NCBI RefSeq assembly: GCF_037975245.1
Contig: NC_092565.1
Location: 23,991,999 to 24,055,998 of the forward strand
Direction: 5' to 3'
DNA length: 64,000 bases
Origin: Apostichopus japonicus
Taxonomy: Eukaryota > Echinodermata > Holothuroidea > Aspidochirotida > Stichopodidae
Position 1 is the stretch's first letter. Every line of letters starts with the position of its first letter. Positions 1 to 64,000 of this stretch are shown here, in pieces. The notes under the pieces were generated by a model that was not told the DNA's origin, did no database searches, and was given only the letters and a program-made list of their open reading frames with translations. The position numbers and the translations under genes are program-made.

Positions 1-3000
1 GAAGGGGAAATCATTTAGAGATTGTTGTTTTGTACCAAATGTTTGCGGGAATGTAGCTCAAATTTGTCTTAATATTCTTTGATGAAAGAATTAAACATAC
101 GGAAAATGATACATTGAATATGTATGTTGGACGTAACATTTTCTAAGACGTAACATTGTTACACCAAATTTTAAAACTTACCTACGAAAAAAAGAAATGA
201 ACAATCCTGCCGTCCATACCCGAGGGAAAATCCCTGGTCTAAAATGGCTACGTAGTGGGCTATTCTACTTGTTAGGGGGATGGCTATCATGTTTAATGAA
301 ATAACATCGTGACCCAGACGTAACATGCGGCCGTTACACCTTATCTCCAAGAAAAGTTTTAACTTACATTTCTTTTAAAAAACCCGCACCTTGGCAACTT
401 TTGTGACACAAGCAGGTGTAAATGGGCAGAAAGAACTTAATTTTAGAAGCACAGTACCTAACACACATGTGAGAAGCCAAGCAAGTGGTTGTTTGGACGT
501 AACATGGAGTTTTTTGTTGTTACACCAAAAGTTACGTCTGAGGGAAATTATATTGGCATTCAGTTCAACAATATGCAGTTTGTGTGTTGAGTTGGGTTGT
601 TTATTACACATCAGAGGATGTGTTCTTGTACATAACAGTAGATAATTTTAATATGGCAAGGATGTTTTTAATGCGAATATGTTCATTCCAAAAAGAAGAT
701 AATTATTTGTCACAGAATTAACTGCAAATTATGGGATAACACCACAACATTTTGTTTAATTTTATTCATAAAAAAAATCCATTTGAGCAAATTTGACACT
801 GAATGGAGAAAAGAATATTACATTTGACAATAACAAATGAGTAAAATGAAAGAAAATCATTGGCAAGTTGATTTATAAATGAAAGTATATTTGTACTACT
901 GAATGATGCCTTAGGGCCCCAGGTTCATGGAATGAGCCATAACTAAAAAATACCCCCCACTTTTCTAACAGCTAAATCTTTTGCTGGAGTCAGAGTCTCT
1001 GTGCAGAAATGATTATTTAATGACACATCTTCCTGACATAGGCAACGCTTTTGAGAAAGACATACATTGTCATAACATGAAATTTGTTTGCTGGAGTCAT
1101 GGTTATTAATTATGAGGCCATAGCCTATCCGAAGAATTGTTTTTTAAAGGAGTCGTAGTAGCAGTAAATAACTTGACTGTGAGTGTGACTTCACCTGGAA
1201 CAAAGACTTTTTGAAAGGCAGGGTAAGTATAATTGTACTTGATGTTCTTTTAAAAGTTCGCTACAGAACCTGTTTTACCGAACAACTCGGTGTGTAAAAC
1301 ATGTTCAGATTGTCACATTCCAGTGTTTTTAGTTAGGCCAGGCTAAAGTTGCCTACTGTAGCCTTCACAATGGAACCCAAGCGGTGTGCGGCAACTGTGG
1401 CCTTTAAAGGCATTGAAGACTCCCCCCAAACCGCGTGCCGCGCTCTGAAAAAGTTAACTTTCCGTTGCTAGCAAATGACGATTTCTTCTTGTCGCTACAA
1501 AATGCAGACAGTAATGAAACTAGACCTGAGATGTCCACGCTGCTATGTACAGTGTTGTGGGTACTGACCGTAGCTGTATGTATTGACGGTACACTAGTGT
1601 CTAATTACGGAAGGTAGCAAGCTGTGTGTGTATTTTCTGGGATCGATGGTGGTATATAACACTAAGTTCTGTTACACCTCATTCGAAACTAGGTCAGATT
1701 ACCGGCATCAGACGTCTCTTTGTGCGCGAGTCTTCGCACCCATTAACGTTAGTCCAACTTTGGCCTAGGCTAGGCCTAGGCCTAAGTTACAATTATCTTT
1801 TTTTTTTTAAACATAAAGAGCTCTTAAGTTTTAATACAAACCCAGTTATGAGACTTGAAGTAATTTACGACAGTTGCTCCTAATGCTCCTTTTCCTCCGT
1901 ACACTAACACTTTCCCGCTCGTGGCCGTCGCCATATCACTATCAGTTTCAAGCAAACCACTTCGGCAACAACAAGTTACAGCTTCCACACTTCGCCTAAC
2001 AATTAACAGATTAGAGCAACGGTTAACAGTTATGTGTTGAGTTGGCTATGGCTTGTAATGCTAGCTTTGTAGAATGAGTGCATGCCTAGATCACAGAGAG
2101 TAATCGAGGGTATTCTCTTTTCGTATCAATTGATCCGTGTCCCAACGTGCGCACACCATTAAGCTATAGAACGCCAAACATACAAAAACAAAGGATGAAT
2201 GTTATCAGTTGTTGAAGGAATTGCTGTAAATGGTGAAGGCATCGAAAACTTCGTTGTTGAAATTATCTTATTCTTATATACATACTGTCCGTGAGGCCAT
2301 AGCTACTCGGTGACAGTATAGCATCAATTAACGATGACATCATTACCAATTTGTCTCAACTTATCTTCAGTCTTGGCGTTTACATGGTTTATTTACGTCT
2401 ATGTAGTAATTACGCTCTTCAAAATTGGATCGCTACATTTTACTTGAACATATTGTTCATGATTCCTTCTATTTGTATTTGCTATTAATTGATTGATTTA
2501 TTTATGGTCTGTTTGCGATGGCTTGTTTTTTGTTTCAGCAAATGACGGGGTATTGTTACTTATTCCACCAGTTTCTCGAAGAAGTGTCCTGTTTACTATG
2601 CAGGTAAACGGTTCAGCGTGGGGATACACACGTGTAACTTGGCGTCCGTCGATAAAAATATTGACCCAATAGCACACAGCAATTAGGTAGCCGTCCGCAC
2701 CATCGAAACATTGTAACTGGTCAAAATGTTGCCTTTATTTTCTTGGCTTAGGCTTTTTCAAACAAGACTTACTGGGATCGAACAACTTCAAAGACTTGCT
2801 CAATCAATATTCGCTATGTGCTTTGCCTTTATACTACTTACACCGTCGCAGGTTACATCACTATAGGCTACACCTTTCTGACACTTCAATTGTGAATTTG
2901 ATTATCTATTGGCAACGGTTGCCTATATGTTACCGCCCTTGGTGTTAAAGTTAAAATATAAATGATTTTCTTTAGCAAAATACCGTTTGACTGCTTTTGC

Positions 3001-3340
3001 CTTCAATAATTTTTTCTTATGACCCCTTGATGAGAAGTGATACCCCCCCCCCACTCAACTGCCTACCAACATATTCATGTTTCTAAGCAATTAAACAACA
3101 CCTATACATATTTAATACACAAATTCGAACAGTTCTTAACCGGTTGAAACACTATATATTATGAAACAAGCTAATCATTATGATGACTCTTCTTATTGAT
3201 TATTATTTTTTTTAATATATCATACTCGTGTATCTATCAGGGCAGTAAAGCAGTTGAACTTTTGCATTCATAATCACATTTTTTCTATTATGTCGATCAA
3301 ATTCTGTAGGACAGGAACCATGCTGGCTCGGTGCAAGATG
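1..3340. other. Intergenic, no gene recognised
   Basis: Apart from the hairpin motif cluster, nothing supports a gene here. Open frames are short (under 90 codons) and match no family. One frame at 1531-1613 encodes a hydrophobic, signal-peptide-like stretch ending at a possible GT donor, but no downstream exon could be linked to it. Palindromic 'taggcctaggcc' sequence near 1765-1795 and a run of C near 3045 are simple-sequence features. Confidence 0.5.
130..538. repeat. Dispersed GACGTAAC / GTTACACC motif cluster
   Basis: The motif GACGTAACAT occurs at 130, 147, 317 and 496. At three of these it is followed within about 25 bases by GTTACACC, so each pair can form a small hairpin (GTAAC/GTTAC). 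The last also pairs with GTTACGTC at 531-538. No coding potential or known element was recognised. It could be a decayed inverted-repeat element. Confidence 0.4.
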
Positions 3341-3342
3341 AC

Positions 3343-3372
3343 CAATCAATCAATCAATCAATCAATCAATAA
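3343..3372 (-). repeat. (ATTG)n microsatellite tail of the LINE
   Basis: About seven AATC units on the plus strand (ATTG on the minus strand) follow the LINE 3' end sequence. Short tandem tails of this kind are the usual 3' ends of CR1/L2-type elements and mark its insertion boundary. Confidence 0.75.
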
Positions 3373-4070
3373 GTATTTATATAGCGCTGATATCGTGGAA
3401 CACTTCAAAAGCGACTCAGTTAAGGAGAAAGGTTTTAAGCTGTGTCTTGAAACTGTTCAGTAAGTGGTAATGTATGAGGTCATGTGACATTGAATTCCAT
3501 AAACGAGTGCAAATTCTAGAAAAAGCACGACCATCGTATCCATTGAATTTGAAGCGAGGCTCAATAAGGAGATAAGCATGTTGAGAGCGGAGAGCACGAG
3601 TTGGCGTGTGAGGGGAGATGAGATCACACAATTATTGAGGTGTTTGCCCATGAAGGGCTTTCCAAGTTAGCAAACAATTTTGTACTAGTTGATTCTTCGT
3701 TAAATTGGGAGCCAATGAAGGTGATATAGAGCTGAGGAGATATGTTAATTCAGACTTTCTCATGTTAAGAATCAATCTAACTGCATTATTTTGGACAACC
3801 TGTAGCTTTTTATTAAATGTTTGGGAAGGCCAGCTAAGACAGCATTCTAGACGAGATGTGACAAAGGCATGAGACATTGTTTCAGCAGTTCTGGTACCAA
3901 GGGATTTCCTTATGGCATTGATGTTGTGCAAGTGATGGTATGCTGCCCTATACAGATTGATGACACATGTTTCTCCATGTTAAAGGTGAAGCTTAGAATG
4001 ATACCAGGTCACGTACTGATGATGAGGATTCAAAAACGTCACTCCCACTTTGGTTTTAGTGCCCTGTACC

Positions 4071-4832
4071 CAAGGGCGGCGGAACCGGGGGGCACAGGGG
4101 GCACGTGCCCCCCACTTTTCCTCAGGTTAAAAATGTGCCCTTTTTCTACAAAAATTTCTAAATAAAAAAAGAGTTTACAAAGCAAAACCCACGTCGAATG
4201 AAATATTTCGGGAAGTTTTAAATGTTTACTACCACAGGCGTAGGAGCCCAATTTGATTTGGGGGGCTGTAACGACTTGCCCGAAAAATATTACCAACATT
4301 TTTTGCGCGCTACGCGCGCGTACAACATCTTAATGTGCATATCATATAGGCATGCGTTGGTTATTACATCGCATGCCAATAACATACAATCACTTGCCGT
4401 GTTATAACCCTTCCAAATTGGTTAGAATTATTGGCAAAGTCGTTACAATAATAATGATCATAATAATATCAGTTTAACCATTGAAAAACACATAGGGAAT
4501 TATTTTTCTTTCAGTATTTTGACATATTTCATTTGCTTTCATGCATGTATCGATCGCGTGTGCAGGGACTTGGACTTTATAATGATTTCACCTCATTTTG
4601 TCTTTTTCCTTGTTTCCCAATTTGCACATTAGATATTGCAGTGCTAGTATGCATTGTTTCCTTGAGGGGGGGGGGGTGGCGTTGATGGAGTGATGTGTAT
4701 ACGCAAGTAAGATAATACAATAAGAGTTATAAAGGGTACTAAATATCAGGCTGCATCAGTCCAATCGAATTTCTGCAAAGTGCCCTTTGACGTTGGTGCC
4801 CCCCCAGATTAAAAGTGCTTCCGCCGCCCTTG
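4071..4832 (+). mobile_element. Non-autonomous hAT-type DNA transposon (MITE), copy 1
   Basis: The element starts CAAGGGCGGCGGAA and ends with the inverted repeat TTCCGCCGCCCTTG. It is flanked by a perfect 8-bp direct repeat, CCTGTACC, at 4063-4070 and 4833-4840. An 8-bp target duplication with CAAGGG-type termini is the signature of the hAT superfamily. It has no transposase. It lies inside the CR1/L2-like LINE, so it is younger than that insertion. The same family recurs in opposite orientation at 13276-13921, with matching terminal and subterminal sequence. The G-rich segment with 'gggggcacgtgccccc' next to one end is shared by both. Confidence 0.9.
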
Positions 4833-5745
4833 CCTGTACCATCTCCTTGAAGTGTGAAGCAGTTACAAAATGTAGATCAGTCTTGTCATCATTCAGTTTG
4901 AGGTGACAAAATCTTTTATCCATAAACGTAGGTCTGCAATAACCCTCAATACGGTGCTGAATGACATCATATGTTCACCACTGTTGTTATCTAAGTCGAA
5001 AAACATCAACAATTGGGTGTCATCCACATACATCTAAACATGTAGGTTGTGTTTCCTGCAAATAGCTGCTAAGAGTAAATTGTAAACAGCTTTGGTCCCA
5101 ACATAGACCCCTGGGGAACTCCAAACGTTAGCACTGTTGGTTGCGATGAAACCCCTTGGATGAAAACTTGTTGTTTCCGTTTTGTCTGATATGACTGAAA
5201 CCACCGGAGAGCAGTACCTTTCACACCAAGATTAGTTTCAAGACGGCGAAGAAGAGTTACATGATGGATAGTGTCAGTTAGGTGAAGCAGTGACTAAGAA
5301 CACACCTTTACGCTATTCAATGACACGAAGAATGTAATCTGTCACCCAAGTTAGGGCAGTATCACTTACAGTGTTGCAATATGTACTGCTGACTTTCGAG
5401 GTTCATGAAGGGAATGTGTTTCCATGTAAGTATAGACAACCGGTTAGACACAACCCGCCCTAATAATTTTGAGAGAATCGTCAGATTTGACACTGGTCGG
5501 TATAGTTCTTAAATTGCTCACAGTCCAATGTTGACTTTTTGAGAAGTGGGAGAATACTACTTCTTCAAAGAATCAAGAAAGATTCCCCGTGCAAGTGACA
5601 TGTTAATAATCCTTGGTATAGTAGGAAGCAGCTCAACAAGATGCAATTTCAACAACCATGTAGGAGTAGGATTCATCGGTGATGACTACGTAGGCGAGGA
5701 GATTTTAAAGATCTGCTTATTGGCTCCAATTATAGGACGCTATAG

Positions 5746-6014
5746 CTAGGAAAGTTTTGTGATTATGTAATCGACCTGCCACGGTCGTAAATCGACCTCA
5801 GGCTCTACAATTAGTCTACATAGCTTCGTAACACCATTAGGCTCTTTCTGTAAACACTGTGTGAAATTATGTTCATGTCTACAATGTAATTAATCATACA
5901 GCGTTCACACAAAGACCCTCATACAATAAAAAATATGCAGCAGGCGTTGAAGACTAATTGTTTTTTACTCTTTTGGCGCTCCATGTGTGGGTAGCCCTTG
6001 TGCGAACAGCTGTT
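5746..6014. other. Intergenic / upstream flank of CIMIP2-family gene
   Basis: No coding or repeat structure was recognised here. It leads into the promoter region of the gene starting at 6256. Confidence 0.4.
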
Positions 6015-6027
6015 GTTACCTAGTAAC
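6015..6027. promoter_or_regulatory. RFX X-box
   Basis: The sequence GTTACC-T-AGTAAC matches both half-sites of the X-box consensus (GTNRCC, 0-3 bases, RGYAAC). It lies about 230 bp upstream of the start codon of the CIMIP2-family gene. RFX factors bind X-boxes in the promoters of ciliary genes, so the location next to an axonemal protein gene supports function. Binding itself is an inference. Confidence 0.65.
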
Positions 6028-6255
6028 CATTGTTAAGATTGGTAGATAACAACAACTGTCTTGTGTTTGCAAACAGCGTTGTACATATCAAGTAAGCGTA
6101 ACACAACAGTAACTTCGACAGACATTTGTACACATGGCGTGGTAGCAAAGTTTTAATGTTCCCTTTTCAACTCATGTAACCAGTCTCAATAACAGAAAAC
6201 TTACTGTGTTATTAACTATTAATCAAGCACAAGAAGTAGACAAAATCTTAGCAAG

Positions 6256-9200
6256 ATGATGAACACAGGCATGCCTAACTCCACGTCGTGGAACATAAAA
6301 AGAAGACGTGACTTTAGTGAACTTGATCCTGGAACACAAGTACCGGGGTAAGTATATCGTAAGCCTAGTCATCTCCGAGTCAGACGAATGGGTGATAGGC
6401 ATAGCCACACCCATAATCAAGCAGTCTACCTGTTCCACTTTACTATTTCTAAGCAGTTGATGGTAACTTTGGCAATAGCCAGCCCGTTATCATGTATAGC
6501 TGTAGCCTAGACTAATTTAAGTTAGGCAACATTGATACAACTTGATGTTGGGACTGCTAAAGTTGAGGCCTAATGTTACATTTCCATATGGTTACTCTTA
6601 GTCCTTACAAGAACCAAACTTTGAGACACAAAATTATGAATGTGATGAAAAACATTTGAGTTTGGAATGGCGCATTTAATAAATATTATCAGATTTACAG
6701 TTCTTGGTTAAATAAATGTAGGTCTAGTAACTTTTCTTTGTACCAAATTGATCCATGGCTCATTTAATTAACATCAGATTTACAGTTCTGGTCAAATAAA
6801 TGTAGGTCTAGTGACTTTTCTTTTACCAAATTGATCCATGGTGTCACAGCTAATGAATTTTACATTCATGCTACGGACAGTAAGTGGTCGTCTACCGTAA
6901 GAGACCTAACATTAATAAGTAACTGTTATGCCTAGCCTATTTAAGCCATAATGTTAAGTTGGTGGAAAACATATACATGTACCCTGCGTATGTATAGGAA
7001 CTTGTAAAAATCTCATTTGGTTTCCCTAAAAAGCAAGATGTGCTCATTGTTAATGATTTGAATGTAGACTTTGGGAATATGTTAACGATTAGCCTCTGTG
7101 TACAGACTTATAATAATATGTTTTACTTTGATTTCTTCCATGACAGATATGGTGGTTATATTGAACAGTACAAATACCATGTAGGTGACACCTATGGAAA
7201 TGCAACAAACAAGTTATCAAAGGTGAGTACTACTTTAATACTATTTCAATCAAAGTAAATTGAAAGTGGCCATGCTTACAGTGATTGTACATTGATGTAT
7301 GCATCTTGTGAATCTTTCTGTTATTGTTAACAGACCTATTCTGGTTTTTCTTAGTGACTGTCTATTTTACAATGTTTTCTCTTTCTTGCAAACTAGAAAT
7401 ATTATTGTCAGTCATCATCTATGTTTCATGAAAATATAAAACCAAACAAACTTTTATGTATTTTTCAACCCTGGAATAGATGAGAGTGGGTCGGCACCCA
7501 ATTGTTTCATCTCTCCCAGAAAGCTTTAACCAAGACAGGGCTAAAGTTGGAACTGGTCTAACAACATCCATTGATATGTCAGGCCGAAGAAGGGTCTTGA
7601 CACTGCCTAAGTCAACTGGAGATAATAAACTAACAGAAAAGATGGTTCCAGGCTACACAGGTATGTTGCAGAAGTGGGTGAAATGTAGCACTATGGGCGA
7701 GAACATTAAAATTTTTAAGGAATTGTCCCAAAATTTGAACAGAACTAAAAACTGTATGATAGTTTTGTAGAATTATTCTTAGCATGCAGTGGCAACTTTG
7801 GAGCAGATGATTTACGATGACATAGAAGTGGTGACCATTTTACAATGCATTATATAATAGCCAGTAAAAGGATAGGGGCAGTGGGTTGCCTTGAACGTCC
7901 CCACTAGAATGCCACTGTTTCTCTCAGTCAGTGTTGACAATTGCAATTGTTTTTAAAAGATGACAAGAGTGTACCATTTAGTAATTTCAAAATGTAAATT
8001 CTGCCCAACTGTCCTGTCACTGAACAATCATAAGATTTACAGAGAACATTTTCTTTGATAGGTTACATACCAAGAAGACCATTCAAGTTTGGGAACACAT
8101 ACAAAGAAGACTGTGACGTTTGTATCGATGATTTCATGAATAATACGCAAGATAGGAGTGAAGAGATATTTGACCTTCGCAAAACAGTCGCTGGTTCCGG
8201 CCGTCTCCGACCATTGACCGATGAGAAGACTGTCATCAAGACTCTAAATGAGTACAGAGATACGCACCCACTTCGCCCCATACTATTATGTAAGTCTATG
8301 TATCAGTTGTGGAGGGTATATTGTCTATTTGTCTTTGCTATATATGACACAGTAATAACTATCTAAAGTGTGTGCATAGATTCCAAAATTATGTTTCATA
8401 AATGTTATAAAAATAGAAACCAGAAATAAATATGTGCTATTTTACACATATAGTTTATATAACTATTTTGTTGTTGTTGCTCATCAGCTGACAAACGCTT
8501 TCCTAGGGAGGCCCCTGTACCTGGTTACCAAGGCTTTATTCCAAGGCAAGGAGTAACAGAAATCGGTTTGGGTACAAGGTACCATGTTGTCTGCGACAAA
8601 TCTTTTAATGCCTTCCATGATGCAACTGAAAGGCATGCTTCCCAACTTACCAGGAGTGCACCAGCAAAGTAAGTAGATCTTTCATGCACTGAGTTGCTGG
8701 GTAATGATGGGGGGGGGTGGGTTGGTGGGGGGGCCAGTACAACTGTGGGTAGTGAAAGTGGTGAGGATGACATTTTGACCTTTACTTTCCTTCCATTTAT
8801 ATATTTAATCTTTCCAGGCCTGGTTAAGGAACATTTTTGTGAAATATAAGTTGTCACCATACAGAATCCTTTATTACAGATATGATGTCCTCTTTGATTT
8901 CATGTTATTACAAACATTTTGAATCTGGGTGGAGATAAAAAGAAGGTCTTGACAAAAGTTAAGAAGTAGTCACAGTAACAATGTCATCATTTCTCTGTTA
9001 TCAATATTCAAGTTATTACTTTTGATACACCAATATTCTGTAATAAGGGCATCTAGGTTATTAAACTTCCAAATATATTTCAATTGAGGTTTGTGTTGGC
9101 TTTTCTCTCTGGCAGTTTCACTCTTCCAGATAATAAAGCAAAGGCAAGTATACAACTGACACGAGAAGACAAGGAGACACAAATGCAGAGGAGATTATAT

Positions 9201-11414
9201 AAACCGATTGGAATGGTTCCAAAATATACTGGATATATGCCACGTGAGTACTTTATATTAATGCTTATCCAAAACCATATAAACCGATTGGAATGGTTCC
9301 AAAATATACTGGATATATGCCACGTGAGTACTTTATATTAATGCTTATCCAAAACCATATAAACCGATTGGAATGGTTCCAAAATATACTGGATATATGC
9401 CACGTGAGTACTTTATATTAACGCTTATACAAAACCATATAAACCGATTGGAATGGTTCCAAAATATACTGGATATATGCCACGTGAGTACTTTATATTA
9501 ATGCTTATCCAAAACCATATAAACCGATTGGAATGGTTCCAAAATATACTGGATATATGCCACGTGAGTACTTTATATTAACGCTTATCCAAAACCATAT
9601 AAACCGATTGGAATGGTTCCAAAATATACTGGATATATGCCACGTGAGTACTTTATATTAACGCTTATCCAAAACCATATAAACCGATTCGAATGGTTCC
9701 AAAATATACTGGATATATGCCACGCGAGTACTTTATATTAATGCTTATCCAAAACCATATAAACCGATTCGAATGGTTCCAAAATATACTGGATATATGC
9801 CACGCGAGTTCTTTACATTAATGCTTATCCAAAACCATATAAACCGATTCGAATGGTTCCAAAATATACTGGATATATGCCACGCGAGTTCTTTACATTA
9901 ATGCTTATCCAAAACCATATAAACCGATTCGAATGGTTCCAAAATATACTGGATATATGCCACGCGAGTTCTTTATATTAATGCTTATCCAAAACCATAT
10001 AAACCGATTCGAATGGTTCCAAAATATACTGGATATATGCCACGTGAGTACTTTATATTAATGCTTATACAAAACCATATAAACCGATTGGAATGGTTTC
10101 AAAATATACTGGATATATGCCACGTGAGTACTTTATATTAATGCTTATCCAAAACCATATAAGCCGATTGGAATGGTTCCAAAATATACTGGATATATGC
10201 CACGTGAGTACTTTATATTAATGCTTATCCAAAACCATATAAGCCGATTGGAATGGTTCCAAAATATACTGGATATATGCCACGTGAGTACTTTATATTA
10301 ATGCTTATCCAAAACCATATAAGCCGATTGGAATGGTTCCAAAATATACTGGATATATGCCACGTGAGTACTTTATATTAATGCTTATCCAAAACCATAT
10401 AAACCGATTCGAATGGTTCCAAAATATACTGGATATATGCCACGTGAGTACTTTATATTAATGCTTATCCAAAACCATATAAACCGATTGGAATGGTTCC
10501 AAAATATACTGGATATATGCCACGTGAGTACTTTATATTAATGCTTATACAAAACCATATAAGCCGATAGGAATGGTTCCAAAATATACTGGATATATGC
10601 CACGTGAGTACTTTATATTAATGCTTATCCAAAACCATATAAACCGATTGGAATGGTTCCAAAATATACTGGATATATGCCACGTGAGTACTTTATATTA
10701 ATGCTTATACAAAACCATATAAGCCGATAGGAATGGTTCCAAAATATACTGGATATATGCCACGTGAGTACTTTATATTAATGCTTATCCAAAACCATAT
10801 AAGCCGATTGGAATGGTTCCAAAATGTACTGGATATATGCCACGTGAGTTTTTTATATTAATGCTTATCCAAAACCATATAAACCGATTAGAATGGTTCC
10901 AAAATATACTGGATATATGCCACGTGAGTACTTTATATTAATGCTTATACAAAACCATTTGTGTTCGCTGAGAAGAAACCCATCAATTTGCCTTTTTTGC
11001 TAAAACAGTCAAAAAATTATTATTTAGTATTTACTCTCAAAATGATTCCTTCTTGAATATTTGTCCTCCTGTCACAATATTTGAAACCTCAAATATAAAT
11101 ATAGCACCTTGAAGAACAGTTTAGCATCATTGCATGTACATTGGGACATAGTAATGAGTACTAACAACTCTCTGAATCTTATTTTGGTTTTCCTTAGTCT
11201 TTAAGATAATAATCAATAAAACCTTTTGTTATACTGTTGACAAATATTGACCTTAAATTGATTTCCCGTATTTCTGAATTCTTTCTTGGCAGAAAATCGC
11301 TACAAATTTGGTCATACTTACGGTGACTCTACTCGCAGCCTTCCGGTATGTTTCCATGATAAGGGAACCTTTGGTGAATATGTTGCAACGGGTGCTCCAC
11401 AAGTGGCAATGTAA
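6256..11414 (+). CDS. CIMIP2B: CIMIP2/FAM166-family ciliary microtubule inner protein
   Basis: Seven coding exons with consistent phases give 335 aa: 6256-6347, 7147-7222, 7480-7660, 8062-8289, 8488-8668, 9116-9243 and 11293-11414. The start is the first of two ATGs near 6256. Four copies of the family motif (G-Y-x-G-Y/F-x-P followed by a G-x-T/R-Y block) are visible: 'VPGYGGYIEQYKYHVGDTYG' (about residues 29-48), 'VPGYTGYIPRRPFKFGNTY' (about 113), 'VPGYQGFIPR' (about 202) and 'VPKYTGYMPQNRYKFGHTYG' (about 286-305). The last spans the exon 6/7 junction. Proteins of this family sit inside ciliary doublet microtubules. Which paralogue this is (CIMIP2A, B or C) cannot be settled by eye. Exon 6 ends inside a 22-copy minisatellite that repeats its 5' splice site. 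The gene has an X-box upstream and is bracketed by two inverted hAT MITEs. Confidence 0.85.
6670..6842 (+). repeat. Two-copy tandem duplication (~90 bp) in CIMIP2 intron 1
   Basis: Two adjacent copies share 'cagatttacagttc', 'aataaatgtaggtctagt' and 'accaaattgatccatgg'. They differ by small indels and substitutions. The duplication lies wholly within the intron between exons 1 and 2. Confidence 0.75.
9197..10958 (+). repeat. 80-bp minisatellite, 22 copies, spanning the exon 6 donor of the CIMIP2-family gene
   Basis: The unit repeats every 80 bases, with 'aaaccgatt' at 9201, 9281, 9361 and so on to 10881. The first copy contains the last ~45 bases of exon 6 (coding 'KPIGMVPKYTGYMP') and the GTGAGT donor at 9244. 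Every later copy repeats both. Four adjacent copies (donors at 9724, 9804, 9884, 9964) carry GCGAGT in place of GTGAGT. Other copy variants are gattG/gattC and aaacc/aagcc. Only the first donor joins in frame to exon 7; extending the exon into the array meets a stop at 9339. Confidence 0.97.
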
Positions 11415-13267
11415 ACAGTTCATTGTAATGTCTTTGGAATTTTCAGAGACACATGTTATTATATGGATGAATCTCTCAACTAGAGGAAAGGAGCAAACAG
11501 TTTGCAAAGGTTTGCAATTATTATCACATGGATCTGGCAATATGTGGTAATGTGACGGTGCAACTTAGGTGGTGGCAATGGAAATTGTCACTGTGTTCAG
11601 GTTTGTTAAGGATGAAGTAGTGAGATCTGTACTTGTTTAATTTGTTAGTCAAATATACTCAATTATTAGTTTTTTAAAGAAAGTTTGTAGGGTGAGGGGG
11701 GGGGGGGGTCGGAGGGGGAAGGGCTGTTTATGCTGCTACTGCATATTACTCTGTAGTTCCTCAGGGTCTAACACATATGAGTAAATATCGCTGCTGGTGT
11801 TATGTGCTAAAGTTTGCTATACATGTGTGAATACTTCCATCACAAGGTTTACCTATGTGAATATTACATAGTAGTGACTAATGTCTCTTCCAGTACATCA
11901 TATGACATAAAATAATGTGGCTTTTAGTGTTACATTATGTTTCTTCAGTGAATTTCCTAACAATACACATGCATTTCTTTATTTTTTTCATAATGTGCAC
12001 TGAGTAATGAAAGTATAGTGACATTTTCATTTTAAAAGAAGTAATATTCTGAAATTAAAAAAAAACGTAGCTTTAAAGCTTATTAAAAATTTGTTTTATG
12101 CAGTGATCAGATTAACCCATTTTAATTTTTAAATAAAATGTGCCAAGTCTGGGCTAGTGTGTAACAGTTATTAAGTTAGTAAAATTAATTTCTATTCATA
12201 CAATAAAGGTTAATAGCGTTACCATATTGATTAAGTCATGATGTCTTCGTAAATTTAAACTGTTACCACTATAAATTTGATATTTCTTTTATGTTATTAA
12301 TATATTTCCAGCTTCTTTCTTTGATAATGCTCATTGCTTTTGGGACATGTCACTTCACAATTGTCAAATTAATAAATTCTTCTACTTTCTGAATTATGTC
12401 AGAACTAAGTAGTAGTGAATTGCTTATACTTCAGATGAGTTTCATTTTCTACTTAAGTACAAATTGAGTAAAATCATTTGAATCTTGACATTAATCTCTA
12501 ATCCATTTAGATATTTCCACACGAGACTGCTTCTATCAATGTCAAAATAGCACAGAAATATATTGATATTGCAGAACGTTTTTCATGTGTATTAGCAGTT
12601 TGTGTACAGTTAGCACATTCATGTCAACAATTTGTTGTATCATGTGAAGAAGGATAATTATATATAAATCTTTTGTGGTGTTATGTTCAAAAGACAATGA
12701 AGATGATGTGATTTCCTAAAATAGTTGGCAGCAATATTAACCAGCAGCAAATATGCCTGCTGGTTTTGAAAAAGAAAACTGTTGATTCATGGTGAATAGG
12801 GAAGTATATGATAAAAGATATAAGCATTTAAGACAGTATTTATATATCTGTTGAGCCAAGTCAGTTTAAGAATTGAAATTGTAAAGGTTTGTTATTTTAT
12901 GTAAAGGTTGAAAGCAGGCTAATAAATTTTGTATTTATCTGGAAAAAGTAATGTTTAGTGTTAACTTTTTTTTCTCAAATTTGTTTGTGTTTCGAATTAG
13001 AAGCCTTGAACTGTACTGGTATTTCAGTTCCACCAATACTTTGTAAAAATTTCAGGAATTTGCTGTTAGTACCCAGAGATGTGACTTAGATTAAGAGAAT
13101 ATACATATACTACCAGTCAGTACTTACCACAATCAATCTTGCAGCATCAGACAAGAAAGATGCTAATTATATGAGGAGGGGGTGGGGTGCAGGGCATATG
13201 AGAGCCAGCTTGGGTCCCTGGGCAATGATGTCACCCACCAGTATTCTTTAACCAAATTTTCCCAGAC
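11415..13267 (+). other. 3' UTR and downstream intergenic sequence of CIMIP2-family gene
   Basis: This is AT-rich with no further coding signal. Several AATAAA hexamers (for example near 12132 and 12202) could serve as the polyadenylation signal, so the 3' end cannot be fixed. There is a run of G near 11697. Confidence 0.4.
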
Positions 13268-13275
13268 TATATAAT

Positions 13276-13921
13276 CAAGGGCGGCAGAAGCACTTTTAAT
13301 CTGGGGGGGCACCGACATCAAAGGGCACTTTGCAGAAATTCGATTGGACTGATGCAGCCTTATATTTAGTACCCTTTATAACTCTTATTGTATTATCTTA
13401 TTTGCGTATACACATCACTCCATCAACGCCCCCCCCCCACCCCAACGAAAATATGCATACTAGCACTGCAATATCCAATGTGCAAATTGGGAAACAAGGA
13501 ACAAGTTTTGTTTTGAGACAAAATGAGGTGAAATCATGCTAGTTGCTAATGTAGGAATCTTCCGAATTAGAGTTTATTTCTTGTCAATATCTTAACAAAT
13601 TTTTTCCATTCGAAATAGCTTTGAGTGTGACCCACAGAACTTCATTAAAAGTCATGGGCGTAGCCAGGATTTGCAAAGTTGTATGCACGACTTTCTGAGC
13701 GGAGCGCCACCATCGGTTGGCGCGGAGCGTACAAGAAAATTTTTGGTTTTACAAACCCCTCAGATGGCTGGAAACGGCCCTTCCCGAGTGTTCATTCTGG
13801 TTGTCTGGCCTCTTGCTAACTTGAGACACCTCAATTTTTATGTAGAAAAAGGGCACATTTTTAAACTGAGGAAAAGTGGGGGGCACGTGCCCCCTGTGCC
13901 CCCCTGGTTCCGCCGCCCTTG
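13276..13921 (-). mobile_element. Non-autonomous hAT-type DNA transposon (MITE), copy 2
   Basis: It has the same termini as the element at 4071-4832: CAAGGGCGGC... at one end and ...GCCGCCCTTG at the other. The flanking 8-bp direct repeat TATATAAT is perfect (13268-13275 and 13922-13929). The interior matches copy 1 in reverse orientation along both arms, including the 'gatgcagcc' and 'gcatactagcactgcaat' regions. The middle differs and contains 'gggcgtagccaggattt', which may come from another MITE. There is no transposase. Confidence 0.9.
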
Positions 13922-13929
13922 TATATAAT

Positions 13930-14349
13930 AGAATCCTGGGGCTGTAACCCTACCTGACCCTCTTCTTGGCAGGTCATGACTCACTATTATGCACCTTTCT
14001 TCTTCAATATCAGCTAGGGAGAAATCTCATTAATCTGCTACCTACACCCCCCCTTCAGCCCTTTCATGTTTTAGATTCAATACGAAACTAGAAAGGACAA
14101 TATGTTGACAACTAACAAACTTGGTAGTAGGTAACTTACTGTTTTACACACACTTTAGTATCGTCAAGAATTTGAACTTTCTTATACTTTGCATGTATGT
14201 TGAGTGTAACTTACGTTGACAAGATGAACAGTGTGTATACTAGATCATGATACTCTTAAACGATCAAGGGCTAAAACACGATAAGGAAGCTAATGTAACC
14301 ATATCGTCCACCCCTTCACTTTTGGTAATTTGGATCTCTTAATTAATCG
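13930..14349. other. Intergenic, no gene recognised
   Basis: Only short open frames and AT-rich sequence are visible between the hAT MITE and the RTE-like LINE. Confidence 0.4.
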
Positions 14350-15832
14350 AGGGTCATCATGATCATTATGAGAAAGCACTTGACTCAATAGAGACAAGAT
14401 CTGTGATATAATGTCTGCAACAGCAAGGGATTGAGAGCACATACACCAGCCTCATCAAAGAAATATACTCAGGAGCCAAATCCACTATCCTACTTGATGA
14501 CAAGACCGAATCAGAGTCCATTAAGATCAATCTAGGAGTAAGACACGGAAATATAATATCTCCGAAACTATTTACAGCAGGGTTGTCCAACCTTTTGCAG
14601 AGGAGGGCCACATGGAATGATTATGATGAAGGAGGGGCCGCATGAACCCTACGCTCGATTTTTCGATTTTTTTGCCCGAAGCCCAAGGCAACAAAACGTG
14701 AGCACTGCGCGCGGAGCACACTGATTTATTTTCCTTCCCGATAAAACAGATGAATAAAGTCCAGCCGCGCCCCCCCCCCCTCCGCTGAGAGAGTGTCACA
14801 CAAACTGACCTGTATGCAGTTTTTTTTGGACCCAGAAGGTTCGAATGATTGATTATATAGCTTCAAATTGTTATCAATAAATCTGCTCACTAAAATTTCG
14901 CGCCGTAGAGCATCTCTGGCGGGCCGGACGCAACCCTGCGGCGGGCCGGACTGTGGCCCGCGGGCCGTAGGTTGGACAACCCTGATTTACAGCATCATTG
15001 GAAAATATCTTCAGAAAAGTAGACTGGGAAAATTATGAACTTTACATAAATGGAAAGAAATGAAATCGCCTCTGTTTTGCTGATGACATAGTGCTGTTAA
15101 AGAATTAGAAGACATGTTGCATTCACTAAATGCTGAAAGCAAACAATTTGGACTAAAAATGAACTTAACAAAAACCAAGGGGATGTACAACAAATTTGCC
15201 ACCAATCGAGATGTCCATATGGACAATATAATAAAATTGAAGAAGTGGAGAAATACGTCTACCTTGGACAAGAAATCTGGCCAGATGGTGACCAAATGAA
15301 AGAAATCAAAAGAAGAACACAAGCAAGCTGGACAGCCTTCAACACCAACTCACAGGCGTTACAAAACCCGAAGCTACCACTTTGCCTGAAAATAAAACTC
15401 TTCAATCAATGTGTCTTGCCAGCAATGACCTATGGATGTGAAACCTGGGCACTCACAAAGAGGATGGAGAAGAAACTCCAAACAACACAACGCAGCATGG
15501 AACGGATGAGGCTTGCCGTGAGCAGAAGAGAAAATAAAATAAACACATGGATAAGACATAAAACAAAGGTGAAAGATGTCATCTTGACAGCCAAAGAATA
15601 CAAATGGAGATGGGCAGGACACATAGGCAGACTCAATGATGAAAGGTGGACAAGATTGGCGACAGAATGGCAACCGATGTATGGCATTAGAAGATCAGGC
15701 AGACCAAAGGCAAGATGGCGAGATGCAATTGTGGAAACAGAAGGGTACGGGTGGAGTCGACTGGCACAAAACAGATATGACTGGATGTGCAGTGGAGAGG
15801 CCCTCGCCCAACAGTGGGACACCCCATGGTGA
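14350..15832 (+). mobile_element. 5'-truncated RTE-like LINE (dead), with nested hAT MITE
   Basis: Translated pieces follow the order of a non-LTR reverse transcriptase: 'YEKALDSIETRSV', 'LIKEIYSGAKSTILLDDK', 'PKLFTA|SLENIF' and 'FADDIVLL' (catalytic Asp pair, near 15075). After these come 'GLKMNLTKTKGMYNKFATN' and an open 195-codon stretch (15245-15832) with 'YVYLGQEI', 'NQCVLPAMTYGCETWALTK' and 'WRWAGHIGR', the C-terminal region of RTE-like elements. Stops and frameshifts upstream show it is inactive, and the endonuclease domain is absent. A 407-bp hAT MITE is inserted between 'LFTA' and 'SLEN'; removing it and one 8-bp target copy restores the frame there. Confidence 0.85.
14578..14984 (+). 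mobile_element. hAT-type MITE nested in the LINE
   Basis: The ends are the inverted repeats CAGGGTTGTCCAACCT and AGGTTGGACAACCCTG. They are flanked by the perfect 8-bp duplication ATTTACAG (14570-14577 and 14985-14992). The interior includes the GC-rich 'gcgggccggactgtggcccg' segment. It is a different family from the CAAGGGCGGC elements nearby. It has no transposase. Confidence 0.93.
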
Positions 15833-15835
15833 TGA

Positions 15836-17466
15836 TCATGATCAATACAATGCCGAGTGCCTGATATTTAAGTAACCAATTGTTACTGCTGTGTATACAT
15901 GATGATCCTTCAAATTTCGACATTTTTCTCGAAATTTCGATAAGGAGTCAAAATTTCATCATAATAAAACAGTCAATTGACTGTTTTTATAATCTCCTCA
16001 AACTAGTAGTTAAGTTTCAATGAAATAAAATGTCACAATTTCCTAGCGAACTTTTGAGATAAATCATCATCTCAAATCTTACGTAAAGTGTCTGCTTTTA
16101 GAGGGAGGGAAATCGAAAAGTCCGTATTGTGAACTTTGTTTATTTTTTGGGAATTTTGTTGTTGAAAAAAACAAGTAGAAGTTTGGACGAAACAGTCGAA
16201 ATTTGGAAAAGGAACAGAACATCCCTAACATAATTACAATCGCGACAACTATTTTTAGTGTTTTTTAAATATATTTTTTGGTGAAGGTAGGGGTTGTGTG
16301 GGGGTTGTTAAACAATAATCTAAACCTCGGCCACTAATATATAAATACACTCCGTGATTGTACCTTCACAGACTATTGCTACCTTGCATTTCGGCACGCT
16401 ACTTGATTCAAGTTCTGGCAACGTCAACGCACTTCCGGTTGGCTTCCAAGGCAACGACAGACTACAATTACAAAGATGAAAAGGAAATTATGATTGCGTG
16501 AAGAAAATTTCATAATCTGAGTAAGGAGTAGATTATATCAATAAATTTTGGTTGCCACTTTATTGAAAAAATTGATTAATTGGTGCTTAGTAAATTGTCT
16601 ACGATAACTCGATAAATAAAATTAATCCAACTAGTGTTACTGTTACTGTTAGTGCAACATATCTCTCGTGGTAACCTACATCTCATTGATTAGGTACCAG
16701 TTTCGCGAAACTATTTTACAGGTGACGGTCTAGCAACACTAGAACTTACAATTACTGTCATCAATAGCTTAGGCGATACTGATAGACCTAACGCTAGACC
16801 TGATTTGTGTTGAGAGAGTAAAGATACTCGGAATTTCGAAGTTACTTGTAGTAGTATAATACTATATATACGGTTACTGTGACCAAATGTCCCTAATGTC
16901 TGAGGACAGTCCCTAGGCTACATGTAGGCCTAGGTCGTTAATTTGGAGTAGTGATTGTTCTTAGAGTAAATTGTTCCCAGAGTTGTCATTGGATTAAGTA
17001 CAAGGGAACCTATTGTGCTAGCAAGTATAGCCATTTCTCTCTTCCAACAAGGTCTAGCCCAGGTCACCTCTGTGATATTTTTTCATAATAATTTAAGTTT
17101 CAAACTTCTGGGTACTCAGTCAAATAAATATTTTTTTAAGGCTACGAATAAACTTAATTTGATTTTAATTGACCATTTCTTAATTTCTTAAAAGGAAGTG
17201 CTACAAGTTACTTGTAGCAATTATTCCACCTTTAAATAATTACATACCTGGGACAGTTGCAACACCAGTCTCATGCCATCAGAAGTTCAGCATAAAGAAA
17301 TTTGACTTTGCACGTAGCAAGATAAAGAAAAAGCTCACATATATATCAGGGAGTACATTGAATTCTCAGTCAAACACTAAAACAACCAAACACTAAAAGA
17401 AATATTGATTGGCATTGAGTTACAGCAGGTTTTCTTGTATATTAAATGTTACATTCCAGATTCAAC
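15836..17466 (+). other. Intergenic and CFAP206 upstream / 5' UTR region
   Basis: No coding sequence was recognised before the CFAP206 start. A weak X-box-like site (right half GGCAAC matches; left half is poor) lies near 16442-16454. A degenerate SINE head lies at about 16725-16785. An acceptor-like 'acattccag' directly precedes the start-codon exon, suggesting at least one upstream 5' UTR exon that could not be located. Confidence 0.35.
16725..16785 (-). mobile_element. Degenerate tRNA-derived SINE head
   Basis: On the minus strand 'CCTAAGC', 'GACAGTAATTGTAAGT' and a decayed B-box region line up with the head of the better-preserved SINE at 20515-20650. Identity is partial, so this is a tentative call. 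Confidence 0.35.
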
Positions 17467-20400
17467 ATGTCTCGTGCTCAAGCAGAGAGTGTGATCAAGA
17501 ACATCATCAGAGAAATTGCTCAAGAGTGTGCAGGTAAAGGACAGGCAGTTTCAGAGACCTTGGTGGCATTTATGGTGAAAGCAGTTGTATTAGATCCAGC
17601 AAATGAGTTCAATGTGGACAGGATATTAACCAAGGATGACGTTCAGAAACTTATCAAGGTATGTGTATGACTCACCACTAAAAGCTAGCCTCAGGACTTT
17701 AAATGCAAAGTAGGTCACAGGTCAGTCATAGAGTTGAACTACTGTAACAATTACATAGATCCTCTGTGGTTGGTGCAAAGGTCCACAACAATAACAATCC
17801 GAAATTAAGTGAAATATACTGTTCGCTAAAAATCACATATTATTTGGGTCCAGAATCCAGGCTGGAAACATCGAATAAAGTAAAGGAATAAATTGAATAC
17901 ACAAGAAATAAATGATTTATTGTTCAAGTGGTAAAGTTGTCATCAAATTTGGTAATATATATTGTATATTGTGTTCCTAGCATTGTAATCCATATGAAGT
18001 TGTATCGTTTGAAGTCGTTATCCAAGTGTTGGTAGCACAGTTTGCACTATGAGAAAACTGACCTTCCCAATCAGCAAAACCAATGATTTTCGAATCAGTA
18101 TGAGTCATATGACATTGACAAATTACAAATGATAGCGCATTGAAAGCTTAATACTACAAAAAAGGGAGGCGTACTTTCATTTACGCTAAAGATTGAAATT
18201 CAAAGTTGTTGATATTCCCTAAAATGGTGAGCCTCAATGTAGGCTGAATCTGGTAAGGATATTTGGCAATTCACTATAGTATACTTTGCTGAATGAGTAA
18301 CAGACAAAACTTAAACAGGCAAGAAATTAGTTTAGCTGATGGCAACTATTACAAGGTTGGGCATCCGATTTAAGTTATTGGAGTTTTGTAAACACACATG
18401 TGACCAAGTTTGTGAAGAAATGTTTTTGGAATTATATGTTATATATACCAAGTATGTCTGCAGTAACAAATTTAAGGTTAATTAACACTCCTGTAGATTA
18501 GAGTATGTAGCCTTTCTCCCTCTCATAGGTACAACACTTGTAATAAAGTGCACACCTTTCACACAAACTGCCACTCTCATCCTTTCTAACAGGGTCATCT
18601 TTTTTTTCTTAAATTCTCCAGAACAGTTGTATGTATATTATTTTCACTTTTGACTTTCCCTGTTTCGACTATCTACTCCTTAGATATGTGTGGATAGGCT
18701 GTTGGACAGACGATCAGCTACGTTAGACACCATCAAAATGCAGGTGTACTTTGATATGAACTACACAACAAGAGGTAATTTTCACCCTCAGTATTCTCTG
18801 ATCCCTGAGGTTGTTGCATTATTGTGTCATCATCTGTGTCAACTTACGACATATGTTATTATGGCTCAGTTTATTTACACAGGAAGACAATTATAGAAAA
18901 GTTTGAATTGATGAAGAGAGTTTTGTATTATTGCTTTAACCACACAGCCAACTGTGGGTCAGATGCTGCAGTGTCGTTTAGTAGCTGCTCATTCTAGTCA
19001 TTTGTAGGGCGTGATGCTAGTGTATCACTACAAATGGCACAAATTTGATATCAGTATGCAGCTCTAGGAAAACATTTAAATAGGTAAAACTTGTTAATAC
19101 CATGATTCATTCACCGGTTAAACTACAAGAATATCCTCATTGGCGTTTTAGTTAGACCTATTGAAATATTATTGCTTACAATTTTGGTTTAATAATATCT
19201 CTTAGTTGGTTCAAGAAACATTAATTCAAGGCTATTTTTGAAACTGCAATTTTCCAACAAGGACAAAACAGATATAAACATAACTATTTTAGCTATGCAT
19301 TGTCAATGTTTCTTAATTCCTTTTCCTAATGCATACTTCAGGAGACGAATGATTTTGATGTTTTCTATTCCCTTCTTGACCTTTTTCTCTCAGCTGACTT
19401 CCTGGATGAGCATCGTCGTGTTTTGGAGCAGAGACTGCTTCCGGTGGTTCGTGAGATTACAGACAGTCGGGCAAGAACCCGGGAGGAACTAGAGAGCTTA
19501 TACAGGAAGATAGTCTCGGCAGTGTTGCTGCGATCTGGATTAGGTTCCCCCACTGACATTGCTGTAGTCAGAGAAGCTACTGGTGAGCTTAAAATGTCAA
19601 TTAACCTTATCAAATATCCACTCTGAAAGATCTTTGAATAGTTGCATGACATTCCTTAATACAGTTGTACTACCTAACGTTCTTTCCTTTAATTCTGCGA
19701 TGCTGCAAGATGGTTCTAACCTGATTTTGTCAGACAATCCTAAGCCTGAGAGATTGATATATCTTTAATTGCACTGTAATACCATTGGTCTTAGTTTGTT
19801 TGGATGTAACTGCAAAAAAAAAAAAAGGGTATCAGAGTTCAGAAGTAAATGTGTTAATGTCCCAGAATTGGTGATGGTTTGTTACTGGTGACAAGCTAGA
19901 AAATAAATCCTTCCTGAAGACCACTACTGGTTCAGTTTCATTGAGATGTATTGCTTAATTATTATGTTCATTTCAGTGCAGCATACACCATATTACCAGG
20001 CCCATTTCTAGTCTATGCAATTGTTTAAATACCTGCAACATCTTTCTTGCGGATCCTTCACAAAATGATTTTCAACCTCAACCTTTCTTCCCACTTAATT
20101 TCAATTTTATATATCGAGTCAACAAATCTAAGGAGGATGAACTTTGCTCTTTCTTTCTTTCAGCTGCTCTACAGAGTGTCTTCCCTCAGACTGAGCTGGG
20201 GACATTTATGTCCTTGGTGAAGAGGGACAAAGAGAGACAGCTGGTTGAACTGACCCAGATAGTAACCGGTATCAGACTCTTCAATAAAGAATGTGGCAAG
20301 GGAGGAGAAGGAATTGATGATTGTAAGTTGACAATATCATAATAAAAAATAACTAATAATAAAAATAAATTGGTTTACATTTCTCATAATTATTATCGTG

Positions 20401-23400
20401 TTTATTTTTTGTAATTTTTTTTTAAATAGCTGTTCATCTTTTCAAGTATCTCTTTCAAGATCTGGCTTTAGCATTCACAAATGATTTCAAGTTGTTTAGC
20501 GTCAAGATTGATCGCTAGAGTAGGGCAAAATGTGTCACCAAACCCGACTAGCACAAAGCCTACAGTGGAATGACCACGTTCCTTAGGCCTACTGGCTTCG
20601 AACCTCTGGACTTACAATCACTGTCCATGGCCCGGTTGCTTAGGGTGTCCACATATAAAGGGTGAGGTCCACATATAAAGGGTGAGGCCTGGGATCAAAG
20701 TTTCTTCACTGTTCCGGATTCTCCAACTCATTGCCATTTCAAATATATATATATATATTTATGTATATCATGGACAGAAAATGTATTGGGAAATTGTACA
20801 GAAACAAGAATACATCAATGAATTTGAGTCAAGTAAACTCATCTTTCCACCTCTCTTGGTTCATGCAGTGCCTGCCATATTGAATGAAGCTGTTCCAGCC
20901 ACTACTCAGAATGTTGACACCGCTATTCAGAAGGCCTGCAACACAGCCTTTAAATACACAGGTATTGTGATGTGTATGATGAGGAAGTCAGTTATTTAAA
21001 GTCCTCATATGTGTTTGTTTTGTTTTTTCAAGTTTCCCATTCATGGTGTGGATCCAGGGAGGGTGCCTTCTAAAACTTTCAGGTGTTTTAGATGTTAGCT
21101 GTAAACATGATATTCAGCTCAAAGTACAGTACAGTGTCTGAAAATTTAGCTGAATTTAGCGCAATTATGTACTGCTAGTTTTGGTAGTATTTTTGGTATG
21201 TACCGATACTTCTCTCATCCGAGAAATCCCGGATGCGCTACTGAAATACGCAGTATTTCTGTTATCCAGAGAAATGTATGCTATATGTTAACTATTGCAT
21301 AATTTCCCCCTGTGGACAGTAAAGCTGTAATTCGTCAATTTGAAAGATGTGTAATAGTGTGATGTAATAGTGTGATATTTTACCAAGTGCAGGCATCTAG
21401 CAGTTCAAAAATCCCCACTGCTCCACCTCTGTGGTTAGTTAACAATGTCTATTAGTATGATGTGGTATGATTAAGGAGTGTCATAAAACATTTGGGTGTA
21501 TTCTTTTTCTAAGAACATGTTCACCCATTTTCTTGTTTTGTTTTCTTTAATGTGCTTTCTTCAGCTGCTATAGAGAAATTGCAAGCAGAGGACCCCTCAA
21601 ATAAACTTCCCTTACAAGCATTAACAGAGGCTCACATCAACAGCAGACAGCATGAATCCTTCCTGAGAATCATTCTGGTTAGTTAATATTGTCGTGAGGT
21701 AAACAGTACAAGCAAAACGAAGTTTAAAATAGATTTTAGTGTAGTGTTTTACTTCTTTTCTGTTTAACATAAAAGATAAGATAAAGCTGATGAGAGATAA
21801 GAGATAATGCAATCAATAAATTGTACAAGATAAACAATTAAGATAAAAGAATTCATAAAAGATAAAGATAAAAGATAAACGATAATAAAAGATAAATAAA
21901 AGATAACAGAGTTGGAACACTTTTTCAGTTGTACGTCAAGCATTAACCTGGTGTGCACAACAGTCTTGATAAAACTCTCTGTAGAGTATGTTACAAGCAT
22001 TGCCTAAAACATCTGACTGTATTTGCAACATAACATATTCCTTTGCACAGATATTTTAGCACAATATATATTTTTGCTGTCATAGTAACTGTTCACTAAC
22101 CCCACATGCCTCGTATGATGTATACAATCGAGGTAAAAGTTGTTATTAACTGGGAATGCCTTATCACAAGCTACCCATACCATTCTTGTGTTATGAGATA
22201 TATTTCAATATGTTGGTATAAATGAATCCAGTGTATTTTCTTTGGTCCTTCCTTTATTTACAGAATGATGTAATCAGCTGTGCCCAACAAGTTGAACTGT
22301 TGGAGTCACAACTTGCTTCCCGACTAGAACAACTGCAGGCAACAGTACAATCCAAGACAGCTGTACCCACTGCACAAGTATATGTGAGTTTATTTCACCT
22401 TGAGCAAGCTTGTTGTGTGACTGAATTCATGCATGAATTTATTTTCATACTTGCTTTCAAGTGTTGATACTATGTATGTTACAGTATGTAGTTACAGTAC
22501 AGGTTGGTGAAGCTCTAGGCAAATTGATAATAATTACAGAGATCCATCTAAGCATATGGATACAACAGAAGTGAATGCTACAGTCCTGACTGACAAATAA
22601 CAAGTTACCGTGAGGAAAGTATGCAACACTTGCCACAGCAATTAAATGGCCATCAACAGACACAGCTAGATCATTTACACCCACAACCCTACATATATCA
22701 TCACACTCTCCCCTCTCTACTTATGCCATTATGAGATTACTGTGGACTCATCATTGGCCCCTTCTTACCCCTACTTCACCCCTATAGTTTGTGACACTTC
22801 TTTGTCCTTGAACTTTAACACTGGTGTATCATCTCACCTCTCTCTTCTTTACAGCCCCAGTTTATCAACCTTGCTCACATTTGGAGTGGTTTTCAGGATG
22901 AGATGGTTCTTCTTAGTGTTCTTAGCAACATTCTGGCCAGCTTGGAGCCTTATACTAGGGTAAGCCAGTGTTAACAAACATACAACGCATTCATGCGGTG
23001 ACGAATACCTCCCAAAAATGTATGGTTTATTGTTTGTTAACTCACATTATCTGATGCACCTTGACAGCTTTATGACATGAACGAGTGATAACAGCTTATT
23101 AGAATTAAAATTATGTTTGAAGGCCTGTCATGACTTTGTGTGTGATTTACTGAAAAAGCAGAGATATTCAAATACCTTTTTCTCTATTTTTCATTTCTAA
23201 TAATTTATTTTATTTGCTCTGTCTGTTAATGTTTAATTATCACTTTCATTGTATGCTACATAGTTGATTGCTTCTGACATGTAGGACAGAAGGGAGTTTT
23301 TGTTTAAGATAAAGATCATTTGCTTTTTAAATTTCTTCTGGCAATTATCTTCCACTTGATGAAATGGTAATGTACTCAATTCTGTTTCTCTCATCATTGT

Positions 23401-26400
23401 TAAAGGGATAGTTTGTTGATTTGGAGCCATTGTAAGTTGATCAACTCATTTCCATTCTTTCCTTGACTCTTTAATTTGTTCCTATGACTCTATTTTGTTG
23501 TTGTTGACATGATTCATCTCTACTCTCTCTCTTTGAAGGGTCACATGGAGAGCTTTACTGATGACATACTAGGACCTCTTCTGGAAGGTGTCCAAGTGAA
23601 GACAGATGAAGAACGTATCAGAGAGGTAAAATACTCAGCAATATTGAAAATGATTTAGCAGCAACTGGTGTCAAAGCAGTGATCTGGTCACTTCTGTTCT
23701 ACAAGCATCAGCCCAATTTGTCCAATATCAGAGAACATTGATAAGGAAAGAAATAATCACTTTTACAAATCAGTCTTCTCTCAATCGACTGCTCCATTCG
23801 TGAGATGCAATATACGGAACTTCATTCTTTCATGAAAAAATGTTTCACGGAACATAAATATGAAAAGCAGTGGCTCAATTTGCCAATTTCATAGCTGTGC
23901 TCCATTCCTGAGGAGGAACAATAAATGGATCAAAATTCTTTCATAACATATAATGTCACAGGCAACATAAAATGAAATGTTGTGTTTCAATTTAACCACT
24001 TTGTTGCTTGCTTCATTTTTCTAATAAAGAAAAAACATGAAATTTTTAGTCTTTCTTAAAAGTTAAGTGAACAATATAATCTGTCATGGGATTTGGGTAA
24101 TTTTGTCCATGGAGGTTTTTCTCTAGTTGAGGAACCTTTGTTGCCTGTGTGAGAGTATGCAGGAAGCTGAGATACGGTCAGACTGTTCAAAATGACAGCA
24201 ATACTTTGACAACTCTTATGAACAAATGAAAACAAGTAATATGATTAGAATTATTACTCAATATGTACACTCATGGCTTTGTGGTTTACTGAAACAAAAA
24301 ATGTTCAAATTTTTAGTTGTGGCTTGCATAGTAATAGTTTACATAAGCAAATACTGCCTAATAAGGGCATACAGTATAATTGATAAGATTCTTGAAATTT
24401 TATTTCACTTTTATTTGTGACTTCTGTTAAGTAATAGTTGTTAATACTGCCTAATAATGGCGTGTATAATAGATAAGTATCATGTAATTATATTTCACTG
24501 TTATTTATGGTTGTTAATACTGCCTAATAATGGTGTGTATTATAGATAAGTATCTTGAAATTTATTTTCACTTTTATTTATGGCTTCTGTTAAGTAATAG
24601 TTGTTAATACTGCCTAATAATGGCACGTATAATATATATGTATCTTGTAATTACTCCCACAACTACAGACAACAGGGCCAGATCACAAAGTGGAACCTAA
24701 AGACTTCAGAGATGTAGACTGGTTGTTTCCAGAGAGCACCAAAAACTTTGAGCGTCTTCCTCTGCAGTATAGGGTAATTAATTAATTAATTAATCAATAT
24801 TTTTATTGAGTAATTAGTACCTAGTGCTTCCAAGAGGTACAAAGTCTTAACAAGGTGTTTAATGGAATAATGAAGAGGTTTACTGAGAGACAATAATTAT
24901 TTGCATTGTTTCTGAAAGCTTTAATAGAAATAGATGCCAGGCACTGCATGTGTAGAGTTATTTTATTGAGGAATTGAAATTTAGGGCTTTGCAGCTGTTG
25001 CTGTGAATGTAGTCTCATAAAATATCTATTTAACACTTGATAGTTGCAACGAGCAGATAAGTGCCGTCAATGACATCATGCTTGCATGTTTTGACATCCA
25101 AAGAAAGAAATAACTCTCAAAAGGGCTAATTAATTGATTCAGAATGAAGGTTGCATCCAGTTTTAACTCTCCTGTTTTCAGTTCATTATTTTAAGTCATT
25201 ACTCCTTTTTTTAAGTAAACTTGATCAACTTGTAATTGTGTACTTTTCTTTATCTTTTTGGCAACATTTTGACAGGGCTACTGTGGTTGGTCCTTAGTGA
25301 AATATGACCGAGTACTATACCCTGGGAACCCTTCCATCGGAGTTCTTCGATACCAAGATCGTTACTACGTCTTTTCATCAAAGGAAGCAGCGTACGATTT
25401 TGCGAGCGACCCAGAAGCGTGAGTGAAGTATTTCTTTGGTACATTTTTCGAGATATGAGTCTCCTGTAGTTTTATGCTGCAGATAGCTTCTGTGGGGATA
25501 GTCAATTGCAAGTTTTACTACAAGAAAACATCATTTTAGTGAATTTGATAGCAATATCTATTACTTAATTCAAATGGACAGATATTTTGATGCATAAGCT
25601 GCATTGTTTTAGGTCGTGAGACTGAATTGGTGCATGAAAGTGCATTTCAATTTCATATGACCTCCATACATTAGTGCAGAGAATTGGGTTGAAAATAGTG
25701 TGAATAGAGGGGAGGGTAGAAGTGGGGGGGGGGGCAGTAGGGAGGAAGATGGCAGGATTGGTAGTCTCATGGCTCACTTGCCTATAATTTACTTTTTCTA
25801 TATCAAGTATCTGTTGTGTCTTTTCTTATAAAGGTACATTATGCAGGTGGCAGAATGTGCAAAGCGATCTCCAGAATTGATTCAACTTCTTGAACTCCAC
25901 TCACAGTTTGCAACCATAACACCCTACACACAGGTTAGTTTGCCCTGTAAGGTATATTTATGAAAATTATCTGTGGTTAATATCAGACAACCTCTATAGT
26001 ATATATGGGGAAAAAGGCAGAAGGTTGTGGGAGTGGGTATTAAGGTTTACAAGTATCCCTACGGGTCAATTTCTTAGTTAACAAAGGCCATCATTCAAGT
26101 ATTTATACAAGGCCTGGAATTCTGACTTGAGTACAACAGCATGGATTTGAGTACAAGAAGAATACCACTTGAGTGCAAGTAAGAGTACAAGCTTCTAAGC
26201 ATGAGTACAGAAACTTGGCATTACATTTGTGTTTGTACTATATCCATATTTGAGTATTGTATATTTGAGTATTGTATATTTGAGTATTGTGTATTTGAGT
26301 ATTGTATATTTGAGTATTGTGTATTTGAGTATTGTATATTTGAGTATTGTATATTTGAGTATTGTGTATTTGAGTATTGCATATTTGAGTATTGTATATT

Positions 26401-28802
26401 TGAGTATTGTATATTTGAGTATTGTATATGTGAGTATTGTATATTTGAGTATTGTGCATTTGAGTATTGCATATTTGAGTATTGTATATTTGATTAGTTT
26501 ATTTGAGTATTGTATATTTGAGTATTGCATATCTGAGTATTGTATATTTGAGTATTGTGCATTTGAGTATTGTATATTTGAGTATTGCATATTTGAGTAT
26601 TGTGTATTTGAGTATTGTGTATTTGAGTATTGTATATTTGAGTATTGTATATTTGAGTATTGTATATGTGAGTATTGTATATTTGAGTATTGTTTATTTT
26701 AATATTGTATATTTGAGTATTGTATACATATTTGAGTATTGCATATTAAGTATTTTATTGTGTATTTTATTGGTTGCATTCTAGGGTAAAGAGCAAGGTC
26801 AGATGATTGAGAAGCCAGTTACCAAGTGTGATATGGGGGTACAGACAGAGGTACACCCCATGGAGTCCAATATCGTCAAGTCCTACGAATGGAATGAATG
26901 GGAATTACGCAGAAAGGCCATCAAACTGGTAAGGATTTTTCAAATTAAACAGTGTGATTGAAGTGTGGCTGTTTTGTTGGTGAATGATTAAGGTCAATGT
27001 TTTCAGGCACAACTAGTTGCTGTTATAGGGTATGAATTAAATTGTATTATACCGGTGCTGTGGCCAAATGAATAAAAGCGGTGGCATTTGAAACAATGAG
27101 GGTTAGCAATCGTGAGGTTTGGGGTTCGATCCCCAGCCGGTCGTAATAAGGTGGGTTATTCATCCAAGAGCAATCTACAGGTTTCCCATCTAAAATGACT
27201 TTCTGCATTGAAAAGGTTCCAAATTTGACTCAAAATGTTGAATCTGAATGTGTAATCCATAAGCCCTTGCAGGCTCCTCCCACATTAGTGGTCACTGCAG
27301 CATCTTAAACATAACTGCCTGATTAGTATTAAAGTATAGGCTGTTTTGTTGTTCACTGAAATGGGTAGTTCTTTATTTTTATTGTAATCATCAGTAGTTA
27401 TTGGTAAATTATTGTATAATTGTCGTCCATGTAGATTGCAGGAGTATGTTTTCAATCAGCAATAAATATTTTTTTTGTCAATGTTATGGGGTCATGTTTA
27501 ACAGTGTGTTAAAGTCTGTGTTGACGATGTTGGGTGATTAATTCAGCAAAACTATGAGTCAACATTGCTGTCATTTTAAGGTTTCCTCCTGGCCTGCTGA
27601 TTTTAAATTTGATAAAAAGCACTTCACACCTTTTTTGCAATTTTATCCTCACCAGGCAAACCTTCGCAACAAAGTTACCCACTCAGCCCAGACTAACTTG
27701 AGCAACCTGAGGAGAGATAATGTTACCCAGGTTTATTTACCAAAGTAAGAAATTTTTCCTCAAATATTCCAAATTCTTCTATGCATTTGGCTATCTTTCA
27801 TCTCTAATGTTATTGTCAAAATTCCCCATACCCCCCCCCCAATTTCATTCATGTACAAAGTGCAGTGGTCACTCCAAAAGGAGAAATTTACCTTACTAGT
27901 AAATGACAACAACTCTACTGATAAGGGTTACCATGTTATATCTGAGGAATCCAACTCTAACCTGATAAGGGTTAACATGTTATATCTGAAGAATCCAACT
28001 CTACCCTGATATTGGTTACCATTGTTATATCTGAAGAATCCAACTCTACCCTGATAAGGGTTACCATATTATATCTGAAGAATCCAACTCTACCCTGATA
28101 AGGGTTACCATGTTATATCTGAAGAATCCAACTCTACCCTGATAAGGGTTAACATATGTTATATCTGAAGAATCCAACTCTACCCTGATAAGGGTTACCA
28201 TGTTATATCTGAAGAATCCAACTCTACCCTGATAAGGGTTACCATATGTTATATCTGAAGAATCCAACTCTACCCTGATAAGGGTTAGCATGTTATATCT
28301 GAAGAATCCAACTCTACCCTGATAAGGGTTACCATATGTTATATCTGAAGAATCCAACCCTACCCTGAAAAGGGTTACCATGTTATATCTGAAGAATCCA
28401 GAACAAGTTATCATGGCTGAGAAAGGAGTCTAAGTTGCTGGGTGCTCTCTCGCTTTTGGGGAAACATAAATTGGTCTGAATGGGGGTGGCTAAAATCCAA
28501 CTCAAGGAAATTGCAATCGACCAAGCAAGACTGACGGGCTGTTACAATGCTACTTCTGACAATCTGTCTTTCAGTGTAATATTTTTTATGTATCCATGCA
28601 TACAGCATGCTAATTATTGACTTGTAACTCCTAAAACATGATTCTTTTATACTTTTTCAGGGAGGTTGGCAGTCAGACCAAACAAGATGGAGCCAGTAAT
28701 GTTCCCAAACCGCAGGTTTTCTTAGCTGGATTGAGAGGAGGAAACACCAAGACAACTGTGATGACCAAAATGGACCTGACATTAGACGTCGACCAAACTT
28801 AA
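17467..28802 (+). CDS. CFAP206: Cilia- and flagella-associated protein 206
   Basis: Fifteen coding exons, all phase-checked, give 623 aa, close to the length of vertebrate CFAP206. They are 17467-17658, 18684-18774, 19394-19582, 20164-20322, 20869-20961, 21565-21677, 22264-22383, 22855-22959, 23539-23625, 24669-24773, 25276-25418, 25834-25933, 26785-26928, 27656-27744 and 28661-28802. Recognised family blocks run from the N-terminal 'AQAESVIKNIIREIAQE' through 'DTIKMQVYFDMNYT', 'LLRSGLGSPTDI', 'TGIRLFNKECGKGGEGIDDL' and 'RSYEWNEWELRRKAIKLA'-type sequence to the C-terminal 'QVFLAGLRGG'. In Tetrahymena the orthologue docks radial spoke 2 and dynein c on axonemal doublets. The start follows the family ('M-x-x-x-QAESVI'); an ATG seven codons upstream is in frame but lies before a likely acceptor. 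Introns 12 and 14 hold large minisatellites, while the coding exons are intact. Confidence 0.97.
20515..20650 (-). mobile_element. tRNA-derived SINE in CFAP206 intron 4
   Basis: On the minus strand the sequence has an A-box-like 'TAAGCAACCGGGCC' close to the head. It also has a good B-box, 'AGGTTCGAAGCC' (20593-20605). The spacing is that of an RNA polymerase III tRNA-type promoter. The body and tail are unclear. The adjacent 'ccacatataaagggtgagg' is directly repeated once at 20649-20688. Confidence 0.6.
21772..21908. repeat. GATA-rich simple repeat
   Basis: Irregular 'agataa' and 'aaaagataa' units fill this part of CFAP206 intron 6. No further function is evident. Confidence 0.7.
24330..24655 (+). 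repeat. Four-copy degenerate tandem repeat before CFAP206 exon 10
   Basis: Units carry 'aatactgcctaataa', 'tataatagataagtat' and 'tatttcacttttattt'. They are present about four times with internal deletions, at periods near 75-105 bp. The last copy ends about 15 bases before the acceptor of exon 10 (exon starts 24669). The branch-point region may therefore lie in the repeat. Confidence 0.7.
26237..26755. repeat. 15-bp minisatellite (TTGAGTATTGTATAT)n in CFAP206 intron 12
   Basis: More than 30 near-perfect copies of a 15-base unit form the array. Because 15 is divisible by 3, it gives long open frames on both strands (such as repeating 'IVYLS' and 'FEYCI'). These are artefacts. The array is preceded by degenerate 'ttgagtacaa' units near 26125-26210 that look like the seed. 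It ends about 30 bases before exon 13. Confidence 0.95.
27050..27310 (+). mobile_element. tRNA-derived SINE in CFAP206 intron 13
   Basis: The head resembles a type II (Ser/Leu-like) tRNA, starting 'ccggtgctgtggccaaatg' and containing the perfect B-box GGTTCGATCCC at 27123-27133. It is followed by a non-tRNA body. The head lacks an intact anticodon-arm fold by eye, and the gene-internal position favours a SINE over a functional tRNA gene. Confidence 0.65.
27918..28397. repeat. 44-46-bp minisatellite, ~11 copies, in CFAP206 intron 14
   Basis: The unit contains 'aatccaactctaccctgata' and 'agggttaccatgttatatct'. Some copies are two bases longer ('accatatgtt'). Edge copies are more divergent than central ones. 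It lies wholly inside the intron. Confidence 0.93.
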
Positions 28803-28868
28803 TACTCTAGAAGGGTGCTGGGAAACACTTCAAAGTTTAACCAAAAACATCACCTTGAATGTAGAAAT

Positions 28869-28874
28869 AATAAA
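28869..28874 (+). terminator. CFAP206 poly(A) signal
   Basis: The hexamer AATAAA lies 67 bases after the CFAP206 stop codon. It is the first canonical signal downstream. Confidence 0.5.
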
Positions 28875-28879
28875 AAGTT

Positions 28880-31151
28880 GTTGATTCTTTACAACAGTTT
28901 GAAAAATGTAATGGATATTTTTGTGTATATGTATATAATTTCTCCATCTGCTGTGTCTCCTTTTAATGCCATAGATGTCTCTTTGAACCTTTTAGGGCCT
29001 CAAATTCTCAATTTCTAGTGCTTTCATCTAGGAACTAATTAATTTTAATTTTGCAAGGTTTTGTTTGGAATAAGTCTTAGAATTTTTATTAATTATATTT
29101 TTGAGATGTCAATTTCCAGAGATCAAAGTGTTCTTTTCCTAACAATCCCTTCCATAGGAATGTTCTTTTTCATCCAATCCTTTGATAGCATTATCAGACT
29201 CATATCCAAGTTAAATTTTGTGTGGAATTCTATCACAATACCACCACACCAGACTGTTAAAGGAAAGCTGCAATTCAATGTGATACGTGAGTCCCTCAAA
29301 ATCACATCTGGACTGATGGAATAAGGAATAGATTTGAATAGTGCAATGAAAGGAAACAGTTAATTGATGGAACACAAAATACTGAATAGTTAAAAAAGGA
29401 AATTGTGAGGAAGACAACTTTTTTGTTTCTTGATCTCTTAGTTAGATTCAGTGTAACCTAAATATGTGTGAACATTACATTTGTATGGAGACCCACTATA
29501 AGTAATGTAATATATTACTTGCAGTTACATGGCATACTGATTGTTATACCCATTTAATTTGCATATTTCACTCACCAGAATTTAATTTGATATTTCACTC
29601 ACCAGAATTTCATCAATAAATGAAGTAAGCAGAAAAGAACTACTTTCAGATATGGTGTAATATTTTATTTGTATGTTGGGAGACAGGTTGACAAATTACA
29701 ATCATTTTATTTGCTCATAGTGTACAAAGTAATTATCAGATCTGATTTGATTTGATGGACAATTTATAGCAATAGGAAACCCTCAAGATTCTCAGTGAAC
29801 TTGTGTGTTACAAGGTAACTAGAATAAAACAATGTAAGAAAGAGAGTTTCCAGTGGTTGCTCCAAATTAATTTCTGTTCTTTGAATCATAGCAAAATTGT
29901 GTCCAAGGAATGACAATTCAACAGAAAACATTCCCTAACAATACATTAGGCGTCTTAAAGAGTTGAAACAAACTTCACTTCTCCGCTTCAAAATACAGAC
30001 CTTTTGTGTTTAATTGGAAAGTCATGACAAGTTACATGTCTCAATACCTGTATCATTGACCAATCCAATAGTTACAATTCCATGATCAACAACTTTGAAA
30101 AACCAAAAGATTATAAAATAACCTGTTGAAAAAAAGACTAGGAAACTGATAATTTCACTTGTAGTGATTTTCCTGCACATAGAATGACCAAGTTATAGCT
30201 TTGGATTTTATCAATTTGTTATATAATTGTATAAGCACTTGAGGATGGAGGGGTTCTCCATACAGGAAATATGTTGCTATGTATGATACATATATGTGGG
30301 TGTCCAAACCACTTTTCTGGTCCATCAACGTGGGTAGATCACTAGATCACTCACCCTACCATTAAAAGCAGTCATTAAATGCTGTCATTAAAAGCAGTCA
30401 AATCCAGCCATCATGATTAATCAATATCATAAAGATACATATGCTGAACAATTCCCAATATAGCAAACAAAAGTATGGTTTCATTTGAGACATTTCCTTT
30501 CTTCCTTCATATTATTTACCACAAATGGCATTACAGAGTATCTAGAGTATATCATGTATCTTCTTTATTCATTAATTTGATCATTTCCTTGAGTAAGGTG
30601 GCTTTTGAAAAGGACATTGCTGAAATGAAAGTTTTAACACTACCATACAATGGCAATATAGTCAGAAACAATCATACTACTTAAATTAACACCATCAAAA
30701 TATGAAACAAACAAAAACCAACGGGAAAACTAAGGAATTTCACATCATCATTGCAGTGTGACATCACAAACTGACAAAAACTAGTATCTCCCTTACAAAA
30801 CATTTGAAATATGCACCTACACCTGTATTTCATATTTGAAACCAAAGTTGTGAAAACGAAACAGCAAGACATTAAACTTCTAGAAGACTTGATATTCACT
30901 AGTCATTGCATTCTTCAGTTTTCAAGTATTCTTGGCCATATTCAATCCATCATATGGGCCTCGATTCTCCCATCTGCAATGTCAGGGCCCAGGTCAGACC
31001 TTACTGAGCCTTGAGTCATTAGCCAGAGGACACTCAGGTGCATGATGTTCATCTTTCTCCAGTGTGGTGCAAGTTGCCTACTCTTGGCAGCTTAGATGGA
31101 ATGGCAATCTGTTGCTGTGAGTAAACAGCTTGTCTTCATTTTGACATCCCT
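28880..31151. other. Intergenic between convergent CFAP206 and RNPC3, plus RNPC3 3' UTR
   Basis: No coding family was recognised. The two genes end facing each other. The RNPC3 3' UTR must begin at 31151 and run leftwards; its end could not be fixed. Confidence 0.4.
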
Positions 31152-34100
31152 TCAGCTCTTTTTTACTTTAGTTTCTTCCTGAACTGGTTTGGGCTTTGCA
31201 GACCTAGCAAACACCTGTGGATGAGGTCATATAAACACAGAAGCTAATACATAGGTCTGTCACACAAACAGCATATGATATGAAAAGAACTAGTCTCTCA
31301 AAGTACCCTTCACCATCACATACATGACAATTATTATTAAACACAATGTCACTGTGTAATGTCCTCTGACAGTATTTAAGGCCAAACTACTTTGTTAAGT
31401 CTTTATAAGACTTTATAGGAGACTTCCTTTCCCATTGTATACAATTGGCGATAAAACAAATAAATAAATTTAACAAAGCACACACACGCACAAATAACCA
31501 TATGTACTAAGCAGATCTTATTAAATTAAATTCTATAAAGAAACCCGGCAAAAGCAATTTGCTGGTTAAATCAGCTGATAATTTACAGGTGCTGTTGAGT
31601 AAGGGTGTCTTATCCTTCACTATATAATTGACTAATGTCACATCATGTTATAACTATTTGGAGATGAATATATCCCAGTGAGTTATGTGGGAAGCCCGAC
31701 TCAATTTCATGTTCTTAGTTCCCAGCATAGATTTGTTTGAAGCCTCCAAATACCACCAACTTGGCAATAAGAAATGGTCCTCAAACACATGACTCGTTAT
31801 CAACTAGCTACTCATTATCTTTCAATCATGTTTATTTAAGTTACAGATATATTGTTTCGTCGTATTTAATATTAGCCCGATGTCTTACCACAACTAAAGG
31901 CTTGCCATGTAGTAGGTAGCCGTTTGTTTCTTTCACTGCTTTCTTGGCTGAGTAGTCGCTGGGAAGTCCTACGAAAGCTTGGCCCTTCATACGACCCTGC
32001 TTCATCAGCTGTATGGAGAACCTTTCAGAGGAGGAGGAGGAGGAGGAGGAGGAGGAGGAGGAGAGAAATACAAACACTGATGATGTAACCGTAGGCTGAG
32101 GCATTCCTACACGTATAGATACAAGATGATGGTTGGGTTAATTTATTGGATTTAGTTATGATTTGTAACCGTAGGCTGAGGCATTCCTACACGTATAGAT
32201 ACAAGATGATGGTTGGGTTAATTTATTGGATTTAGTTATGATTTGTAACCGTAGGCTGAGGCATTCCTACACGTATAGATACAAGATGATGGTTGGGTTA
32301 ATTTATTGGATTTAGTTATGATTTGTAACCGTAGGCTGAGGCATTCCTACACGTATAGATACAAGATGATGGTTGGTTTAATTTATTGGATTTAGTTATG
32401 ATTTGTAACTGTAGGCTGAGGCATTCCTACACGTATAGATACAAGATGATGGTTGGGTTAATTTATTGGATTTAGTTATGATTTGTAACCGTAGGCTGAG
32501 GCATTCCTACACGTATAGATACAAGATGATGGTTGGATTAATTTATTGGATTTAGTTATGATTTCAGATATTATCATCTTTAATCAAGTCTTAAGCTTAA
32601 AGGATTGGTTCAGTTGTCATACATGTTTGTGTTATATGAAAGAGGACAATAAAACAAACACAATACTGTTCAAATATCAGATTGTGTAGAAACTGCTGAA
32701 ATCTGACTAGCTGTGATGTCACATCCTCACATTCCTGAAAAGTCTTTCTTTTTTCTCTAAATATTTTGTGAGATTTCATGACTTTCAACCAAAAGATATG
32801 TCAGGAGATCTCATATTTGTCAAAGGAAGTATTTGAGATTAAACATCTGACGAATTTTTTATTATATTATTTTCAAATGTGTTAAAAAATGTAAATAATT
32901 TTTAAAGAAAAATATTCACAAATGTTAAGGAAGTGAGGATGTGACATCACACCCTCACAGTTAGTCTTTCTACACTTGTCGTTTTCAAAGAAATTTTGAT
33001 ATCTTCAAAGTGGCATATCTCCTTAACAGAGCATGCTATCATGGTAGTTTCTTCACTGTTCTTTTTGTGCTCTTTCATACAAAATAGACATGTCAAACAC
33101 CTGAACCAATCCTTTAAGCTGCTTTATAAACCAAGAACACATATAGAGAACTAAGATGAATAGAATAACTTCACATATGGACTATTTCATTTGGTAAAAC
33201 TCAATTAAAATACTATTAAATTTCATGATGCACGCAGTGTAGGCTGTTTCAGCAACCTCATGCATCAGGATTCAAAAAGTGGACTTGGAGGCCAATTCCC
33301 TCCCCCCCCCCTCCCCACCCACTAATTTTGGTAGAGTAATGAACCGTTACATACAGGATGTAGGCGGATCAAATGTTTAACGAAAGAGGGGTGTGGCTGT
33401 GTGGTCGTCGAATGCGACTCCCATGTAGGGGGATCTGGGTGTCCTCTACCAGAAAGAAATTCAAAGTTAAGACATCAAATGATGCATTCTCATAATGAGA
33501 CTATAATTAGCTTTATAATTAATTCTAAAGGCAAAGTTGTCCTAATACGTACTTTTGAACTTTGAATAATAATGTATCCCTCTGACTGTATGTTTCTCCC
33601 CACGACTGATGATGGTGGGTCCATGCCTCTCCCCCTCTGCCACCCCTTTGTGCAAACCACTGGCACCCTCACTAATGTGTGATAACCAGTTTGCTGAAGC
33701 ATCTCCAAATATGATACTACTTCTAATGCAAGTTGTCCTACATCAGCACTTACAAATCTTGATCTAAGGCTGACGTCCAATCTACGTATCTCTGGTAGAC
33801 ATATTTAACACTCACATATCTTTATCTAAAGCTGACGTCCAATCTACGTATCTACCGTAGACATATTTCAGGTCTTTCTCCTCTACTTGTTTGGATAAAT
33901 TCTTGATGTAAAGTCTCGTGTTGGGTTCACCGGGGTTGTATCGCTTGAAAACTGACATGTTCTTCATTTCTGGAAAGAGAAGAAAAATGGGGAACAATTT
34001 GATGGGAGACACTTAGTCATTTCTACTGTCATCTATTTCACAAAGAGCTGAGGTATTTCAGAGAGCTGTGTGTATATCTCAAATACTTAATTGATGTAAA

Positions 34101-37100
34101 AATAAGTATGTATCAGCCTCATGGAGCAGCATTAGAAGCAAAATATACTCGAACAAGGTTACAGCTCGCTAAGCAGGGCCCTTACCTTGTGATAGAAAAC
34201 TGTTGAAAAGACTGTAAAACCAATTGATCATAAATAGTCTCATTTAGTTGGGGGTGTGTTACTTTAAGTCACTGCAGATCCATGTTTATGGGGCGCTGTG
34301 AGGCAAATGGCTTGCAATACCATTCAATCAATGACCAGCGAGAGGTTCTTACCCTCCTTGGATAATCTGTTTTTCAGCTGCTCTCTGGTGATGTAATCCG
34401 TTGACTCATTCTCCTCCTCCTCCTCGCTGCCTTCATCATCTTTCTTGACTGTAGGAAGAGCCGGGGTGAATGTTCCAAACCCACCAGCGATACCAGGCCC
34501 AGCTGCTGATTCCGATGGTTGAGGAGGTTCTTCAAAATATTTCATGAAAAATTATCTTTAATTTCATTAGAGAATTGCAGTATGCAATGAGGGGAATTAC
34601 AATGTAACCTAAAAATGAAACAACTGGAATTAAAAAAAAAAACCTTTCGTGTCATTCTTAAGAGTAAGTGTACCTGTTTGTGAGCTTAAGACAGAAAATG
34701 ATAGAATTAATTTACAATCAGGAACCACTTACCAGCAACAACACTATATGAAATTAATTCTTTTTTTTACTACAAAAGTTAAAAATAATAAATGCTCACG
34801 AACAACTGTGATGACTCAGATGAGCCTCTGATCTCCCTTTATTTATCAATTGCTTGTATCCATAACTACTGCTACTTTATCTATTACTACTACTACTTTA
34901 TCTATTACTCATATATAAAGACAGATGGGATTCTCCTTTCCCAAGACTTCAACACAAATACTTACCATTTTCACTGTCCGTATGTTTGCTTAGAGCTGCA
35001 GCAATCCCCTCAGATAATTTAATCTCTGGTCTTTTCAGAGGTACTGCTGGTTCCTCAAAGACTTCAGATGGATTGATCGCTTGAGAGGTAGCCTCTGGTT
35101 TAAACGCAGGTTTGGCCGTAGCTAGTAACTGCTCTATCCTTGATCGTTTCGGCTTCTTGACTCTTCGTTTGGAGGGGCGCTTCATGGGGAAGACATCCTT
35201 TGATCTAGAAGAGAAAAGAGGGACAAGTTTAAAATAAAATCATGATGCTAGGGAAAAAAAACATTGGAATTAACTGACCATAACGATTTCTGTGGGTTTG
35301 ACTGCCACACTTTCAGTGTAATATTTAATACCATTATTTATTAAAAGTGGTGAACTTTTCTTTTTAAAGTGAATTGCAATACCATTGCTCAGCAAAGCCT
35401 GACAATGTTTCAAAGTGTTCACCTATCACCAAATTGATCCAACCTGTATATTTAAACTATATGAAAAGGTTCCCTACCTCTTCTCCACGCCATCTTCATC
35501 ACTCTCTAGTTCTGATTCTTCCTCGCTGGATATCTCCATCTCATCCGGCTCTGGTGGTCTTGGCTCATCCTCTTGAGGCTGGATTGAGACGAATAGGATT
35601 TGTTTCAATTTCATTTCATTTGTCAAACTAATTTGTAAACAGGAAAATGAATGTCATTGTTAAGACAAACAATCTACACAAGGGTGCATTATAGATAAAC
35701 AGTGAAACTTAATTGAATATCTATGCTGTGTAATAAATATAATATAATATAACACAACATAGCAGTATTAACAATACATAATTAACATAACTAAATATGC
35801 ATAACAAACAATACATATCATAACATAACTAACAATTCACAACATAATGTAACTTAACATAACATAACTAGCAATACATAATTAACACTATATAATGTAA
35901 CATTACATAACTACAATACATAATACAACATAACATAGCATAACATTGAGAAACTCATTTAATGATAGCTATTTACCAGAGGAGGAGCTGGAAAAGATGA
36001 GAGAGAGAATGGAGCTGGAAGATTCATCTTGTTCATTAGATGGAGAACTTGGTTGTAGAAAGGAGGAACAGCTGCTAATGTGTTGGCAATGTTTATGATA
36101 ATCTGCTGGGTTGGTCTAGGATAACTATACTTGAGAGATGGGTTCAGTGGATACTTCAACCTGTGAAGAAACAAAATGGATAAAATGTCACTGAATACAC
36201 CATCTACACGGATATATAGAACTAAAACAAGGATTCAGATGTAACAATTATGATATAATAATATATATGTATATTGTTTTCAAAGACCAGATTAAATAAC
36301 TTTATCTTACATGGCTGAAAAACATTTGTACTAAATAATGACTTTAAGTAACCAGTCCTAGATAATGGCCCTTTTGATGAAATCTACATCAGACACTTGA
36401 ATTATATTAGCTTAATATCCTGACTAAAATTAAATATTGTGTGTGACAGAACTTTCCTAAGGATCTAGGAGTCACATGCTTATCTCCCCCCGTCTCTCCC
36501 ACAAGAAACTAACACTATTAAACACAAGAAGTAATTGCACAAGCAATACATCAGTTTTTTGGAACACATCTTCTTGCAATTGTCACATTTTTGCAGTGCT
36601 TGCCAATGAACTAATTCCATAAATGTTTGTTAATAAGTTTGATGCATCTAAAATGTATTTGCAGAAAACAACTAAGAACCTCAAATTAAATGTTCATAAT
36701 ACTTGAAAGCAAAATATTCTTCAGGTAACATTGTGACTTCTGTTCAAATTTCTCAAACTTACCCTAACTTATCTGACAATAAAGACAGATTAATTGGTCC
36801 CTCCAAAAATGCCTTCTCTTCCTGCATTTTCTTTGATGATAAATCTCTTGTCTCCTTTTGATTTTCCAGACTTTTTGTTTTGTCCACTCTACATTATGAC
36901 AGAAATGAAATCAAAACAAGAAAGTAAGGAAGAGAGGATATGAAATAGTTAAGTACTGTTTTGTATTTCTCACTGAGAAGAAAGGGCCATATTAACAGAT
37001 GATACGTGTGGTCATTTCAAATATAATAAAATACCACTAAAATGTGTTCAAAGAAATGATAAATTAGTGAAATACAAGTGGTAATCCAGAACTCAAATTG

Positions 37101-39844
37101 TCTGTGCACCAGTTGGACCTTATAGGTAAGGGCTGTCTTTTCTGATAATTTTACAAACTAAGAGCTAAGAATACTTTGTCGTTGCATAAATCTTTCACTT
37201 GGCACTTTGAATGAGGAGACAGATTGCAGAAGAAAAGAGGCTGCAATATTTTGCCATCATCAGCGACAGATGCTATTTCCAGTGGTAAGCAGAGGAAACA
37301 GCTTCTGAAATAATGGACCAACTTGTGAGTTTTTATTCATAGTAATATGTCAGATATGATCTTGGTGCAATCAACTCTTGATAGTTCTCAACCGCATAAA
37401 AGGATGAAGATGAAATCAAACCACATATTTAAATGTATACAAGGCGGGTCCAATCAATTTGGGATAATGTGTTAATAAACCAAATCTGAAATAAAAACCA
37501 ACACAGAGTGTGTGGAGATATCCATATATATCACCTTGCAATTGTATCATTATCAGTTTTCTGCTTGTGACTATCGTTTCTTCTAGCATACTCCACCGTC
37601 AGTGTTCTTCCGTGTATCGTCATCTGGTGGAGCTTTTGAAGAGCCTGGATAAGACAAGGGAAAGCAGTATAGAAGAGTTGAGTGGATAACAATAGAGTTT
37701 ACATGGATACTTTAATATCTTTTGATTACACCATGTCCAAAATTAATTGTACCATTAAGCCTATGTAGATGGATGAATCCGAACAGATATAATCACAAAA
37801 GTTACATAAAATGTTTAATTCTCACTTAATTAAATCTCCATAAGTTAAGTACTTACATTTGATGCAGAGAAATGGTCTGGGAAATAGGCAAAAGCACAAT
37901 ATTTCTGGGGAGAAAACATCCATAAAGAAGAAATGAATGTAACGCCTTTATGTTGTAGTCACTCCGGACAAATTCGGTGTTGACTTGTACAGTTTTCCCA
38001 TATTGCATATTTTTATTGGTCACAAGTATGCTTTAGGCTAATTATTAACTAATCAGAATTAACATTCTAATCAGAATTAACATTCAAATCCAATTATTCA
38101 TACCACAGAAACCTTTCCGGATCACACTGATTCTTTGCAATGTTTTATTATTGATCTGCAAAAGTTATCCACCTAACAAAGACCCCAAAGTGTGCCTATC
38201 ATATGCCTACTTGCCTAAGTACTGTATACTAGCCTACAAACTTTCTGCAAATTGCGGAGATGTCCCCAAGTGTTACTGGCCTTACAATGATCACATCGTT
38301 GGTGTGCTCTTTGAAAGTCTTGGAAATTTCTCTGGATGTCATTTAGTGATTACACTTTATCACGATGTTTCCTATGGAATTTGAAGAATTCACTATCCAA
38401 CAATCTTGAGATAAATGAGTTGTACTACTGTATTTTGTATGCCTAATAGTAAGTTGTACTAAGTTGTCCCCAAGTGTTAGTGGCCTCACAATGATTACAT
38501 CGTTAGGTTAGTGCGCTCTTAATTTGCAAATCTTGTAAAGTTTTCTGGATGTCATGAAGTCGGTCAGTGATTGCATTTATCACAATGTTTCACTATGTGA
38601 TTTAAAGATGCCACTATCCAACAGTTATTAGATAATGAGATGTACTATTTTGTATGCCTAATAGTAAGTTATTCTAAGTGTTTGGTATCCAGTCAAAACG
38701 TCCCTTTACCAAAACGTCCCCGCTTTTTTCAGACCAAAACGTCCCCGCTCTTTACCAAAACGTCCCCGCAATCAAAACGTCCCCGTGAGTCAGAAGGTCC
38801 CCGCTTTTATAATCAGTTGGAATGCAAGTGTGGATGTTTTTAGTTCAAATCAAAGAGAAAGGATAAGTAAGTTTAGGTTGAAAGCACAGTTTTTAGGAGT
38901 GGGAAGTGCCGGCTATGAGGGCGGAAACATTTTTGAGTATAATTTTCTGAGGTAAGATACTAGAAAAGGGAATGCAAGAGGGCTGTAGGGTTATAGGATT
39001 TTTTAAACACGAGTTGGTTTCTGAATGAATGAATATATACGATATTGAGGGAAGGGAATATAAAAGAATTTTTGTTTTGTTTATGTACAACAAGTTACTT
39101 TTGGAATATGCGAGACGGGCTGGATGAAAGTGATATATATTTTCCTACAGCACATACGTTTATTTTTTTTTCTGAAGACACTTTATATTTTTGATTTTCG
39201 TGATTGTTTGCCTATTTTGCTACCCTTTTCCAGAATTTTTTCTGCCTTCTTATTTTTTGATGGTATAGAAGGGGGACTACGGCTAAAGCCCCAGCCCCCT
39301 TTCCCGTCTCTGCCCTAAACGATATATAGTCCTTCATGATTTACTTAGCGCCTGTAATCCAACTTGCATGCCGATAACTTAGCCAAATAATAACTTAAAA
39401 TTAATATATATCAACAACTGTAAATGAATGTATTAGACGGGGACGTTTTGACTTACGGGGACGTTTTGACCAACGGGGACGTTTTGACCAAAAGCGGGGA
39501 CGTTTTGGTACGGGGACGTTTTGGTAAAGGGACGTTTTGACTGGTAAGCAAGTGTTTGCTAGGCCTACAATTGAGTGCGAGGCAAGGCTAACATTTATTT
39601 AATGGTACTTAATCATATTTGTTAAAATGTTAAGTCTGCTAGTCTATATAGCCTGGCTAGGCTACAACAATAAAGACGGTTACTGGGAATCAAAGTAGTA
39701 CGCTACCATCTTTCCTCTGTTGGACATAACTGATGCATTAGTAGCTCCATAGTACTTGCAAAAGTCGATTCGTTCCTCTCGACTTAACTTTTCTGATAAA
39801 TGTCGAATGAGAAGAGTCTTCGGATCCCTTTCGTCGCTCGCCAT
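31152..39844 (-). CDS. RNPC3: RNA-binding region-containing protein 3 (U11/U12 snRNP 65K)
   Basis: Eleven coding exons, all phase-checked, give 490 aa (human 517). They are 39707-39844, 37857-37904, 37535-37644, 36763-36888, 35977-36160, 35478-35578, 34966-35204, 34353-34529, 33816-33969, 31889-32021 and 31152-31214. RRM1 (about residues 9-85) has RNP2-like 'LLIRHL' and RNP1-like 'YCAFAYF'. The family-specific 'KYSYPRPT...VLHLMNKMNLPAPF' block follows, then an acidic and a basic linker. RRM2 (about 388-465) has 'TRLYIKNL', 'EEKDLKYVYGRYVD' and 'GRMKGQAFVGLP'. In vertebrates this protein bridges the U11 and U12 snRNPs of the minor spliceosome, contacting U11-59K and U12 snRNA. The last 62 bases around the exon 9 donor are duplicated. 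Intron 1 carries a Mutator-like MITE, and intron 9 an 80-bp array next to the exon 10 acceptor. Confidence 0.95.
32022..32063 (-). promoter_or_regulatory. Acceptor and microsatellite pyrimidine tract of RNPC3 exon 10
   Basis: The plus strand has about 12 GAG triplets at 32028-32063, so the transcript reads (CUC)n directly before 'UCUGAAAG' and the exon at 32021. This trinucleotide microsatellite is the only pyrimidine-rich run near the acceptor and presumably acts as its polypyrimidine tract. Its length is likely to vary between individuals. Confidence 0.6.
32083..32564. repeat. 80-bp minisatellite, 6 copies, in RNPC3 intron 9
   Basis: 'gcattcctac' recurs at 32101, 32181, 32261, 32341, 32421 and 32501, giving an exact 80-base period with very few substitutions. 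The array starts about 60 bases upstream of the exon 10 acceptor in the direction of transcription. It probably includes the branch-point region. Confidence 0.97.
33741..33870 (-). repeat. 62-bp duplication of the exon 9 end and 5' splice site of RNPC3
   Basis: On the minus strand the segment starting 'AAATATGTCTAC' and ending at the donor occurs twice, 62 bases apart. Both copies contain 'AGATACGTAGATTGGACGTC'. The first has donor GTGAGT at 33815 and the second GTAAGT at 33753. Only the first donor fits the conserved protein; reading past it gives an immediate in-frame TGA. Confidence 0.93.
35735..35950. repeat. Low-complexity ATAACA-rich tract in RNPC3 intron 5
   Basis: Irregular 'aacataac' and 'acataat' units without a stable period fill this stretch. 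It lies between exons 6 and 5 of RNPC3. Confidence 0.7.
38261..38680 (+). repeat. ~204-bp two-copy tandem duplication in RNPC3 intron 1
   Basis: Copy 1 begins with 'tgtccccaagtgttactggcc' at 38261 and copy 2 with 'tgtccccaagtgttagtggcc' at 38465. They share 'ctggatgtcat', 'actatccaaca' and 'tgtatgcctaatagtaagtt' at matching positions. Divergence is noticeable, so the event is not recent. Confidence 0.8.
38685..39549. mobile_element. Non-autonomous DNA transposon with tandem-repeat inverted termini (Mutator-like)
   Basis: Both ends are built of tandem 14-18-bp units around 'CAAAACGTCCCC', inverted at the right end as 'GGGGACGTTTTG'. The left arm runs to about 38820 and the right arm from about 39437. 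The outer inverted repeat includes 'CCAGTCAAAACGTCCC'. A perfect 9-bp direct repeat, AAGTGTTTG, flanks it at 38676-38684 and 39550-39558. Long terminal inverted repeats with a 9-bp target duplication fit Mutator-like elements best. No transposase is present in the ~600-bp interior. Confidence 0.75.
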
Positions 39845-40137
39845 GACCGTATGGGCCTACCACGAATGGGTAGCTCGGGAGTTGCAGTTTTAGAATATTT
39901 ATTTGCTAGAGAATATTTATTTGCCAGATACAGAGAAGACAATAAAGTTAGGTCCTGAAATGAAATGAGTATGTACTTTAAGAAACGTACAAGGGGCTTT
40001 TGTCCTTCAGAAACTGTCTTTCTTTATAGTAAAAATGATCTTTTACATAAAGATAAAAATTATTTTATATAAATTTGTTACTAATTATTAATAATCCACA
40101 GTCCTTGTTATTTTTGACATAGAGAAGCACGAAAAAG
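39845..40137. promoter_or_regulatory. Divergent promoter region of RNPC3 and MRPL35
   Basis: The start codons of RNPC3 (minus, 39844) and MRPL35 (plus, probably 40138) are about 290 bases apart and point away from each other. A spacing this small implies a shared bidirectional promoter. No TATA box or specific factor site was recognised. Confidence 0.6.
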
Positions 40138-43100
40138 ATGGCCGCGTCCATGTGCAGAAAGTTGCTACCGTCATGTACTATTTTGTTTTGTTAACATTCT
40201 TCCTTTACATAAAAACGATATATGATATGAATTAACTACCGAATTAACTATCAGTGTTCTTTTTGCGGGCAATCCAAATGCCGTTCTGTAGATAACTCTA
40301 TTTGTCTTTGCAAATGCGATCGAGATCCAGCTAGCGGTTCTGGCTACTGTAGACTGCATAGGCCTAGGTTTATATATAGGCCTAGAGTACTAGTTTCGCG
40401 AACTTGCCATCGCCGCCTGGGCGAAATGTAAAGAAATGTACATATTCTTGAGAAATGTTTGATTATTAGACAATGCAAACTAAGCTGATAATAGCTCACC
40501 AATGTCAAAAACAGGTTGCAAATAAAATGCAATTAAACCAAGAAATTCATATTATCACTTGTAATAACTTGCATAGGCTAGGTATAGGATTAACTGTAAA
40601 GCACTTATTACACTTCACTTTCAACTTCCAACAATCTTCTTTTTAAGAAAAGAGTATAATTAAGTAAGCTAACACAAGTTCATTAAGAAAGTAAGCCTAG
40701 CCTAAGAATTTGTGTGGATACCATTCATGTAGTGTTTGTGGAATGTTGTTTTATTCTGCCATTTCTGTTAACCAGGCTAACCACATGACACAAAGATGTT
40801 AAGTTCACCTCTGAGATCATTTTGTTATACATTAAGGTGCTGAAACCTCTGTGACTTAAGTTAATTGTGTAACTAGTCTAGATATTGAACAAAGCATTTA
40901 CTAAACCACTGAAAATGTTCTTTGTGCCTCATTGCTTTCAGAGATTTCACTTAACCAATGGCTTTTCTTATAGAACTTAAAGGTTACCATACTTTGGCCT
41001 AAATAATACTGAAAGTAACAACAGCATTAGAACAAAGCTTGAAACTGTAAGCTTATGTGTAATGTATAATCGACTGTCATCTTATTCTGGAAAAATTTCT
41101 AACTTTTGTGGAAATATTAGTGAACTGCATGGAATAATTTATCCAGTATTGCATTGCAAAATGCTATGCTAAATGGGTAACTTACTATGCATACAAGTGT
41201 ATAGCATATTTTGTACACAGGAACCATAGTATTTTACAAGAGACAACGGTCAGAGTCTTAACATCTTCTACACAAAACAATGAACACTAAATGTTTCCAT
41301 TCACTGATACAGTATCTTGAATCTACTCATTTCAGGTGCCACAAAACTCTTCAGTTCGATATGGACCAGGCCATTGACAGAAAATGCACGGATTTTGCAA
41401 AAGGAGGTTAGCAGTAGAGCATTCTCAAGCGTTCCACAGTCACATCTCCCTGGCAATGGTGTTCTTAGTAGATTATTTCCAGCTCCTGTGTATTATAAAG
41501 CAGCCTCAGCTAACAACAGGTACTGTATTATGCAGTGGATAACATTGAAAGCTATAGCATACTTACCATGCAGGCTTCCGGACTTATTACAGTTTTTATG
41601 TGTTTTTGTTTGGTATGTGTATCTATTGGCTGTTATATGCTGGAATGTGCTTCATGTTTAGAGTTTTCACTAGACATCCTGTTTTCATGACATATCTTAT
41701 CTTGGAATTTTGTTTTCATAAATAATTTACTGATGATTTGAAGTCTTGTCCACTATATAGTTGTAATTGGTCAAGCCATGTGCACAGTTATCTTTCTCAC
41801 CACTCATAGTTTGCTAAATGTAGACTAAATTATCAATTCAAAATTTAATGCCGCTCTGATAATTTTGTCACACAGCTCCTTTTGTTAGTTAATATTAATA
41901 ACACATAATTCCGAACTAAATCTGATTCAAAGAAATTTATAGTTAATTAGTTTACTTGAGAGTTGTCTGATAATTGGATAATGGTTGAAACAACCTTCAG
42001 ATTCAACTAAAAAATGCTTTACCCATTGGATGGTGTATAACTTTATGATGAACAAACCGAAAAACACTTTTGCCGATCTGTGCTTGTATTGTCAACCAAG
42101 TTATTTCAATGTAACACAGATTAATTTGAAGTTAAAAGCATGGAAGGGAGATGGAAAAGCTTGGTAAAGGAGTTAACATCACAGAAGAATTTCTTCTGCT
42201 CTAACTTGTTAAAAATTTTCACTTGAGCACTACTGTTTTATTTTTTCATGTACTGTTGTAACAACGAAAACAAGATGGCTTAATTTTGTTTTTTTGTTTT
42301 GACTATGACTAGTGGTCTCCGACTAATGAAAGGTCCTCTTGTCCAGTCTGTAAGGACAGTAATCCGGTTTGACATAACCAGTGGTCAAAAACAGACAGTT
42401 GAAGATGTACCAGCTAGGTTTTACAGACTTGCAAAGTAAGTTGGGACTTTCCTCTACAGCTATTTCTTGCATTTCACTACATTAGGTTAGGTAACTGCAA
42501 AGTCATATAATGGTAATTTGTTTTAATTGGAAATAGTTTATTAAAATATCCTGAAAATGTGATATTTAAGGTTTTCTGGGGTGAAAATGGTCTGATGATA
42601 TTTTTAGTAATGTTGAAAGTTATTTGATATGACTATTTCTAGCATTATTTGAACTGTGAAGTCAACTTTTTTATATGAAAGAAGACATAATCCCACCATC
42701 ATAATTTGGTAGAATTTTTAGGCGTGATATTTGGTAGTACAAGGAAGAAGAAAAATTTGATTGGTGATATCGTTTCTATAGCTATTGCGGTTTTGATAAA
42801 TTCACTTTAAAGTCTGAATTGATGACCTTTCTCTCAGTGCAGGCCTTAATGTTAATTATTTGTTGTAAAATGTTGTCACGCAACCAATATATGTCCCTGT
42901 ATGGCTCATACAGTCCCTACTGTATGAGCCAAAAATTTGTGACAAAATTGATAATGCATTCCAAAAATGTTATTTGAGGTGGTAAAATTTGTATGTTTTC
43001 AGATTGATGTTTTGTTCGGCATCTGAGGAAACTACCAAACAGTCTGTGTATTAGACTAAGTAGTCCAGTCAATTTCATTGTTGAGCATCAGATGTTAGAA

Positions 43101-43600
43101 ATTGGTATAGAGAAATACAACCTGGATTGGTAGTAGTTTTTATTCTTCTACAACAGATCAAAATTAATATTGTGCCTCGGGTGAGATTATTGCTCTTATA
43201 TTTATTTTCCCAAATTGTTCCGTTACAAACTATAAATAAAAAAGCATTGTCTCTCTTCTCTCATTGCAGTGGACTTTGGCTCCGGGCAATAGCTGGTAGG
43301 CAACGTAAAATGTGGAAAAAACATCGGAAACGTCGCCGTCGTAACAAACAGTTCATATTCTGCAATAAAACCCAGAGTAAAATGTTAGACAGGATGGTGA
43401 CGATGGAATATAAAACTAGGAAGTATTACCCTGATGACCCCCTCCAGCAGTTTCAAGAAAGGAATTACTGCGGGCTGAAGCAGTATCCCGGTCTTGCCTA
43501 CTTGAAACAGCATCAACAGAAGTCCCGGGAACCATCATCCTCTGACCCACTAGCTCAACAAATACATGATTCATTTGGAGTGAATAGGTACAACCCATGA
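40138..43600 (+). CDS. MRPL35: Mitochondrial large ribosomal subunit protein bL35m
   Basis: Exons 2-4 are firm: 41336-41519, 42313-42435 and 43270-43600 (stop 43598-43600). The last encodes the diagnostic bL35m region 'GLWLRAIAGRQRKMWKKHRK' followed by 'FIFCNKTQSKMLDRM' and 'YYPDDP'. The first exon most likely starts at ATG 40138 ('MAASMCRKLLPS'), a basic, mitochondrial-presequence-like start resembling the vertebrate protein. Its donor is uncertain: GT at 40175 and GT at 40190 both give the required phase. Using 40175, the protein is 224 aa. An in-frame ATG at 41317 is less likely because it lies directly before a good acceptor ('atttcag'). The protein acts in the mitochondrial ribosome. The C-terminal tail after 'YYPDDP' is longer than in mammals. 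Confidence 0.88.
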
Positions 43601-45719
43601 ATAGGTACACATGACAATGCCAAGGAAAGTTTACAGTGAGGGAGAGACCAGTTACCTGGAGGTGATCTCTAAATTGCTAATATTATAAAGATTCCAAAAA
43701 GCTGTAACTCTTACACAGCAGGATGATGATACATGGTTGTTTAATCATTTTGTTTCATGCTTGGATGGAGAAATTTAAAAGTTGTTCTAATCATTCAACA
43801 CACGTTGACACATAATGAGTATGCTTGTTAAAGCTCTTCCTATGACCTTTGTACTGAGATCTGCCTTGAATTGCTTATAAGTAACAGATTGTTTCTTTGG
43901 AGAATCTTAACTTTATAGTCTTTATGTATTGACTTGGTTGGCTAAACTTGACTAAAGTTCATGTGTTGCCATGGCAATATCTATCATTAAAGAGAAGACA
44001 AGCATGAATCATTGACGGTTTCACTCTGTAAAGGTATTCTGGGTAGGGAATGCAATTGCCAAGTGCTCATCAAAGAACTTTCTGTTGTTACTGGTAATGT
44101 TCACTTTATAATTGGAGGCTGTTTGGATTTACTCAATGAAGAAATTGATGTCTGGCTTTACCTTGATAGTAAGAATTAACTAGCGTAGGAAACCACTACA
44201 TCATTTGTGCTTAAAACAGGATGTATGAAAACACTATTTGAGATTTTCATCTTTCCTTGTGGCCTTACGTTTAAGTAAAACAAAACCTTTGGAATCACTG
44301 GTAGGTTTGTGTGGCATAAATGTTGTTCTTGGCTTTGATTTGTACAACTGTAGACATAGAGGTGCAAATAAAGTACTGTAAATCAGGCGTTACCAGGAAG
44401 TTATGATTCTCTTTTCTGTGGTTCATGTCAAGATTATGAATCTGCTTTTTTGTGCTTCACTCGTAAGGTAACTGAATTAATAAATCATTCATAAGTTGCT
44501 GCAGTATAAGCTGATATAAAATACCAGCCAGTACAGAAACTGTGAAGACTTCTCAAGATATTCACTGATTTTTGGAAGATAGAAGGGAAGAAAGAACCCC
44601 CCCCCCCCCCCTCCCTGCCAATATTTAGTTCTGTTTCTAAATTGAGGGGAGATGGTCAGGTGGAGGTTGTTCCTATTGGCAGCTGGAAAATGTGGAACAA
44701 ATAACCTACCACTAGAATTGTAATCCCAGTCCTAAGCATTATCGAAATGTACATGTGTAATGTGTTTCCAAATGATCTAATTTTACCAACCAAATTCACT
44801 CTCACCAAACTGCTGGGAAAAGAGGGGAGGGTGGAGGGAGAAGAATTTTGATGTTGGAATGTTAATGATTGAAGTGATTCCCTAAAATCCTACAAGTGAT
44901 TTTCAGTAGTTAATGAAATACAGATTGAGATGAATGAAAAGAAACAGAAACCAGATAAAAATATATATCCATTTTCCCCCCAGCAAAGTAATATAATACA
45001 AACGATTCATTGTCTTACAAAGAACCTGTCAGCACTTTAAAAATAAAAATAATTGTCAACAGTCAAGACAAAAATAACATTTCTTTAGGTGTCTTAGGAA
45101 GCACATATATCTCTAAAAATGCCCTAAATCTGAAAAAAAAATTGGAAGGTCAGAAGAAAACAAATTAAAGATCAGTATTACTTCTATACATATATATATA
45201 TTATAACTATTGTGTATATTACTTTTATACATATGTATATATTCTATATATGCTACTTGCACCATAAATGAATTACTTGTCCTCCAAAGCACCCTCCCCA
45301 ATCTCTTTTCTGGTGAAGCCTGACTGACATGCCTGTTTGACTGCTTCACAGCTCGTTTATAGTGAACATATGAATGTCATAATGCAAAAGAAAACTACAG
45401 TATCACCAACAAAATTCTGTAGACTGGGTAAAGAATCAAATCGGTGTTCTGAATGCGTTTGGCTGTGGAGCAAACATATTTTTTCTCTCCAGAGATCATT
45501 GTGAATCATTTGAATGATGCTTTTATAAGTAGATTAAACAAAGAGATGCTCAGTATTATAGCATTCCATAAGAAATCTATTATTCGGTAATAATCGTTAT
45601 AGTAGTAATTAGTTACAAAAGTCATGATGGACAGAGTTTCATACAAACAAATATTAAGTTACGTCCAATATCACATCTCATGATCAAAGAAGATTATTTA
45701 ACTATTGAAACATGATGAG
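43601..45719. other. MRPL35 3' UTR and intergenic region
   Basis: No further gene was found. MRPL35 and the HEATR4-like gene converge here. A run of C near 44597 and 'atatata' tracts near 45190-45250 are simple sequence. Confidence 0.4.
44367..44372 (+). terminator. Probable MRPL35 poly(A) signal
   Basis: A canonical AATAAA lies about 770 bases after the MRPL35 stop. It is the first canonical one noticed downstream and would give a fairly long 3' UTR. Confidence 0.4.
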
Positions 45720-48700
45720 TTATGCTTTTTCATCCCTTTCTTTGGGAACCACATGAGCTTGTTCCTGAGTGGCAGTGTCAAAGTTGTCCTTGATATCATC
45801 ATCTTCCTCATTCTCTGCTCTCAAGACATCTCTGGCTGTAGTTCCATCCTTCTTTACGTCTTCAGTCATCTCCTCATCTAGATTCTTTTTCCAATTTTTC
45901 TCATCGATACCTCCTTCCTCTTCATAATCATCTACCTCTGTGCCCTTCTCCTCCTCTTCTGGCCGGACATATTTTTCATACTCGTCGTACGAGCATGTTC
46001 CCTCGTAGACTTCGATCAATTTTTCTAACTTTTCTGCCGGAGTCAACCTTGAGTTATTCGATCTTGTACATCCTGGGCTTCCCTCTCTGGATCTGCTGCC
46101 ACTCTTGACCCTGGCAATTTCCATTTCATTAGTGGGTTCCTCTATAGTCCCCAAACTACTGATGATGCTGCTCCTACGAGATCTGGCTTCAAGGTTTCCC
46201 ATCCGAGAGTCCTCTTCGCCAGTCGGAGTCTGTGGTAGCGACGAATCAAAGCTCTCTGCGATACTGATGTCGTCAGCATCTTCTGAGGTGATCTGTACAA
46301 TTGGTGTTCTAGTTCGTTGACTGTGTTTTGTTGAGGGTCTTGTCTGTGCTTCCACAGGGGTACGTGTCCTGTGTTTTCTCTGAAAGAAGAAAGGCAGGAA
46401 TGTGAAAAATTGTTCCTTGGTAGAATGACAACAATAACAGGCAGAAAAATATGCAAAGTTGTTTCCCATCCCCCATCTATTCTTTGCAGTACTTTTCATT
46501 AGTCTCTTCTGCCAACAGGCAAAAGACCAGCTACGATCAAGGCATAACACTGACTTCAGATTGGAAACAAGATATCTAACCCTGATTGTAACAATAAATT
46601 ATAAACAATACCTCAAACTCTGACAGATGTGGACTACTGTTGAACATATCTCTGTGGTTCTCTTGTTTAGCCTCCCATTCTTCATTCTTGGTTATTTTAG
46701 CTGCAATGTTGAAGCGAGTGCAGAGCCTGCGAACTTCATCCTTAATTTGCTGTACCATTTCCATGTCACCGGAAGAACTGACACCCTGAGCTTCAAGGGC
46801 TATAGCAAGTTGTCTGTAAATTGATTTTCAATAAAAGTGAGAAAAAAATCAGAGCTTTCTATATATACTTCTACTAGATTTCTTTCAAAGCAGTCAGTAA
46901 ATATTTACAGCACATGGCCTATTATTTACAAATTACAAATTTAGTTTTGCAAGTAGCTACTAAGGGTATTGAAAAGTTGCTTCAATCTAATTTGGTGAGA
47001 ATATATAGTTCACAGCAAGCAGTGAGATATATTTCTCAGTGAAGGAAATAAACATAAAATGCTTCCTGAAATTTCATTATTGAATGACCATCATATGATT
47101 TACTAGCATAATTTGGAGGCAACTAGTTATGACTTTGAAACATGAAAGATATCCCTCTTACTTTCTGACCACTGGATCCAGTTCAACCAGGAGTTTGTCC
47201 TGAAGGATTGTCGAGATCTCCTTTCCTTTGATACCGAGTCTTACTAGAGCACCGCATGCCTCTGCCCGTACCCCTGGCTGTGCCTCAAACCTTAAGGCCC
47301 ACACAACAGCTTCAGTAATTCTGTTGTTAACTTCTCCGATCACACCGAGAGCTAAAATTAAAAAGGTTTGTAAATGTAGCAGCAATTTTGAAAACAGAAT
47401 GAGATGAAAGGTAAAGACAGCCACTGATATTGAGAGTACCAAGTTGTTAGAATGATATACATTATTAGCCAACTGATGAAATAAACCCACTGTAAAAACA
47501 AATATTATACATCATTGCTTTGCTTTCACAGAAAAAGGGTAAAATTGCTCATCAAATACGATAACTGACTTGCATCAAGTCTGTTTCACTACAATTGCCA
47601 GCACCACCGCAATGATATCCTTCTTATATATAAAATTTGAGAGATGGTATTTATATCTCATGGAAACAATATCTTTCCTGTATTTGTGGCATCAACAGAA
47701 TTTCAAATCATGGCAGTGCATACACCAAACATTTCAAACAGATAACTGCAGTTCACTAGAAAATGCATGCAATTAACATCATAATGTATCAATAAATATT
47801 CCAATATTCTACTTTGTATAGGACAAAAGAGATGAAATATATAATTCAGCCTAAATCTGTATTGATAAACATTTTGTTTCTATTACAGCTAAAGACCAAC
47901 TAATAATATATGTTACCTTTCACTGCATGAGCTTTAACTTTCCAGTTATTGTCATATTGTGTCAAGAAAAGAAGTTTGTTGATAACTTTATCCTCTTTCA
48001 GTTCCAGTTTAGCAGCAGTGCTGGTGGCAGCTATTCTCACCGAGATGTAGGCATCATCAAAACATCTCAGGTATGCTGGGAGGAGACGGGCCGTCATAAT
48101 ACCTGATAAATCATGCAAACATAAAATCTTCATTCACACAACAGCTTTAATTAGATTTCTAAAAATGCAAATTAAGAAGACTGCCTCTGAAGAACATTCT
48201 GACAGGACTGAAATGTCAGGCCATCTTACTTGGCCAAGCAGAAATTAGACTACAGTATGTGCACTAGGCAGTGTCACATTAATGATTATGTAAACATTAA
48301 TAGCATGCTAATATGGTACAGCAGTGGGTGTTAGACTACAGTATGTTCACTAGGCAGTGTCACATTAATGATTATGTAAACATTAAAAGCATGCTAATAT
48401 GGTACAGCAGAGGACATTACCTTACATATGTCAATCCTCCATTTCCTTGAAAAGAATTGTCTCCTTTGTAAATACTTTTTCCAATTCCAATTTAATATCT
48501 AGAACTTACCACGACCATAAGACCAAATGGCAGAAACAAATGAGAATCCACTAAGCTAGTCATACTTTCCTTTGCATGTTCCTCAACCCTCCTCCATTGT
48601 ATTTTTGCATGTACTTGCAGCATGCACCTAACATACACACCTGTAATTTACTGCATTTTAGTGTGGCGATACTTTAGATCTAGAATGAAGCAGCATTTCT

Positions 48701-51700
48701 GTAAACTATATTTGGAAGATTATGTTTGGAGAGTTCAATGACCAATATTATGGTCATCAACAATGATATTTAATGTCTCCCTCTCCCTTCACACATTTTA
48801 CAGTGTAGCTGAGAGGTTATCTACTGTTATTATAAAACATTTTGTAAATCACACTAACAAATTTCTCCAAAATATCTCCCAAAATAAAAACATCTTACAC
48901 ATAGTATCCGAACATCTACTGTACTTGCAGCTCACCTAAATGGCCAATCTTGTAGAGCGAATCGATTTGATCTCTCTCATTTCCCTCAAGCAGTCTGTCT
49001 CGTAGATCATCGTGGACTTCTTTTCCGTGACCGGTCTTCCCCAGGGTCTGGGCTGCTATCATCCTCACCTCCTTGTGCCAGTCATTCCACATCAAATTGG
49101 TCAATTTGTGAGTAATATCCTGTACCAAGACAGACAACATCAAATTATATCTATTACTTCAGAGAGATCCCCATAACTGATCTGTTTGTGAGTAATATCC
49201 TGTACCAAGACAGACAACATCAAATTATATCTATTACTTCAGAGAGATCCCCATAACTGATCTGTTTGTGAGTAACATCCTGTACCAAGACAGACAACAT
49301 CAAATTATATCTATTACTTCAGAGAGATCCCCATAACTGATCTGTTTGTGAGTAACATCCTGTACCAAGACAGACAACATCAAATTATATCTATTACTTC
49401 AGAGAGATCCCCATAACTGATCTGTTTGTGAGTAATATCCTGTACCAAGACAGACAACATCAAATTATATCTATTACTTCAGAGAGATCCCCATAACTGA
49501 TCTGTTTGTGAGTAATATCCTGTACCAAGACAGACAACATCAAATTATATCTATTACTTCAGAGAGATCCCCATAACTGATCTGTTTGTGAGTAATATCC
49601 TGTACCAAGACAGACAACATCAAATTATATCTATTACTTCAGAGAGTTCCCCATAACTGATCTGTTTGTGAGTAATATCCTGTACCAAGACAGACAACAT
49701 CAAATTATATCTATTACTTCAGAGAGATCCCCATAACTGATCTGTTTGTGAGTAATATCCTGTACCAAGACAGACAACATCAAATTATATCTATTACTTC
49801 AGAGAGATCCCCATAACTGATCTGTTTGTGAGTAATATCCTGTACCAAGACAGACAACATCAAATTATATCTATTACTTCAGAGAGATCCCCATAACTGA
49901 TCTGTTTGTGAGTAATATCCTGTACCAAGACAGACAACATCAAATTATATCTATTACTTCAGAGAGATCCCCATAACTGATCTGTTTGTGAGTAATATCC
50001 TGTACCAAAGACAGACAACATCAAATTATATCTATTACTTCAGAGAGATCCCCATAACTGATCTGTTTGTGAGTAATATCCTGTACCAAGACAGACAACA
50101 TCAAATTATATCTATTACTTCAGAGAGTTCCCCATAACTGATCTGTTTGTGAGTAATATCCTGTACCAAGACAGACAACATCAAATTATATCTATTACTT
50201 CAGAGAGATCCCCATAACTGATCTGTTTGTGAGTAATATCCTGTACCAAGACAGACAACATCAAATTATATCTATTACTTCAGAGAGATCCCCATAACTG
50301 ATCTGTTTGTGAGTAATATCCTGTACCAAGACAGACAACATCAAATTATATCTATTACTTCAGAGAGATCCCCATAACTGATCTGTTTGTGAGTAATATC
50401 CTGTACCAAGACAGACAACATCAAATTATATCTATTACTTCAGAGAGATCCCCATAACTGATCTGTTTGTGAGTAACATCCTGTACCAAGACAGACAACA
50501 TCAAATTATATCTATTACTTCAGAGAGATCCCCATAACTGATCTGTTTGTGAGTAACATCCTGTACCAAGACAGACAACATCAAATTATATCTATTACTT
50601 CAGAGAGATCCCCATAACTGATCTGTTTGTGAGTAATATCCTGTACCAAGACAGACAACATCAAATTATATCTATTACTTCAGAGAGATCCCCATAACTG
50701 ATCTGTTTGTGAGTAATATCCTGTACCAAGACAGACAACATCAAATTATATCTATTACTTCAGAGAGATCCCCATAACTGATCTGTTTGTGAGTAATATC
50801 CTGTACCAAGACAGACAACATCAAATTATATCTATTACTTCAGAGAGTTCCCCATAACTGATCTGTTTGTGAGTAATATCCTGTACCAAGACAGACAACA
50901 TCAAATTATATCTATTACTTCAGAGAGTTCCCCATAACTGATCTGTTTGTGAGTAATATCCTGTACCAAGACAGACAACATCAAATTATATCTATTACTT
51001 CAGAGAGATCCCCATAACTGATCTGTTTGTGAGTAATATCCTGTACCAAGACAGACAACATCAAATTATATCTATTACTTCAGAGAGATCCCCATAACTG
51101 ATCTGTCACTGAAGTAAACGTTTCTGAAGTGCTGTTTATGACTAATAGTTATCTTTGTCGAAGATTCTGAAAGAGAATTTAATGAGTTGAGAATTCTTAA
51201 ACTATGCCGTAGACAGTTCATACGGCTCTGGGTCTTGATATACATGATTTGTACTCTTTAGGCCTCTTTACACAATATGTTGCATGACAACATAAGATGA
51301 ACTTACAAAGATGCACTGGGTGATTGGCATATTCAAGGTTCCACTTTTGCTGTTTGCACCAAACAAAAATGTATGCTTTGGAAAACACAAGTTAAAGTGC
51401 ATAAACAGTTAGTTTGAATTGAAACTTCCCATCACCATTTTCAGAAATTTCAATAATTAATAATATACTTGTTTTATAGGGTTTTAGTCTCATGGTGACC
51501 CGGTGCTTCTACCGATAATGCCCACAGCACTAAATTCATTGCAACAGCTTGTCAAGTTTCCCATAACTAGGCAGGACCGATATAACAGCGCCCTCTATTA
51601 ATTTTGTTCACAGTTAGGGAGCCCATTCAATAGAGATCACAGTACCTTATTGACAACTCCATGAAGTCTCGGTAGAACCTTGCAGGCCACAATTCGCCTT

Positions 51701-54700
51701 CTCCAACTGGTGCTGTTCAGCTGTTCTGCTACCATTGAGTGTACAATGGAAGAGTTCTGGCTCAGCTTAGAGAGATGTGTCACACATTGCTCATGTTTGA
51801 CAATGTCCTCACTGCTGAACAGTTGGTTGACCAGCTCACCAACCACGTAAGAATCACAGACTCCGGCATGAGCCAAGCACTGGGCAGCAGCCCATCGTTC
51901 TGGCGGTGTACCCGTTCTGATGATGTTGTTCAGCAGGGCCTTGGCCTATTCAGAATTGTAAGACAAAAATATGATAACTAATCATAAGTAATCATGCAGT
52001 AAGTGTCAAACAATGCATTTCACCTTGATTTGAATGTTTAATATTATCATCATGTGAATTAATCTGAACTGATGTATAAAGAAGTTTAAATTTACACATT
52101 TCTCTTGTCTGCAAACAGTTGGCTTTAAAGAATACAATTTTGTTAACCTATCAACCTTCTTAACTCCTCACTACTTTTCAAATTTTCAACCTTCTCGACA
52201 TTGGTATTCATAAATCGAATATAAAACAGGGTCCTTTATGATCAAAGCAACAACAGACAGATAGACTGACTGACAGATATGCATTTTCCGCAGGTAGTCT
52301 TCTCAATTGAGAAGAGTAAGACCAGTATCTCAAAATAAAACCCATAATAGCAAGAATGATTGCTTATCTGCATATATATTTGTTTATTAACATATTACCT
52401 CATTTGTTTATTAACATTAAGCAAGAATGATTGTTAATCTTCCTATGCATTTGTTTATTAACATAGGTAGCAAGAATGATTGTTAATCTTCCTATGCATT
52501 TGTTTATTAACATTAAGCAAGAATGATTGTTAATCTTCCTATGCATTTGTTTATAAACATTAAGCAAGAATGATTGTTAATCTTCCTATGCATTTGTTTA
52601 TTAACATTAAGCAAGAATGATTGTTAATCTTCCTATGCATTTGTTTATTAACATTAAGCAAGAATGATTGTTAATCTTCCTATGCATTTGTTTATTAACA
52701 TTAAGCAAGAATGATTGTTAATCTTCCTATGCATTTGTTTATTAACATAGGTAGCAAGAATGATTGTTAATCTTCCTATGCATTTGTTTATTAACATAGG
52801 TAGCAAGAATGATTGTTAATCTTCCTATGCATTTGTTTATTAACATAGGTAGCAAGAATGATTGTTAATCTTCCTATGCATTTGTTTATTAACATAGGTA
52901 GCAAGAATGATTGTTAATCTTCCTATGCATTTGTTTATTAACATAGGTAGCAAGAATGATTGTTAATCTTCCTATGCATTTGTTTATAAACATTAAGCAA
53001 GAATGATTGTTAATCTTCCTATGCATTTGTTTATAAACATTAAGCAAGAATGATTGTTAATCTTCCTATGCATTTGTTTATTAACATTAAGCAAGAATGA
53101 TTGTTAATCTTCCTATGCATTTGTTTATAAACATTAAGCAAGAATGATTGTTAATCTTCCTATGCATTTGTTTATAAACATTAAGCAAGAATGATTGTTA
53201 ATCTTCCTATGCATTTGTTTATTAACATTAAGCAAGAATGATTGTTAATCTTCCTATGCATTTGTTTATTAACATTAAGCAAGAATGATTGTTAATCTTC
53301 CTATGCATTTGTTTATAAACATTAAGCAAGAATGATTGTTAATCTTCCTATGCATTTGTTTATTAACATTAAGCAAGAATGATTGTTAATCTTCCTATGC
53401 ATTTGTTTATTAACATTAAGCAAGAATGATTGTTAATCTTCCTATGCATTTGTTTATAAACATTAAGCAAGAATGATTGTTAATCTTCCTATGCATTTGT
53501 TTATTAACATTAAGCAAGAATGATTGTTAATCTTCCTATGCATTTGTTTATAAACATTAAGCAAGAATGATTGTTAATCTTCCTATGCATTTGTTTATAA
53601 ACATTAAGCAAGAATGATTGTTAATCTTCCTATGCATTTGTTTATTAACATTAAGCAAGAATGATTGTTAATCTTCCTATGCATTTGTTTATTAACATTA
53701 AGCAAGAATGATTGTTAATCTTCCTATGCATTTGTTTATAAACATTAAGCAAGAATGATTGTTAATCTTCCTATGCATTTGTTTATTAACATTAAGCAAG
53801 AATGATTGTTAATCTTCCTATGCATTTGTTTATAAACATTAAGCAAGAATGATTGTTAATCTTCCTATGCATTTGTTTATAAACATTAAGCAAGAATGAT
53901 TGTTAATCTTCCTATGCATTTGTTTATTAACATTAAGCAAGAATGATTGTTAATCTTCCTATGCATTTGTTTATAAACATTAAGCAAGAATGATTGTTAA
54001 TCTTCCTATGCATTTGTTTATAAACATTAAGCAAGAATGATTGTTAATCTTCCTATGCATTTGTTTATTAACATTAAGCAAGAATGATTGTTAATCTTCC
54101 TATGCATTTGTTTATAAACATTAAGCAAGAATGATTGTTAATCTTCCTATGCATTTGTTTATAAACATTAAGCAAGAATGATTGTTAATCTTCCTATGCA
54201 TTTGTTTATAAACATTAAGCAAGAATGATTGTTAATCTTCCTATGCATTTGTTTATAAACATTAAGCAAGAATGATTGTTAATCTTCCTATGCATTTGTT
54301 TATTAACATTAAGCAAGAATGATTGTTAATCTTCCTATGCATTTGTTTATTAACATTAAGCAAGAATGATTGTTAATCTTCCTATGCATTTGTTTATAAA
54401 CATTAAGCAAGAATGATTGTTAATCTTCCTATGCATTTGTTTATAAACATTAAGCAAGAATGATTGTTAATCTTCCTATGCATTTGTTTATTAACATTAA
54501 GCAAGAATGATTGTTAATCTTCCTATGCATTTGTTTATTAACATTAAGCAAGAATGATTGTTAATCTTCCTATGCATTTGTTTATTAACATTAAGCAAGA
54601 ATGATTGTTAATCTTCCTATGCATTTGTTTATTAACATTAAGCAAGAATGATTGTTAATCTTCCTATGCATTTGTTTATTAACATTAAGCAAGAATGATT

Positions 54701-57700
54701 GTTAATCTTCCTATGCATTTGTTTATTAACATTAAGCAAGAATGATTGTTAATCTTCCTATGCATTTGTTTATTAACATTAAGCAAGAATGATTGTTAAT
54801 CTTCCTATGCATTTGTTTATTAACATTAAGCAAGAATGATTGTTAATCTTCCTATGCATTTGTTTATTAACATTAAGCAAGAATGATTGTTAATCTTCCT
54901 ATGCATTTGTTTATTAACATAGGTAGCAAGAATGATTGTTAATCTTCCTATGCATTTGTTTATTAACATAGGTAGCAAGAATGATTGTTAATCTTCCTAT
55001 GCATTTGTTTATTAACATAGGTAGCAAGAATGATTGTTAATCTTCCTATGCATTTGTTTATTAACATAGGTAGCAAGAATGATTGTTAATCTTCCTATGC
55101 ACTTGTTTATTTATATAGGTGCAAGACAATTGTGTTACATCTTGCCAGTAGCTGGTTAGTAGAAATTAAAATTCAGTTCACATTGTGAAAACACAAGGTG
55201 GGAAAAGGTGGTGTTTGGGAATGGTGGTGGGTGGGAGAGGATTTGCTATATATTGTTTAAAAGTAAAGTCTGTTTAAAAAGAATATTTGACAAAATACAC
55301 AAAATAAAGCTAACAAGGCAAACTTATGAGTTTTCCTATGAGGCTCTCATCACCTTTTTCCAGACTCAGAGAAAGTAGGTCTGGCTGAACTTAACATCAT
55401 GATGAATGAAACCTAACTTCTGCATTAACATTCAAGACTACATTGTATTATTGTTGTGCAAGCAATGCCAAACTATGTGCAGTTAACTAAATTAAATTAA
55501 AAAACTTTGTGTGGTTCTCAATCTATTGCAAGTGAGTTATACTACGTACTCATTGACACTTTCATTGTCCCTGAGTGACTGTGGTAGTAGTTACTACTAA
55601 CGATACTCACAGACACTTTCATTTGTCCTTGATTGACTGTGGTAGTAATTACTTCTAACTATACTAACGGACACTTTCATTGTCCCTGAGTGACTGTGGT
55701 AGTAATTACTACTAACAATACTCACAGACACTTTCATCGTCCCATTTCAGAAAAAAAAAATATGTATCTTCTTTCTAATTTAAAAATCTTCACCTGGTAA
55801 ATTTTGAAATCCATTCTTCAATAACATTTTAAATATTATCTTGCTCCAATTTGTTACAAGTTATTACTAAGATAACATAACTGCAGAGGATACAAAATCG
55901 TTTTTTTTCGTGATTTTTGTTCCTGTAACAGAGAGTGGTTTGGCCTATAAATTTACAAAACCTTCTCTTTCTACAAGTTGTTTACAATACATAACACAAA
56001 AGGATACCAGATGGTGTGTAGTACTTGTTTCCCTTCTTCTGCTTATTTGTCTGTTAAATGGAGTGATTTGATATTTACATTATCACAGAAGAAAGATTGA
56101 TCCCCCATAAGGTCTGTTCACTGTTTCATGAGTTTTCACAAACTAGTTGCAACCGAGTGAAAGTTTTGTGCAGGTGCAGAAAATTATAAGATGTGACATC
56201 CTTCACTTACCATGTCATTGGAGGGCTTCAATGAAATATCAAGTAAAAAGGATAAAAATTATTGCAAGAAAAATGAACAAAATACTCAAATGTGCTCATG
56301 TTAACAGACAGAGCCAATAACTTTAAGGTATACTTTTCACCTTGATTTTGATACAAGTATTTCAACAAACTTTAGTTTACATTTCATAGCTTCTGTGAAT
56401 TATTTGTCACAATTATTCTCTATTATGTTTTAATACAGTACAGGTCCAGTTCTAGAATTGAAACTGAGCCATCAGTTCATCAGGAATTGACCCCAACCTT
56501 GTACAATGACCTGTTTGTGTGGTCACTTTCATAAGCCAGAATCCCAATCGTTAACACTCAATGATGGATGATGATAAAATCAGAAAGAACCGGAAAGATT
56601 TCGGCAACAGAAAATTCATCATTGGGACTTACTTATCAAGTGACAAAAACATGGCTGACATGCAATTCATTTGGCAACATTTGGTTATCAGAGTTTCAGA
56701 GTTTTTCTCTCTTCCTTGAAGGTAAGTTCATCCTGTGAGGCTCTTTATCCTCCAGTAATTTATCTTGAATTTCCTTTTCAGATCATTGGGGGTAGAGAAG
56801 GAGGTCAACTTAAGCCCAAGGATCAGGAGATTTGGAACAGCGAGCTGTCAACATGTGGAGTCAGTAATAACAGGAAATGGAACTGTAAAAAGTTCAAAAT
56901 GATTATTGTCTCACTTGGACAGTGTCATACATCTAATAGCATGAGTTCTATGGATTATGAGGGCTAGATGGAAAACAGACCCCAAGCAAGGCCACATAAC
57001 TAGCATAAAGAAGATGGGGAGAGTACCCAATATATATTAATAATTTGTAACTCACCTCTTCATTAGGCCTGCTTAACGTATAGAGTGTAATGGCAGCCGT
57101 GACTCTGACTCTGTGACTGGAGTCATGCAGGGCGCCCTCAATGGATTTAACAAGCGTCTCGGGTAAAATTCCCTGCGAATCGTTTGCAGTCTGATCAGAT
57201 CTCTGTCTTCGAAATCTTGAAATTGTGTCTGCACAGGGAACAGAAAAATTTTGAGGAATTAAAAGAAATGTACAATGAAAGACATTGCACAGACCTTGCA
57301 GACAGCTTGATAAATAATCATATACATAATATTATCATATATTATAAATAGATATAGAAGCATATTTGCACTGTAGAAATAAACTGACAGGAAACCGATG
57401 AAAAATATTTAAATTCATTGAATTAGTTATTTACTAATGTTCATCCAATAGATTGATTTGGATGCCCGCTTGATACAGAAGAAGACAAAATAGTCACATC
57501 ACCATGAACTGATATGGTCTGATAGGACGTTATGATAGGATTTAGGGTGAGTGTACCTTTTATAAGGTCACCTAGCTCTGGAGTAGGGCATCGGGTGGAT
57601 TAACATACGTACAGGGATACTGGGCCCTGAAGCAGGGCAGTAGGTGGATTAACATACCTTTTATAGGGATAGCGGTCTCTGGAGCAGGACAGTAGGTGGA

Positions 57701-60700
57701 TAACATACCTTTTATAGGGATACCCGGCTCTGGGGCAGGGCAGTAGGTGTATTAACATACCTTTTATAGGGATACCGGGCTCTAGAGCAGGGCAGTAGGT
57801 GGAAAACATACCTTTTATAGGGATAGCAGTCTCTGGAGCAGGGCGGTAGGTGGATTAACATACCTTTTATAGGGATACCAGGCTCTGGGGCAGGGCAGTA
57901 GGTGGGTTAACATACCTTTTATAGGGATACCGGGCTCTGGGGCAGGACAGTAGGTGTATTAACATACCTTTTAGAGGGATACCAGGCTCTGGAGCAGGGC
58001 GGTAGGTGGATTAACATACCTTTTATAGGGATACCAGGCTCTGGAGCAGGGTGGTAGGTGTATTAACATACCTTTTATAGGGATACCAGGCTCTGGAGCA
58101 GGGCAGTAGGTGGATTAACATACCTTTTAGAGGGATACCCGGCTCTGGAGCAGGGCGGTAGGTGTATTAACATACCTTTTATAGGGATAGCGGTCTCTGG
58201 AGCAGGACAGTAGGTGGATAACATACCTTTTATAGGGATACCCGGCTCTGGGGCAGGGCAGTAGGTGTATTAACATACCTTTTATAGGGATACCGGGCTC
58301 TGGAGCAGGGCAGTAGGTGGATAACATACCTTTTATAGGGATACCAGGCTCTGGAGCAGGACAGTAGGTGTATTAACATACCTTTTATAGGGATACCAGG
58401 CTCTGGGGCAGGGCAGTAGGTGGATTAAAATACCTTTTATAGGGATACCAGGCTCTGGAGCAGGACAGTAGGTGTATTAACATACCTTTTATAGGGATAC
58501 CCGGCTCTGGAGCAGGGCGGTAGGTGTATTAACATACCTTAGGGATACCAGGCTCTGGAGCAGTGTGGTAGGTGTATTAACATACCTTTTTACAGGGATA
58601 CCAGGCTCTGGAGCAGGGCAGTAGGTGGATTAACATATCTTTTACAGGGATACCGGGCTCTGGAACAGGGCGGTAGGTGTATTTACATACCTTTTACAGG
58701 GATACCGGGCTCTGGGGCAGGGCGGTAGGTTGATGCTCTGGCTATGGTAGCCACTGCCTGTAGCCTCACATGTTCATTCAAATCTTTTAAGTCCCTTTCC
58801 AAGTCCTCTACCGAGCTGTCGTACCATTTGTTACTCAGGTTCCACTTGCTTCTCCATTCGTCAACTATAGAACAAAGGGTCAGTTATATCATTGAGAAAA
58901 TCCACACATGCAGACAACACAATATAATACAACACAACAAAATGCAATGCAAGACAATAAAATGCAATGCAATACAATAAAATGCAATGCATTATAATGC
59001 AATACAATGCAAATACAATATAATCAAATACAATACAGTAGAAGACAATAAAAGACAATACAATGTATTACACAACACAATAAAATGCAATGCATTATAA
59101 TGCAATACAATACAGTAGAATACAATACAATAAAATGCAATGCATTACAACACAATACAATGCATTACAACACAATAAAATGCAATAAAATGAGATGCAA
59201 TACAATACAATACAATATATATAAGATAGTGTAATGTTAATCATGGGCCAATTGAAACTTAATTGGCTGCTTCCACAGTATTTTTTAAGGCATTAATAAA
59301 GTAATCACAAATACTCTACATTCATTCACTAAGTGTACATATATAGTAAGAACAGGAGCCATTCTCAAGGAAGAAGTTGCTGCTATTAATTTGAAGGGGT
59401 ACATAATTCATTGGTTAATTTCAATTTCTTTGTTCTTTCCTATTGATTCCAGTGCAGGATAATATTTGCTTACACACAGATTTTACGACCTCCAATAGAT
59501 GCTTACCTAATCTTACCAGCGCTGGATTCTCTCTGTGGTTTCTAAGGGTGGATGGGGAAGGTTCTCTGTGGGCCTCTGGGTCGTAACCAGCTTCATGGAC
59601 GCTCATGACTTCTTCCTACAAAAAGATATGATTAAAGGTAACAACGTGTGTCTCTTTGTTTTATCGTTTATGTTTTATTTAATGATATGACATGATCTCT
59701 TTGTATTTAATACTGTACATATTTGTATTTCAGGTCAGAATGCACTTAAACTGGGTTAATGAGAGATTAATTCATGAATGAGATTCCATATCTCAAACAT
59801 TTCATCACTCAGACACTTTTCATAATATAAATATTACTCCTTATGCAAAATTGGAACAACGTAACTAAAGAGAAAAAAAGGATTTGACTTCCCTGCACTT
59901 CATTGTTTGAAGTTAACTAGTAAAGCTAATTAAAAACATTGTTATTGAAGCACTAATATGGAATTATTACCAAAGATTTATCTCTGTTTTACATGCTCCT
60001 TCAAGGACTAAATGGTTTCACTAATTACTCACTGATGAGAAGTCATCTGTAAAAAATTTGAAGGAAGGTGTCTCTCTTCCTTTTGATCACTTGTAATTTT
60101 ATTTTTCAAAAAAATAAAATCAGTATTATCCATAAAATTGCAAACTAAATGCAAAGTCAAAAGTATATTTTTCACAGAGTGAATAATAAATCTATGTAGG
60201 AAAGTTCTACTATCATATTAATGTTAGAGGGGCCTGTCATTTTGAGAGTAGGATCTTATTCAAAGGTGAACTGAGATGAAAACAGACTAAAGGACACATT
60301 TAAAGACGGACAAACATCTACAAATTGGAACATTGAACAACACAAAGAGTAAAATTGGACAGAATGAAGGGCAGTGTGACGAGAGGAAGCCAGAGGTGAA
60401 AGGACTGCATGAGAGGGTAATAGTGATGTGAGAGTATTAATTAGTCCGACCACCATATATCTGTTTGGAAATCAAAGTCAGTTTTGGTGGTGGTTCAGTG
60501 GAGGACTAGTTGTTTACATCAAATGCTAATATCCCAAAGAGGTAAAAAATGAGAAGTTACTATTGCCCACTCTCACTCTAAAGATAACTGATATAAAACA
60601 ATAAGTGGTAGGCCTACAATATGATCCAACCAGGAGGGAGTTTTACTGGTCCAAAGCTGGTGTTTTCTATTCACCAAATCTACACATCTCCCATATAGTG

Positions 60701-63700
60701 TAAATATTCATCATTCTGTGTTATTTGTTGGACTACATTTTCTCTAACAACCAAATTTGCTGTTCGGACTACCAAGACCTGGTTATCTTAGGACAACCAT
60801 GAAATGAAAAAATCTTGAAAATTGGACATGTAACAGTCTAAGGATGACATACTTGTATAGCTTCTGGTAATTTACTCCACTTGGAATGACCTTTCTGAAT
60901 GACCTCAGCTTTCTTGCTACTAGAGTTCTCCCTTTTGCGCTTCTTCTTCTTCTGTTTACCTTTTCGGCTGTTTGCTTCCTCGTGCCAGTTATCCGGGTCA
61001 ATTGGATAACTTTGCTGATTGTGAGTCTGATATAAATTACCTGAACTCATCAAAATTTGTGACTTATTGGACCTGAATAATTGTTCAGCACCTATGAATA
61101 AGAAAAAGGACACATTTGATATCTTTCTTTATATGTCAGATACGAAAATCTTTTAATTCTTTTTCCATCAACATATATATATTTTTTTCAAAGAAAGAAA
61201 TATAGTTGTATATGATCTGTCAACTGTAGTTACACATGCCTTAAGTACATACGATTCGCATAAGCATACGATTCGCATCTGTGTGATGCTAACACGGTAT
61301 ACCTGCTTGGATAACTTCAATTATTTACAGTATATCAATGGGTTAACTGACTAGCCTATTTACATGTGTAATACAGGCATGGATTAAGGTGCAAGGTTTT
61401 CATTTCCTTCATTTACATGGATTTCCCTAATACATTGGTTAATTAATACCCACATGGGACTTACTGTACCTGAATGGGATTACCTAGTACATTGGTTATT
61501 ACCCACATGGGACTTACTGTACCTGAATGGGATTACCTAGTACATTGGTTAATACCCACATGGGACTTACTGTACCTGAATGGGATTACCTAGTACATTG
61601 GTTATTACCCACATGGGACTTACTGTACCTGAATGGGATTACCTAGTACATTGCTTAATACCCACATGGGACTTACTGTACATGAATGGGATTACCTAGT
61701 ACATTGGTTAATACCGACATGGGACTTACTGTACCTGAATGGGTTTACCTAGTACATTGGTTAATACCCACATGGGACTTACTGTACATGAATGGGATTA
61801 CCTAGTACATTGGTTAATACCCACATGGGACTTACTGTACCTAAATGTGATTACCTAGTACATTGGTTAATACCCAGATGGGACTTACTGTACCTGGATG
61901 GGTTTACCTAGTACATTGATTAATTCCCACATAGGAGTTACTGTATCTGAATGGGATTACCTAGTACATTGGTTAATACCCACATGGGACTTACTGTACC
62001 TGAATGGGTTTACCTCCATTGGTCACATCTATTGCTGTACCAACAATGAGCACCTGGATTTAAATAATTTGATTACCCATGGTTTAGCAATCAGTAAAAT
62101 GCTAAATGCGTATCTAACACATTAAATAGCCTGATAATTTTTCCTTAGCAGAAACACTTAGAACTGAAAATACCTGAAAGCCATTCCTGTTCAAACTGAT
62201 TATGAGTATCAAACATCTTGTCTCCAACTGCAGGATTCATTACATCCCGGAGAGTGGGAGGAGGCTTTGCTTTCCGACGATAAATCTTAACATCTTTAGC
62301 GGTTGTATTGATAGCACCTGCCAAGCAAAAAAAAAAGTAAGAAGAATGATTGGTGCACAAAATATAAAATATAATGCCAGCTTATCATCCCTTGAACTTC
62401 TTGAAAATACCTGTTGTGGTTAGTTAATTCAAACAAAATGTCAACATCTCCTATTTCTTTCAAATACTTTGTTCTTGGATTTAATTTTCCATTGTCATGA
62501 TCATCATATGAAAGCAACAAATTTACAAGAAATATATTTTCAACAGTGATATTCAATCTAGACATGCAGTTTGAGATTCAATATTAATGCACACTGCATA
62601 GAAATTACAGATATCATTGTGTGATATTTCAGGTTACATCTAGATACCATGAGCAACCCAACCCCTCCCCCCCCCCCCCGCCTTGAACACCAAACCACAT
62701 CAATAAAGCTCTACATTATTTTGTTTAAATTACATACTCAGAATAACATACCTGCTGCTTCCCTTTGGGATTCCCTCTGAGCTTTCCTCAGTCCAAATGG
62801 CAAGCGATAGAAAGAAACCAAGGGCTCGCTGTTTCTAGTTTCCAATTTCCCCGCATCCACTTCTGTCTCCTTCATGGAACTTGATATTCTTTTCCAACTT
62901 CCATTAAGCTGCATGGGAGGTGTCATGCTATCTCTCTCACCTAACCCTAAATCACTCACACTAGCATCGTCCCTTATCAAGGTATCGATAGGACCAGACG
63001 GGACCCCATGGACGTCCCCTAAAATTCTATCAAGCCTATCCTTCTGAGGACCCTCACATGTCTTTTCGCTCACAATCCAACGAGCGGTATTCTTACTCAG
63101 TTTCATCAGCAGCATGCTGTCCCATGTTCGAGAAGGGGACAGTCCAACTTCCATCTCTCTTTCTGCAATACTGTGATCGCTCCATTGACTTTCCAGAAGG
63201 TTCTCTGTCAGAAACACAGGTTCTTTGTTCTTCAGCTCAACATTTTCAGTACCGGCCAAGACTAATTCCTCTTGGTTCTCTCTGTTGAGTCTGAACTTGG
63301 GTACTTTCAACGGTGTAAGTTTATGCTCTGATATTTTATGTATGTTACATGGTAAATGTTTTTTCTCAAATCCCCTGGCATGAAATTTTTCCACCGAATC
63401 AGTGAGGGTCTTTTTCTTCTTCTTTTGAGTCTTTTTGAAGCTGAAGACTTCTTTTAAGTCGCTTCTGTCGTAAGGCAAGGAATGTGATGCATGAGTTCTG
63501 ACTACATCTTCACTGAATACCAGATCTTCACTGATCCTCTTGAAGTAATTAGCATTATATTTCTCTTCATTTCTCAGAAATGTTTCCAATGGTAAACCTA
63601 CACTAATTTGAGGCTGATGGCTAGATGAAACTTTACCATGATCGGCACCGATCTGGGGCACTTTAACTCGATCAGCACATGGAAATAAGGTAGGTCTCCC

Positions 63701-63718
63701 AATCTGACTTATGTCCAT
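45720..63718 (-). CDS. HEATR4: HEAT repeat-containing protein 4-like
   Basis: Twelve coding exons, all phase-checked, give 1175 aa: 62752-63718, 62174-62317, 60853-61091, 59507-59615, 58691-58864, 57056-57228, 51646-51945, 48936-49119, 47917-48102, 47162-47351, 46612-46813 and 45720-46379. The start ATG is in a strong context (ACCATGG) just after an acceptor, so a 5' UTR exon lies further right. Residues 1-480 are low-complexity, with basic runs such as 'QKKKKKTL'. About 490-890 is a helical HEAT array, for example 'HVRLQAVATIARAS', 'HRVRVTAAITLYTL', 'WHKEVRMIAAQTLGKTG', 'NNWKVKAHAVKALGVIGEVN' and 'PGVRAEACGALVRLG'. The last exon is a 219-residue acidic tail. The HEAT order and gene length suggest HEATR4, whose function is poorly known; another large HEAT protein is possible. 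Two arrays repeat its splice sites. Confidence 0.75.
48249..48420. repeat. 87-bp two-copy duplication in HEATR4 intron 8
   Basis: Two adjacent copies share 'actaggcagtgtcacattaa' and 'gcatgctaatatggtacagc' at an offset of 87 bases. They differ at only a few positions. The duplication is entirely intronic. Confidence 0.9.
49108..51106 (-). repeat. 80-bp minisatellite, 25 copies, spanning the exon 8 acceptor of HEATR4
   Basis: 'gtgagtaa' recurs every 80 bases from 49108 to 51029, with one single-base insertion near 50009. In transcript orientation each unit contains a pyrimidine-rich run, 'CTTGGTACAG' and then 'GATATTACTCACAAA', which are the acceptor and first bases of exon 8. The copy at 49108-49119 joins the real exon; the other 24 are intronic decoys. 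Variants are few (aatatcc/aacatcc, gagagatcc/gagagttcc), so the array is very homogeneous. Confidence 0.97.
52354..55110. repeat. 47-bp minisatellite, ~58 copies, in HEATR4 intron 6
   Basis: The unit contains 'gcaagaatgattgttaatct' and 'tcctatgcatttgtttatta'. Three copy types alternate: ending TTAACATTAAGC, TAAACATTAAGC or TTAACATAGGTAGC. The 'taggtagc' type is clustered towards both edges of the array. The order of the other two in the middle is non-random in places, hinting at higher-order duplication. Each copy holds a forkhead-like TGTTTAT. No splice site is included. Confidence 0.96.
55549..55742. repeat. ~65-bp three-copy tandem repeat in HEATR4 intron 6
   Basis: 'gacactttcattgtccctga' and 'gactgtggtagtaattacta' recur about three and a half times with small changes. 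Confidence 0.85.
57545..58738 (-). repeat. ~52-bp minisatellite, ~23 copies, spanning the exon 5 donor of HEATR4
   Basis: The first copy in transcript direction (about 58738-58680) is the last ~40 bases of exon 5 plus the donor GTATGT. It encodes 'YRPAPEPGIPVKG'. About 22 further copies follow in the intron, most keeping the AAAG|GTATGT donor context; a few have lost it (for example near 58637 and 58428). Reading through the first donor gives an in-frame TAA within two codons. Several short minus-strand frames across the array are repeats of the exon end and are not genes. Confidence 0.95.
58915..59215. repeat. Low-complexity AATACAATGC-type tract in HEATR4 intron 4
   Basis: Pentanucleotide-like units ('aatac', 'aatgc') in irregular order fill this stretch. 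The open frames in it are artefacts of the simple composition. Confidence 0.8.
61434..62017. repeat. 53-bp minisatellite, 11 copies, in HEATR4 intron 2
   Basis: The unit contains 'aatacccacatgggacttac' and 'tgtacctgaatgggattacc', repeating every 53 bases from 61451. On the minus strand each unit contains the donor-like strings CAGGTACAG and TAGGTAATC, but the array touches neither exon 2 nor exon 3. Confidence 0.95.
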
Positions 63719-64000
63719 GGTCACCTGAAAAGGGGTTGAGACAAAAAAAAACTTATAGAATTTCCAAATTTATTCATTGGCCTAGGGCATAGCTTCAATG
63801 TTTCTTTAGAATTTAACTGCCATTCTTGAAGTCAAAGTTGACATTAATGTTATGTACAATGAGCATCATTTTGTTTTGGGAAAACAAATATAATACAGGG
63901 CCTAACTTTAGAATCCGTACCATATGAATGGGAAAGCTTACTTCGAATCGGCAGAATAACAACTGTATAATCGGGTTAGGATTAGGAGATAGAAGAACGG
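63719..64000. other. HEATR4 5' intron / upstream sequence
   Basis: On the minus strand an acceptor ('ccccttttcag') ends six bases before the start codon, so this is probably an intron in the 5' UTR. The promoter lies outside the window. Confidence 0.45.

Follow-up and report, generated by a model that had tools for sequence, protein, structure and literature searches.

Tandem arrays in this genome multiply the splice sites of coding exons. Within the window, the whole 64-kb stretch of DNA analysed here, four such arrays cross an exon/intron junction, and more were found in other genes. The copy that touches the exon keeps the reading frame, and the decoy splice sites in the remaining copies are mostly intact. 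This is the anatomy of the amphioxus mirages, now found outside amphioxus. We consider it likely that these arrays arose by random tandem duplication and expansion, and were tolerated where the exon-side copy keeps its splice site.

Arrays crossing splice junctions in the window

The initial annotation had claimed that four arrays include a real splice site, and TRF together with junction reading bears this out (Table 1). Three of the junctions are donors (CIMIP2, RNPC3 and exon 5 of a HEATR4-like gene) and one is an acceptor (exon 8 of the same HEATR4-like gene). In all four cases the copy touching the exon is in reading frame, and the remaining copies are intronic.

Each 80-bp unit in CIMIP2 takes 47 bp from the exon end and 33 bp from the start of the intron, donor included (CCAC|GTGAGT at 9243/9244, + strand). 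The first copy is the exon itself, and the donor position reads GT in 18 of the 22 copies and GC in 4. The exons join without a gap through the array junction when compared with solved homologues; among these, the best match of the joined peptide to FAM166B/CIMIP2B chains has E 1.6e-12.

The RNPC3 case is a simple duplication. Its upstream copy, with the donor GATAT|GTGAGT at 33816/33815 (- strand), fits the gene, while the downstream intronic copy reads GTAAGT. Through this junction, too, the exons join without a gap, with 95/95 residues aligned to the RNA-binding protein 40 chains 5obn and 3egn (E about 4e-39).

As for the HEATR4-like gene, the name was given by the initial annotation from sequence alone. 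Its exons join in phase to give HEAT repeats, with no closer homologue available for comparison. At the exon 8 acceptor (GGTACAG|GATATT at 49120/49119, - strand), the 3'-most copy is the exon start and AG is present in 25/25 copies. At the exon 5 donor (AAAAG|GTATGT at 58691/58690, - strand), the 5'-most copy is the exon end, with GT in 21 of the 22 scored copies. A second in-phase donor, G|GTATCC, is located 15 bp upstream, within the same 52-bp unit.

Other arrays in the window lie outside any junction. A 27-bp array at 29552-29610 also contains GTGAGT, with no exon recognised there when the frames were read by eye. Rfam gave no match within the window. In terms of density, the window has 1.9-fold the arrays of random genome pieces (P 0.017), in a genome that is itself array-rich (17 arrays in 150 kb of such pieces).

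Table 1. Arrays and adjoining exons in the window, in order of position.
Feature	Position	Strand	Details
CIMIP2 exon with multiplied donor	9116..9243	+	start 9116 or 9130
Donor-crossing array, CIMIP2 gene	9197..10958	+	TRF 80 bp x 22.0, 97% match
Next CIMIP2 exon	11292..11415	+	acceptor CTTGGCAG|AAAATCG
Array outside any junction	27910..28400	.	44/45 bp x 11, CFAP206 intron (TRF)
Array within RNPC3 intron, no junction crossed	32084..32564	-	TRF 80 bp x 6.0
Donor-crossing duplication, RNPC3 gene	33747..33868	-	TRF 62 bp x 2.0
RNPC3 exon, C-terminal RRM, with duplicated donor	33816..33965	-	homologue alignment
HEATR4-like exon 8 with multiplied acceptor	48936..49119	-	frame reading
Acceptor-crossing array, HEATR4-like gene	49105..51106	-	TRF 80 bp x 25.0, 99% match
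Array outside any junction	52401..55111	.	47 bp x 57, HEATR4-like intron (TRF)
Donor-crossing array, HEATR4-like gene	57554..58734	-	TRF 52 bp x 22.9, 87% match
HEATR4-like exon 5 with multiplied donor	58691..58864	-	frame reading
Array outside any junction	61443..62015	.	53 bp x 11, HEATR4-like intron (TRF)

Junction arrays in other genes

Junction arrays had also been described as recurrent, and this holds beyond the window. The dynein heavy chain gene (contig C12) has four further junction arrays in one 10-kb piece, which was chosen for its domain, and three more in the adjoining 10 kb, chosen because the first piece was array-rich. YJU2 is another gene with a junction array. One dynein exon is flanked by two arrays, of which one multiplies its acceptor and the other its donor, and it is gapless and in frame when compared with homologues. 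In two of the seven dynein arrays the exonic part of the unit is only about 6-10 bp.

Together, the window and the dynein gene provide 11 junction arrays found without motif choice, 9 at donors and 2 at acceptors. Splice sites are intact in 102 of the 110 copies of seven arrays, with the dynein acceptor array left out. The remaining three arrays, on L082, have GT in all of the 11, 18 and 43 copies found, by a search motif that favours intact sites. The highest copy number of a junction array is about 43. Two candidates, one at 6937-7367 of L041 and one near 2231 (strand-oriented) of L036, come close to a junction without crossing it and were rejected as junction arrays.

Origin of the arrays

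In the reading that we prefer, a local event would tandemly duplicate a stretch of some 40-140 bp, and the array would then lengthen through slippage or unequal exchange, in a genome rich in minisatellites. If by chance the unit straddles a junction, the array would survive because the exon-touching copy keeps the exon, the frame and the splice site, with all other copies in the intron. The spliceosome would presumably take the exon-proximal site, which is the first in a donor array and the last in an acceptor array.

The counts of crossing arrays do not establish targeting. Of the 14 arrays in the window, 4 cross a junction against 1.49 expected (P 0.053, post hoc), a weak positive for the earlier suggestion that chance overlap is low. 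Considering all scored arrays, 11/33 cross against 7.3 expected (P 0.08). When only arrays of 4 or more copies are counted, a subset picked after seeing the data, 10/21 cross against 4.8 expected (P 0.0065), or against 5.8 if 20% more splice sites are assumed (P 0.026); below 4 copies only 1/12 cross. Before the last 10 kb the same class gives 7/16 against about 3.0, with P from 0.011 to 0.097 depending on the assumed number of sites. This roughly twofold excess counts against the preferred reading.

An alternative that could account for the excess is that arrays start at random and those at exon borders, mostly donors, grow more, with DNA damage linked to transcription or splicing as one conceivable cause. 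The predominance of donors among the junction arrays points in the same direction. However, the subgroup is post hoc, 7 of its 10 crossing arrays come from one dynein gene, and the arrays taken together show no such clear excess. Coding sequence beside donor-motif arrays (3/17) is not enriched over that beside single motifs (9/40), by a codon score that is insensitive, as several edges that look exon-like by eye score low. Selection against acceptor decoys could equally produce the donor bias. We regard growth favoured at junctions as doubtful. The narrower proposal, that expansion rather than initiation is favoured at 5' splice sites via transcription- or splicing-linked DNA damage, seems to us unlikely. 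If it were true, very many genes here may carry tens of near-identical donors, and nature would then be testing which of several equal sites the spliceosome takes.

An assembly artefact or a repeat-carrying transposon is a very improbable source of the arrays. Long arrays are hard to assemble and their copy numbers could be wrong, but the copies differ by distinct variants and the two-copy RNPC3 case requires no long array. In terms of transposons, each of the three 80-bp units matches only its own genome locus, with 22, 25 and 6 copies, and is absent elsewhere. A dispersed repeat-bearing transposon is thus ruled out for these units, which were made in place.

Hardly any credence can be given to an 80-bp ruler or to a duplication machinery that targets junctions, which the initial annotation had suggested. 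It rightly noted three unrelated arrays of 80-bp period (CIMIP2, the RNPC3 intron and HEATR4-like exon 8); TRF and comparison of the units, which differ in sequence from one another, confirm it. That three of the 14 arrays share one exact period has a P of 0.014-0.055 depending on the smoothing choice, post hoc, and these three lie in one window with the four junction arrays. However, the 80-bp peak is not found elsewhere: the period occurs in 0/17 arrays of the random genome pieces and at 2 of 16 hand-read loci, five of which are at 73-74 bp. The periods of the 11 junction arrays range from 38 to 141 bp, and 3/11 are multiples of three, which indicates no tuning to three. Strong junction targeting is likewise not established, given the overall crossing count and the coding-flank result. 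Donor-motif pairs 62-92 bp apart are commoner than pairs of the reversed motif (852 against 371; single motifs number 26,662 and 31,478, respectively). This would speak against random placement, but satellite families weigh heavily in the listed part and dominate the control too much for it to be decisive.

Lastly, intron birth or boundary sliding through AG/GT tandem duplication, which the initial annotation also raised, is highly improbable here. The available part of PMC3443670 treats tandem duplication as an established way to gain introns, and that of PMC3087553 proposed it for amphioxus mirages. However, each of our arrays extends into the intron from a single boundary, and at the junctions tested (CIMIP2, RNPC3 and dynein) the conserved exons are unbroken and gapless.

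As for the initial duplication, three junction arrays have a periodic span longer than a whole number of units, by 2, 2 and 1 bp (the 25-copy array includes a 1-bp insertion). These remainders are compatible with little microhomology in those three, out of eight arrays checked, of which five have large remainders or indels.

Comparison with mirages and tandem-duplication intron gain

Code 9 fits the mitochondrial contig, where the gene order is cox1-nad4L-cox2, an echinoderm pattern. Code and gene order point to an echinoderm host and speak against an amphioxus origin, whereas the known mirages are from cephalochordates. In the available parts of the amphioxus reports, mirages (Adh3, the globins BflGb6 and BflGb9, TnC and PGBD5) are minisatellite-like, with a unit straddling an exon/intron boundary, either 5' or 3', and with AG/GT in many copies (PMC3087553, PMC3902484). 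Compared with these descriptions, the four window and seven dynein arrays have the same composition of coding exon end, adjoining intron and splice site. Both boundary types are duplicated here as well, and AG/GT is kept in most copies. Mirages are further characterised by mRNA splicing that proceeds normally and by lengths that vary between haplotypes or somatically; in the arrays here, the edge copies are in frame. The likeness is drawn from the genome sequence of one assembly. Unlike the 2-7 copies described for amphioxus in those parts, the arrays here reach tens of copies, and several may occur in one gene, even on both sides of one exon. No echinoderm report of junction-spanning arrays is among the matches listed from the open-access literature.

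Ordinary intronic minisatellites share this genome with the junction arrays and overlap with them in periods and copy numbers, and the junction units add exon sequence and a splice site. Those junction arrays that place from 4 to 43 similar donors or acceptors next to a single exon are ready-made experiments in splice-site choice: the site is intact in most of the scored copies, but only the exon-proximal site agrees with the conserved protein. Their occurrence outside amphioxus, several per gene, makes a genome-wide count worthwhile, and the donor bias and high-copy excess deserve one too.

Finally, intron gain by tandem genomic duplication, as described in the available part of PMC3443670, resembles our arrays in that a local stretch with splice signals is duplicated in tandem. 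Unlike in that process, it is an existing intron boundary that is multiplied here, and the arrays mark the places at which tandem duplication builds up raw material for gaining introns.

Junction arrays in the window

Merging the 44 TRF rows of the window (period at least 25, score at least 100) gave 14 arrays, which make up 16.1% of its length. As the initial annotation had proposed, four of them cross a splice junction, in CIMIP2, RNPC3 and a HEAT-repeat (HEATR4-like) gene, and the 80-bp period it ascribed to three arrays is confirmed at 9197, 32084 and 49105.

Position of the junction arrays (unit straddling an exon-intron border) and of the intronic 80-bp array
Feature	Position	Strand	Repeat	Remark
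CIMIP2 donor array	9243 (exon end) to 10958	+	80-bp unit x 22	
RNPC3 donor duplication	33816 (exon end)	-	62 bp	exon end and donor copied once
HEAT gene acceptor array	49119 (acceptor)	-	80-bp units x 25	
HEAT gene donor array	58691 (exon end)	-	52-bp units x ~23	
Intronic array	starts 32084		80 bp	no junction crossed

The window junctions are authentic. When the CIMIP2 exons are joined at the first donor copy, they align to FAM166B/CIMIP2B chains (best E 1.6e-12), and the junction is gapless. Joining the RNPC3 exons at the upstream copy gives a match to RNA-binding protein 40 chains that spans 95/95 residues (E ~4e-39). For the HEAT gene, named HEATR4 by the initial annotation, the support consists of reading frame and HEAT repeats. 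In all three genes the fitting copy is the one touching the exon (the edge copy), first at donors and last at acceptors, and the other copies are intronic decoys. A usable splice dinucleotide is kept in 102/110 copies from seven arrays; from the sequence, we infer that the edge site is the splice site in use.

The CIMIP2 unit joins 47 bp of exon end to 33 bp of intron start, with GTGAGT directly after the exon end. RNPC3 has GTGAGT in the exon-side copy and GTAAGT in the intronic one. At ~9677-9996 of the CIMIP2 array, GCGAGT replaces GTGAGT in four neighbouring inner copies, which looks like a single mutation propagated by local copying.

The window carries a row of several ciliary genes, with a CFAP206-like gene (17446-28799, +) beside the three genes named. 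An array of 15 bp x 32 (26246-26726) in a CFAP206 intron ends ~60 bp before the next exon. By eye, reading-frame pieces at 14412-15870 resemble a broken retroelement reverse transcriptase, and there are two inverted repeat pairs, one reading EPGGTGGTCPPLF (3851-4162 and 13752-13949, opposite orientations) and another at ~4733 and 13166-13375.

Junction arrays in other genes

Genes were sampled blind to repeats by taking 10-kb pieces around dynein heavy-chain AAA_8 matches; of the eight pieces, three were deliberately placed near contig starts. No junction arrays were seen in 7/8 pieces. The eighth, on contig C12 (470500-480499), contains four. Because of these the neighbouring 10 kb was added, which contains three more. 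Six are donor arrays (periods 141, 82, 60, 38, 83 and 84 bp) and one is an acceptor array (74 bp); in two of the seven the exonic part is merely ~6-10 bp. One exon lies between an acceptor array and a donor array, and the model joined through it aligns with solved dyneins (E 3.6e-33, query 2-249 of 262), gapless at both junctions.

Across C12:470500-490499 (L035 and L082), at least 12 arrays swell one dynein heavy-chain gene, and with arrays collapsed ~7 kb of the 20 kb remain. Introns of four dynein genes (L037, L038, L039, L040) share a dispersed repeat that reads ILDPPASRNSRR or something close to it.

Seventeen array edges that have a perfect donor motif were examined, among 32 listed places. 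The splicing factor gene YJU2 holds one of them, and ~6/17 stand beside real exons, as judged by eye and mostly uncertain. On contig C6 (157651-158618), a 69-bp array has units in frame by eye (TPAKFDVHFMSQVIE) and is possibly a coding repeat.

Array abundance, period and junction targeting

The genome searched has 671.6 Mb in 35 contigs. C35 is mitochondrial, with cox1 open under code 9 and the order cox1, nad4L, cox2, a code and order characteristic of echinoderms; AAA occurs at positions where Asn is the rule. Fragmented cox1 at C29:14745-31219 likely represents mitochondrial copies that are nuclear or unplaced. The contig that carries the window is 24.48 Mb long and ends 0.42-0.49 Mb away from it. 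The array density of the window is 1.9x that of fifteen random 10-kb pieces (contigs 1-16, between 1 and 20 Mb), where 17 arrays cover 5.3% of 150 kb (P 0.017).

No 80-bp peak appeared in these samples: the period occurs in 0/17 random arrays (150 kb), and among the hand-read loci (periods 62-90 bp), two of 16 have 80 bp and five have 73-74. An exact period common to 3/14 window arrays has P 0.014-0.055, depending on smoothing, and the chance of such sharing somewhere among 44 arrays is 0.36-0.81.

For the placement test, every array was reduced to one unit and placed randomly outside exon interiors. Exon ends were set by hand or tblastn; including terminal exon ends raises the expectation and leaving out unseen exons lowers it. 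The initial annotation had considered chance overlap low in the window, and the excess is indeed there (4/14 vs 1.49 expected), at weak strength (P 0.053). Adding the first eight dynein pieces gives 8/27 vs 5.10 (P 0.107), and all 33 arrays, added C12 10 kb included, give 11 vs 7.31 (P 0.080), or vs 8.77 (P 0.23) assuming 20% more splice sites. Arrays of at least 4 copies, a subgroup picked post hoc in which one gene supplies 7/10 of the crossing arrays, cross in 10/21 cases vs 4.80 expected (P 0.0065; vs 5.77, P 0.026, assuming 20% more sites; without the added C12 10 kb, 7/16 vs ~3.0, P 0.011), and arrays below 4 copies in 1/12.

The coding-flank test scored codons upstream of the first donor motif, with thresholds from 53 decoys. 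Array edges passed in 3/17 cases vs 9/40 single motifs at the 90% level, and in 2/17 vs 6/40 at the 95% level (Fisher P 1.0), with a score that overlooks some real-looking exons; by eye the counts are ~6/17 vs 8-12/40. Strong targeting of junctions is therefore unlikely, contrary to the duplication mechanism suggested initially, and a twofold preference of expanded arrays for junctions is possible.

Origin and comparison with amphioxus

Genome matches of the three 80-bp units are confined to their own loci, which means that these arrays expanded in situ. They may have arisen by duplication with little microhomology and then lengthened by unequal exchange or slippage. In two junction arrays of 80-bp period and a donor array of dynein, the span exceeds whole units by 1-2 bp, which fits such a course; the remaining 5/8 arrays checked have indels or partial units. 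Duplication within an exon would usually break the gene, whereas across a junction it would be tolerable because the edge copy retains exon and site. Junction arrays affect 9 donors vs 2 acceptors. This excess would fit if the upstream donor is made first and surplus acceptors upstream of an exon are more dangerous decoys.

In an echinoderm-directed search of open-access literature, no echinoderm report of such arrays was found among the matches listed. The closest counterpart is the amphioxus mirage, whose genes include TnC and PGBD5 (PMC3902484). In the excerpts of PMC3087553 and PMC3902484, mirages have the same anatomy as the present arrays, but differ in host phylum, copy numbers and clustering.
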